45,965 bases of DNA from a virus. The stretch's first letter is position 1, and every line of letters begins with the position of its first letter. A model generated the notes under the pieces. That model was not told the origin of the DNA. It saw only the letters and a list, made by a program, of their open reading frames with translations, and searched no databases. Made by a program: the position numbers and the translations under genes. This document shows positions 1 to 45,965 of this stretch, in pieces. The DNA lies in the IMG/VR virus record IMGVR_UViG_3300006875_000038, positions 1 through 45,965 of that record. One strand, 5' to 3'.

Positions 1-2
1 CA

Positions 3-240
3 GGCGTTACAGGCGTTACAGGCGTTACAGGCGCAACCGGACCGCAAGGTGTACAAGGTGTAACGGGTGTAACGGGTGCAACAGGCGCACAAGGCGTAAC
101 AGGACCGCAAGGTGTACAAGGTGTAACAGGTGCAACCGGGCCGCAAGGTGTCACTGGCGTTACAGGCGTCACAGGCGCCGGTGTCACTGGCGTTACAGGC
201 GTAACTGGTGTTACAGGTGCAACCGGCGTAACCGGACCAC
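3..240 (+). repeat. Collagen-coding tandem triplet repeat 1
   Basis: Nine-base units of the type ggcgttaca/ggtgtaaca repeat with few changes and encode Gly-Val-Thr, mixed with Gly-Pro-Gln and Gly-Ala-Thr. The repeat continues to the left edge of the window. It is coding, in frame, and resembles the repeats at 2239-2565. Confidence 0.9.
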
Positions 241-452
241 GCCAATATGTGGGAACCACGCCCCCATCAAGCCCACAAGAAGGCGACCAGTGGCTAAATT
301 CAAACAACGCTCGTCAGTACGTTTACTACGACAGCTTTTGGGTTGAAGTTGGAGCAGCATTCCAAGGCCCAACTGGCCCAACTGGCTCAACAGGCTCAAC
401 AGGCCCAGCAGGAGCCGGAAACACAATCGTTCTAAATCAGTTCTTCATCTAA
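3..452 (+). CDS. Collagen-like tail fibre protein, 5'-truncated by the window edge
   Basis: The open frame enters from the left edge, so the start codon lies outside the window. The first about 80 residues are uninterrupted Gly-X-Y triplets ([12 protein letters not shown]). A short non-repeat block with the motif [17 protein letters not shown] follows (about residues 82-117), then a second G-P-T/G-S-T collagen stretch and a short tail ending NQFFI. Collagen-like triplets form trimeric rods in phage tail fibres, so a structural role in host contact is likely. The block [16 protein letters not shown] is typical of repeat-flanking modules in phage fibres. The DNA repeat closely resembles that in the collagen-like gene at 2131-3402. 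An ATG at 249 opens a shorter frame, but the repeat coding upstream is continuous and clearly belongs to the same protein. Confidence 0.85.
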
Positions 453-470
453 ACCGCAGAAAGGGCCTTA

Positions 471-880
471 ATGGCTACTCAACCGCAATTCATTAGTACA
501 CCTCGCATCGGCGTTGCTTCGCTTTCCTCAGCAAACACAGCAGTAGACGGAACCGGAACGATCACAACGCTCATCATTGGAGCAGCTGCCGGGACCCGCG
601 TGCTTGAAATCGATACACAGTGCGCAACACAAACAACGGGGCAAGCTTCGGCAAACGTCGCCGCATTGATCAACATCTTTCTATCGTTGGACGGTGGAAC
701 AACCTGGAATCTTCTAGATCAGATTTCTGTGACGGCAGCGTCAGCTTCAAACACCGTACGACTTAACCGCAACCTCGCTACGTACGCAAACCTGATTTTG
801 CCGGACGCTAATGCGCGTTTAGGGTGTACCACTACCATTGCTCAACAAACCCGTGTGTTTGCGTTGGGGGGAGATTTCTG

Positions 881-881
<1 letters not shown>
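471..881 (+). CDS. Small beta-rich virion protein of the tail-fibre cassette
   Basis: This 136-residue protein starts at an ATG preceded by a purine-rich GAAAGG site. It has no signal peptide or membrane segment and is rich in Thr, Ala and Ser. The pattern FISTPRIGVASLSSANTA at the start, a DGTGTI motif and a final ALGGDF resemble small proteins that often sit next to fibre genes in phage genomes; that comparison is from memory. It lies between two fibre genes, and its TGA overlaps the ATG of the next gene by one base (TGATG), which indicates translational coupling. A virion role (fibre assembly or cap) is inferred from position; no enzymatic motif is visible. Confidence 0.7.
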
Positions 882-3402
<2,521 letters not shown>

Positions 3403-3413
3403 AGGGGCACCTG

Positions 3414-5324
3414 ATGGCTACACGACTCAAAACAGTCAAGTATGCGTTTGCGACGCTGAACGCCTACACGGATAACAACACGACAAACCTGACGCAGTTG
3501 ACGATCAACCTGCCTGAGAACTCGAAAGTATTTCGCAGCGTCGTCGCCCACATCACGATCGACGACCTCAACACGGCGACCGGCGACACGATCACCAACA
3601 AGAACTTCGGCCTGCGGCTCGGTGCGGCGGCGTACACGACGGTGTCGAACGCCAACACCCTCACGGCGTCGGGCGAGAATATGTCGCTGTGGTTCGCCGT
3701 CGACTACACGTCGCACTTCACGACAAACTGGACCGGCACGTCGATGACGTGCGACTTCCAAGTGCAGGTCAACAGCGCCACGAACAACGCGAACTTTGCG
3801 AACGTGTCGGTGACGCTGGACATCACCTACGAGTACGACGACACCAGCGCCACGCACATCAAGACGGTGATGATCCCGCTGAACGCACCGACCGATGTCA
3901 TCACCAACACGATCACGACCTACGACACCGTACCGGCGCTCGACACCTACCTGCCGGAGGCATCGAAGACATATCGCAACATTCACATCGTTTTGCAGGG
4001 CAACACGGCCAACGCCGGTGTCACCAACGACCACAACCTCGTTCTCACCCTCGGCACGGCAACAGTCACCACCGGCCTGTACGAAAGCGTCTTGGCTTCC
4101 GACCGGATCTACCGGTACGTGTGGAACGTGACCGGCACCTACCCGTCCACCGCAGCGACGCAGACGTGGCGGCTCAACATCAGCCAAACACTCACACGCT
4201 GCAACCACCCGCAAGCGTGGATGGTCGTCACCTACGAGTTCAACCCGTCCACCAGCACGTCGATCATGAACTCGCTGCAACTCCCGATGGAACTCGCCTC
4301 CCCGATGGGTGGCACCACCGCCACCGATTACCAGTCGGGTGACCGCCAACTGTGGATCGAAGAACCGGGCACCATCACCACCAACCGCATCGCCTTCTAC
4401 TGCTTTTGGCAGCAGGCTGGTGCGATCACTGGTCTCAACATGAGGGTTGGCACCGGTTCGTTCGTCGCCTACACCGACGCTGCCGCTGTGCTCTGCGGGG
4501 CGAACTGCGCAATGGTCCGCAACGACACGGCGTTTACGCTGGCCCGTGGGCTGAATGACCTCACATTCGACGTGTACCGCACCGACACGGCCGACTATGG
4601 GTGGAACTTGTGCGGATTTTGGATTGTCAACTACACGAGCGGCAAAGCAACGCAGGGCGTTGGAGCGCATAACCATACTATTGACTACAACATTATCCAG
4701 AACGGTACTGGAGCGGCTGCCGATCTTGTAACCACGACCGCTATTGCTCCGTCGGTGCCGGAAGCTGATCACTTCTTTACTGCGCTTGGCGTACAGATGA
4801 TCACCACCACTTCTGGCACACTCACGCCCGCCGGGTTCACAGTTCTTGCCGAGCGCCTTGCCATTGAGGGCGGCACCCGCTGGGAGCAGGTCTACATCGA
4901 CGTATCCCAAACGGACCCAGAAGTCGGATTTTTCCCGATCTACGCTCAGATGAGGTTCCTGTTCAACCGCTGGCCGTCCGACCCAGACCCATACCGTGTC
5001 GATCTTGAGCAGACACGACGCTGGCGTGCTCATATTGCTGGCGGTTCAGGCTGGTTCAGCCTATGCATGATGTTTACCTACCATTCAATTGTTCGCACTA
5101 TTGCCGGGACCGTATCCGGTTATGTAGATGCCGATGGCGCTGGGCTTACGGTCAGGTTCTTCTACTTTGATCCGGGCGGGCATATTGAATACATTGGTTC
5201 AACCACAACAGCAAACGGTGGCACATACTCGTTCACTTGGTACGACGACGTGTACAACGTGTTTGCTGTCGTACATGAAGATGCGACTCATGTTGGGTCC
5301 AGTGCTCTCAGTACGGCGGTGTAG
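3414..5324 (+). CDS. Large beta-rich tail/fibre protein with C-terminal carboxypeptidase-regulatory-like domain
   Basis: This 636-residue protein starts at an ATG behind an AAAGGGG site. It is rich in Thr, Asn and aromatic residues in alternating strands, with no enzymatic motif. Residues about 560-636 (from TIAGTVSGYVDADGAGLTVRF) look like a CarboxypepD_reg/transthyretin-like beta sandwich, a common surface add-on. The first about 1.2 kb is visibly richer in G and C, with NNC/NNG codons, than every neighbouring gene; the last 650 bases return to the local composition. That suggests the N-terminal portion came from a higher-GC phage. A baseplate or fibre role is inferred from position. The long open frame on the opposite strand is a by-product of the GC-rich codon use. 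Confidence 0.7.
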   Translation: MATRLKTVKYAFATLNAYTDNNTTNLTQLTINLPENSKVFRSVVAHITIDDLNTATGDTITNKNFGLRLGAAAYTTVSNANTLTASGENMSLWFAVDYTSHFTTNWTGTSMTCDFQVQVNSATNNANFANVSVTLDITYEYDDTSATHIKTVMIPLNAPTDVITNTITTYDTVPALDTYLPEASKTYRNIHIVLQGNTANAGVTNDHNLVLTLGTATVTTGLYESVLASDRIYRYVWNVTGTYPSTAATQTWRLNISQTLTRCNHPQAWMVVTYEFNPSTSTSIMNSLQLPMELASPMGGTTATDYQSGDRQLWIEEPGTITTNRIAFYCFWQQAGAITGLNMRVGTGSFVAYTDAAAVLCGANCAMVRNDTAFTLARGLNDLTFDVYRTDTADYGWNLCGFWIVNYTSGKATQGVGAHNHTIDYNIIQNGTGAAADLVTTTAIAPSVPEADHFFTALGVQMITTTSGTLTPAGFTVLAERLAIEGGTRWEQVYIDVSQTDPEVGFFPIYAQMRFLFNRWPSDPDPYRVDLEQTRRWRAHIAGGSGWFSLCMMFTYHSIVRTIAGTVSGYVDADGAGLTVRFFYFDPGGHIEYIGSTTTANGGTYSFTWYDDVYNVFAVVHEDATHVGSSALSTAV

Positions 5325-5326
5325 CC

Positions 5327-5674
5327 GTGGCGCTCTACAGAATTGTTTATTCTGCAGGAACTGGAAGTCTTAGCATTAACTCCAGTGTCTCATATAACGG
5401 TTTGACCGCAACGGGGCGTGTTTTATCTTACGCCTCCAGTGGCGCAACGGGATCAATAGTTATTGACGGCAATCAGGTTCCAACGCCATCAGCATCAATT
5501 TTTGATGCTTCTTTACTTGCTTTTTCTGCGACAATTGAATCCGCAACGGCAATCACTACAACAGCACATTCGGTAGCGCTTCGCGACCCGGGTGCGAAAT
5601 TCAATATCAAACTTCAAGACACAGTTTTGACATTGACCGGAGCATACTGGGGCATCAAAGTAACACTTCAGTAG
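5327..5674 (+). CDS. Small beta-rich virion protein, last gene of the fibre cassette
   Basis: This 115-residue protein starts at a GTG located two bases after the previous stop, so it is probably translated by coupling. It is rich in Ser, Thr, Ala and Val in alternating pattern, with no Cys and no charged clusters, as expected of a small beta-structured virion protein. I recognise no family. Its stop overlaps the end of the convergent methyltransferase gene by seven bases, leaving no room for a separate terminator. Confidence 0.6.
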   Translation: MALYRIVYSAGTGSLSINSSVSYNGLTATGRVLSYASSGATGSIVIDGNQVPTPSASIFDASLLAFSATIESATAITTTAHSVALRDPGAKFNIKLQDTVLTLTGAYWGIKVTLQ

Positions 5675-6279
5675 CCGTCAAACGCTCCACAAAAAGCAAT
5701 CCAATTACATCCGTTTTCTGGGCGTGGACGGAAATCTTCCACAAAACCAAACCCACCCAGCCATTCGGCCAAAAGATTTGCCTTCAATTCCTGCGGGTGC
5801 CCTGGATGAGCCGGAATATCAATCCACTCAAAAATTCGCACCTTTCGAGCAAAAGTACGAGCATGGTGAATGATTCGCTTCGGATCATAAGTGTGCTGAA
5901 GGACGTTATAAATCCAAGCCTCATCAAACCGTTCGCCTTCAGTAATTGCGGCCACTTGGTCAATGTGTTCACCGGCTTCAACGAAGTACTCAATTCCCGC
6001 AATGTCATACCGAGCTTTCACCCATTCAGGATAGTGACACGGATCAACAACAACGCGACGACCTCCAGAATGACATTTCAATAACATACTCGCCGGACCT
6101 CCGCCGATGTCAATTATCGACTTCTGGCTGAGATCGTAGTACGGCCAGTGTGCGCCATCCGACATGTTCACCAAACCCATACGGTGTGCATACGTGATTT
6201 GCTTTGTTTCTTCGGCAAACGTGTTGGTGCAGTCTCCCCACCATTGACGTTCCCACTCTTGTTCTTGATTCCAGGACAT
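5668..6279 (-). CDS. Class I SAM-dependent methyltransferase-like protein
   Basis: The product has 203 residues from the ATG at 6279. The frame can be extended to an ATG at 6339, but the added residues are hydrophobic and unlike the rest, and that start would overlap the divergent glycosyltransferase start. The glycine-rich motif I is IIDIGGGPASML, followed by RRVVVDP for the strand-2 acidic position and an FDEAWIYNVLQH stretch for motif IV/post-IV. The N-terminal WWGDCTNTF...YAHRMGL segment resembles a type of methyltransferase found in aquatic phage genomes (from memory). The substrate is unknown; a sugar or small metabolite is as likely as a protein. It is divergent from a glycosyltransferase, so a role in glycan modification is possible. 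Confidence 0.7.
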   Translation of the reverse strand: MSWNQEQEWERQWWGDCTNTFAEETKQITYAHRMGLVNMSDGAHWPYYDLSQKSIIDIGGGPASMLLKCHSGGRRVVVDPCHYPEWVKARYDIAGIEYFVEAGEHIDQVAAITEGERFDEAWIYNVLQHTYDPKRIIHHARTFARKVRIFEWIDIPAHPGHPQELKANLLAEWLGGFGFVEDFRPRPENGCNWIAFCGAFDGY

Positions 6280-6325
6280 GAAAAGATAATACAACAGAAT
6301 GTCAGCAAAATTTGCCAATACATCG

Positions 6326-6331
6326 TAAAAT
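6326..6331 (+). promoter_or_regulatory. -10-like hexamer for a leaderless glycosyltransferase mRNA
   Basis: The hexamer TAAAAT ends six bases before the ATG at 6338, and no Shine-Dalgarno site precedes that ATG. This is the spacing expected when transcription starts at the A of the start codon. No clear -35 box is visible. The 58-base gap 6280-6337 must hold promoters for both divergent genes. Confidence 0.4.
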
Positions 6332-6337
6332 ATTGAC

Positions 6338-7423
6338 ATGGCACAAATTCATCTTGTCGGACTTCCGCATACGCAATTTGACGATGTAAATTTTTCATCC
6401 TGCGCGTTTACAGCAAAAGCTGTACGTCTCGCAAGAATGCTCAGATCACGAGGACACGACGTAACAGTATATTGGGGCGGTGACATGGCTGATGTTTCAG
6501 CGTTGTCATGCGAACAGCAGGAACGATTCTTTGGAAAATGGGATCCAAATGTTCTTCCAGTAATCGAATGGGACTCGAGACTTGACTATTGGCAGCTATT
6601 TCACAAAAACGTTTTTACAGAACTAAGTCAGAGACTACGACCGACAGACATTATCGGATTTGTCGGCGGGTCAATCTCTCACGAACTGATTGACCACTAT
6701 AAAAACACTCATACAGTGACTGAACCTGGAGTTGGATACGAAGGAATACATTATGACACCTTCGCGTGCTATGAATCGTATGCGTGGATGCACAACAGGT
6801 ATGGTGCGTACAATATCGGAAACGGACGAGCATTCGATACGGTCATTGGAAACGCCGTAGCACCGGATGAATGGCGTACGGCTTCATCAAAAGGATACGC
6901 TCTTTTCGTTGGCAGACTCATCAACAGAAAAGGACCGCATGTCGCGGCGCAAATAGCAAATTCTGCGGGACTAAAACTTGTACTTGCAGGAGGCGGTGTC
7001 GCTCAAGCAAGCCGTTCAAAAATAGTGGCAACTGACGGAACAATCATAGAAGGTGATGTTGAACACGTAGGCGCCGTGACAGGCGAAGATCGAGTAAAAC
7101 TTTTTGCTGAGGCTGAAGTATTTATTTGTCCGACTCTCTACATAGGTCCGTGGGAAGGCGTTCACGCGGAAGCAATGATGTCGGGTGTGCCGGTGATAGC
7201 GCCAGACTATGGAGTCTTCACAGAAACTCTGCCAACCTCGCATCGCTACAGAATGTTTAATCAAGCTGTGAACTTGGTAAAAAATCCAACCCACGAACGA
7301 GGCCAGTGGTGGAGAGATCACGCGATCTCGATCTGCGGAATTGAACACTGTGCTGATCTATATGATGAATGGATCAATAGACTTCTCACGTTGCGCGACG
7401 GTCGCAACGGATGGTACAGTTAA
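6338..7423 (+). CDS. GT-B glycosyltransferase (GT4-like)
   Basis: This 361-residue protein has an N-terminal Rossmann-like half (IHLVGLPHTQ, then LARMLRSRGHDVTVYWGG) and a C-terminal nucleotide-sugar-binding half. The latter carries LFVGRLINRKGPHVAAQIA at about residues 188-206, LVLAGGG, and the E-x7-E region PWEGVHAEAMMSGVPVIAP, which are hallmarks of GT4-type retaining glycosyltransferases. The acceptor and donor cannot be read from sequence. It is near the fibre cassette and divergent from a methyltransferase. It might glycosylate virion proteins, modified DNA or host surface glycans, possibly using the UDP-sugars made by the genes at 8991-11230. There is no Shine-Dalgarno site, and the mRNA is probably leaderless. 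Confidence 0.85.
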   Translation: MAQIHLVGLPHTQFDDVNFSSCAFTAKAVRLARMLRSRGHDVTVYWGGDMADVSALSCEQQERFFGKWDPNVLPVIEWDSRLDYWQLFHKNVFTELSQRLRPTDIIGFVGGSISHELIDHYKNTHTVTEPGVGYEGIHYDTFACYESYAWMHNRYGAYNIGNGRAFDTVIGNAVAPDEWRTASSKGYALFVGRLINRKGPHVAAQIANSAGLKLVLAGGGVAQASRSKIVATDGTIIEGDVEHVGAVTGEDRVKLFAEAEVFICPTLYIGPWEGVHAEAMMSGVPVIAPDYGVFTETLPTSHRYRMFNQAVNLVKNPTHERGQWWRDHAISICGIEHCADLYDEWINRLLTLRDGRNGWYS

Positions 7424-7446
7424 CCAACAAATAAATGGAAAGATCA

Positions 7447-7605
7447 ATGCAACAAGTACAAGTAGATATCAACGCCGTTGTCAACAATCTTGTCAAACAA
7501 ATAGCAGAAAAAACAGCAAAAATTGCCGTACTAGAAGCAACAATTGACGCACTAAACCAGTACATCGATGACATTGAAAATGCCGTCGATGGTCAGGATC
7601 AGTAG
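7447..7605 (+). CDS. 52-residue predicted coiled-coil protein
   Basis: The ATG at 7447 is preceded at good spacing by GGAAAG. An in-frame ATG at 7435 is possible but contains that site. The product is a single amphipathic helix: hydrophobic residues recur at heptad spacing (VVNNLVKQIAEKTAKIAVLE, then IDALNQYIDDIENAV), with no Cys, Pro or Gly inside. It ends directly at the convergent WhiB gene stop with one base between. The function is unknown; small coiled-coil proteins in phages act as adaptors or assembly factors. Confidence 0.6.
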   Translation: MQQVQVDINAVVNNLVKQIAEKTAKIAVLEATIDALNQYIDDIENAVDGQDQ

Positions 7606-7606
7606 A

Positions 7607-8071
7607 TCACTGCTTCTTTGCCTTTGCGCGACTGGCCTTATAGGCTGTTACAGCATTTGCGCTTGTTCTACTTCTCCATGTAAAGTCACATGTAGAACAT
7701 TTGACAAGTTTCATAGTTGACCAGCGACCACCCTCTGGTGTCGGCGCGACAACAACTTCTAATTTTGAAGGTCTAGCGCCACAGAAAGGGCAATTAGGAA
7801 ACCGATTTCTTCGTATTTCCTTACCGTCACACGTTACTGATAGCGCTCTGCGGATTTCATCTTCGTCTTTTCCACCCCAAACACCCCAAAGTTCTTTGTT
7901 TTCCAACGCGTACTTTAGACATCTTTCTCTAACAGGACACGAAAAACAAAGATTTCTAGCATCATATTTTTCTCTTGGAATATTCGAGAAAAAATATGAC
8001 GCCATATGAGCGTTTTCTGGCTGTGAACACAGTCCGGATTCCTGCCATGAATGGTCTCTTATTCCTGCCAC
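7607..8071 (-). CDS. WhiB-family regulator with a C-terminal zinc-ribbon extension
   Basis: The product has 154 residues from a GTG start with a GGAG site six bases upstream; no in-frame ATG is near. Residues 13-77 form a WhiB domain: four Cys ligands (C15, C42, C45, C51; CxxCxxxxxC core) for a 4Fe-4S cluster and the GVWGG turn (63-67), then a basic segment. WhiB proteins bind the primary sigma factor and are restricted to Actinobacteria and their phages. Unusually, a second cysteine set follows (C94/C97 in CPFCG and C125/C128 in CSTC), the spacing of a zinc ribbon, and the C-terminus is Lys/Arg/Ala rich. The gene overlaps its upstream neighbour by 13 bases and is last in the run. It probably reprograms host transcription. 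Confidence 0.88.
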   Translation of the reverse strand: MAGIRDHSWQESGLCSQPENAHMASYFFSNIPREKYDARNLCFSCPVRERCLKYALENKELWGVWGGKDEDEIRRALSVTCDGKEIRRNRFPNCPFCGARPSKLEVVVAPTPEGGRWSTMKLVKCSTCDFTWRSRTSANAVTAYKASRAKAKKQ

Positions 8072-8409
8072 CGGAGCTCCACCAACGTTATCGGCGTGAT
8101 GTCGTCGGTCGTATCTCCGGTGTCAGTCATTCCAAATTCATCGCAAAAGACAGGTTCAAATTCTTCGTCTATGTAACCAGCGTACTTATGAGATACTGTC
8201 GCTGATTCAACTAACTTAAAACCTTCTGATAGCGTTATCGCTATTCCATCTCTCTGAAGAGCCGAGGCAAGCGCTCGTTTAACAATTTCATTTTCAATGT
8301 CAACGTGGTCTTCTGTGTAGTAGACAGCAGAAAACTGACTTACCATCGAAAAATCAGCATCACCAAGCCATTCCAACCAGAGTGATTCGCCAATTCTTGA
8401 GTCCTTCAT
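8059..8409 (-). CDS. Hypothetical acidic protein upstream of WhiB
   Basis: This 116-residue acidic protein belongs to no family I recognise. Its N-terminal half is probably helical (IENEIVKRALASALQRDG); the C-terminal third is Asp/Thr rich. The ATG has no Shine-Dalgarno site but follows a GTATAAAAT element by about ten bases, suggesting a very short or absent leader. It overlaps the WhiB gene start, so the two are probably translated together. Confidence 0.6.
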   Translation of the reverse strand: MKDSRIGESLWLEWLGDADFSMVSQFSAVYYTEDHVDIENEIVKRALASALQRDGIAITLSEGFKLVESATVSHKYAGYIDEEFEPVFCDEFGMTDTGDTTDDITPITLVELRWQE

Positions 8410-8419
8410 AGCGTAAGGT

Positions 8420-8428
8420 ATTTTATAC
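8420..8428 (-). promoter_or_regulatory. -10-like element GTATAAAAT
   Basis: Read on the minus strand, GTATAAAAT lies 10 bases upstream of the ATG at 8409. The same nonamer occurs at 43527-43535, and GTATAGAAT at 42705-42713 and 45888-45896, all directly upstream of minus-strand genes. Confidence 0.45.
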
Positions 8429-8447
8429 TACTTTTGCTAGAAAAGTG

Positions 8448-8957
8448 TCAAAATTGAACTAAACCGTCCTGGTGTGGCCATAGATACTCGTATGTTGCCG
8501 GGGCAGTTCCGGTGTCCTCTGGCCAGTTAAACTGCGAATACCATGAATAATTTTTGCACAAGAGCGCCGTTCGATGTGTAGAGCACAGTCGATCAAAGTA
8601 TTCTGTATCACTGATCCAGGGTGGAATATTTACGTCACTGCTAATTCGTCCGAGACTTACAGCTTTGTCGTATGTATTCAAGATTTTTGGAAGCATCGTG
8701 GATTTATAGCCACGACAACGCCACTCGAGATATGTTGAAATTGTATATCCAACAAACAGCGTCTCGTATCCGCGCCACATTTTGACAACAGGGTGCGACG
8801 ACCAGCCTTTTGGCGTTCGGTGATTTCCGTCTGGGTCTAACTCGGTAATTGTCAACAGGCACTGCCAAGCCTCGAGCGTCTGTTTGTGTAGACGCTTGTT
8901 GTCAAGAATCCTGGCCGTGTCGTCAAAGGACTCAGTCGAAACTAGAAAAGATTGCAT
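8448..8957 (-). CDS. Pyrimidine dimer DNA glycosylase / endonuclease V-like repair enzyme
   Basis: The product has 169 residues from the ATG at 8957, six bases after a GGAG site. A TTG five codons upstream would extend the frame but would swallow the ribosome site. The start MQSFLVSTESFDDTARILDNKRLHKQ and the central SHPVVKMWRGYETLF are typical of the Pyr_excise-type family, whose members begin MQTF and carry L-D-x-x-R-L-x-K-Q and HP-x-x-x-M-W-x-G-Y. The enzyme cuts the glycosyl bond at UV-induced pyrimidine dimers and then nicks the strand, useful to a phage of sunlit water. I place it in the family by these motifs; a structural search would confirm it. Confidence 0.75.
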   Translation of the reverse strand: MQSFLVSTESFDDTARILDNKRLHKQTLEAWQCLLTITELDPDGNHRTPKGWSSHPVVKMWRGYETLFVGYTISTYLEWRCRGYKSTMLPKILNTYDKAVSLGRISSDVNIPPWISDTEYFDRLCSTHRTALLCKNYSWYSQFNWPEDTGTAPATYEYLWPHQDGLVQF

Positions 8958-8990
8958 TTGTCGCTCCGTCAATAGATTAGAGATACTATA

Positions 8991-9947
8991 TCATATCTCA
9001 GTTTCTTGAAACCACTTGATCATTCTTTCTAGTCCGTCGCTAAGAGAGACAGTTGGTTTCCATCCGTACAGTTCTTGAATCAGCGAAATGTCCGGGCATC
9101 GCTGCAGTGGATCTCCCTCCCGCTCGAGCGGAAGATCTTCGAACACTATTTGACTATTAGAATTTGTCAAATCAACAATAAGTTCTGCTAGGTCTAGCAC
9201 GGTACATTCCTGCGGGTTGCCGACATTGACGGGACCCGTTGCCATATTTCCGTCAAGAACAGCTGCAAGTCCAAGCACCTCGTCAGAGACATGACAAAAA
9301 CTTCGTGTCTGCTTCCCGTCACCAAAGACGGTTATCGGTTCATTTCTGAGAGCTTGAGATATAAACGTGTTGACGACGCGCCCGTCGTCTGGTCGCATTC
9401 TTTCGCCATATGTATTGAAAATTCTAACAATACGAATATCCAATTCATTTACACGATGATACGCCATTGTCAATGCTTCGCTAAACCGCTTTGCCTCATC
9501 ATAGCAACTTCGCGGGCCAATTGAACTTACGTTTCCAAAATATGATTCAGATTGTGGATGCACTAGCGGATCACCGTACACTTCACTTGTTGACGCTAGA
9601 AAAAATCTTGCGTTCTGCTTGGCAGCTAGATCTAAAAGATTTCTTGTTCCGATAGATCCAACGGCAAGAATTTCAAGTGGCAACGTTAAAAAATCTAGTG
9701 GAGACGCCGGACTAGCAAGGTCGAGCACCGTATCATACCAGTCATCAGCAATTTCTGGCGGCAACGGATCAACAATATCGTGCTGAACAAATCTAAATCT
9801 TGGATCTTTCTTAGCATGAGAAATATTGCTGTATCTGCCAGTGACCAAATTATCTACAACTGTAACGCTGTCCCCTCGAGACAGAAACAGATCAACCAAA
9901 TGTGATCCTATAAATCCGCTTCCACCAGCTACAAGATGATGAGTCAT
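8991..9947 (-). CDS. UDP-glucuronate decarboxylase (UDP-xylose synthase)
   Basis: The product has 318 residues from the ATG at 9947, whose ATGA overlaps the stop of the UDP-glucose dehydrogenase gene. A longer frame upstream lies inside that gene and is rejected. It is an extended short-chain dehydrogenase: NAD-binding GGSGFIGS at 8-15, acidic VVDNL at 30-34, STSEVYGD with the catalytic Thr/Ser and the Glu typical of UXS near 119-126, PRSCYDEAKR with catalytic Tyr149 and Lys153. The phrase GPRSCYDE-x-KR is characteristic of UDP-xylose synthases rather than 4-epimerases. The reaction is UDP-glucuronate to UDP-xylose and CO2. Coupling to the preceding gene makes substrate supply immediate. Confidence 0.82.
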   Translation of the reverse strand: MTHHLVAGGSGFIGSHLVDLFLSRGDSVTVVDNLVTGRYSNISHAKKDPRFRFVQHDIVDPLPPEIADDWYDTVLDLASPASPLDFLTLPLEILAVGSIGTRNLLDLAAKQNARFFLASTSEVYGDPLVHPQSESYFGNVSSIGPRSCYDEAKRFSEALTMAYHRVNELDIRIVRIFNTYGERMRPDDGRVVNTFISQALRNEPITVFGDGKQTRSFCHVSDEVLGLAAVLDGNMATGPVNVGNPQECTVLDLAELIVDLTNSNSQIVFEDLPLEREGDPLQRCPDISLIQELYGWKPTVSLSDGLERMIKWFQETEI

Positions 9948-11230
9948 TGATGTCCAATCGCAGAATACATAACTCCTGAACCTACCCAAAGATTTTTATC
10001 AAGAATATTTCGCGCATCAAAAACAACGGGGACTGACATTTCACTAGCTACGATCGACGGATCAATGTCACTAAATTCTTGCCATTCTGTCAACACCGCT
10101 AGAACATGAGCGTTCTTTATTGCTGAAACTGCTGTATCTGCAATTTGCAGATTTTCTAGATTTGCTTGATGATTTTTGCGTACCGTCGGATCATACGCTA
10201 CTATTTTGACTCCACGTTGAACTAGATTCTCAATAATTGACAACGCTGGAGAATCTCTAAGGTCGTCAGTTCCAGCTTTAAACGTCAATCCCCACACTGC
10301 AACAATCTTTTCAGTGACTCGAGAATCAATCATTGACAAAATTTTTTGCGCGATTCTCTCAAACTGGTGGTTGTTTGTCTCTATCGCACTATGCAAAAGA
10401 TCAAACGAACAATCAAGTTTTTTAGACATATGCAAAAGCGCTCGAGTATCTTTTGGAAAGCACGAACCGCCCCAGCCTGGACCTGCCTTCAGAAACTGCG
10501 AGCCTATGCGCCCGTCCAAACCCATACCAAATGAAACATCATCTATGTTGCATCCAGCATTTTCGCACATTTCAGCTACTGAATTTATAAAACTGAGTTT
10601 TACAGCTAAAAATGCATTTGATGCGTATTTGATCAATTCAGCTGATTGAGGATCAGTGACTAGAATCTTTTTTGGAGATATTTTTGAATAGAGATCCGCA
10701 ACAGTGTCTGCGGCAATAAAGTCATCACAGCCAACAACCACTCGATCAGGGTTAAAAAAGTCTGATACTGCTGAACCTTCACGTAAAAATTCTGGATTAC
10801 TAACAACAGCAACGTCCGGTCTGTTCAATGCATTTGACACGAGAACGGTTGAACCAACTGGAACTGTTGACTTGTTTACAACAATTGAATTTGGCGGAAG
10901 ATACTTTGAAATCTGCTTTGCCGCATCTAAAACATAGTTTAAGTTTGCTGATCCATCGTCATTCTGCGGAGTAGGCACGCATAGAAAAGCAACATCGCAA
11001 AACTTAACAGCATTTTCAGAACCGAGAATAAACTTTAGATTCCCATTTGAAATTCCAGATGCAACAAGATCGGCAAGTCCGTCTTCTACTATTGGAATTT
11101 TTCCACTATTGAGTTTATCTATCTTTTCTTGATCAATGTCTGCGCAGATCACATCATGACCTAGACTAGCAAAACACGCGCCTGTAGTGAGTCCGACGTA
11201 TCCTGTGCCAATGATTGCGATATTAGCCAT
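9944..11230 (-). CDS. ugd: UDP-glucose 6-dehydrogenase
   Basis: This 428-residue enzyme is full length for the family. It shows the N-terminal NAD site IAIIGTGYVGLTTG (4-17), VNKSTVPVGST (118-128), the central helix ELIKYASNAFLAVKLSF with Lys201 and Asn205, the active-site GPGWGGSCFPKDT with Cys257, and a C-terminal Rossmann domain (VAVWGLTFKAGTDDLRDSP). It oxidises UDP-glucose to UDP-glucuronate with two NAD+, in the cytosol. It starts three bases after the DNA methyltransferase stop and overlaps the UDP-xylose synthase start by four bases (ATGA). The sequential enzymes sharing one overlap strongly support a UDP-xylose pathway carried by the phage. Confidence 0.93.
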   Translation of the reverse strand: MANIAIIGTGYVGLTTGACFASLGHDVICADIDQEKIDKLNSGKIPIVEDGLADLVASGISNGNLKFILGSENAVKFCDVAFLCVPTPQNDDGSANLNYVLDAAKQISKYLPPNSIVVNKSTVPVGSTVLVSNALNRPDVAVVSNPEFLREGSAVSDFFNPDRVVVGCDDFIAADTVADLYSKISPKKILVTDPQSAELIKYASNAFLAVKLSFINSVAEMCENAGCNIDDVSFGMGLDGRIGSQFLKAGPGWGGSCFPKDTRALLHMSKKLDCSFDLLHSAIETNNHQFERIAQKILSMIDSRVTEKIVAVWGLTFKAGTDDLRDSPALSIIENLVQRGVKIVAYDPTVRKNHQANLENLQIADTAVSAIKNAHVLAVLTEWQEFSDIDPSIVASEMSVPVVFDARNILDKNLWVGSGVMYSAIGHQ

Positions 11231-11233
11231 TGA

Positions 11234-12481
11234 TTAGTTTTTCTTGTAGTATGTTTTTTGGACGAATTGACGACTGAATCCCTTATCTGTGTCAAGAAGG
11301 TACTCTCGGTCGCCAATTTTTTGGCCAGAATCACCCAAAGGCTGGCCGTCCAACGCTGACACGACGGCTTTACCGATCCATGACGCTGCTTGAAGGGCGA
11401 CGGCTTTGCCCCATGTACTTGCTAGAGGTGAATATGTTTTTACTTCTTCAAACTTCCAATTGTCAGGAAGACCTTGTATTCTTGCAGCTTCGCGATGAGT
11501 TATTCTTCGTGGAAGTGTCGGGTGAATGACGTGGTCAAGTGCTCCGCCGGTCATTACGTTGCAGTGCGAATCTCTGTTCCAACGATACCCTGTTGAAAAT
11601 CCTAGATAGTAGTCTCTTGAACGAACCTTTTGTTCTTGTGACAGCCATGATTGCGGAAATTTATTTCCGTTCTTTTCAACAGCAGCCTTTAACGCATCGC
11701 CGAGTCCCACATTTGGCTTCCATCCGTCATTTCCAAGAATGTCAAAAATATCTTGAACACGACGCATTTCCATGTTTTCTTTTACCATGTGTCCGTCAAT
11801 AAGTCCGTCTGAATTTCTAAGACTTTGCACCCACTTCGACGGAGCAATCTGTCCGTATCTTTGGCTGCCCCAAGTAACACTCAAGTCCTCGAGATCTCCA
11901 ATAATGTCTGTGATCTTTGGAAGATCATCAACTGGGTCAACGTGTACTCCAAATGGTAGACCACTCTCAATTGCGACCCAAAAATACCGCGGACGGAACG
12001 AAAATCCACCGACTTGAAGATTATTATGCTTTACGTGGTATAGATCATATTTTTTATCAGAAAGTTCTTCAAGCATTGATCTATATTGAAGCATTACCTC
12101 GCGACCCTGCGTATACGCCTGCTGGACGCACTCAAAGACAACAACTCTAGGACGAACTTTAGCGGCGTATCTCATGAACGCCCTCGTGTGCTCGTGTGCC
12201 GCTGATTCTGGTCCGCGGTTTGCCGGTCCAGACCATACAGACCATCCCGAACACGGAGGACACCCGACAACCGCGTCCGTGCGCGGCGTTGGCCAGTCAC
12301 TTGGTTCATTGCTAAAATCAGCAGACCAATTGTCGCCAAGAAGATGTCTGTTTACTTCAGCAACAGCATTTCCAAAATTTAAAGTTCCAGTTCGCAGCTT
12401 CATCTGCATTCCGGACTGAACGAATCCGAGGCTCATAAATCCAGCCAAGCCGTTACAGTCTATAAAACTATGATCAGTCAT
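11234..12481 (-). CDS. DNA (cytosine-5) methyltransferase
   Basis: The 415-residue protein has motif I FIDCNGLAGFMSLGF (6-20), motif IV GCPPCSGWS with catalytic Cys77, an ECV triplet at 117-119 where motif VI is normally ENV, a motif VIII-like SFRPRYFWVAI, and motif IX/X RITHREAARIQGLPDNW followed by GKAVALQAA. The target-recognition region between motifs VIII and IX is long (about residues 180-310). It transfers a methyl group from SAM to C5 of cytosine. The role is probably self-protection from restriction. The Asn to Cys change in motif VI is unusual. No partner endonuclease is visible, so this is a solitary methyltransferase. The ATG has no Shine-Dalgarno site. Confidence 0.87.
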   Translation of the reverse strand: MTDHSFIDCNGLAGFMSLGFVQSGMQMKLRTGTLNFGNAVAEVNRHLLGDNWSADFSNEPSDWPTPRTDAVVGCPPCSGWSVWSGPANRGPESAAHEHTRAFMRYAAKVRPRVVVFECVQQAYTQGREVMLQYRSMLEELSDKKYDLYHVKHNNLQVGGFSFRPRYFWVAIESGLPFGVHVDPVDDLPKITDIIGDLEDLSVTWGSQRYGQIAPSKWVQSLRNSDGLIDGHMVKENMEMRRVQDIFDILGNDGWKPNVGLGDALKAAVEKNGNKFPQSWLSQEQKVRSRDYYLGFSTGYRWNRDSHCNVMTGGALDHVIHPTLPRRITHREAARIQGLPDNWKFEEVKTYSPLASTWGKAVALQAASWIGKAVVSALDGQPLGDSGQKIGDREYLLDTDKGFSRQFVQKTYYKKN

Positions 12482-12488
12482 AGTACAA

Positions 12489-12494
12489 ATTGTA
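12489..12494 (-). promoter_or_regulatory. -10-like hexamer for a leaderless methyltransferase mRNA
   Basis: On the minus strand TACAAT is followed by seven bases and then the ATG of the cytosine methyltransferase, with no ribosome site. This suggests an internal promoter giving a leaderless transcript for the methyltransferase, UGD, UXS and downstream genes. Confidence 0.4.
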
Positions 12495-12501
12495 GCATGG
12501 A

Positions 12502-12816
12502 TTATCTATTTTCCGTTGCCGAATTGTTTGTATTTTCGAGCAGTCCAACTTCATATCCGCACGCTGCATAACCGGCAATATCAGTCCACGTATCAGGTTG
12601 AAATCCAGCTCCAGACGCAAACCTGGCTAACTTAACCGCAATCATTGCCATGGCAACATCTTCTCTAGAAAACTTACGTGAAAAAATTACTGACCAAAGC
12701 GTAGCGATTCTGTCAAAATTATCTTCCGGACCGCCGTATTGAGTGTCGCGTTGACCAGAAATAATCGTTGCAGCGTCAACTAGCATCTGTTCTCTTGGTG
12801 ATCGTTTTTGCTTCAT
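12502..12816 (-). CDS. DUF6378-type phage protein
   Basis: This 104-residue protein carries the pattern AATIISGQRDTQYGGPEDNFDRIA (residues 16-39), then VAMAMIAVKLARFASG and DTWTDIAGYAACG. This arrangement (G-x-R-x-x-Y-G-x-P-E-D-N-F, then K-x-x-R, then D-I-A-G-Y) is typical of DUF6378, common in phages and sometimes thought to relate to nucleotide pyrophosphohydrolases; its function is not established. The start overlaps the upstream stop by four bases (ATGA). Confidence 0.8.
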   Translation of the reverse strand: MKQKRSPREQMLVDAATIISGQRDTQYGGPEDNFDRIATLWSVIFSRKFSREDVAMAMIAVKLARFASGAGFQPDTWTDIAGYAACGYEVGLLENTNNSATENR

Positions 12817-13049
12817 TTAATTACATCATCAACATCAAATTGGGCACGAGAAACATATGTGACGTGATACTTTTTCTGCTTTTTATCATTTTCTAGTTCT
12901 TCACTTGCCTCTTTAACAACAGTAATCTCAGCGTCTCTTGGAAACTCAGCAAGTTTATCATCTAAAAATACGCGCCACTCGTTTATCAAAAGATTCATTG
13001 CTTCTTTAAATGTTGCGCCAGACGCTTCAAATTTGACAGTTGCTCTCAT
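12813..13049 (-). CDS. Small hypothetical protein
   Basis: This 78-residue protein starts two bases after the upstream stop and ends in an ATGA overlap with the DUF6378 gene, so it sits firmly in the operon. It has a charged middle (EASEELENDKKQKKYHV) and an N-terminal segment that could be a strand then helix (VKFEASGATFKEAMNLLINEW). No family is recognised. Confidence 0.6.
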   Translation of the reverse strand: MRATVKFEASGATFKEAMNLLINEWRVFLDDKLAEFPRDAEITVVKEASEELENDKKQKKYHVTYVSRAQFDVDDVIK

Positions 13050-13051
13050 GT

Positions 13052-13429
13052 CTATTTACGCCATTTCTCTTGATTTACCTCGATGATGATGTAGCTGGAA
13101 TCAGCAACATCTGAATTTAAAGTTTTCATGTGTCCGTTTTTACTCATCAAAACCCCGTGAAGTCCAGAAATCTCACATGTTCTAGCAGAAATTTCCTCGT
13201 ATTTGTAAACTATTTCGTGCATTTCAATAAACCGCGGTGACTTTGTCTCAAAGTAAAACCTAAGAGTTCCAAATTTTTCTTTAATCTGTGTAATTTGGTA
13301 TTCTGGGTCGATAAGAGCAAGTTCGGCATCAAGATCTTTGATTATTCCGTACCATCCGCTGCTGCAGGAAATTTCTGCAGGCCATCCACGAGCAAACCGA
13401 TCTAATATTTTCTGCATCTCTGTGCTCAT
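13052..13429 (-). CDS. Conserved hypothetical phage protein
   Basis: The 125-residue protein contains GWYGIIKDLDAELALIDPEY followed by ITQIKEKFGTLRFYFE, a combination I know from small hypothetical proteins of actinophages and other phages. A later ARTCEISGLHG has one cysteine where many relatives have a CxxCG pair, so any metal site may be lost here. The function is unknown. The start overlaps the upstream stop by four bases. Confidence 0.6.
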   Translation of the reverse strand: MSTEMQKILDRFARGWPAEISCSSGWYGIIKDLDAELALIDPEYQITQIKEKFGTLRFYFETKSPRFIEMHEIVYKYEEISARTCEISGLHGVLMSKNGHMKTLNSDVADSSYIIIEVNQEKWRK

Positions 13430-13683
13430 ATTTCGGCAATTTTCTTCTCTAACCGATACGCCGCGTGACGCGCCGCCGCGATATACGGCAATTTCATGTC
13501 AATACTTGAAACTATGACATCTCCGTTGACAATATCAACGACACGCACAAGTCGACCATTGTGTATTCTACCTGCGGATGTTTTATACGCGTCGTGCCTC
13601 ACGCGGAGAACATCGCCCTCTACTACTAAAAGATCAGAAGCGTTGCACCATAGCGCACTGCTCATAAGTTCCTCGAAGGACAT
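13426..13683 (-). CDS. Small hypothetical protein
   Basis: This 85-residue protein is predicted to be mainly beta strand in the middle (LLVVEGDVLRVRHD, then GRLVRVVDIVNGDVIVSSI), possibly a small barrel, with a C-terminal basic helix (AARHAAYRLEKKIAEI). Its start lies 22 bases inside the upstream MazG-like gene. No family is recognised. Confidence 0.55.
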   Translation of the reverse strand: MSFEELMSSALWCNASDLLVVEGDVLRVRHDAYKTSAGRIHNGRLVRVVDIVNGDVIVSSIDMKLPYIAAARHAAYRLEKKIAEI

Positions 13684-14129
13684 TCTTGCTCACGACAAAC
13701 CGACACGTCGTAGTCGTCAAGAGCTCTACTGCATAGTTTGCACTTTGTATTTGATGATAAAACTTTGTAGCCTATGCGTTGTCTCTTAGCATTTAGCTCC
13801 ATCTTTGATACGTATTCGCGATCAAGTTCAGCGTCTGTTGCACCTGCTGCGCACAGTATGTTGGCAACAAAATGGAGAACATCAACGCATTCCTTTATGA
13901 TTTCGTGGCGATCAGCATACGGTTTGTCATGCTGCCAAGGCTTCCAAGAAATCGCCTTACGCACTTCAGCCAGTTCATCGTCAATCGCTAACATGTTCCA
14001 TCTAAGATACTCAATAAGAGATCGAATATCATCGGGGGAGTCGCTGTGAAATACGGAGTAGTCAACTCCGTACACATTTTGTTGTAATTCTTTAGTCTTG
14101 TTTAGCCATTCTTTAAACAGGATGCTCAT
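13662..14129 (-). CDS. MazG/dUTPase-like all-alpha nucleotide pyrophosphohydrolase with C-terminal Cys motif
   Basis: This 155-residue protein has the acidic helix pair of all-alpha NTP pyrophosphatases: IDDELAEVRKAISWKPW (about 49-65) supplies E-x-x-E and IIKECVDVLHFVANILCAAG (about 78-97) supplies E-x-x-D, followed by the EYVSKMELNAKRQRIGY tail common in phage dUTPase/MazG-like proteins. These enzymes hydrolyse dUTP, dCTP or other NTPs to monophosphates using Mg2+. A C-terminal CKLC...CREQEC set may bind zinc. In a phage with possibly modified cytosine, a dCTP/dUTP pyrophosphatase would help exclude normal bases; substrate choice cannot be read from sequence. Confidence 0.72.
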   Translation of the reverse strand: MSILFKEWLNKTKELQQNVYGVDYSVFHSDSPDDIRSLIEYLRWNMLAIDDELAEVRKAISWKPWQHDKPYADRHEIIKECVDVLHFVANILCAAGATDAELDREYVSKMELNAKRQRIGYKVLSSNTKCKLCSRALDDYDVSVCREQECPSRNL

Positions 14130-15148
14130 TTTACTTCCATAATCGTGTTTAGATGTTCCGTTATTTGATCTATACTATGCAAAACGTCAATATAAGATCG
14201 TTTTTGAGCAATTGAAAGTTCAAAAAGATCAATTGGCGACATTTCTTCTACTGCCCCAGCCAGATAGTTCCACGATTCCCCAAGAGATTTGGTAAATCTC
14301 CAATCAGTAACTACAACAGTTCCGGAGTTTAATGCTTGCGAATACCTTGGAGACCACCATGTCACGCCGTCATTGTGCGGTCCAATAATAATTCCAATAC
14401 GTCTTGTAAGTTGATCCATGATTTTTCTACATGAATTTGTTTTCATGTCTTTTGTTTCAATGAATCTTGCACTTAAAGTATTGACAGTATTTTTTGTCCA
14501 CTTAGATGACAAATTCTCAATGATCCACGAGTGATCATGCTTACCTGTCGGAAGATTTACATGATCGTCAATGTACACTGAATCAATCTGTATTGGAATA
14601 AATGAAGATCTAATACCATCAGGAACTCCAAAAAGTTGATTTGTCGACCACGGAAGTGTTGGATATACCATCCTAGTAGAACTTAAACTTGACACAAGTT
14701 CTATCCCACGAAAGATGTTATTTCTAACTTTTATGTCATCTTTGGCAGTTGAATAGCCAAACCGTTTAGAGTAAAAAGTCTTAAATAAAACATTTTCATC
14801 CTTCTCGATCGCTCTCAGAGCGCCGTAAATTTTCCATGGCTCAGGGGTATCTAGAAACAGTGTAACCCCGCGTCTACCGTTGCACACGCCAGCTAAGTTC
14901 AACGAATGATATGCACCGTTCGCCGAGACGCTCGTTGGAGCGCCTATCCCGATAAAAATATGACTAAACTGACTTAAATCTTTTTCCGTCAAATCAAATG
15001 TAGGTGCAGCAATAACAACCTCGTACTTCAGTCTAGTCAAAATCTGAATTAAACCATCCGTAAATGAAGCTGTACGTTTGATAGTTTTTTCAGAATACTG
15101 ATTTGCAAAAGTTCCAGTAACAAGAACTTTACGAGTCATAGAGTTCAT
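14126..15148 (-). CDS. Glycosyltransferase-like protein, paralogue 2 (GT-B-type, putative)
   Basis: This 340-residue protein resembles its neighbour at 15145-16185 along its length. Shared features are an N-terminal KVLVTG strand, a mid-domain strand pair HIFIGIG...GVTLFLDTPEPW, a PWST boundary, and a C-terminal WWSPRYSQALNSGTVVVTDW then LGESW segment followed by QKRSYID. The order (Rossmann-like half, hinge, then a half ending in an aromatic-rich motif that often contacts the nucleotide sugar) is that of GT-B glycosyltransferases. No precise family is recognised. In a phage with UDP-sugar synthesis and an apparent dCMP hydroxymethylase, a DNA glycosyltransferase is a reasonable hypothesis. 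Starts at 15148 and 15139 are both possible; 15148 makes an ATGA overlap. Confidence 0.55.
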   Translation of the reverse strand: MNSMTRKVLVTGTFANQYSEKTIKRTASFTDGLIQILTRLKYEVVIAAPTFDLTEKDLSQFSHIFIGIGAPTSVSANGAYHSLNLAGVCNGRRGVTLFLDTPEPWKIYGALRAIEKDENVLFKTFYSKRFGYSTAKDDIKVRNNIFRGIELVSSLSSTRMVYPTLPWSTNQLFGVPDGIRSSFIPIQIDSVYIDDHVNLPTGKHDHSWIIENLSSKWTKNTVNTLSARFIETKDMKTNSCRKIMDQLTRRIGIIIGPHNDGVTWWSPRYSQALNSGTVVVTDWRFTKSLGESWNYLAGAVEEMSPIDLFELSIAQKRSYIDVLHSIDQITEHLNTIMEVK

Positions 15149-16185
15149 TGACGCGCTTCTGCTATCGCGCGATGGACGGCGTTCATGATAGTGTCAATGA
15201 CCTGCTCTTTTGGAGTTTCTTTAGAGTAAAAAACATCCCGCTGCGCGTCGGCAAGTTCACGAAGCTGACTTGTAGTCATTGATTCAATTTCACTAGGGTT
15301 CTTCAGATACGACTCGCCTAGTTCTGAAACTTCAAGTGGATCCGCAAGCAGAATAGAACGCGTCCGTACAGCGTGGATAAACCTGTTTCTCCACCAACCA
15401 CTCCCAGCGTGTGGATATTTTGCAGCAAGAACTCCCCACGAATTTGCGTATACGTCGCACAGTTCTACTTCACTTAGAACTTTTTCAGCTTTGGTTCGCT
15501 TTGTTCCGATGTAGTGGACGTTCCAGTTGAGGCCGAGCTTGTCTAGCCATTTTGTTTGATCCGACAGAGTTCCAAGAACCCATGCCCGTTCTCTATCGCT
15601 ATCGTCTGGAATACTTGTGTTGTAGTCCTGAGCAAACGCGCTAACATCAGCCCAAATCCACTCTCTCGAATTCAGGCCCTTAACAACACTCAGTCCAGTT
15701 CCCCATGAAAACTTTGGAACAATTGTTGCCGGCCACGGACGTGTGTTGAGCGCATCAATTACAGGATAGATCCTGTCAATATTTGCTGTAGCCCAATCGT
15801 GGTTTTTTCTACATCCGACGGCAGAATCGCGAACGACTCTCGTTGGAACTTTGTGAAAAGTCTTAAGACCTGACACTATGTTGTGTGTCTGCCAATCATC
15901 AAGAAAGAACATGAGTCCGACGTTCGACTTTTTGGCTCGGCCGATTGCATCCAGTGCGCCATACAAGTACGAAGCACCTAGTGTAGCTGGACTGACCTGA
16001 CCGCAAAGCAAGAGATCGTATCCAGTCAAATCTTCATTTGGTAGTACCCGTCTGTGGTCAACTTCGCAGCCTCCGAGACGGAGTATGTCTGCATACATGT
16101 CAGTTACGGCGCCGTACTTTACGTGCGTGCGTGTTGATCCTATGTGCTGCGCGGTGTATCCTGTTAGCAAAACTTTAATAGACAT
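15145..16185 (-). CDS. Glycosyltransferase-like protein, paralogue 1 (GT-B-type, putative)
   Basis: The product has 346 residues from the ATG at 16185, five bases after GGAG; the frame runs further upstream but without a better site. The layout matches the adjacent paralogue: SIKVLLTGYTAQHIG, then DLLLCGQVSP and VGLMFFLDDWQ, a PKFSWGTG hinge, RERAWVLGTLSD at the start of the second half, then GSGWWRNRFIHAVRTRSILL and SELGESYLKNP. The second half (strand, GTLSDQ, later a WW-x-x-R segment and an ESY loop) looks like the nucleotide-sugar-binding half of GT-B enzymes. The acceptor is unknown; the gene opens the run that also makes UDP-glucuronate and UDP-xylose and a DNA methyltransferase. Divergence of the pair suggests two different steps or specificities. 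Confidence 0.55.
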   Translation of the reverse strand: MSIKVLLTGYTAQHIGSTRTHVKYGAVTDMYADILRLGGCEVDHRRVLPNEDLTGYDLLLCGQVSPATLGASYLYGALDAIGRAKKSNVGLMFFLDDWQTHNIVSGLKTFHKVPTRVVRDSAVGCRKNHDWATANIDRIYPVIDALNTRPWPATIVPKFSWGTGLSVVKGLNSREWIWADVSAFAQDYNTSIPDDSDRERAWVLGTLSDQTKWLDKLGLNWNVHYIGTKRTKAEKVLSEVELCDVYANSWGVLAAKYPHAGSGWWRNRFIHAVRTRSILLADPLEVSELGESYLKNPSEIESMTTSQLRELADAQRDVFYSKETPKEQVIDTIMNAVHRAIAEARQ

Positions 16186-16214
16186 CAGTGCTCCATGCGT
16201 GTAGTTGTTGATGC

Positions 16215-16250
16215 AAAGCAGGTAGGCAGCGATAGCCACCTACCTGCTTT
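16215..16250 (-). terminator. Strong intergenic stem-loop, possible terminator or RNA-processing element
   Basis: A perfect 12-base inverted repeat (aaagcaggtagg / cctacctgcttt) with a 12-base loop lies in the 84-base gap between the SSB-like gene and the glycosyltransferase-like gene. On the minus strand the second arm ends CTTT, followed by GCATC, so the U-tract is short. It could attenuate rather than fully stop transcription, separating the replication module from the modification module. Confidence 0.5.
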
Positions 16251-16269
16251 ACAACTAAATCTTTAGGTC

Positions 16270-16779
16270 TCAGAACGGCGACTCTGGCGGAGTATCGGAG
16301 AGCGCAGGCGCAGGCGCAGGCGCAGGCGCAGGCGCAGGCGCAGGCGCAGGCGCAGGCGCAGGCGCAGCCTGAGCGTTTACCGAGTAGTACGACTTGATCT
16401 CGTTCTTCTTCTGACCCTGCCAAACGCGGCTGCCGACCTGCGCACGGAACTGGCGTCCCTTAAGAGTCTGCTCGATTACCGCGTTGGTTGGATTGGTCGC
16501 AAAGAACTCACGGCCGAGACCCAGAGCGTTCATCTTCCTGAAGAAAATACCGAGCGCCGTCGGGTTGTCAGTTGACACGACAAGGTTATCCCAGACGAGT
16601 CTCTTTGCGTAGGCACCGGTCAAAACCTGTGCCTTGACGGAAAACATCGTCTTGCCTGTCTGCGTCTGCTTCGCTGTTGCTTCAACGATCGAAAGATCGT
16701 AGTCGCCGTCGGGCAGCGGATCGTAGCTGCCTGAATCACCGGCTTCATTGATCAGATCGCCCCAGTTTAGTGTGCTCAT
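16270..16779 (-). CDS. DUF669-type single-stranded DNA-binding-like protein with (Ala-Pro)n linker
   Basis: The 169-residue protein has a globular N-terminal domain (about 1-135) of the DUF669 type: a strand YDPLPDGDYDLSIVEA, then KTMFSVKAQVLTG and FRKMNALGLG, then RQFRAQVGSRVW. The C-terminus is an alternating Ala-Pro linker of about 22 residues and a short tip SDTPPESPF. An acidic tip ending Pro-Phe is the hallmark of bacterial SSB, where it recruits partners. DUF669 proteins often sit with Sak4-like recombinases, as here, and are thought to act as phage SSBs. The linker is encoded by a perfect hexanucleotide tandem repeat. Confidence 0.75.
   Translation of the reverse strand: MSTLNWGDLINEAGDSGSYDPLPDGDYDLSIVEATAKQTQTGKTMFSVKAQVLTGAYAKRLVWDNLVVSTDNPTALGIFFRKMNALGLGREFFATNPTNAVIEQTLKGRQFRAQVGSRVWQGQKKNEIKSYYSVNAQAAPAPAPAPAPAPAPAPAPAPALSDTPPESPF
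16302..16367 (-). repeat. Eleven tandem copies of a hexanucleotide encoding Ala-Pro
   Basis: The plus-strand unit gcgcag occurs eleven times in direct succession without a mismatch. Because each unit is six bases, slippage would lengthen or shorten the Ala-Pro linker of the SSB-like protein by whole dipeptides without breaking the frame. Confidence 0.95.
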
Positions 16780-16800
16780 TTGTTGTGTCTTTCTGTGTTG

Positions 16801-17571
16801 TTACTTTGACTTGTTTGCTGACTCGGACACCGCTGTACGGGGTCCAAAAACGATGTCGAGCATGTTTTCGACACCGAGATCCTGTTGTTCTACAATCTTA
16901 CCGAGACGGCCCTGAACGCGCTCACCGGCTTCGTACTGCGGAGTGCGCTCAACATACATGCGTCGAGCCTTGTACGGTAGCTGTGTCGGGTCCTGGCTAG
17001 CAAATTCTTCTACGGATAGCGCTCCAAGAATGTCATAGAAATACGGCGCTTGAATCGCGAGCTGACCCTGAAGATACGGACGATAGCGGCCGTCTTGCCC
17101 CTGTCGTGCCATTGCAGTTAGGACAACAGCCTCGAGAGGATTCACCGGATGCATCGTGAGATCACGGAGATCACGGAGAAGAGCACCCATGTGACGAAGA
17201 AGTTCGCCCCACTGCTGCATTTGCATCTGATTCTTGCCGGCGATATTGTCAACACACTTTACTTGTAGTTCGGATACCGAATCAATGATCAGTGACTTGA
17301 ATTGATGACGTCCAAGCTGAAGCCATTGATAGGCTTTTAGAACAGTGTCGTACTGCGCGACATTTACAACGCAAGTGTCCCATGTGCCGTCGGCAGCCGG
17401 CGGCTCCTCCCGAAGAGGGTCCCAATACTTGACGTTGATCGGAAGAAACCGATGACCGCCCTCAACGTCTAGCATCAATCGCGGGTACGGCGCGGTAACA
17501 GCAAACGTTGATTTGCCGACCTTCGATTCACCGTACACCATGATCGTCAATGATCTTTGTACATCTCCCAT
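16801..17571 (-). CDS. Sak4-like RecA-fold ATPase (AAA_24)
   Basis: The 256-residue protein has a Walker A motif near the N-terminus (YGESKVGKST, about residues 13-22), a LMLDVEGG strand, a Walker B-like FKSLIIDSVSEL (about 90-102), and a VVLTAMAR strand (about 149-156). This is the reduced RecA core of phage Sak4 single-strand annealing proteins, which load on SSB-coated DNA. Neighbours agree: SSB-like protein downstream, Cas4-like exonuclease immediately upstream with TAATG overlap, then a helicase. It probably promotes recombination-dependent replication and repair. Confidence 0.82.
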   Translation of the reverse strand: MGDVQRSLTIMVYGESKVGKSTFAVTAPYPRLMLDVEGGHRFLPINVKYWDPLREEPPAADGTWDTCVVNVAQYDTVLKAYQWLQLGRHQFKSLIIDSVSELQVKCVDNIAGKNQMQMQQWGELLRHMGALLRDLRDLTMHPVNPLEAVVLTAMARQGQDGRYRPYLQGQLAIQAPYFYDILGALSVEEFASQDPTQLPYKARRMYVERTPQYEAGERVQGRLGKIVEQQDLGVENMLDIVFGPRTAVSESANKSK

Positions 17572-18530
17572 TACTCATTTCCTTTCATCTCTTGAGACTT
17601 ATAGTAATCATAAGGATCTCCGCTTGTAAACAACTCGCTTATAGCGTGTTCAGCGGCACTTCCGTCGTCAAACAGCGGGCATATCGCGAAGAACTGGCAC
17701 TTCCATTTGCAATCTCTGCTCGGTCTGGGATAGGCAACATAATTGTAGTCCTGTCCTTCATCAAGAGCATGACGGACAGCCATCATATCTCTAACTGAGC
17801 CGTGAAGTCTATTCCAAAATCCACGAAGTGCAAACGTGTTGTGGCGCACCTCAATTTGGTCATAGAACGGCGGGCGCGCATTTGCTGTACGCTTAACCTT
17901 CTTTAGCATTGTGAAGATGCCGCCGTCGCAACGCTCTCCCTCGGGATTGTTCGCCGCTTCAAGTATCATGTACGTAAGTATTTGCTCGTTCATGTGGGCA
18001 ATACTTCCGAATTCAGTAAAGGAGCCGCCTACTGTTTTAAAATCTCTAAAAAGACGAACACCGTCAGCCTTGCGTCTGACGCGCATATCAAGCTTTCCTT
18101 GAAGCTCGACGGCGCCGTCAAACATCGGCATACTTATGATTTCTTCTGTTGAAATCATTTCAAGTTCAGCGTCAATTCCGTTTTCTTCAACCCATTCAAG
18201 ATATCCCTCGAGCATGATTCGTCCGAGTTCAGCTTCAGTATCTAGTTCAACTGTTTCTCTAAACGCCAGCAAAAGTTCACGCTTATCTTGATTGACGTAG
18301 TTAGCGTACGCCTCGAGAAGAGGAGTTCCTTTTGAATAGTATTCGTCGAGGGCCGCGTGTATCCGCGTCCCCAGCGCAAGAGCACCGGTGTAATTTTGCT
18401 GAAGAGGTTGAAGTCTTCTATAGTAATTTAACCACCATTTTCTTCGGCAGTCTTTAAACGTCTGTATCTCGCTGTTGGAGATTTTTATTGGCTTAGAAGA
18501 TATTTGAACAGGTGTCTCAAATACAGTCAC
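17571..18530 (-). CDS. Cas4/RecB-like PD-(D/E)XK exonuclease with iron-sulfur cysteines
   Basis: The 319-residue protein begins with the signature ISNSEIQTFKDCRRKWWLNYY (first cluster Cys at about 28) and ends with DCKWKCQFFAICP, giving the one-plus-three cysteines of Cas4/AddB-type 4Fe-4S nucleases. The nuclease core is visible as LQGKLDMRVRR, then LFRDFKT (D and E/D-x-K) at about 143-167, then a QILTYMILEA helix (Q-x-x-x-Y motif). The enzyme resects double-stranded ends to make single strands for the Sak4-like partner. It overlaps both neighbours by one to four bases. Confidence 0.85.
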   Translation of the reverse strand: MTVFETPVQISSKPIKISNSEIQTFKDCRRKWWLNYYRRLQPLQQNYTGALALGTRIHAALDEYYSKGTPLLEAYANYVNQDKRELLLAFRETVELDTEAELGRIMLEGYLEWVEENGIDAELEMISTEEIISMPMFDGAVELQGKLDMRVRRKADGVRLFRDFKTVGGSFTEFGSIAHMNEQILTYMILEAANNPEGERCDGGIFTMLKKVKRTANARPPFYDQIEVRHNTFALRGFWNRLHGSVRDMMAVRHALDEGQDYNYVAYPRPSRDCKWKCQFFAICPLFDDGSAAEHAISELFTSGDPYDYYKSQEMKGNE

Positions 18531-20323
18531 TTCTTTGACCTCTCGTCCTTAAGTAATTCTAGGAGTTTTGCCTTGTCTTTTACGATTTGCTCAAAGTTGT
18601 CAGCCTTTGTGTCGAGAACTTGAATAACGCGCTCTTCAATGGTGTTCTCGGTGACGTAGTCGATGATCAAAATTGAATCGTGTATTTCGCTGCCGATGCG
18701 ATGAACTCTGTCTAGAGCCTGCTTATAGTCGACGAGAGACCATGGACGCTGCAGCATGACCATTCTTCTAGCAGCGGTCAACGTTACACCAACTCCGCCG
18801 GCCTGTGCAGTAAATAAAATCCACTTAATACGTCCACTTTGGAAGTCATCAATAGCTCGTTGACGCTCGTCCTCTGTTTGCGCGCCGGTAATGAGTCCAT
18901 GGGGAATCTTTGCTTTGGTCATTTCAGACGACAAAAGTTCGATGAGCTGTCGTGACACGGCGCAGACAGCGACAGAGTCATCGCCAAAGTCGCCGCTGAC
19001 GATGTCGTCCATCAGCGCATCAACCTTGCATGACGGAGCTGCAAGTCTTACGTCTACTTCTCCAGTAAATTCATCAACGTTAATTTCTGCAAATGAACTT
19101 GCAAATTGCAGAAGTCTCAATGTTTGTGTCAGTGTACTTGGAGCAGTCAAAGCATCGCCGTTCTCGAGCTCGGCAATCATGAGATCGCGCATTTGCTCGT
19201 AGGCTTTTTTCTGCTTTGTAGACATTTCAATGTCACGTCGTTCTTTGATAACTGGTGGAAGCCATGGAAGAACTCTGGCTTTCAGCATTCTTCGCATTCT
19301 TGGATTTATTGACGAATAAAATTCCTGCTCCATGTGCGGCTTGACGCCGATGACCATGAGTCCACCAAAGGCGTTCATCATGGTGTCAACCATTCTGTCA
19401 ATCCATCTTGTCTTGCTCGGCCAGTCTTCTGGAGAAATCCAATGAAGAATCGACCAAAGATCAAGAACGTCATTTGCAATTGGAGTACCAGTTAGCGCAA
19501 ACCTAATATCCGCGTCTCCAGTAGCTGCCCACAAAGCTCTCGTTTGCTTGCTTTTTGGTTCCTTTGAACGATGTATTTCATCAGCAACGACAGCCTTGAA
19601 ATCAATGTTGTTGAGCTCCCTCTTGTGTACCTCGCAGCGGTTTTCACTGACTTTGTCGTCGTGACCTCCGCAGGAGGTGCAACGCGCAAGAGCAACAGAA
19701 CCGTATGAAGCAAGCTTTGAGTGAGAACGAAGAGCTTCCCAGTTAACAACAAAAACGTCTGCTGCTTCTTCAAACTGCTTTTTTCGAGCTACTGATGATC
19801 CAGTGATTACTTGAACGTTTACTCCAGGCCACCAGGTTTCAAACTCTCGTTTCCAGTTTTTCTTTAGAGTATTTGGACAGACAATAAGTGTTGGAAAAAC
19901 ACTTTCACCGCCGTCATTGATCTCTTTTAGTGCGCGGATTGTCTGCGCAGTTTTACCGAGACCAGGTTCATCAGCTAACAGGGCTCGCCTGGCTGTTGAC
20001 AAAAACTTGACACCAGCACGCTGATGCGGAAATAGTTTTTCGTCTCCCTCCGCGTCTTCAAGATCTCGGAGTTCATTGCACGGATTGATTCTTCTAGAAA
20101 GCTCATTTCTTGCCCATTCAGATAGCTTTGGTCCGATGCTTAGATCACTTTTAAACACTGAACGCAGAGCTAGACAGGTTGACCATGAGAGAGGTGCTTT
20201 CCATGATTTTTCTGAAGCCGACCATGTAGCACCAGGAATGCTTTTACATAATTCCTTGTAGCGCCACTCGGTATCAATTCTAATTTGGGTGCCTTCGTCA
20301 TTAAGTTCTACGTCAACTGACAT
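18527..20323 (-). CDS. SNF2-family DNA helicase/translocase
   Basis: The 598-residue protein has both RecA-like lobes: LADEPGLGKTAQTIRAL (motif I, about 115), TLIVCPNTLKKNW (Ia), ADEIHRSK (II, DEIH variant), FALTGTPIANDVLDLW (III), and in lobe 2 QAGGVGVTLTAARRMVMLQR and YKQALDRVHRIGS (V, VI). The N-terminal 60 residues (RYKELCKSIPGATWSASEKSWKAPL) look like the HARP/SMARCAL1-type substrate domain associated with annealing or fork remodelling. A cysteine set (CTSCGG...RCEVH) is inserted before motif II and may bind zinc. Role: remodelling of forks or recombination intermediates with Sak4 and Cas4. AGAGG precedes the start. Confidence 0.9.
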   Translation of the reverse strand: MSVDVELNDEGTQIRIDTEWRYKELCKSIPGATWSASEKSWKAPLSWSTCLALRSVFKSDLSIGPKLSEWARNELSRRINPCNELRDLEDAEGDEKLFPHQRAGVKFLSTARRALLADEPGLGKTAQTIRALKEINDGGESVFPTLIVCPNTLKKNWKREFETWWPGVNVQVITGSSVARKKQFEEAADVFVVNWEALRSHSKLASYGSVALARCTSCGGHDDKVSENRCEVHKRELNNIDFKAVVADEIHRSKEPKSKQTRALWAATGDADIRFALTGTPIANDVLDLWSILHWISPEDWPSKTRWIDRMVDTMMNAFGGLMVIGVKPHMEQEFYSSINPRMRRMLKARVLPWLPPVIKERRDIEMSTKQKKAYEQMRDLMIAELENGDALTAPSTLTQTLRLLQFASSFAEINVDEFTGEVDVRLAAPSCKVDALMDDIVSGDFGDDSVAVCAVSRQLIELLSSEMTKAKIPHGLITGAQTEDERQRAIDDFQSGRIKWILFTAQAGGVGVTLTAARRMVMLQRPWSLVDYKQALDRVHRIGSEIHDSILIIDYVTENTIEERVIQVLDTKADNFEQIVKDKAKLLELLKDERSKK

Positions 20324-20403
20324 CTACTACCTCTTTAAGTTCAAGATGACTATACCATATACTAAGACAAAATGTGACAGACGCACATAAAAATTCTCAG
20401 TAT

Positions 20404-20868
20404 TTACTGCAGAAGACGCGTTGGAGTCCATCCAGTTTTTGCCAACCTAAGAAGACCATGACGAATCGCATCAAGTGCGTGACCCTCCCCGCCGGAATGC
20501 CAATATCCGAGTTTCTTTAACGCGTCATTTGGAAACATTCGTTTTGCGTCTGCAGGCGTCTGCATTATGATTGACTCTGGGTCAATCCCGTTTGACAGCA
20601 GTAGATATCTATAGATACCGATCTGTTCGAGACTGTACGGTGACTGAGAATTTTTAATCGTCTGCGCATTGATTGTAAATCTCTCGCAGACAGCCTCAAA
20701 AATGGCATCGGTTTTCTGCGCCATAACTATCGCGGAGATTATTGAAGAGTGATATTCACGCATTAAATACTCTCCAGAATGCATGAGTTCTGGTTCATCT
20801 CCGCAAAATCTGAATATCGCTATTCCACTTTTCTTTCCAGGGTCTACGGAAAGTATGATTCTGTTCAT
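20404..20868 (-). CDS. RuvC-like Holliday junction resolvase
   Basis: The product has 154 residues from the ATG at 20868, which makes an ATGA overlap with the upstream deaminase gene; 16 codons of open frame upstream lie inside that gene. The RNase H-fold acidic residues are visible: D in ILSVDPGKKSGIA, E in DAIFEAVCERF, and D in GEGHALDAIRHGLL near the C-terminus, the order seen in RuvC. It would cut four-way junctions or branched concatemers before packaging, with two metal ions. The position at the end of the replication run fits. Confidence 0.82.
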   Translation of the reverse strand: MNRIILSVDPGKKSGIAIFRFCGDEPELMHSGEYLMREYHSSIISAIVMAQKTDAIFEAVCERFTINAQTIKNSQSPYSLEQIGIYRYLLLSNGIDPESIIMQTPADAKRMFPNDALKKLGYWHSGGEGHALDAIRHGLLRLAKTGWTPTRLLQ

Positions 20869-21191
20869 GTCCACACGACCTTTGCAACTCCAGAACGTGC
20901 GAGCATACTTTCGCACTTTTTACATGGCTTAGACGACACAGGGGTTCCGTCAGCGCTGATTCTCGCGACATACACGTGCGACCCAGATGCTTGTGTTCCA
21001 GCGGCGATAATTGCTCCAAACTCCGCATGAATATGCGAGGTTCTCCATGCAATGCTTGGATCTCCAATTTTTTTGTTTGTTGCCATGGAAATGATGCGCC
21101 CATTTTTTACGACAACGCATCCGTGACGATGCCTGCACTTACTTTTTGCGGCAAGTTCAATAGCTTTTCCAATGTACTTATTTCTACGCAT
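20865..21191 (-). CDS. Small cytidine/deoxycytidylate deaminase-fold protein
   Basis: The 108-residue protein has the zinc site of the family: HIHAEFGAI (H-A-E, catalytic Glu) and KPCKKCESM (P-C-x-x-C), preceded by RHGCVVVKNGRIIS. It is shorter than dCMP deaminases and lacks their extra N-terminal segment, so free cytidine, deoxycytidine or a tRNA/DNA base are possible substrates. It lies between DNA polymerase (TAATG overlap) and the resolvase (ATGA overlap). A second, larger deaminase occurs at 22986-23489. Confidence 0.78.
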   Translation of the reverse strand: MRRNKYIGKAIELAAKSKCRHRHGCVVVKNGRIISMATNKKIGDPSIAWRTSHIHAEFGAIIAAGTQASGSHVYVARISADGTPVSSKPCKKCESMLARSGVAKVVWT

Positions 21192-23014
21192 TAATACTTG
21201 TCACCCCATGTCTCTAGCGGACCGTCAATTCCCGCAGTAAGCGGGACAGCCCATCCGTCACTTGTTGTCATGCAATCTTTTACGATACGCATAATTTCTT
21301 CTGCGTCTTTTCTTGGAGCTTGAAGAACAATTTCGTCGTGAACTGGTACGATCAAAAGCTCTGTCAAATCTGCTTGATCAAGTTTGACAAGGTTCGCTTT
21401 AAAAACCTCGGCAGCGCCACCTTGAATTAGGTAATTGACAAGAGTATACGTTCTGTTTTCGTCGCACGGAAGACGTCTTCCAGTCCAAGTAAACACGTAT
21501 CCTTGACCTTCATTCCTGAGTCTTCTAGTTCCGATGTCTTCAATTTGTCGCTGAAAATGGGCCATACCAGGAAAACGACTGTCAAACGCGTCAGAAACTT
21601 GTTTCATTTGCGACTCGTGAACTCCAGCTGTTAGCGCTTGTTTAGCCACTCCAGCACCGTACAGTCTCCCATAAACCATACTTTTGATCAGTCCTCTACG
21701 TTTATCTGACTTTGCCATCGATGGATCGCGGTAGACTTCACGGCCTATTTCCGTGAAAGGATCGGATCCCGTAGCGTCAGCCAAATTAAACAGCGAGATC
21801 AAGTTGGCGTCCTGTGAAAGACTAGCAAACATTCTAAACTCGACTTGATCAAGGTCAGACGTAATAATCACATGATCTTCATCCTTTGGAATGAACGCAC
21901 GGCGAACAGTTGAATCACCCTTTGGCAGTGTCTGCAGCGCAGGGTTAGTAATTGACATACGACTAGTTCTGGCGCCAAGAGTCTTTACAGACGGATGAAC
22001 GACTCCATCAATTGATTCAGTAAGAAAGTTGCTAAAGTATGTATTTGCAAGCTTGTCAGCCTTGCGCTGTTTTAGCACAACATCGGCAAGTGTTCTAACG
22101 TCACTATTACCGTCGCGCAAAAGAATTTTCAATTGATCTTTGGTGCATGACTTCTGTCCAGTAGGAGTAAACTCTGTAATCTCAGCACCAAGTTGTTCAA
22201 AGAGTTTTACAAGCTGAATGTTACTTGTTATCGAAACGTTTCCGTATTTTTGACGTATCCATGATCGGACAGAATCAGTGTACTGCGTCAGTTCATCGTA
22301 TTTCTTTTTTGAATACTCGAGATCTACACGAGCGCCGTTTAGTTCCATTCTTGTGACAATACGACGAGTAGCCATTTCAAGTTCATATGCTTTACTATAC
22401 GGACCGTTCGGACCGCACTTATCATAAAACATTTCCCACAATTTAGTGGTAAGAACGCAGTCGAGAGCACCGTACGCCCAGTACGGTTCAAAATTTGTAG
22501 GGACAGTTCCCCATGTCCATCCATTTTTTGCAAGTTCAACATCAAGAGTTTCTTGCAAAGCAACAGCCCTACTGTCGACATGAAGCGCTGCCAAACGTTT
22601 TAGAGCGCCAGATCCAAGAGGATCCACAACGTGCGCCATAATCATGGTGTCATGCGCGCGGTGCCACGGAATTTTCCATCTTGACTGAATATCAAACCAT
22701 CTTGCCTCAAATGCAATGTTATGGCAAATGATTTTTCCGTCAAACTTGTCCATTGCTTCGTAGAAAACTCCAGACCATTCTTGCCATGGAATTGACCAAC
22801 CTTGCTCGCCGTCTCCGATCTGCACGAGACGTAGCCTGCCATGCCACGGAGAAAGCGCATGTTCACGTGGATTGCCTGGAAGTTCTCCTGTTTCCGTGTC
22901 AACCGCGATCGCGTTATGTGGACGTCGCTGACTCAACCAATCAATAAATTCAGCTGCTTTGCTGACGTTATCTACGAGGTGAAGTTTAGTGTTCGAAAGA
23001 TCCGTTGCTGTCAT
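21191..23014 (-). CDS. polA: DNA polymerase I, family A (3'-5' exonuclease plus polymerase)
   Basis: The 607-residue enzyme lacks a 5'-nuclease domain. The exonuclease shows AVDTETGEL (D39, E41), HNIAFEARWFD (about 98-108) and YWAYGALDCVLT (D185). The polymerase shows motif A SDLDQVEFRMFASLS (about 386-400), the O-helix KRRGLIKSMVYGRLYG (R440, K444, Y448, Y452) and motif C VPVHDEIVL. The residue aligned with E. coli Phe762 is Tyr448, as in T7 polymerase. The start has AAGG eight bases upstream and lies 29 bases inside the preceding dCMP deaminase frame. This is the replicative polymerase; no DnaB-type helicase or primase is in the window. Confidence 0.95.
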   Translation of the reverse strand: MTATDLSNTKLHLVDNVSKAAEFIDWLSQRRPHNAIAVDTETGELPGNPREHALSPWHGRLRLVQIGDGEQGWSIPWQEWSGVFYEAMDKFDGKIICHNIAFEARWFDIQSRWKIPWHRAHDTMIMAHVVDPLGSGALKRLAALHVDSRAVALQETLDVELAKNGWTWGTVPTNFEPYWAYGALDCVLTTKLWEMFYDKCGPNGPYSKAYELEMATRRIVTRMELNGARVDLEYSKKKYDELTQYTDSVRSWIRQKYGNVSITSNIQLVKLFEQLGAEITEFTPTGQKSCTKDQLKILLRDGNSDVRTLADVVLKQRKADKLANTYFSNFLTESIDGVVHPSVKTLGARTSRMSITNPALQTLPKGDSTVRRAFIPKDEDHVIITSDLDQVEFRMFASLSQDANLISLFNLADATGSDPFTEIGREVYRDPSMAKSDKRRGLIKSMVYGRLYGAGVAKQALTAGVHESQMKQVSDAFDSRFPGMAHFQRQIEDIGTRRLRNEGQGYVFTWTGRRLPCDENRTYTLVNYLIQGGAAEVFKANLVKLDQADLTELLIVPVHDEIVLQAPRKDAEEIMRIVKDCMTTSDGWAVPLTAGIDGPLETWGDKY

Positions 23015-23489
23015 CGTCGTTGCCTTCTATAATTGTCAGTTCAATATTGCATGTTTGCAAATATTTAAAAACGAGCTCTGGCCGTCTATGCACATCATCA
23101 GGTCTAACCTTACAGACAACACGCGCCAATCCAGAATTTGAAATAAGTTTTGCACACTGCATACAAGGCGCACTTGTGACATAGATCGTGCCGCCTAAAA
23201 CACTTGAACGATCAGTATACAACAGAGCATTCGCCTCAGCGTGAATCGCTGGACACTGATCGTACAAATTGTCTAGCGGTGCCGTCCCCTGCGCACGTTC
23301 GCACCAGTCAACGCACCATCCTTGAAAAGGCCAATCTGCCGCTGGACCATTGTATCCAGTTGCACAGATATGCTGCCCAGACGAGACAACTACAGCGCCT
23401 AACTGGGCTCTAGTACACCTCGAGCGTTTAGCAATTGTCTCAGCAACGGCGAGCCAAGTTTTGTCCCACGAAGGCCTGTCATTAGTCAT
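22986..23489 (-). CDS. dCMP deaminase
   Basis: The product has 167 residues from the ATG at 23489 (one of several consecutive ATG codons; the longer frame to 23540 starts deep in the upstream gene). The zinc/catalytic signature is AIHAEANAL and APCMQCAKLISNSG; the GYNG loop in ICATGYNGPAADWP and an additional Cys pair (WCVDWC) are seen in T4-type dCMP deaminases, which bind a second zinc and are regulated by dCTP/dTTP. It converts dCMP to dUMP, feeding thymidylate synthesis. The start overlaps the upstream acidic protein by eight bases. In a phage that modifies dCMP, this enzyme would compete for the same pool. Confidence 0.9.
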   Translation of the reverse strand: MTNDRPSWDKTWLAVAETIAKRSRCTRAQLGAVVVSSGQHICATGYNGPAADWPFQGWCVDWCERAQGTAPLDNLYDQCPAIHAEANALLYTDRSSVLGGTIYVTSAPCMQCAKLISNSGLARVVCKVRPDDVHRRPELVFKYLQTCNIELTIIEGNDDDSNGSFEH

Positions 23490-23688
23490 CATCATCCATG
23501 TCCGAGTCAATATCATATTCTTCGTCGTCTGACGCGTCACTTAGTCCCATTATCAGCATTTTTGCTACAAGTTCAAGAGCGTCTCGCCTTGTAAAGCCAG
23601 CACGACGAAGCGTTACATACATCTCATGCATACTTATCGCCGCTTCTTCCATGGGCGACTTAAAATCAAAAGTTTCATCGTCGCCCAC
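23482..23688 (-). CDS. Small acidic hypothetical protein
   Basis: I place the start at the GTG at 23688, eleven bases after the thymidylate-synthase-family gene stop and with AAAGG seven bases upstream, giving 68 residues. An ATG at 23748 would overlap the upstream gene by 49 bases. The protein has a helical core (EAAISMHEMYVTLRRAGFTR, DALELVAKMLIMGL) and a highly acidic C-terminal tail (about twelve Asp/Glu in the last 17 residues). Acidic tails can mimic DNA or contact polymerase partners; its function is unknown. Confidence 0.6.
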   Translation of the reverse strand: MGDDETFDFKSPMEEAAISMHEMYVTLRRAGFTRRDALELVAKMLIMGLSDASDDEEYDIDSDMDDDD

Positions 23689-23699
23689 GGCTTGACCTT

Positions 23700-24551
23700 T
23701 CAGTGCTTGTTTTTGTAGATAGCTTGAATCATCGCGTCCGCATACCATTTTTCGTTTTCTTCAAGAAAATCGTATGATCGCGGAGATTCAACGGCACTTA
23801 ATACGCGAGCTGCCGATGACGCAATACTATCCCATGAATTTCCGACAATAGTCGGCATTGCTCGCTGTATCGTCGCGTATTTCAAGTTTTCAGCTGCTGA
23901 AAAATTTGTCTCATAGATATGAAGAGAACCGACATGGTGCGCGTACATTCCTGGTTCAATTCCAAGAACGCTAGCCATTGCGATCTGGACACGAGTAAAC
24001 TGAAAAAAATCGTATGCCGAGCCAAGCCAGACATCATTTGAGCGCATGTATACGCTCATGTTTAGCTTGTTGTTACGAATCTTGAATTGATGCATCACAG
24101 TGCATGGATAATCGCGCTTATGCGGCTTGTTGTCTTTTGATGGATCCCATATCGTGACAACAGCTTGTCTGGAATCTCTATCGTTTTTCAACTTTTCAAT
24201 AGCCGCGCCGTACTGACCTGCCGTGCGTGTTCCATACGAACCGTAGAAGTTTCCGTCGTCTTCAGCATATTTTTCAAACTGCGGTCCGACAGCGACAACT
24301 AGATTCGGAGTACTTAGCCCTGCAAGAAGCTGACATGATTCAACAGCAGCAATCCCGGTGACTACGTCGCGGCCGACACCTATCGGAAGTGTAGCAAAAA
24401 CATTATCAATGTAGATCACTGCGTCTTCAATCTCAAGCGTAGGCAGACCTCTAGGAGCTACGGGAGTTCCGTTTAGTAGTACGTGTCTAACTAGGTCAAC
24501 ATATCCGTTGACTGCATCTTTAATTTCAATAGATCTTACGGAAGTATCCAA
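23700..24551 (-). CDS. Thymidylate-synthase-family enzyme, probable dCMP hydroxymethylase
   Basis: The 283-residue protein shares the TS core: DSRQAVVTIWD (126-136), nucleophile Cys150 in DYPCTVMHQF, Arg170 in YMRSNDVWLG, and H211 in GSLHIYE. At the position of TS Asn177 (motif G-x-x-x-N), the sequence reads GSAYDFFQF, giving Asp181. In T4 dCMP hydroxymethylase and other dCMP-using relatives, Asp replaces this Asn and selects cytosine over uracil. The likely reaction is dCMP plus methylene-tetrahydrofolate to 5-hydroxymethyl-dCMP; a dCMP methylase or an unusual TS cannot be excluded. The neighbours are a nucleotide-kinase-like protein, dCMP deaminase and polymerase. It overlaps the kinase gene by 16 bases. 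Confidence 0.8.
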   Translation of the reverse strand: MDTSVRSIEIKDAVNGYVDLVRHVLLNGTPVAPRGLPTLEIEDAVIYIDNVFATLPIGVGRDVVTGIAAVESCQLLAGLSTPNLVVAVGPQFEKYAEDDGNFYGSYGTRTAGQYGAAIEKLKNDRDSRQAVVTIWDPSKDNKPHKRDYPCTVMHQFKIRNNKLNMSVYMRSNDVWLGSAYDFFQFTRVQIAMASVLGIEPGMYAHHVGSLHIYETNFSAAENLKYATIQRAMPTIVGNSWDSIASSAARVLSAVESPRSYDFLEENEKWYADAMIQAIYKNKH

Positions 24552-25531
24552 TGACTGTATCTTTCTATTTCTGCCGTTATTCTATTAGAAAATGCAGCTA
24601 TCGCCAGCCCATACTGTCCCTTATCGTGGTGGTGAAATCTGCGAACATACTGAGGATGCGGAAGTACAGCATATTCTGGAAAATGAATTCCGTTTAAGTA
24701 AATTTGCCGTTCTGCCTCTCTACCGAGCGCAACGACGGGTGGTTTTCCAAGCGTATCCCACAAGGAAAACAGTCGTTCTCCGTAGATGTCACCAGCGTTG
24801 ATGATTCCCACGGTTCTCCATATTTTTTCTGGAAGAGCGGACATCAGATACTCGCCTGAATTGCCGTCAATTGGCATGAACGGTAGGATTGTTTTTCCAG
24901 GGTTGTTTCTTCGATCGCCGACAAGAAGTACGTCTGGCTCAGGACTTCCGATGTATTCTGGAAACTGAAACAGTTTTTCAACGTCTTGCATTTTTCTCTT
25001 TGCCCTAAGAACTATGTTCTTGGCGGCTTGTTTGATCCCCTCGGCTCCGTCTGCTGGACGTATCACCGTTACTGGATCACACGTGTTTTTTTGAGCTATA
25101 CTATAAAGTTTTATGATTTGGTCAAGTTCATCAATATTGACAAAATCGTCCCCTCGGGAAATCAATCGACTTTTAATGACATCTGTTGGCTGGTCAATAA
25201 AAAATTGCGAGACGCCTCTCGAGGAGAGAAACAGTTCTACCCAGCGCCAACCAGATCTACCAAGAAGTCCAAATCCATCTTTATTAGTTGTCGGACGTTT
25301 TATCGGCGCGTAGGTAACTTCGCCCCAGTGCCATCTATCAGCGACAACATCGACTTTCTTTAAGTCAAAAAGTTCAACAGATGTCGCGTATTCGTCTAGT
25401 ACCCAGCGTCTGGTGTTGCTCTCTGGTTTGCCTTTGTGAAACCGTACCGGATCGCTATCAATTTCCTTACAGACAGCGTCGGCAAGCGAAGATTTCCCAG
25501 AACCGTCTGGCCCCTCAATCACGATAAACAT
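24536..25531 (-). CDS. Thymidylate-kinase-like protein fused to a second (possibly UDG-like) domain
   Basis: The product has 331 residues from the ATG at 25531, five bases after GGAG (a GTG two codons upstream overlaps that site). Residues 1-170 form a dNMP kinase: P-loop IEGPDGSGKSSLA, DRWHWGEVTY (DR[YW] motif) and a SRGDDFV lid. From about 180 a separate domain starts, with PDVLLVGDRRNNPGKTILPF, GIINAGD, PPVVALGREA and VLPHPQYVRRF. That order (LLVG, G-K/PF, N, V-x-ALG-x-x-A, PHP near the end) recalls the uracil-DNA glycosylase superfamily, though it is too diverged to be certain. A fusion of kinase and base-sensing domain would be unusual. It probably phosphorylates dTMP or hydroxymethyl-dCMP. 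Confidence 0.7.
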   Translation of the reverse strand: MFIVIEGPDGSGKSSLADAVCKEIDSDPVRFHKGKPESNTRRWVLDEYATSVELFDLKKVDVVADRWHWGEVTYAPIKRPTTNKDGFGLLGRSGWRWVELFLSSRGVSQFFIDQPTDVIKSRLISRGDDFVNIDELDQIIKLYSIAQKNTCDPVTVIRPADGAEGIKQAAKNIVLRAKRKMQDVEKLFQFPEYIGSPEPDVLLVGDRRNNPGKTILPFMPIDGNSGEYLMSALPEKIWRTVGIINAGDIYGERLFSLWDTLGKPPVVALGREAERQIYLNGIHFPEYAVLPHPQYVRRFHHHDKGQYGLAIAAFSNRITAEIERYSHWILP

Positions 25532-25585
25532 TATCACTCCGTCGTTTCATCATCAGTATACCATTCTTAGATACGAAGGCAGAAC

Positions 25586-26062
25586 TTAGGGAATTACTTC
25601 AACTTTATACGCAGATTCTATGGCTTTATCGCTCTCGGCCGCGTCCGCGAGCAGCCGCTGAGCAACGTGAGTTAGATATCTTGCGCCACTATCATCATAC
25701 TTATATAGCGCCTCGAGCACGGCATTTGGGTCATCACTTACCTGCGCCCAGTTTCTATCTTTTTCCGGAAATATTACTCCAGCAGAAAATGATGGGGCGC
25801 AGATGTCGCAAGGCACCATTTCTTTAGGCCGAGAAAGCTGCGTTACAGGTATTTCACTTAAATTATATCTTTTTACAAGATGGCACGTTGATCCGTGATA
25901 CACAACGGAAACTCCGACCCTGGACAGAACATATGAACCACTTTCAGTTTTGTAGAGTTCAAATTCAATCCAACGAAGAGAATCTTGACGCCAAGACGAA
26001 GATTTTCCAAGAAGTTTTCCGTTAAACTGTAGTGTTCTGTCACCGTCTTTGACCTGTATCAT
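25586..26062 (-). CDS. Hypothetical protein, first gene of the metabolic run
   Basis: The 158-residue protein starts behind GAAAG. The N-terminal half is beta rich (VKDGDRTLQFNGKLLGK, then WIEFELYKTESGSYVLSRVG and VVYHGSTCHLVKRY); a single CDIC motif is at about 91-94; the C-terminal half is helical (YLTHVAQRLLADAAESDKAI). No family is recognised. It is the first minus-strand gene after the virion module and may be expressed early. Confidence 0.6.
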   Translation of the reverse strand: MIQVKDGDRTLQFNGKLLGKSSSWRQDSLRWIEFELYKTESGSYVLSRVGVSVVYHGSTCHLVKRYNLSEIPVTQLSRPKEMVPCDICAPSFSAGVIFPEKDRNWAQVSDDPNAVLEALYKYDDSGARYLTHVAQRLLADAAESDKAIESAYKVEVIP

Positions 26063-26096
26063 ACGAAATCATCTTTCTATAAATTCTATTACAATA

Positions 26097-26125
26097 CTAA
26101 TATGTCTTAACTTGACATGTGTTAA
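26097..26125 (-). promoter_or_regulatory. Candidate promoter for the replication/metabolism run
   Basis: On the minus strand TTAACA (26125-26120) and TATTAG (26102-26097) are 17 bases apart, upstream of the gene starting at 26062. The 118-base gap 26063-26180 is AT-rich and is the largest intergenic space in this half, so it is the natural place for an early promoter. A plus-strand TTGACA (26112-26117) overlaps but has a poor -10. A weak five-base stem (26156-26175) near the stop of the S74 gene is not a convincing terminator. Confidence 0.35.
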
Positions 26126-26180
26126 ACCGTACAAAATTATTTTATTGATTTTCCAGCGACTCGCTTAGCTGTCGCAGGGT

Positions 26181-28841
26181 TTACCGAGACTCTAGCGCTT
26201 GAACACGGGCGTAGAGATCTTGAATCAGTTTTAACATGGGTGGCACTATAAAATTCGCATTCCAACTTTCAATTGCGCCGTCTTCACCTTTTTCAGCTGC
26301 AATCGGATACGCGTCATTTACGTCTTCTGCTATAAATCCTGGAAGTGTTAATCCAACTCTTGAATCACTTTCAAGTAGTACTCCATCACGGAATTTAAAC
26401 TGCACTACAGGAATATTTAAAAGGTTAAGTGGATCAAGATCTTCATCAGAAATCTCTATGATGTTCTCTTTATATCGCCTAGATGAACTTAGCTTACCTA
26501 ACAGTCCCCCGTTGGTGGCATTAGTCCATACCGCAGTAATTCCAGTAGCTGTCTGAAGAACAGTTGTAGATGTTCTCCGGGTAAAATCATTTCCATATAC
26601 ACCATTTTCTACAACCACCGGCAGATTAGACCAGTATCCCAACCCGTGCGTAAGGTTAGCGCCGATTGAAATAACATCAGCGGTGTCTATTCTTCCCAAG
26701 AAACCTTCTGCGGCATTTAACCTAAAGTTGAATGCCTCATCGTATGATGAATAGCTACTGGTACCGTAGATAGTGTTTGGCCCGATAGCTACACCTGTCG
26801 TGAGGTTAAGAACATTGTTCAAATTGAGATGCGCCGCCGATCCAGCAACTCTATCGGATGAAACAACAATAGACGCTCTAACTGCGCCGGTGCTTGCCGT
26901 TAAGTTAAACGGTGGTATGCGTCTAGCCTGTCCAGTGCCAGCAACATAGTAAAGAGCGCCGCCGTCTGCGATAGCTGAAGTAAGAGTCGCTGCGCCTGTT
27001 GTCGCGTTTGCTATATCAAATGTAGTTGATGACGCTACGTTCGCGATCGTAAACGTGCCGCTGTACCCGGCAGGAGTTATTCCAGAAATCGTGACAGACT
27101 GTCCCGTGATAAAACCGTGACTCACATCCGTCGTGTATCTGACAGTACCAAACGCGGGTGTTGACGGAGCAACTGTGGTAATCGTCTGTAAAAACGATCT
27201 GCCGATCGCTGTCCCGGTCGGTGTGGTAACAGCTGTTGTTGTAGCATTGGTAACAACAAACGTGTTTGCTGAATTAATTTGAGTAATTCTAAATGTTCCG
27301 TTGTACCCGGCTGGTGCAAGACCAGCGATCGTCACAGCCTGTCCGATGCGATAGCGGTGCGGTGTCAGTGCCGACACTGTATACTGAACGCTACCGACAG
27401 CTGGAGTTGACGGAGAAACAGCAGTGATGTCTCTATACGCGGGGTTTTGTATCGTATATGTTGTCGTTGTTGGTGTACTTAGAACGGTATAATCGGAAAC
27501 TGTAAACGCGTTCGGCGGGACAGTTGTAACTCCTGTCAAAGTTACTCGATCGCCTATCTGATATTCATGAGGAGTCGCGCCCGTCGAAATCGTGATCGTA
27601 CTTGTTGAAAGTCCGGTGATCGTGCTAAATCCGACAGCGCTCGCAGCAAATGGTGTTGCGTTTTTTGGAGTGCCAACATAAACATCACCTAAAGACGAAA
27701 TATGTAGCGACGTAGAGTCATCGCCTCCAACATCGATGGATCCGTCATTTGTCAACTTGAATGGCGCAGTCGCAAACCCATTACTCTGCGCTCCAGCCCA
27801 TATATTTCCCTCTGGACTAATATGAAATGACGTTACGTCATCTCCACCGATGTCTACCTGACCTGTCGGTGAAACAATAAATTGTCCAGTTCCTTCAGCG
27901 GTTCCGATCGTGATGCCGCCGCTGTTATTTATAAATAGTGCGGTAGTTGTTACAGAACCAGTCGCTGTAGTCACCGCCGCCGTCGAGATATTTGTGACTC
28001 TAAACGTGTTTGTTGTCACTGCAGTGACGGTGTACGTTCCGTTATAGTCCGCAGGTGAAATACCAGTAATCGTCACAGCATCACCCACCTCGAGCGAGTG
28101 CGTTGTTGACGTTGTGTATGTTGCGCTGAACGTTGGAGTATTCGGAGAAACAGCTGTTATTGAATATGTTAACCGAGGACCGATTCGCACGGAACCATCA
28201 GTATCAACACGAAATTCTGCGTCAGTAAATGTCGCTCCGCCTGTCCAAACTTTTCCAGTGCTGTCAACTCGAAGCCAGTTTGGTGAAGTGCCTACATATA
28301 ACTGTCCGTCTGCGGACACACGAAAAGGCGCGGTCGCGTAGTTGGACGATCCGAAATACATGCCTGTTGAATTGACGGTTAGTGTGCTTGACCCTGTTCC
28401 AGCTACAAGTGAACCAGTCAGTGTCACAAGTACTGATATTGTTCCCGCCGTCAACTTTCCGACATCTAAATTTGATATTGCAGCGTTGCCGAGACCGAAA
28501 GAGACCCACTGACCTACGCCAGCAACAAGTTCCCAGCGCCAAAGTTTATTGTCATTTGCTGTATCAAACCAGAGATCGCCAACAACGTATGTTCCGCCGA
28601 CAGGTGCCGTTCCTTGGCGATAAATTGAATTTTTTCCGTCTGCTGTGGCCTGTATAAACGAGTTTACAGCAACACTGAGCTCTGGGAAATCAACCGCGCT
28701 CGGCGAAATATTTTCGCCAACAATAACTCTTGAACCGATCCTTCGCGGTGCTGGCCGACGACGAACTTGGTTTACTCTATTTTCCGTTGTGAGAAATCTT
28801 TGAGAAAACGTTCGCTGACTTCTTCGCAGATTGCTAGCCAA
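26181..28841 (-). CDS. Tail fibre/spike with C-terminal S74 intramolecular chaperone
   Basis: The 886-residue protein ends in a Peptidase S74 chaperone: SSRRYKENIIEISDEDLD (about 770-790), FRDGVLLESDSRVGLTLPGF then IAEDVNDAYP, and a final helix MLKLIQDLYARVQALESR. In this family the chaperone trimerises the fibre and then cuts itself off at the Ser/Lys site near its start. The middle has four copies (one degenerate) of a beta module with the pattern HGF..GQSVTISGITPAGYSGTF, which also appears in three other virion proteins here. N-terminal about 60 residues are basic and Arg-rich. Probably a receptor-binding spike or side fibre. The start overlaps the upstream stop by eight bases. Confidence 0.88.
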   Translation of the reverse strand: MASNLRRSQRTFSQRFLTTENRVNQVRRRPAPRRIGSRVIVGENISPSAVDFPELSVAVNSFIQATADGKNSIYRQGTAPVGGTYVVGDLWFDTANDNKLWRWELVAGVGQWVSFGLGNAAISNLDVGKLTAGTISVLVTLTGSLVAGTGSSTLTVNSTGMYFGSSNYATAPFRVSADGQLYVGTSPNWLRVDSTGKVWTGGATFTDAEFRVDTDGSVRIGPRLTYSITAVSPNTPTFSATYTTSTTHSLEVGDAVTITGISPADYNGTYTVTAVTTNTFRVTNISTAAVTTATGSVTTTALFINNSGGITIGTAEGTGQFIVSPTGQVDIGGDDVTSFHISPEGNIWAGAQSNGFATAPFKLTNDGSIDVGGDDSTSLHISSLGDVYVGTPKNATPFAASAVGFSTITGLSTSTITISTGATPHEYQIGDRVTLTGVTTVPPNAFTVSDYTVLSTPTTTTYTIQNPAYRDITAVSPSTPAVGSVQYTVSALTPHRYRIGQAVTIAGLAPAGYNGTFRITQINSANTFVVTNATTTAVTTPTGTAIGRSFLQTITTVAPSTPAFGTVRYTTDVSHGFITGQSVTISGITPAGYSGTFTIANVASSTTFDIANATTGAATLTSAIADGGALYYVAGTGQARRIPPFNLTASTGAVRASIVVSSDRVAGSAAHLNLNNVLNLTTGVAIGPNTIYGTSSYSSYDEAFNFRLNAAEGFLGRIDTADVISIGANLTHGLGYWSNLPVVVENGVYGNDFTRRTSTTVLQTATGITAVWTNATNGGLLGKLSSSRRYKENIIEISDEDLDPLNLLNIPVVQFKFRDGVLLESDSRVGLTLPGFIAEDVNDAYPIAAEKGEDGAIESWNANFIVPPMLKLIQDLYARVQALESR

Positions 28842-31044
28842 TTGCGTCTACCTTCCACTCTGGAATGAGTAATACTTCAACAACTTCCGGGAAAGATACG
28901 CCGTCTGGGACAGTCACCTTGATGTTTTCTATCTTTCTGACGATCATAGTGTCTCGCGGTTCAAGGTCACTTGCGAGACGCATCCGCACGAATTCATCGT
29001 CAACGATGACAGCGCACCAATCTCCGGGTTTATAGGTTCCAACGATCGGAGCCATTGATCCATTGATTGAAATCTTTATGTCTGATACTGGAGGTCTAAA
29101 TTCGTCAAGGTACCTGAGCGCTTGGTCGTACAGTACTTGCTCGTCTGCCTCGTCCTGCTTTGTTTCATCACGATCAAGGATCGGCCATCCAGACTGCAGA
29201 AGATCTGTGGCTGTTGCCGCAGCGTAGGGTTGACTCGCGTCATCGCCCAAGTCACTGATGTTTCCGACAACAAAAAATCGTGTTGCAGCATTTTCAGCAG
29301 ATTCTTCAATTGTCACTTCATTGACGTTGCCGGGATATTCAAACACGAATTTGTCAGCGCCATATCTGCTTAACGGCGAGACTTCTCCCGGCCCTGGAGG
29401 ATTTGGAAAGTTGATAGGTAACATCGCAAATGTTCTTGTAAACGCTCCGAGCGTAGAATCAAATGCGCAGTCAACCCTGTATTCAAATCCGTCGATCACG
29501 TCTGAATATTCATCAAGTTCTTCCCCGATTGAGCGAAGCTCGTATCCTCTGTACGTCTTGTTTGACACCTTGACTTGGCTATAGTCATTTGTTGAATATT
29601 CAAATCCGATGTCTGCGTAACCTGGATATGAACCAAATGTCCCGCTGATTGCGAGAGGATACCTTGTCACTGTTCCAGACACAGTTGTTAGATCAATATC
29701 TGGCGAAACAACAGCTGGACTATACGTGAATTTTCTTGTCGCTACAGCCGATCCGTCAGCGTCAGTCACCGTTGTTGTTGTCGCGTTTACGACTGTAAAA
29801 GTGTAGGGTGACGTTGTTGTGACGGCTGTAATGGTAAATGTTCCGTTGTACCCGACCGGAGCTAACCCGCTAATTGTAACGGTGTCTCCAACTATCAACG
29901 TGTGAGCGGTTGTCGTCGTGTACGTGACACTCCCTGCTGGCGTGTTTGGTGCAACGGCAGATATAGAAAATGTCGGAATGCCCGTGATCTCATGCGAACC
30001 GTTAAAAATCACATAAGTCGCTGATACATCGTCAACATTCGTGATTTCAACTCGTTGACCTGCTGAAAAACCGTGATCAACCGATGTTGTAAGTGTTGCA
30101 ACATTTTCAACAAGTTGCTTTTTGCTGACCGTGCGTGATACGCCGGTAATCGCCGTGCTCGATACGTTTGCCGCGGTCAACGCGTACGAGATCGAGTTAT
30201 CTGTCACTGATTGAATAACATATGTGCCGTCAAACGTTGTATCGACATTGTTTACGGTGACGGTTTGTCCGGGAATAAGTTCGTGAGAAAGAAGTGTTCC
30301 GAGAGTTGCAACATTGTTTGTCAATTGCTTATTGTTGATTGAGTAGTAGTAACCGGCGCTTGGCTCGATTTCATCATTTGGAAATGATGTACCGGAAAAG
30401 TCGATGCTCATTTCATCGAGCAGCGCTCTAAAGTATTCGTAAGTATCGACTCTGACTTTTACGGTTGTGTTTGTGTACGTGCCGTCTGGAAGTCCAGGAA
30501 TACTGACGGTGAATGTTGTTGTTGTCAGACTTGGCGAAAGAATGTCATAGTAGTTGTTATACTGAAAATTCCCGACTTCGTAGAATTCTATTCTTACCGG
30601 ACCGCCTGCGGAAAATGGAAAAGATGCAAAGTCAAGTGTAACTAGTGTAAGACCTGCACCGCCTGATGTCACCGCAGTGGCACTGAAGTCATGACTGTAT
30701 GTTTTCCATATATTTCTGTGATGAAGATAGCTGGTGAACTCTGAACCATTGACATTCAGGACTTTTGATGACGCGGAATAGGATCTACTCCAGATGAGCC
30801 CTCCCCACACACAGACGTTGTTTCTTACAACATACAGAGCCGTTCGTCCAGGCATCGTCGTATCGTACAAGTTAAGCGCTGAAGTCTTGTCGATAACTGG
30901 AATACTTCCGCTGAAGGATCCAGCGCTCTTTAGCGCTCTTTCATATGAAACTCCGGTAAACGGTACCTCAGCGAGAACGGTATTTGACATCAAGTCAACT
31001 GTAAAATACCTGTATTCTGGAACTACCGGATCAAATGATGACAT
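28834..31044 (-). CDS. Tail hub / baseplate minor tail protein
   Basis: The 736-residue protein follows the Dit-like gene in the expected position of the tail-tip hub (Tal/gp27-like). The N-terminus (YFTVDLMSNTVLAEVPFTGV then YERALKSAGSFSGSIPV) and CVWGGLIWSRSYSASSKVL are typical of actinophage minor tail proteins of hub type, as is the C-terminal part with YKPGDWCAVIVDDEF and a DTMIVRKIENIKVTV end. In the middle, three copies of the beta module (for example VGDTVTISGLAPVGYNGTF) are inserted. Function: closes the tail tube and anchors fibres. The start lies 21 bases after the previous stop. Confidence 0.78.
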   Translation of the reverse strand: MSSFDPVVPEYRYFTVDLMSNTVLAEVPFTGVSYERALKSAGSFSGSIPVIDKTSALNLYDTTMPGRTALYVVRNNVCVWGGLIWSRSYSASSKVLNVNGSEFTSYLHHRNIWKTYSHDFSATAVTSGGAGLTLVTLDFASFPFSAGGPVRIEFYEVGNFQYNNYYDILSPSLTTTTFTVSIPGLPDGTYTNTTVKVRVDTYEYFRALLDEMSIDFSGTSFPNDEIEPSAGYYYSINNKQLTNNVATLGTLLSHELIPGQTVTVNNVDTTFDGTYVIQSVTDNSISYALTAANVSSTAITGVSRTVSKKQLVENVATLTTSVDHGFSAGQRVEITNVDDVSATYVIFNGSHEITGIPTFSISAVAPNTPAGSVTYTTTTAHTLIVGDTVTISGLAPVGYNGTFTITAVTTTSPYTFTVVNATTTTVTDADGSAVATRKFTYSPAVVSPDIDLTTVSGTVTRYPLAISGTFGSYPGYADIGFEYSTNDYSQVKVSNKTYRGYELRSIGEELDEYSDVIDGFEYRVDCAFDSTLGAFTRTFAMLPINFPNPPGPGEVSPLSRYGADKFVFEYPGNVNEVTIEESAENAATRFFVVGNISDLGDDASQPYAAATATDLLQSGWPILDRDETKQDEADEQVLYDQALRYLDEFRPPVSDIKISINGSMAPIVGTYKPGDWCAVIVDDEFVRMRLASDLEPRDTMIVRKIENIKVTVPDGVSFPEVVEVLLIPEWKVDAIG

Positions 31045-31065
31045 ATCTGTCTCTCCACCACGTCG

Positions 31066-34000
31066 TTACCCAATCCATCCTGACTTATAATATATGTCAA
31101 CTTTTGGAACATTGTTTGCAATTGTTGCATTTCCATAGTGCACTGCTGACGTGCTTTGCGAACCAAAAACAGTAACTGCCGCAAGACCAGCGGAATCTAT
31201 CAACGAGGTTGTCTTGTCAAATTGTCCCTCAAACGAGATGTCGAGCACCTTAGAACCTCCGATCCCATTTCTCACGATTGTTCTATAGAATTTTCCAGCA
31301 GCGTTCCACGCGGTACCAGAAACAACAGAACCAATCTCAAACAGTCCTGTTCCTGGAAGAAACGTGTTTGGAGTTGTCGCTGCCGGCGACACAGTAGCGG
31401 CTGTTGTCCAAGTCACCGGTTCAATATTTGACGCATCAGTCGCGCTGTAGAACGTGGCTATTCTTGTTAGAGCGTTATATGTTATCTTTATCCAGTACGC
31501 TTGCTTATCAACAAACGACGTTGTCAAAGACGTCGTAGAAACTCCGGAAGACGAGTTTGTTCCGTTATTTGACAACAGAAGAGTTGTTGTTGTTCCACTA
31601 AGTTGAATGGCGTACGACCTTTGCGGAGTTGACGTTGCCCATTTTCCTATAAGTGCGCTAGCTGATATGGGCGTCCAGTCGTTCATCGCTGCTCGAACAA
31701 CAAGTTCAAAGCTTCTGTCACGCTCAATTCTTCCGGCCGCGCCGTTGATCGTCACGGTAGATGCGATTGATGTGGCGTCAGTAAATGTTGTTGAAAACTG
31801 AACTTGACGACTGAAGTCAGCGTCAAAGATAACTGGGGCAGCAGTGCCGATACCGTTGCGGATGATCACTCTGTACATTCGACCAAGAGCAAGATCATTG
31901 GCTCCAAGGTTTCGACTTCCGACTTCAATTACCGCTGTGCCAGAAAATATGCCTTCCGCGGGTGTTGCCCCCGTGACCGCGGTGCCCCACGTTGTCGGTT
32001 CTGTTTCCTGATCAGCAGCAACATATAGACTTACGGTTCCAGACGCTGCAGCTCTAGTTACCCTGATCCAGTATGTCGTGTTATCCACAAACGCCGATGA
32101 TGGTGTGATTGTTGCTGCGTTGTTTGTCGTGTTGGCGACATTTCTTGTAGTAAAAACTACTTGCCCTGTCGCGTTTATCGCAAGACTGTATTCCTGCGCA
32201 ACGGCGTCAGTTCGTTTTGCGACGAGAGTCTGCGTCAGGCTTGTGGTCGTGTAGTCGTGCAGCATCACGCGGCAGACAACTTCAATGTCTCCAGTTATAC
32301 TCATTAACGCGTTGTGAGGAGCGCTAGCGTAACTACTTGAAGTGCTTGGCATCGTGAAAAACGTTGTTGCGTCAGTTATCTTTGCGGTGGCGCCCGTCAG
32401 CGTAATCAACTGTCCAGTAGTTGACGTAAACGATGATGTTCCAGGAGACTGGGTCGTAAAATCAGCGTCAAGTATGTTTGATCCGCCGATGCTATTTCTA
32501 ACAATAGCTCTAAAAACTTTTCCTCTAAGGTTCGCGGCTCCGCCGGTCCTCGAGCCGATGTCAAGAGTCTGTGTGCTCGTGATCGTAGTCGTTGTCCCAG
32601 ACGTTGTTACTGTAGTGCCAAGAATCGTCCACGATGAAGGAACAGTTGTCGAATCGGCTGCTGTATAGAACTCGACATCGTGTCCGTTTGCTCCGTTGTC
32701 CGACTTAAACAAGACACGAAACCATCCAGCGACTCCGTTCGAGAACGGAATCACTGATGTACTGGTTCTTGCGTTGTCGTTTGTTCCGTCTGTTGACCAC
32801 GAGAACGCGAGGTTGCCAGCCACTGTGACATAGAACCTGTATCCTCTGTTTGGCGCTGATCCATACTTTGAAATTAATGTTTGCTCGGCAGCAGACACGT
32901 ACGAGTCAACCGCTGCGCGACAGATAAGTTCAAACGTCTTGATTCTGTCAATTTTCGCGCTTGCCGTGTTGATTGTTGTTGTTGCGGCGTTTGTAGATGA
33001 TTCTGTAAACGTTGAAGAACCGACGATCTGGCGCGAAAAGTCAGCGTCAAAAACAGTTGTCGTGTTATTTTTAACAATGACTCTATATATTTTTCCTGAC
33101 ATCGGCAACGACGATACCGGTCCTGTTTGTACGCCGGCGCCGATGCCAAGAGGGTTTGCGCTATCAACAATCGCGCCTATCGTAGAACTCGCTGTGGTGA
33201 TTGTCGTAAACGTTGCAGGCTCCATAACTGAATCTGCAGCGTATGAAAACGTCACAACACCTGTCGACTGGACACGCACGGCGCGTATCCACATGATTGT
33301 TCCAGCTGTTGCTGGTTTACCGGTTGTCCACGCTACTGAAGGTGTCTCAGATCCACCGGCGAGTGTCACTCCAAGTTTTAGTCCAGTGTTTGTTAAGGCG
33401 AGATAGTATTGGTTGCCAACACCTCCCTTTCCGACAATGATCTGATCTGATGCCGGAGTCCATGAGTTCATCGCAACACGGACGGTTATTGTCAAGTCTC
33501 CACTGACGTCAAGAACACCGGATACGCCTGTATCTGGTGCATACGCGAAACTGTTTGCGTCTCCTGGCAAAAGAAGAAACGTTGAATGATCAACAATTCT
33601 TGTTGCAGAGCCGGTAACTGTCACTGTATGGCCGGTCGATGTTGTAAATGACGTAGCGCCGACGGTCTGCGCGCTGAAATCAACATCGCAGATCGTTACA
33701 CCGCCGATTCCCTTGCGAAGAATAAACCTGTAAAATTCGCCAGTAAAAGGTGAGGTTGCTCCAGCGTTATACACGCCAAATGTTAAAGATGCAGTATTTG
33801 CAAATATGCTGGCGATACTTCCTCCGGCAGACACCGATGTCCCAAGTTGAGTCCACAGTGAAGGTTCTGTATCTGAGTCAGCGGCGGTGAAAAATGATGT
33901 GACAGCGTTTCCAGCTCCGTGATCGCGTTTAAATGTTACCTTTATCCAGCGGGTTGTTCCATCAGTAAATCCTGTTGCAACTGTAGAAGTTGTTGTCGCG

Positions 34001-36147
34001 AACGCTGTCCCGTTCGTTGAATAAGAAAAAGCGAGTGTTCCAGCTGTGTTAACTGCAAGCGCCCATCCTCGTTGGTTTCCGCTGTCTGTCCATTTTGCAG
34101 CGATTGTTGAAGTCGCCGCGGGAGTCCAGTCGTCACAGGCGATTCGTGCAACTATTTCTATATCATCAATGATGTCTAACTCTGAAGAATCAGGTATTGA
34201 CGCGTAGTTTGATGTTCTACCTGGAAGATACAAAAACTTTGTTGACTCGGCGCCTGTCGGTTCAAGATTAGACGCAGAGGGGGCAGACGCCCACGCGGCT
34301 TGTCCGGCTAGTGACAAAAACTTTGTTCCCTCAGTACCGAGAATATCAAGTGCTGATGAATCGGGTACTGAAGCGTACGCCCCGACGGCACCTGGAAGAT
34401 TCAATGAACCGTTGACAACGCCGATGCCGTTTTCGCTGGCAAGCGAACTTCCGCTAAGTTGTTCTGCTGAAAATCTGTTCGTGATGCAACCGTTAACAGT
34501 TTCAATACCAGAATAAAATCTACCAGAAAATGAAGCGGTGCCGGGAGAGTTTGTACCAAGATATATTATCGATGCGCCGCTCACGATGGCTGTAGTGTTT
34601 GCGCCGGTACCTGTCTGCGAAACTCCAACAGACGTCCATGTCACGTTTTCAGCGACGTTCGTATCACTCGTCGAGTACCAATACTCGCACAACGCGCTGG
34701 ACACTGTCAGTTTTGCGCGAAGCCAAATTGTTGAACCAGCCGATAGTCCAGGCACAGCGACAGATGACGGAGCGTTTCCTATCAATGCAGCGGCGGTATT
34801 CGCTAGTGATATGTTTAACTTATTGTCACTACCTATGTAAAACAACGCGTTTGAACCGCCCCACGCAGTCAAATACGTTAGAGTATTTATTCGGTCAAGG
34901 GTGACTCTTACCGCAAACTCTAGATCACTGACGTATCCGATGGCTGTCTGACGGTTGATCTGTACAAAACTTCCAGTCTCTCCAGGCATCGTGACATATG
35001 TCCCAGAACCGGCATCAGCTGTGAACTGAATCACGTTTGCACCGGGATTTAGAGTTATCCAGTCAGTCAAAGTGTCAACAAATACGCGAGCACCGAGAGT
35101 ATCACCGTTGTAGGCGACCTCCTTGCTATACGTATTGATCTCTAGCTTATCCGCATTTCTAACAATTGACCCGCTGCACGCTGTTGACGCCACGTCTGTC
35201 GACTCAACACTGTAGCTGACGGTATTTGATGCCACAGTCGACACTACAAATGTACCGTCAAACACTTCGTCAACACCCGACACGGTGATCACGTCGCCAG
35301 AAATAATCGTGTGCGTTGAAGCCGTTGTCAATGTCGCAACATTGCTTGTCAATATCTTATTTGTGACAATCTCTGAGTCTGATGAACGTAGCGAGTCAAC
35401 AATCGTCAACAGTTCATCGTTGGTCGAGTTATATATTGTTGCTGGAGCGTCGAGCGGTCCATTGATCTCGATGAACGTTGTGACAGGAGTGTTTCCTACG
35501 TTTTGTATTGTCGTTGACCCGGTGATTGACGCTGAACTCGCCGTACACGGAATGGTCGCGACATTGTAGCCGTCCGGATCACTATCATTCCACGAATACT
35601 TTATCGGATCTGCTGCACGCAAACCGACAGAAAATTCTGTTCTACCTCGAGCGTTAACGGTCTGAATCTGTGGTTTTCCACTGAGACGCACAAACGCCGA
35701 TCTTGTTGGAGACTCTAAAGTCTTTAACCATACGCCGCGGCGGACAAGATCAAGTTGCTCGACAAGTGTTTCTCTAGCAGCTGACAGATACTCTGGACTT
35801 GGAGGAAGTATCACTCCAGAGAGAGTGATCTGTCGCGCGGCCCAGCGACCGGAGGCGTCGTATGATCCATCGCCCCACCCGCGAGGTATGTCTGGAATGA
35901 CTGGATCAGGGTGTTCCCACCAACCGTCAATTTCCGTACACACCCAAATGACGTTGTTCGAGTCGATGTTGTTTAAGACAAGGTCGCCGATGATAACGTC
36001 TTCCTTCAACTTCATTCCGGAGAACACCGGAGGTGGAAGAGGAACTAGTGACTTATTTACGACAGTTGTTTCACGACCCTGTTGCAACGGGTCAGTGAAA
36101 TCTCCTTCACCGTATGTACCTTGCCCGTATGCCCGAACGGTTGCCAT
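31066..36147 (-). CDS. Distal tail (Dit-like) protein with multiple LamG-like domains
   Basis: The 1693-residue protein is unusually long. Residues about 1-200 resemble a distal tail protein N-terminus (GDLVLNNIDSNNVIWVCTEI, RWAARQITLSGVI, ETLVEQLDLVRRGVWLKTLE, FSVGLRAADPIKY), the ring that joins tube and tip. After one copy of the shared beta module (about 275-330), roughly six LamG/concanavalin-like modules follow. Each has YASIPDS..LDI or equivalent, a 'R..DW.P....I.GKW......' stretch, W-I-R/K-V-T/R and FYRVIVRNGIGG endings. Such modules bind carbohydrates. The combination would place many sugar-binding domains around the tail tip. Confidence 0.8.
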   Translation of the reverse strand: MATVRAYGQGTYGEGDFTDPLQQGRETTVVNKSLVPLPPPVFSGMKLKEDVIIGDLVLNNIDSNNVIWVCTEIDGWWEHPDPVIPDIPRGWGDGSYDASGRWAARQITLSGVILPPSPEYLSAARETLVEQLDLVRRGVWLKTLESPTRSAFVRLSGKPQIQTVNARGRTEFSVGLRAADPIKYSWNDSDPDGYNVATIPCTASSASITGSTTIQNVGNTPVTTFIEINGPLDAPATIYNSTNDELLTIVDSLRSSDSEIVTNKILTSNVATLTTASTHTIISGDVITVSGVDEVFDGTFVVSTVASNTVSYSVESTDVASTACSGSIVRNADKLEINTYSKEVAYNGDTLGARVFVDTLTDWITLNPGANVIQFTADAGSGTYVTMPGETGSFVQINRQTAIGYVSDLEFAVRVTLDRINTLTYLTAWGGSNALFYIGSDNKLNISLANTAAALIGNAPSSVAVPGLSAGSTIWLRAKLTVSSALCEYWYSTSDTNVAENVTWTSVGVSQTGTGANTTAIVSGASIIYLGTNSPGTASFSGRFYSGIETVNGCITNRFSAEQLSGSSLASENGIGVVNGSLNLPGAVGAYASVPDSSALDILGTEGTKFLSLAGQAAWASAPSASNLEPTGAESTKFLYLPGRTSNYASIPDSSELDIIDDIEIVARIACDDWTPAATSTIAAKWTDSGNQRGWALAVNTAGTLAFSYSTNGTAFATTTSTVATGFTDGTTRWIKVTFKRDHGAGNAVTSFFTAADSDTEPSLWTQLGTSVSAGGSIASIFANTASLTFGVYNAGATSPFTGEFYRFILRKGIGGVTICDVDFSAQTVGATSFTTSTGHTVTVTGSATRIVDHSTFLLLPGDANSFAYAPDTGVSGVLDVSGDLTITVRVAMNSWTPASDQIIVGKGGVGNQYYLALTNTGLKLGVTLAGGSETPSVAWTTGKPATAGTIMWIRAVRVQSTGVVTFSYAADSVMEPATFTTITTASSTIGAIVDSANPLGIGAGVQTGPVSSLPMSGKIYRVIVKNNTTTVFDADFSRQIVGSSTFTESSTNAATTTINTASAKIDRIKTFELICRAAVDSYVSAAEQTLISKYGSAPNRGYRFYVTVAGNLAFSWSTDGTNDNARTSTSVIPFSNGVAGWFRVLFKSDNGANGHDVEFYTAADSTTVPSSWTILGTTVTTSGTTTTITSTQTLDIGSRTGGAANLRGKVFRAIVRNSIGGSNILDADFTTQSPGTSSFTSTTGQLITLTGATAKITDATTFFTMPSTSSSYASAPHNALMSITGDIEVVCRVMLHDYTTTSLTQTLVAKRTDAVAQEYSLAINATGQVVFTTRNVANTTNNAATITPSSAFVDNTTYWIRVTRAAASGTVSLYVAADQETEPTTWGTAVTGATPAEGIFSGTAVIEVGSRNLGANDLALGRMYRVIIRNGIGTAAPVIFDADFSRQVQFSTTFTDATSIASTVTINGAAGRIERDRSFELVVRAAMNDWTPISASALIGKWATSTPQRSYAIQLSGTTTTLLLSNNGTNSSSGVSTTSLTTSFVDKQAYWIKITYNALTRIATFYSATDASNIEPVTWTTAATVSPAATTPNTFLPGTGLFEIGSVVSGTAWNAAGKFYRTIVRNGIGGSKVLDISFEGQFDKTTSLIDSAGLAAVTVFGSQSTSAVHYGNATIANNVPKVDIYYKSGWIG

Positions 36148-36165
36148 GACGTTCTCGCGTTTCTA

Positions 36166-36792
36166 CTACGCCACGTCGCCGTGTGTAATGTTTGCTGTTC
36201 CAGCTGTAGATAGTCCAAGATCCGTGAATCTAAACCAACTTCCAGCTTTTGGCGTAAGTGTTCCAGACGCCACAGAAACCTGTAGAGGAAATCTAGCTGT
36301 AGCTGTCCCCTTTAGAACCATCCCGGTGATATAGATCGCTTGAATCGCGGCGGTGTTTCCTCCGGTGATCGCCTTGTTTGCCGTCGAGTTAAACTCGTTC
36401 ACACCGGTGTAGATGGTGGATGATCCAACAGCTGTCTCAAGAGTGACAAGAGCGCTTGCCTGAAACTGTGTTGCTGCCGTACCGGCCCATCCGAGTGTTA
36501 TCGCACCGGTTGAGGAGTTTGTAATTCGTAGAAAGTAGTCAAATAGATAGACTCTATTTAACGTTAAGTTTGGCGCAACACCGTACGGGTTTGTTGCTGT
36601 TGTTGTGATGCTGGTTCCGTCAGCACCGCGATAGAAGAACATTGTTCCAGAGAGTTGATAACTCGTTGCTGCCGATGAATAGATAAATCGCTGGTCAATG
36701 TTTTGAATCGCGGTGTTTAGAGTCGTACCCCACGTGTTTGTTTCACCGTTATCAGGTATCGGTGTTGTTCCGTTTATTAGATATGTGGGCAT
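36166..36792 (-). CDS. Virion-associated protein between tape measure and Dit-like genes
   Basis: This 208-residue protein starts MPTYLINGTTPIPDNGETNTW then GTTLNTAIQNIDQRF, an N-terminal pattern common in small phage virion proteins and fibre anchors, and continues with a beta-rich Thr/Ala/Asn-rich domain. It sits between the tape measure and Dit-like genes, so it is likely a tail-tip or decoration protein. No enzymatic motif is seen. The gap to the tape measure (36793-36827) holds an RBS-like AGGAGG. Confidence 0.6.
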   Translation of the reverse strand: MPTYLINGTTPIPDNGETNTWGTTLNTAIQNIDQRFIYSSAATSYQLSGTMFFYRGADGTSITTTATNPYGVAPNLTLNRVYLFDYFLRITNSSTGAITLGWAGTAATQFQASALVTLETAVGSSTIYTGVNEFNSTANKAITGGNTAAIQAIYITGMVLKGTATARFPLQVSVASGTLTPKAGSWFRFTDLGLSTAGTANITHGDVA

Positions 36793-36827
36793 GTCGTGCC
36801 TCCTGTCTCGTTTGTTTTTATTCTAAC

Positions 36828-39800
36828 CTACGCGGCGCCTCGTCGGAGTTCAAACGCAAGTTGACGCGAAACAATCGCCGCGAGCTCAACCTCGTCCATA
36901 CCCTTTGAAGCGTTGATGGTCATATTTACAATGATCGGCTGCGTCTGCTGTTGCTGCTGCTGTTGCGCTGATTGAAGTGCCGCTATCGGACGCTTAAATG
37001 CGTTGATACTTGTGACGCTGGCAAGATTCTGCGTCGCCATGACTAGATCAGCAAGACCGGATTGCTGCATTAGTTCCATAGCTCTTGCAGGTCTTGTTAG
37101 CGGAATCACAGCCTCTTTGCCCGCTTCTCCGATCATAGCGAGCGTCGGTTTGTCGACGATAGCACCTTTTGCTAATAGAGGAATATCTGGGACATCAAAT
37201 CTCGATCCACCGATAAACGGAACCCATGAAGGAACCGTAAATGATAGTCTTCCGACGGTGTTATTCCATAGACTTGCTACACCGTTGAACGCGCCTTTAG
37301 CCGCGTTCTTTATTCCGTCAAACAGTCCACTGGCAAATCTTCCAATTCTTGTTGGAATATTCTGGACAAACTCGACAATATTGTTGATTTTTTCTGCAAC
37401 CCAGTCTTTTGCCTGAGTTATCTTGTCCTTTAGCCACTTAAAACCTTCACCAAAAACATACGAAATTCTTCCAGGAAGATTTGTAAAGAATCCGACTATG
37501 CCGTCGATCACATTTGAAACAAATGTCTTAACGTTCGTGAATACTCCGCTAACCCACGAATAAACATTGCTTATCGCGGTCCTTATTCCTCCCCAGACGG
37601 TATCAAAGACTGTTTTAATTCCATTCCAAGCTGTTTCAAACGCAGTCTTAATTCCGGTCCATGCTGGTTTGATAACGTTGTTCCACACAAAGTTAATTGC
37701 TGTAGAAATCGCGTCCCATACCGTTGCGAATATAGTACGGATACCTTCCCATGCTGTACTAAACACGGTTGACATTCCGTCCCATACAGGCTTGATAACA
37801 TTTTCCCAAACAAAGCTTATTGCTGTGGAAATAATGTTCCAGACGGTTTCAAAATATGTCTTGATACCTTCCCAAGCAACACCGAACACCGTTGACATGG
37901 CGTCCCAGATCGGCTTGATGATGTTATCCCAAACAAAGCTTATTGCTCCTGAGATGATGTCCCAGACGGTTTCAAAATATGTCTTGATACCTTCCCAAGC
38001 AACACCGAACACCGTTGACATGGCGTCCCAGATCGGCTTGATGATGTTATCCCAAACAAAGCTTATTGCTGTGGAAATAATGTTCCAGACGGTTTCAAAA
38101 TAGAGTTTGATACCTTCCCAAGCAACACCGAACACCGTTGACATGGCGTCCCAGATCGGCTTGATGACGTTGTTCCAGTAGAAACTTATTGCGCCGGTGA
38201 TGATGTTCCACACCGTTGTGAAGTACGTCTTGATACCTTCCCAAGCAAGGCCAAAAACTGTCGACATCGCGTCCCAGATCGGCTTGATGACGTTGTTCCA
38301 GACAAATGAAACTGATGTTGAAATAATGTTCCATACGGTTTCAAAATATGTCTTGATACCTGACCAAGCAAGGCCAAAGACTGTCGACATCGCGTCCCAG
38401 ATCGGCTTGATGACGTTGTTCCAGTAGAAACTTATTGCGCCGGTGATGATGTTCCACACCGTTGTGAAGTACGCTTTAATGCCAGACCAAGCAAAACTAA
38501 ACACTGTAGACATCGCTGACCAGATAGGTTTGATGACATTATTCCAAACAAACGAAATTGCTGTTGAAATAGTTGTCCAAGCGACGTTAAATACAGTCTT
38601 TATTACGCTCCAGGCAGCTGAAAATCCTACTGATATTCCTTCCCAGATAGGTTTAATAGCTTTCCAGAACTTGTCAAGACCAGTTTTTACGATCTTAATA
38701 GCTCCAGTTGCAGCGCTACCGAAACCATCCCAAGCGTTGTTAAAGAAGTACGCGATTCCGTCAAAGACGGACTTAACAGCTTCTCCAAATGCAATTATTG
38801 CATTGTATATCGGATCCCACACAGAGTGGAATGTAGAACTTATTGTGTTCCACGTTGACTCAAACGTACTGGATAACGCGTCCCAAACGGGTTTAATGAC
38901 ATTGTTCCAGGCAAAATCAATCGCTGTTGAGATCGCGCCCCAAACGGTGTCAAACGCAGTCTTGATTCCAGTCCAAGCTACGCCGAACGCTGTGGACATG
39001 GCGTCCCATATAGGCTTGATGACGTTGTTCCAGACAAATGAAACTGATGTTGAAATAATGTTCCATACCGTCGTGAAGTACGCCTTGATACCTTCCCAAG
39101 CAACACCGAACACCGTTGACATGGCGTCCCAGATCGGTTGAATAACGTTGTTCCAGTAGAAACTTATCGCGCCGGTGATGATGTCCCATATAGTCGTGAA
39201 GTACGCTTTAATGCCAGACCAAGCCAAACTAAATATTTCCGACATCGCATTCCAGATTGGCTTGATGACATTATTCCAAACAAATGAAATTGACGACGAG
39301 ATGCCATCCCAGATTGCGGTAAACACTGATGCGATATCTTCCCACGATGCCGTAAACACCGCGTAGATCGCATTCCAGATTGGCTTGATGACGTTGTCCC
39401 AAACAAACGAAATCGATGATGAAATCATTGTCCAGACTAAATTAAAAGCTCTTCTTATTCCTTCCCAAACAAAACCAAAAATTGCCAACATCGCATTGAA
39501 CGCTGGCTTAATGACGTATTCCCATGCAAACCGAATTTGGAACGTGATCAGGTCCCATATCGGACCGAACACGGCGCTGATGGCCGTCCATACAGTCTTA
39601 AAAACAGTCAATATTGATTCAAATACAGGTCTAATGACACTGTTCCAAGCAAAACTAATTGCTGATGAGATCGCGTTCCAAACGGTATCAAATATGTTTT
39701 TGATGCCATTCCAGAAATTTGATAGTAACTCTCGACCTTTTTCAATAAGCGACGAATCAAGAATCCCAAGCCATCCGAGAATTTTTGATGGAATGCTTAA

Positions 39801-42668
39801 GAAGAAACTTGCGATGTCTCCCATAACCGAGACAAGCCCGTTTAGGAAACCGAGAATAATGTTTTTACCAAAGTCAAGAAATACAGTTGACGGTGAAGAG
39901 ATGCCAAAGATCGACTTAACGGCGTTGATGATCCATTCACCGATACCAGTGAAAAAATCGTAGATCCATTTCGCGCCAGCAACAAGACCTTTCCATAGTC
40001 CTTGGATAATTGACATGCCAAAACTTCCGAGCATGTCTTTTATTCCGTTAAACACAAACTTAAGCGCGTCTTTCAACGACGAGAACGCTTTACCAAAATG
40101 CTTTACGGCACCGCTGACGTCTCCACGCAGAAGCGCAAAGATTCCTTGAACAACTTTCCACACTGACTGGAATACCTTCGCAATGGCGCCGACGGTGTTG
40201 ATGAGAACCTTTATTGCCCTCGACACGATGTCGATCGCGCCGACAAAAGCTACCTTAAAGATCGGAACAATGTATTTTGCTATAAAGTCACCGATTGATT
40301 TAAAAACATTTTTTACGTTTTTTACGACAGTCTCTGTCCCGCCGAAAGATTTAAGAACTTCATTTATTGTTTGCTTTATAGATTCAAACGCTTTTTTAAG
40401 ATTTCCCCAGACGACATCAATTAGATCTTTTATTGCTTTTCTAAAATTTTCACTGTTTTTGTACGCCAGGACGATTACAGCAATAAACGCAGCAACACCA
40501 GCAACAATTCCGGCGAGCGCTCCTCCGCCGATGCCAAAGTTTGCAAAAACTAGTCGAGCTGCCGCGATTTTGTCTCTTAAAGTTGTGACAATGTCGATAG
40601 CTTTAAAAAAGTAACCAGAGAATGCGTTAAAGACAAATGTTGTAGCGTTGTTCATCAACCGAAGCGCCTTGACAACTCCCATGATACCAGCGCTAAAGAG
40701 AAGTACTCTTTGAACAACTTCATTACCAAATACAGCGTTGATAATCTTTAAACCAGCGGTGAGAGTGCCAAAAAAGTACTGCAGTGACGCTGTCTCGGTA
40801 AAGTTTTTTATGAATTTAAGAAACTCATCGGCAAATTTTGTTAAATACGGCGAACCAGACGTGAGAGTGTCAATTATTGTTCCAAGGGTCGGCATCATGG
40901 CAGACAGCCCCTGAGCTGTCTTTCCAATCCCTGGATTGTCTCCAAGTTTCAAGAACTCTTTAACAAGCGAGACAACAAGTTTACTTATTTCATGAGTGTT
41001 CTTTGCAGTATCGATAAAAAACTGCTGAAGTCGTCCGCTATCTCCAAGTTTTTTTGTAAATTCTTCAAACTTTTGAGTTGAAGCCTCGAATGCATCAAGC
41101 AAAAGTTGACCGCCACTTCCAGGTCCGGAAGCTGCTTTACCGATATTTTTGATTGCTTCATACAAGTTTCTAAAAATTGAACCTAGTTGCGCAGCAACAT
41201 CACCGGCTTGGTTGAACATGCTGGTAAGTTCACCGGTTGAATTCTTAAATTCAAATGTTTCTCTCCACCCATCTGTTAGGGTGACGACCCAATCTGAGAA
41301 GCGTCTAATTAGTGGATCAGCTGCTGTGAGAAGCGATAAAAATACGTCATAAAGATTACCAGCAGCATCCCCCATTCGGCGGATAACATATGTGTTTGTA
41401 TCGCCGATCTTCCCAAGTTCATCAAGATTTGATGACTCGGTGACAACGTTTGAAATGTTGACTGCTGCTTCACCTAAAGCTTTTCCAGTTTCACGCAGAA
41501 TTGGAATAAGACGTGGAAATAGGTTATCAACCAGATTTTTAATTGCGACAGTTAAAAGAGGGAATAGATCCTTGCCAGCAGCTGCCTTGAGTTCTTTAAT
41601 TTTGTCTTGTATTGAAACTATGTATCGAACAAACGCCTTAGCTTCTTCAGATAGTCCAGCAAGTGGGTCAACTCCACCACCGCCAGCACCAGCGGCTTTC
41701 TTTTTCGCGTCCTCGAGCCGTTTTAACGCGTCTTCTTCAGCGCGCAGCGCATCACGCTCTGCCCGCGCCTTAGCGTCAGTGGCTTCCTGCACAGCTTCTG
41801 TTGCGTTGACAACCTCTCTTGATCCCTCAACGCCAGCTTTATTTGCTTTTTCAGTTTCTTTCGCAAGATCTGAATTTCGATCTTTTGCTCGACGCAGATT
41901 AAGATCTGCCTCAGCGTACGCAAGTTCTGCTTCACGTCGCGCGCGTGAGTTTGGTGGAAGATCTTGAACTCGAGCAAGACGCTCTCGTGCTTTTTCAAGT
42001 TCAATTGATGCTTTCTTTTCAGAAATAGCCGCGTCTTCGGCATCAAAGTTTAACTGTTGAAGACTTTCAGCTGCTGTTTTACGGGCCTCAGTCAGCCGAT
42101 CCTCGGCGTCAGCAAGGTTTTTACTCGCTCTTGCGAGAGCCTCTCTGTTTGACTCAAGAACTCTTGCAAGATTCTTTTCTGCATCTTCGATTTGACGAGC
42201 TTGGTCAGCTCCACCACCGCCGCCGCCGCCGGTTTTTTGCTTCATTAAGCCTTTTATTGCGGCCCCAACGCCGCTAAACGCTAATTTTGCGGTGAGGGCT
42301 GCTTGTCCTATCGCGGCAAAAATTCCTGGAAGAACAATCAACGCCGGCACAGCTGCGCCGACCTGCATCACCAACGCTGAAAGACCGGAAACTAACGCAG
42401 AAATTCCACTTATAGCGACGCTAATGGCTGGACCAACAAAATAGCCAGTAGTTACTAGCTTAGCAAAGGCTTCGTTCGCGGCGAGAGCTTCTTGTCTAAA
42501 CTTTTGTAGAGCGTCGCCTTTTGAAAGTCCCCGTGAAAAAGACGAACCAGACTGCTGTCCTGCGCGTTGGAAATTCTGTACAGTAGACGAAAGTTCATTA
42601 TCAACGTCTTTTTTAAAACGATCAACAATCGCGTGAACTGCAATATACGCGTTTCCAATAACAGCCAT
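36828..42668 (-). CDS. Tape measure protein
   Basis: This 1946-residue protein sets tail length. N-terminus: an amphipathic segment, then a hydrophobic stretch (about 70-140, ISGISALVSGLSALVMQVGA). Residues about 145-330 form a charged coiled coil. A hydrophobic core follows. From about residue 1000 to 1700 a tryptophan-rich repeat of 41 residues occurs about fifteen times (FVWNNVIKPIWDAMSTVF type), broken once in the middle. The C-terminus has GFFTNLPGRISYVFGEGFKW, GSRFDVPDIPLLAKGA then GEAGKEAVIPL, and a Gln-rich stretch; the GEAGxEAVIPL motif is typical of phage tape measures. At about 1.5 angstrom per residue the full chain would support a tail of the order of 250-300 nm, which is an inference. 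AGGAGG lies 11 bases before the ATG. Confidence 0.95.
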   Translation of the reverse strand: MAVIGNAYIAVHAIVDRFKKDVDNELSSTVQNFQRAGQQSGSSFSRGLSKGDALQKFRQEALAANEAFAKLVTTGYFVGPAISVAISGISALVSGLSALVMQVGAAVPALIVLPGIFAAIGQAALTAKLAFSGVGAAIKGLMKQKTGGGGGGGADQARQIEDAEKNLARVLESNREALARASKNLADAEDRLTEARKTAAESLQQLNFDAEDAAISEKKASIELEKARERLARVQDLPPNSRARREAELAYAEADLNLRRAKDRNSDLAKETEKANKAGVEGSREVVNATEAVQEATDAKARAERDALRAEEDALKRLEDAKKKAAGAGGGGVDPLAGLSEEAKAFVRYIVSIQDKIKELKAAAGKDLFPLLTVAIKNLVDNLFPRLIPILRETGKALGEAAVNISNVVTESSNLDELGKIGDTNTYVIRRMGDAAGNLYDVFLSLLTAADPLIRRFSDWVVTLTDGWRETFEFKNSTGELTSMFNQAGDVAAQLGSIFRNLYEAIKNIGKAASGPGSGGQLLLDAFEASTQKFEEFTKKLGDSGRLQQFFIDTAKNTHEISKLVVSLVKEFLKLGDNPGIGKTAQGLSAMMPTLGTIIDTLTSGSPYLTKFADEFLKFIKNFTETASLQYFFGTLTAGLKIINAVFGNEVVQRVLLFSAGIMGVVKALRLMNNATTFVFNAFSGYFFKAIDIVTTLRDKIAAARLVFANFGIGGGALAGIVAGVAAFIAVIVLAYKNSENFRKAIKDLIDVVWGNLKKAFESIKQTINEVLKSFGGTETVVKNVKNVFKSIGDFIAKYIVPIFKVAFVGAIDIVSRAIKVLINTVGAIAKVFQSVWKVVQGIFALLRGDVSGAVKHFGKAFSSLKDALKFVFNGIKDMLGSFGMSIIQGLWKGLVAGAKWIYDFFTGIGEWIINAVKSIFGISSPSTVFLDFGKNIILGFLNGLVSVMGDIASFFLSIPSKILGWLGILDSSLIEKGRELLSNFWNGIKNIFDTVWNAISSAISFAWNSVIRPVFESILTVFKTVWTAISAVFGPIWDLITFQIRFAWEYVIKPAFNAMLAIFGFVWEGIRRAFNLVWTMISSSISFVWDNVIKPIWNAIYAVFTASWEDIASVFTAIWDGISSSISFVWNNVIKPIWNAMSEIFSLAWSGIKAYFTTIWDIITGAISFYWNNVIQPIWDAMSTVFGVAWEGIKAYFTTVWNIISTSVSFVWNNVIKPIWDAMSTAFGVAWTGIKTAFDTVWGAISTAIDFAWNNVIKPVWDALSSTFESTWNTISSTFHSVWDPIYNAIIAFGEAVKSVFDGIAYFFNNAWDGFGSAATGAIKIVKTGLDKFWKAIKPIWEGISVGFSAAWSVIKTVFNVAWTTISTAISFVWNNVIKPIWSAMSTVFSFAWSGIKAYFTTVWNIITGAISFYWNNVIKPIWDAMSTVFGLAWSGIKTYFETVWNIISTSVSFVWNNVIKPIWDAMSTVFGLAWEGIKTYFTTVWNIITGAISFYWNNVIKPIWDAMSTVFGVAWEGIKLYFETVWNIISTAISFVWDNIIKPIWDAMSTVFGVAWEGIKTYFETVWDIISGAISFVWDNIIKPIWDAMSTVFGVAWEGIKTYFETVWNIISTAISFVWENVIKPVWDGMSTVFSTAWEGIRTIFATVWDAISTAINFVWNNVIKPAWTGIKTAFETAWNGIKTVFDTVWGGIRTAISNVYSWVSGVFTNVKTFVSNVIDGIVGFFTNLPGRISYVFGEGFKWLKDKITQAKDWVAEKINNIVEFVQNIPTRIGRFASGLFDGIKNAAKGAFNGVASLWNNTVGRLSFTVPSWVPFIGGSRFDVPDIPLLAKGAIVDKPTLAMIGEAGKEAVIPLTRPARAMELMQQSGLADLVMATQNLASVTSINAFKRPIAALQSAQQQQQQQTQPIIVNMTINASKGMDEVELAAIVSRQLAFELRRGAA
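37560..39720 (-). repeat. Tandem repeats of 123 bases in the tape measure gene
   Basis: About fifteen in-frame units encode a 41-residue Trp-rich module. Several units between 37840 and 38480 are nearly identical in DNA, exactly 123 bases apart (for example units beginning at 37861, 37984 and 38107), so they are recent duplications. The outer units are more diverged. Unequal recombination here would change tail length in steps of 41 residues. Confidence 0.93.
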
Positions 42669-42704
42669 CGTATGTCACACCTCCTCACGCAGATCGTCGT
42701 AGTT

Positions 42705-42713
42705 ATTCTATAC
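42705..42713 (-). promoter_or_regulatory. -10-like element GTATAGAAT upstream of the tape measure gene
   Basis: On the minus strand GTATAGAAT lies 37 bases before the tape measure ATG. The identical nonamer occurs at 45888-45896, 46 bases before the connector gene ATG. No convincing -35 is seen. Confidence 0.45.
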
Positions 42714-42722
42714 CAACAAAAG

Positions 42723-43193
42723 TTACCCTAGTGGAGCGTCAATTAGCATTCCAAAAGGCTTTGCGGAGTTCGCGTTGACCGGTGTCGGAGGCACATACGG
42801 TTTTGGTGGAACAGCAAAAGCCCTAGACTCTTCTTCTACATCAATCGGCCGCGGCGGCGCATCTTCGTCAAAATCAAGTTCATCATCGAGAATGGACGCA
42901 TTAAGCGACGACGAAGTAGACGAAGCATACTGATACTCCCTGTTATAGAATTCTCTATACAGAGTCCTGCGGACGTGATCACGCACTTCAAGATGCTCTT
43001 TTGAACTCGCCGCGAGCATGTCTTCTTCAAAATAAAAGTGAAAGACATCTAGCATGTCAGACACTTCTAATGAATCAAGATGAACACCGTGAGTCAACGC
43101 CTTACCGTTGACGTACGGCCAGAGATCTATTGCCCATCTGGCGAGACTTCTGGCCGCTGCGTAGGGCGGTTGCTGTAAGTCTCCATCAGCCAA
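42723..43193 (-). CDS. Tail assembly chaperone, downstream frame (probably made by -1 frameshift)
   Basis: This frame of up to 156 codons overlaps the end of the upstream chaperone gene by 67 bases in the -1 frame. It has no ATG and no ribosome site at its only possible start (TTG at 43193); the frame is open further upstream, about 48 bases before that TTG. This is the classic gpG/gpGT arrangement in front of a tape measure gene. The product is charged and helical in its first 90 residues, then acidic and Pro-rich (FDEDAPPRPIDVEEE, VPPKPYVPPTPVN). The fused product would bind the tape measure during tail assembly. I could not identify a canonical slippery heptamer with confidence; CCCTACG near 43169 is weak. 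Confidence 0.65.
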   Translation of the reverse strand: MADGDLQQPPYAAARSLARWAIDLWPYVNGKALTHGVHLDSLEVSDMLDVFHFYFEEDMLAASSKEHLEVRDHVRRTLYREFYNREYQYASSTSSSLNASILDDELDFDEDAPPRPIDVEEESRAFAVPPKPYVPPTPVNANSAKPFGMLIDAPLG

Positions 43194-43480
43194 CTGATGA
43201 TGTCCATGAGCTGCTCGATTGTCACAATGCGATCTGGGTCTTCACAGAGGGTGTTAAAACGAGTGTAGCTTTCCTGAACAAGAACATACTTAAAGAAGTC
43301 AGTTATAACGGTGGCACTCGCCGCTGTGTCGTCATCATTTCCAGATCTTCCAGCAAGATCGAGCATCACCTTTCCTGGAATCTGCGGACGACAATAGAAA
43401 TCTTCGCCATACAGACGAAACATGATTTCTTCCGCATTTTCTGTTGTTACAGGCGCACCGAAGTCTTTAAACTTTGTCAT
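43127..43480 (-). CDS. Tail assembly chaperone (gpG-like)
   Basis: The product has 117 residues from the ATG at 43480, with GGAG about ten bases upstream; the frame extends 28 codons further without a site. The helical domain TENAEEIMFRLYGEDFYCRP, VMLDLAGRSG, ITDFFKYVLVQESYTRFNTL, EDPDRIVTIEQLMDIISWLM and the ending YSNRPTQRPEVSPDGQ are typical of actinophage tail chaperones that precede the tape measure. The RPT...S ending is where many such proteins shift frame. It acts in the cytosol during tail assembly and is not in the virion. Confidence 0.78.
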   Translation of the reverse strand: MTKFKDFGAPVTTENAEEIMFRLYGEDFYCRPQIPGKVMLDLAGRSGNDDDTAASATVITDFFKYVLVQESYTRFNTLCEDPDRIVTIEQLMDIISWLMETYSNRPTQRPEVSPDGQ

Positions 43481-43526
43481 CTTATTTTCTCCGTAATCAT
43501 GGTTGTCGTCTTGACATCCTTCTTTA

Positions 43527-43535
43527 ATTTTATAC
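43527..43535 (-). promoter_or_regulatory. -10-like element GTATAAAAT upstream of the tail chaperone
   Basis: On the minus strand GTATAAAAT lies 47 bases before the chaperone ATG, in the 92-base gap 43481-43572. Spacing to the start agrees with the elements at 42705 and 45888. Confidence 0.45.
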
Positions 43536-43572
43536 AAGATTTCTGCATAAAAGATGTTTTTCACGTAGAAAT

Positions 43573-43965
43573 CTACAGAACAGCGAGCCTGAGATTATCC
43601 GTAAGAAATCTGTTCGGCTTTGTCCCCTTATGCACTACTGTGTGCGCGTATACCGCGACTCCAGCACGGTTTCTAAACCTAAGAACTTGTGAAGGTTTCG
43701 CTACGATAACATGTGGTTTAGTTCCTTCATGGTGCATAAGAGCGTATGATAGCGATGAACCAATTAAAATTTTCGGTCCCATCGCGCTTCGTTCGAAATT
43801 TTGATTTATTGAAACTTTAAGAGCACCGGTGTTGGTGCCTACTTGAATTTTTGCTGCAGCAAGAACTTTTGCAGATCTTTTTTCAAGATCACGGCCGACA
43901 GGGCCAGATCTTGACTTTAAAAGACGATCAAGTTCCGGATAGTTCCAAACGATCGCCTGTGTCAT
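43573..43965 (-). CDS. HK97 gp10-like head-tail/tail component
   Basis: The product has 130 residues from the ATG at 43965, forming an ATGA overlap with the upstream gene; upstream open frame is rejected for that reason. The helix LEKRSAKVLAAAKIQVGTNTGALKVSI followed by YALMHHEGTKPHVI and VVHKGTKPNRFL is the pattern of HK97 gp10-type proteins (Y-x-x-x-H-E-G-T-x-P-H and a closing K-G-x-x-x-N-x-F). Members join head and tail or terminate the tail tube. Confidence 0.8.
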   Translation of the reverse strand: MTQAIVWNYPELDRLLKSRSGPVGRDLEKRSAKVLAAAKIQVGTNTGALKVSINQNFERSAMGPKILIGSSLSYALMHHEGTKPHVIVAKPSQVLRFRNRAGVAVYAHTVVHKGTKPNRFLTDNLRLAVL

Positions 43966-44468
43966 GGTACTGCCATCGTCAACTGGAGAGTTACTAGCTG
44001 AAATCCTCCGTCTGGAGGAGGTATCTCGACGGAACCTATGACACCGACGCCAAAACCAGACGAAACGTCCCACTGGTCAAGTAAATTTATTGATTCAAGA
44101 AGAACCCATGCGTCAATCGCTCCGATTCTCGAACCGTCCTCGATCGTTGCGGCAAGCGGCGCCCGTCCGCTCTGCGAAACAACTGGTATCTGCCGAGCGA
44201 CGGTGATCAACATCGTCACCGTTCGCGGCATGTTGCATCGCTGCGGTTGACTTTGCTGTGAACCTGGCGGTCCCAGATAACCTTGAATCAGCGTAATTGT
44301 CAATTGTTCACAGTCGATTGACGACATTCCGAGAGTCCAGTATCGCCGTGCCGGGAGCGGAACATTGTAGGAAACATACGTGTTTACAACTGCGTCAAGT
44401 ACGTTGTCGAGCAGCGTGACAATGTTTAAAGCATCAGTTGACACAGTTGAAATATCTGTCAAAGGCAT
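43962..44468 (-). CDS. Putative tail terminator/minor head-tail protein
   Basis: The 168-residue protein starts six bases after the connector gene stop and overlaps the gp10-like gene by four bases. It shows strand/helix alternation (LNIVTLLDNVLDAVVNTYVS, CEQLTITLIQGYLG) and a C-terminal strand GFQLVTLQLTMAVP. Position between connector and gp10-like protein suggests a tail terminator or stopper. No family motif is certain. Confidence 0.6.
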   Translation of the reverse strand: MPLTDISTVSTDALNIVTLLDNVLDAVVNTYVSYNVPLPARRYWTLGMSSIDCEQLTITLIQGYLGPPGSQQSQPQRCNMPRTVTMLITVARQIPVVSQSGRAPLAATIEDGSRIGAIDAWVLLESINLLDQWDVSSGFGVGVIGSVEIPPPDGGFQLVTLQLTMAVP

Positions 44469-44474
44469 GTCGTG

Positions 44475-45842
44475 TTACACCGCCGTGTACGCGCTGACAG
44501 CTGATGTTGCGAGCGCTATTCTTAGATTTCCCGAACATACATAGGCTGTTTCTTCTTCTCCAAGACCGTTTATTCTCGTTCCATAGAGGTCCCACGAGCC
44601 TGGATCAATCATTCCTAAAGTCTGAAGAGCGTCCGAATACCCAACACTTATTTCAATTCGATCATCTTCAACCGACGAAGTTATCGTGCCGCCCGACACG
44701 GTAGACGCAACATTTGCTGCAGTCAATTGATACTGCACGATTGTCGATGAGGGGACTTGATGAATAGTGTATGTCCCATTGAATGTCGCGTCAACACCTG
44801 CGACAGTTATTTCGCCGCCAGGATAGAGTCCATGAGCTGACGATGTCGTAAGTGTCGCCATATTTGACTGTAGACTCTTGCTAACGACGGTCGAAGATGC
44901 CGTTGTCGGATCTGTTATACTTGCCGCATCTGCGAGTATCTTTGTGACCGTTTGCGGATAGTTATATATTCTAATTTCTGGCGACCATCCGCTTCCGTTG
45001 GTCAAAAATTCTGCGCCGATCGCGGACACTAATAGATCAACGCTACCTGTCCCGCCTGCGGGCACAACAATGTCAAATGAACTTGTGGGAAGTTTATTTT
45101 GCTTTGGTGTGTTTCGTCTTGCTCGAGGGACATCTGGCGAAAACACCCTCGCCTTTGCTCGAGCCTTGTCTGGGTTGACAGACTTTAGGAACATGTCAAC
45201 TGCATAAAGTCCAGTTCGCAGTTCTTCAACAAAGTCCTGTGAATCAAGAAGAGTATATGATACACCCTGTCTAGATATTGAAGTCACACGTTGAGGTAGG
45301 TCGCAAACATCGCCAGACCATAGTTTTGCAAACTCAATCGCGAGCGTCCTTGCAGCCATCTTTCCGAGTGTAGGTGGCTCGACACCATATGAATACGTGA
45401 TTTCAATATTGCACGGAGTCCACGGAACGCCCAAAGACGCTTGAATTGTCGAATGATCAACAAGATAATACTTACTTGGACTGATTATGTTGCCTGAACG
45501 ATCGCGTATCGTATGAATTTTTGTTACGGGACGTCCACGAAGACGGATGCGCGACGATGATGTGATTCCGTCGGCGGTCATCCCCTCATAGAAGCTAAGA
45601 TTATCACCAAAGAAGTTGTTTACGTCTCCATCAACAAGCACTGCCTGCGTGTTATAGATTGACGGTCCGTATTTGTACACTCTTCCAGCACAGATGTATC
45701 GTTCAGTCACAGTTGTCAGCCCGCTATATTTGCGACCGGACAGTGCCCATAAAAGATTTGACGCGGATTTAGCAGCCTCGTACGAGAACTCTGTTTCCGC
45801 GTAAACTCCAAGTTCTTCTGGCGCAATCCATAAATTGGACAT
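44475..45842 (-). CDS. Head-tail connector protein with a C-terminal beta-module extension
   Basis: This 455-residue protein starts with AGGA five bases upstream. The N-terminal about 230 residues (EFSYEAAKSASNLLWALSGR, RPVTKIHTIRDRSGN, IEITYSYGVEPPTLGKMAARTLAIEFAKL) resemble gp6/gp15-type connector proteins, which bind under the portal. After a basic linker (ARAKARVFSPDVPRARR) the C-terminus contains one copy of the shared beta module (LYPGGEITVAGVDATFNGTY). Such an addition is unusual for a connector, which is normally 100-200 residues; the module may be exposed as a collar decoration. Confidence 0.7.
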   Translation of the reverse strand: MSNLWIAPEELGVYAETEFSYEAAKSASNLLWALSGRKYSGLTTVTERYICAGRVYKYGPSIYNTQAVLVDGDVNNFFGDNLSFYEGMTADGITSSSRIRLRGRPVTKIHTIRDRSGNIISPSKYYLVDHSTIQASLGVPWTPCNIEITYSYGVEPPTLGKMAARTLAIEFAKLWSGDVCDLPQRVTSISRQGVSYTLLDSQDFVEELRTGLYAVDMFLKSVNPDKARAKARVFSPDVPRARRNTPKQNKLPTSSFDIVVPAGGTGSVDLLVSAIGAEFLTNGSGWSPEIRIYNYPQTVTKILADAASITDPTTASSTVVSKSLQSNMATLTTSSAHGLYPGGEITVAGVDATFNGTYTIHQVPSSTIVQYQLTAANVASTVSGGTITSSVEDDRIEISVGYSDALQTLGMIDPGSWDLYGTRINGLGEEETAYVCSGNLRIALATSAVSAYTAV

Positions 45843-45870
45843 CTTTCCTCGTCTTTTCTGTAAAAACTGA

Positions 45871-45911
45871 AACGGCGCGTCCCATGTATTCTATACACAG
45901 GACGCGCCGTT
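45871..45911 (-). terminator. Terminator hairpin with a promoter-like element in its loop
   Basis: A perfect 12-base inverted repeat (aacggcgcgtcc / ggacgcgccgtt) with a 17-base loop lies after the probable capsid gene. On the minus strand the second arm is followed by TCAGTTTTTAC, giving a short U-tract: a rho-independent terminator for transcripts coming from the right. The loop contains GTATAGAAT (45896-45888), the same element as before the tape measure. Confidence 0.65.
45888..45896 (-). promoter_or_regulatory. -10-like element GTATAGAAT inside the terminator loop
   Basis: On the minus strand it lies 46 bases before the connector gene ATG at 45842. A transcript started from it would begin within the second hairpin arm and so could not form the terminator. 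Confidence 0.45.
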
Positions 45912-45926
45912 GACAGTCTAAAGTTG

Positions 45927-45965
45927 TTAGCTTGTCGGGTCCTTGACCGATGCGATGATGAAGTC
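45927..45965 (-). CDS. C-terminal end of an upstream gene, possibly the major capsid protein
   Basis: Twelve codons ending DFIIASVKDPTS and a TAA are visible; the rest is outside the window. A strand ending in V-x-D-P-T is frequent at the end of HK97-fold capsid proteins, and the position before the connector, followed by a strong terminator as expected for a highly expressed gene, fits. Assignment is tentative. Confidence 0.45.
   Translation of the reverse strand, partial: DFIIASVKDPTS

Follow-up and report, generated by a model that had tools for sequence, protein, structure and literature searches.

The glycosyltransferases of phage T4 use UDP-glucose of the host (PMC6024577). With T4, the locus described here shares an Asp-type enzyme of the dCMP hydroxymethylase family, a relative of gp56 and GT-B enzymes whose models are closest to T4 BGT. 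It differs from T4 by a phage-encoded UDP-glucose 6-dehydrogenase (UGDH) and UDP-xylose synthase (UXS) in the operon, by glycosyltransferases that are paralogs of each other and by a C5-MTase-family protein in the locus.

RB69 and the Mosigvirus phages likewise combine a TS-superfamily enzyme with a phage-encoded pentose supply for the sugar on cytosine (PMC6024577, PMC13390438), and a pair of glycosyltransferases is another shared trait, as in phage NP. However, their supply genes are of the arabinose-5-phosphate isomerase and NTP-transferase type, and the reported acceptor is 5-hydroxy-dC (PMC13390438). The cytosine of Shewanella phage Thanatos also bears a pentose, called putatively xylose by the authors, namely a deoxypentose of non-established configuration which is apparently O-linked at C5 (PMC12838424). 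A Thanatos enzyme makes UDP-xylose in vitro, but the authors observed no in vitro transfer of xylose to DNA (PMC12838424), and Thanatos has the UDP-xylose pyrophosphorylase TH1_063 where the phage analyzed here has UGDH and UXS. Bacillus phage SP-15 also encodes a UDP-glucose dehydrogenase inside a DNA hypermodification cluster with glycosyltransferases, but it modifies uracil with phosphoglucuronate and glucose, and its gene table lists no UXS (PMC5977210). The five Gordonia phages GMA2, GodonK, Phendrix, Forza and Sixama and the Actinomycetia phage DSL-LC01 have no UGDH-UXS in the stretches shown; the former carry extra glycosyltransferases and the latter carries UGM.

We read the present locus as a T4-type DNA hypermodification locus with its own sugar supply, in which hydroxymethyl-dC would replace cytosine and would be glycosylated, probably with xylose. 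The probability of this reading is estimated at roughly 0.55.

Gene layout of the locus

The window, i.e., the whole stretch of 45,965 bases that was analyzed, is a genome fragment (IMG/VR record IMGVR_UViG_3300006875_000038) of a virus which probably infects actinobacteria. All genes named by the first-pass annotation are present on the minus strand between 8991 and 25537. These and further features are:

8991..9947, minus strand: UXS, UDP-glucuronate decarboxylase / UDP-xylose synthase, human UXS1 as best PDB match
9944..11230, minus strand: UGDH, UDP-glucose 6-dehydrogenase, with Pfam and PDB match
11234..12481, minus strand: C5-cytosine MTase-family protein with PPC, the catalytic Glu and Lys359 replacing the motif X Asn
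12502..12816, minus strand: DUF6378 protein, present at 58/80 GT1 loci
13662..14129, minus strand: MazG-like / dUTPase_2 family protein, related to the T4 gp56 dCTPase-dUTPase
14126..15148, minus strand: GT1, GT-B glycosyltransferase with T4 BGT-like model, Asp100 invariant
15145..16185, minus strand: GT2, GT-B glycosyltransferase with T4 BGT-like model, relatives near TET, UGM and arabinose-5-phosphate isomerase
22986..23540, minus strand: dCMP deaminase
23700..24551, minus strand: TS-family enzyme resembling dCMP hydroxymethylases, with Asp181 where T4 gp42 has Asp and thymidylate synthase has Asn
24536..25537, minus strand: dNMP kinase-like protein, adjoining the TS gene
6338-7423, strand opposite to the modification operon: GT4-like protein
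5668-6339: SAM methyltransferase-like frame, recognized by eye, without Pfam or NCBIfam match

The annotation had described one strand with two adjoining runs of genes. The common strand holds, but the runs do not adjoin, as polymerase, helicase, RecA-like and other genes lie in between. The order GT2, GT1, MazG or dUTPase, MTase and WhiB is conserved, with extra genes interspersed, in the five Gordonia phages and DSL-LC01, which argues that the locus is more than a chance assembly. The GT4-like protein at 6338-7423 could also use UDP-xylose, and a further consumer of this nucleotide sugar may be encoded beyond the ends of the fragment.

The UGDH-UXS cassette and the sugar donor

Both enzymes of nucleotide-sugar conversion were recovered as annotated. 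UGDH has a Pfam match of 1.2e-61 and a UGDH as its best PDB match (4.8e-106), and it contains three UDPG_MGDP_dh domains and a GGSCFPKD stretch including the Cys. UXS matches human UXS1 best among PDB entries (8.5e-93; next family 4.6e-33), and in the alignment with UXS1 the TSEVYG, CYDExKR and TRxF stretches are conserved, which we take as marks of UDP-xylose synthases. The UGDH gene starts 3 nt past the MTase stop, and its own stop overlaps the ATG of UXS (ATGA); this ATG at 9947 is the best UXS start and corrects earlier calls. At the MTase/DenV junction, UGDH is absent from 24/24 other loci (13 clusters at 95%). The best 22 chromosomal matches listed for UXS are all labelled actinobacterial, with 61-73% identity. 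From these sequence comparisons, we read UGDH-UXS as a two-gene insertion, probably from an actinobacterium, and the corresponding operons of relatives do without the pair.

UGDH was found in one of the 47 GT1-bearing records, many of which are fragments, and this one is the same virus; GT1 and GT2 can therefore use another donor. PF01370 matched in three of the 47, namely UXS in L003 and 276-aa frames in G022 and G032. The first-pass annotation had proposed a glycosylated-cytosine system using UDP-xylose. Its hydroxymethylcytosine and glycosylation parts gained support from Asp181, the gp56 relative and the BGT-like models, and UDP-xylose as the donor of the glycosyltransferases is suggested by gene context only.

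It is rather unlikely, in our estimate, that the DNA carries 5hmC glycosylated with UDP-glucose or another sugar of the host, on which relatives lacking a sugar cassette would have to rely, while UGDH-UXS would serve a virion or host-surface glycan, e.g., via the glycosyltransferase at 6338-7423. The rarity of UGDH among GT1-bearing records fits this scenario, as do the occurrence of GT1, MazG and MTase without UGDH, the presence of the GT4-like protein and of the SAM methyltransferase-like frame in the window, and six other IMG/VR contigs (L115-L120) carrying UXS without GT1 or GT2 in the fetched flanks. Nevertheless, UGDH-UXS lies within the modification operon, immediately behind the MTase gene, the glycosyltransferase at 6338-7423 is encoded on the opposite strand, and the DSL-LC01 operon has a sugar gene of its own, UGM.

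That the DNA sugar is glucuronic acid, or arabinose formed through 4-epimerization of UDP-xylose by an enzyme outside the genes seen, appears improbable. RB69-type phages do put arabinose on cytosine (PMC6024577, PMC13390438), the DNA of SP-15, a phage with its own UGDH, bears phosphoglucuronate (PMC5977210), and as the window covers part of a genome, an epimerase gene may be located elsewhere. However, UXS is the sole PF01370 match within the window, and an active UXS would drain UDP-glucuronate.

Glycosyltransferases and the genomic context of their relatives

GT1 and GT2 had been described as two paralogous glycosyltransferase-like proteins, and they are indeed mutually homologous (GT2 seeds match GT1 frames) and have GT-B models; neither has a Pfam match. 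The structure search that had been suggested as a check was run and did not refute the reading as DNA glycosyltransferases: in VIA, T4 BGT ranks first for both, with Z 18.0, rmsd 3.6 and 294 aligned residues for GT1 and Z 19.1, rmsd 3.9 and 299 aligned residues for GT2. Both models align with BGT over nearly the whole chain, and non-DNA GT-B enzymes follow closely, SenB reaching Z 16.7 and 17.2 for GT1 and GT2, respectively. Foldseek likewise returned T4 BGT as the top match of GT2 (E 1.6e-8); for GT1 its best matches are other than BGT, namely SenB, and BGT lies outside the best 50. As VIA ranks BGT first among Foldseek's top 1000, its absence from these 50 does not count as evidence. The GT1 Foldseek list also contains 9iqz, the solved ortholog of RB69 ORF003c. 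ORF003c itself was considered as the nearest relative of GT2 and rejected, since it could not be usefully aligned to the GT2 profile.

A sequence-level match of GT1 or GT2 to T4 BGT is absent (hhalign probability 3-5%), and the Pfam family PF09198 (T4-Gluco-transf) matches T4 BGT but neither of the two. With BGT-like models but no PF09198 match, they are taken to work like BGT and are not filed as members. PF20691, the number of the TET-associated glycosyltransferase (TAGT) family (PMC13216743), gave no match in GT1, GT2 or the TET-adjacent GT2 homologs of C48C1 and L127. An Asp is invariant in both proteins, D100 in 85/85 GT1 sequences and D97 in 65/65 GT2 sequences with a residue there (69 sequences in total). 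At very low probability, hhalign places D100 of BGT on D100 of GT1 and on D96 of GT2, where the register is uncertain by one.

The two genes evolve fastest of the nine compared, with a median identity of 37.7% each versus 61-71% for operon neighbors. Between the window and DSL-LC01, GT1 (37% identity) is more divergent than GT2 (58%), which is no guide to the one using xylose, since both are fast-evolving. Single-protein scans with the window GT1 and GT2 returned the same virus only. Judging from the models, GT1 and GT2 are candidate BGT-like DNA glycosyltransferases, and DNA glycosylation is well supported.

In the C48C1-type clade (19 loci), GT2 homologs are flanked by TET and by UGM, in 17/17 loci each where the contig extends. 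The GT2 homolog of Rgz1 adjoins an arabinose-5-phosphate isomerase, with RB69-type supply genes present there, and in DSL-LC01 GT2 and GT1 flank UGM. Locus L018, whose GT2 is 80% identical to that of DSL-LC01, belongs to an 83-kb record without UGM match. The neighbor of the GT2 homolog in MW202657 is an HTH protein, and no sugar gene is annotated near that of Aeromonas phage 25, so not every GT2 homolog has an adjoining sugar gene. The TET/UGM and arabinose-5-phosphate isomerase contexts fit a transferase that acts on hydroxymethylpyrimidines in DNA and whose sugar depends on an interchangeable supply cassette.

The Tet_JBP model matches C48C1 and 6/6 C48C1-type IMG/VR records given. It has no match in the window, a weak negative as there is none in 14 control genomes either, and none over the cut-off of 34.9 bits in the 47 GT1-bearing records; a TET route in the window phage was dropped on these grounds. 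Four of the 47 match weakly (best 31.5 bits in G003, the record of L018), so a close relative may have a dioxygenase. The idea that the Manatee Spring records represent a selection of modified DNA was also dropped, since the record entries give no such indication.

Nucleotide enzymes, MTase homolog and predicted pathway

The TS-family enzyme (PF00303, 3.6e-24) carries the predicted dCMP-selecting Asp at residue 181, which we take to be the position of Asn177 in E. coli ThyA. In the alignment, T4 gp42 has Asp here as well, while SPO1 gp29, a dUMP hydroxymethylase, and the Thanatos thymidylate synthase have Asn. The Asp type was found at 8/8 IMG/VR loci, in 5/5 further records and in all six of GMA2, GodonK, Phendrix, Forza, Sixama and DSL-LC01. 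Residues of dCMP hydroxymethylases are kept, namely the catalytic C150 and, in the RSND stretch, R170, S171 and D173. The MRSND stretch, whose Asp binds folate, is common to the window enzyme and T4 gp42. The enzyme is thereby predicted from its sequence to make 5hm-dCMP in the manner of T4 gp42.

There is a slim chance that it makes 5-hydroxy-dCMP or 5-methyl-dCMP instead, with the sugar directly at C5-O or with another target of the glycosyltransferases. RB69 ORF048c, presumably the Mosigvirus 5-hodCMP synthase, reads MRSQN where the window enzyme keeps MRSND, and the C48C1-type GT2 relatives adjoin TET, which acts on a methylated base to give a hydroxymethyl product. Nonetheless, 5-hmdCMP synthases, 5-hodCMP synthases and the Asp-mutant TS, which yields 5-methyl-dCMP, all belong to the TS superfamily (PMC8670742, PMC13390438). 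The equivalence of the Asp position to E. coli 177 was drawn from PMC8670742, where MetaGPA places it among the top two positions separating modified from unmodified contigs.

The dNMP-kinase-like neighbor was confirmed by PHROG (thymidylate kinase, 1.5e-15), with weak Pfam and NCBIfam matches, and adjoins TS also in GodonK, Forza and DSL-LC01. The MazG-like pyrophosphohydrolase matches PF08761 and, in BLASTP, T4 gp56 (6e-10).

The assignment to the C5-cytosine MTases was upheld (PF00145, 4.6e-20). Among 52 homologs (24 clusters at 95%), the motif IV PC is present in 52/52 and the motif VI Glu in 51/51 with a residue, but motif X (GN.V) has Lys instead of Asn in 44/45 with a residue (7/52 are gapped); the sole exception is MW202657, with a doubtful alignment. 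With this Lys, the label of a 5mC product is unsafe. In M.MpeI, the same Asn-to-Lys change has reportedly been engineered to accept carboxy-SAM. Compared with CmoX, the window protein has Lys versus Arg in motif X and GCPPC versus SPPC, and a model of CmoA, the source of carboxy-SAM for CmoX, matched none of 15 records, among which are several fragments. The MTase had been seen as a complication, since it needs free C5 positions. However, 14 of the 26 records examined have a DNA_methylase match, and all 14 also have a TS match, of Asp type in 14/14; thus the combination is no oddity of the window phage.

It is very improbable that DNA modification is absent, with glycosyltransferases that target the cell wall or the capsule and UDP-sugar genes that are ordinary auxiliary metabolic genes: cell-wall and capsule enzymes share the GT-B fold and UGM was interpreted as related to the cell wall in the DSL-LC01 paper (PMC10611076), but Asp-type TS and MTase occur together in all 14 records, a gp56-like phosphohydrolase lies at the locus, and TET accompanies GT2 relatives in a separate lineage.

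In the T4-type hypermodification proposed here, the gp56-like pyrophosphohydrolase and dCMP deaminase would deplete the dCTP/dCMP pool, the Asp-type TS-family enzyme would make 5-hydroxymethyl-dCMP, the kinase-like protein would phosphorylate it, and the phage polymerase would incorporate the hydroxymethylated nucleotide. GT1 and/or GT2 would then glycosylate the 5hmC of the DNA, perhaps attaching two sugars one after the other. UGDH would convert host UDP-glucose to UDP-glucuronate and UXS the latter to UDP-xylose, which at least one of GT1 and GT2 would use.

More tentatively, and at somewhat less than even odds, GT1 and GT2 may represent a BGT-like family of DNA glycosyltransferases that occurs in diverse phages and is served by different, exchangeable cassettes of one to a few genes. 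Phages without a cassette would use host sugar, UGDH-UXS would provide xylose and thus xylosyl-hydroxymethylcytosine in the window DNA, and UGM of DSL-LC01 would provide galactofuranose. In C48C1-type phages, an SDR epimerase and UGM would form the supply and a TET dioxygenase would make the acceptor, and Rgz1 would rely on arabinose-5-phosphate isomerase and NTP-transferase. The DNA of some relatives would then carry galactofuranose, and the co-conserved MTase homolog with its Lys may transfer a group that differs from methyl.

If this is true, the predicted bases are xylosyl-hydroxymethylcytosine and a galactofuranosyl-hydroxymethylpyrimidine. Neither was found to be established in the consulted parts of the literature on the compared systems, the nearest being the putatively xylose deoxypentose of Thanatos. 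UGM of DSL-LC01, published as a cell-wall gene (PMC10611076), would be a DNA modification gene. The locus supplies enzyme candidates for direct use, and cultured Gordonia phages possess the part of the operon that is shared. Phages would switch their DNA sugar by acquiring small bacterial nucleotide-sugar cassettes, and a cassette swap would be a cheap escape from defenses that recognize a given DNA sugar.

Gene layout and nucleotide-pool enzymes

The predicted modification locus is arranged as follows, with some gene names borrowed from the annotation of phage DSL-LC01.

25537 down to 8991, minus strand: genes of the predicted modification locus
First from 25537, minus strand: kinase-like, thymidylate-synthase (TS) family, dCMP deaminase, DNA polymerase
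Next, minus strand: second small deaminase, RuvC-like, helicase, Cas4-like, RecA-like
Next, minus strand: GT2 and GT1 (paralogous predicted glycosyltransferases), MazG-like, two small frames, DUF6378
Last, minus strand: C5-MTase family, UDP-glucose 6-dehydrogenase (UGDH), UDP-xylose synthase (UXS, ends at 8991)
Beyond UXS: pyrimidine dimer glycosylase (DenV-like), small gene, WhiB gene

In window coordinates, overlaps of about 4 bases occur at GT2/GT1, GT1/MazG and UGDH/UXS, and the junction sequence places the UGDH start three bases past the MTase stop. L003, a second IMG/VR record of the same virus, shares two stretches with the window base for base (8,787 and 7,254 bases, at 9114-25088), a repeat excepted. 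Two assembled records, whose source material may be the same, therefore show MTase, UGDH and UXS joined. The repeat, near 16302-16367, forms the Ala-Pro tail of frame 16270-16779 and differs in length between the two records by about 60 bases. No tRNA genes were found in the 45,965-base window. Positions 5668-7423 hold a GT4-like glycosyltransferase (plus strand) together with a SAM-methyltransferase-like frame; homologues of these genes did not turn up among the fetched loci numbered below L140, a set in which few contigs extend this far. No family match at the applied thresholds covers the C-terminal half of the kinase-like protein (24536-25537).

The TS-family protein carries Asp181 at the site which is occupied by Asn in thymidylate synthases. 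In a ten-sequence alignment, the equivalent Asp is common to DSL-LC01, GodonK, Forza, GMA2, MW202657, T4 gp42 and RB69 ORF048c, with Asn instead in SPO1 gp29 (a dUMP hydroxymethylase) and a Thanatos thymidylate synthase. The alignment with the Asp of T4 gp42 bears out the dCMP-selecting residue proposed in the first-pass annotation. The top PDB match is a CMP 5-hydroxymethylase (2.4e-17), and Asp was found in all eight IMG/VR loci reaching the residue (L003 counted) as well as in 5/5 further records. The MetaGPA study names E. coli positions 177 and 147 as the top two differing between modified and unmodified contigs (PMC8670742).

The other enzymes named in the first-pass annotation were likewise recovered. 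The MazG-like pyrophosphohydrolase is a relative of T4 gp56, annotated as dCTPase/dUTPase (BLASTP, 6e-10; PF08761 in both). UGDH matches UDP-glucose dehydrogenases at 4.8e-106 and UXS matches human UXS1 at 8.5e-93, the next SDR family being far weaker (4.6e-33); UXS was the only PF01370 match when the epimerase model was run on the window.

The C5-MTase-family protein

The protein METHYLTRANSFERASE belongs to the C5-MTase family. Among 26 chosen records, a DNA_methylase match was present in 14, each of which also has a TS match, and this is of the Asp type in all 14; the 15th TS record is the T4-like Rgz1, and both matches are absent in 11. All 52 homologues, which form 24 clusters at 95%, retain the PPC motif, and the motif VI Glu is conserved in 51/51 with the residue. 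The site of the motif X Asn, as aligned to HaeIII, is Lys in 44 of 45 homologues with the residue, the sole exception being the distant MW202657; in the window MTase (11234-12481) it is K359. The residue numbers of the changed site in published enzymes are taken here to correspond to this motif X position. Lys at the motif X Asn is described as the change engineered into M.MpeI, which allows the use of carboxy-SAM (Cx-SAM). No gene for CmoA, the Cx-SAM supply enzyme, was found in 15 records. The C5-cytosine methyltransferase family given in the first-pass annotation stands by PPC and Glu, but 5mC as the product is doubtful in view of the Lys. The enzyme may methylate leftover C, carboxymethylate, or form another product.

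Glycosyltransferases and probable sugar supply

Neither GT1 nor GT2 had a match in a Pfam search. Their AlphaFold2 models, of GT-B fold, are confident (pLDDT 89.6 from 26 sequences and 88.3 from 17). The three top Foldseek matches of GT2 against the PDB are T4 beta-glucosyltransferase (BGT; 1qkj, E 1.6e-8), and those leading for GT1 are SenB and the glycosyltransferase of phage HY126, an orthologue of RB69 ORF003c. In VIA, BGT ranked first for both GT1 (Z 18.0, rmsd 3.6, 294 aligned) and GT2 (Z 19.1, rmsd 3.9, 299 aligned), with Z of 16.7 and 17.2 for SenB and of 15.0 and 17.2 for T4 alpha-glucosyltransferase, respectively. The expected resemblance to phage DNA glycosyltransferases was thus found in part: BGT tops VIA for both proteins, but SenB leads the Foldseek list of GT1 and the margins are small. 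The lead of BGT over non-DNA enzymes is small, and the modelled fold by itself does not fix the acceptor.

An invariant Asp is present in both families (GT1 D100 in 85/85; GT2 D97 in 65/65 with the residue, 4/69 being gapped), and it falls at or beside BGT D100 in a profile alignment far below significance. Among representative loci, with set sizes varying from gene to gene, median pairwise identity is 37.7% for both GT1 (55 pairs) and GT2 (21 pairs), 64.7% for MazG, 61.7% for C5-MTase, 71.4% for DUF6378, 61.2% for DenV, 63.3% for TS, 86.3% for RecA and 82.6% for PolA. GT1 and GT2 are the fastest-evolving of these nine genes, which is compatible with, though no proof of, shifting specificity.

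A complete C5-MTase with at least 0.9 kb beyond it was available in 25 of 80 GT1 loci. L003 has UGDH; none was found at the other 24 junctions (13 clusters at 95% MTase identity), where a DenV-like gene comes 49-350 bases later. In 47 whole GT1-bearing records, many of them fragments, UGDH was found once (that of L003) and UDP-galactopyranose mutase (UGM) in none. UXS at E 1e-50 or better occurs in 10 of 50,697 phage records, and UGDH in 12. The 462-kb uncultured phage LR756500.1 was matched by TS and by UXS alike. Another phage contig (L120, IMG/VR) has a UGDH-UXS pair at 7417-9290, ends inside UXS and has no GT1 or GT2 nearby. For chromosomal UXS relatives, the best 80 of 587 confirmed matches were considered, in a scan favouring close relatives; the first 22 are 61-73% identical and labelled actinobacterial, and later matches listed are mixed. 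UGDH lies in the flanks of 49 of the 80, and in 36 of these the two genes are no more than about 50 bases apart. Bacteria thus commonly carry the pair.

Sugars on phage DNA are described as glucose in T4 (PMC6024577), arabinose in RB69-like phages (PMC6024577, PMC13390438), a deoxypentose termed putatively xylose in Thanatos (PMC12838424) and phosphoglucuronate in SP-15 (PMC5977210), a phage with a UGDH of its own. In the literature, the combination of arabinosyl, hydroxycytosine and UDP-xylose with phage led to the papers on RB69, on Thanatos and on the Durham Collection, and that of phage DNA, UDP-xylose and hydroxymethylcytosine to those on RB69 and Thanatos. UDP-glucuronate decarboxylase and UGDH in connection with DNA modification led to work on a Campylobacter phage and to the paper on SP-15. 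Lee et al. (2025) and Mahler et al. (2025), cited for glycosylated hydroxycytosine, may bear on novelty.

A T4-like mechanism with UDP-xylose from UGDH-UXS is most likely. In this scheme, dCTP would be purged, hydroxymethyl-dC would be made, incorporated into DNA and glycosylated there, and UGDH-UXS would supply UDP-xylose as the sugar donor. The probability of DNA glycosylation of hydroxymethyl-C is put at roughly 85%; xylose as the DNA sugar is slightly favoured.

The glycosyltransferase family in other phages

By tblastn, GT2 matched 58 of 50,697 phage records (E 0.01) and GT1 matched 13 (E 0.1). The order GT2, GT1, MazG or dUTPase, methyltransferase and WhiB, with extra genes interspersed, is found in DSL-LC01 and five named Gordonia phages, whose GT1 was assigned at 20-23% identity. 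With a GT1 profile, 92 relatives were confirmed in IMG/VR, and the counts below use the 80 that were retained. Where at least 3.5 kb follow GT1 (40/80), MazG and C5-MTase are both present in 27 loci and both absent in 13; where at least 1.5 kb precede it (63/80), a GT2-like gene lies immediately there in 34. The GT1 family thus occurs partly without these partners. The GT1 frame of L040 (2119-3138) has an in-frame stop following residue 262.

The sugar genes nearby differ. In DSL-LC01, UGM separates GT2 from GT1 within the operon (L001 15620-16717); the published text interprets it as a cell-wall gene (PMC10611076). In Morganella phage Rgz1, a GT2 homologue has an arabinose-5-phosphate isomerase on one side and, on the other, a protein that shares 50% identity with RB69 ORF052c over its C-terminal part; this places the homologue in an arabinose-type supply cluster. 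Other GT2 homologues lack sugar or TET neighbours: the one in MW202657 adjoins an HTH gene, and in Aeromonas phage 25 the adjacent genes are unannotated.

In phage C48C1, a Tet_JBP dioxygenase (3.3e-17) and UGM (5.6e-52) flank the GT2 homologue. Close homologues of the C48C1 protein occur in 19 IMG/VR loci, the 17 longer of which form nine clusters at 95%. TET adjoins the GT2 side of 17 of these loci and UGM the opposite side of 17; there is no counter-example, since the contigs of the two lacking TET start at GT2 and those of the two lacking UGM stop within it. The row, at L121-L139 and C48C1 (10598-14042), includes an SDR epimerase that separates TET from GT2 in all loci with TET but L126 (16 of 17); this is not so in C48C1. 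At about 50688-57449 of G003, the whole record of L018, a close relative, several weak Tet_JBP matches fall short of the cut-off of 34.9 bits, the best reaching 31.5. Run on the window, the Tet_JBP model gave no match; it was equally silent in all 14 control genomes, so this negative is weak. The whole C48C1 record has no TS or C5-MTase match, so the TET substrate would be an otherwise-methylated base or thymine. No title among the literature matches listed concerned UGM or galactofuranose in phage DNA, which leaves absence unproven. From its sequence, the C48C1-type row predicts DNA with galactofuranosylated hydroxymethylpyrimidine. On balance, the likely targets of the glycosyltransferase family are hydroxymethylated pyrimidines in DNA, and the accompanying sugar genes differ from phage to phage.
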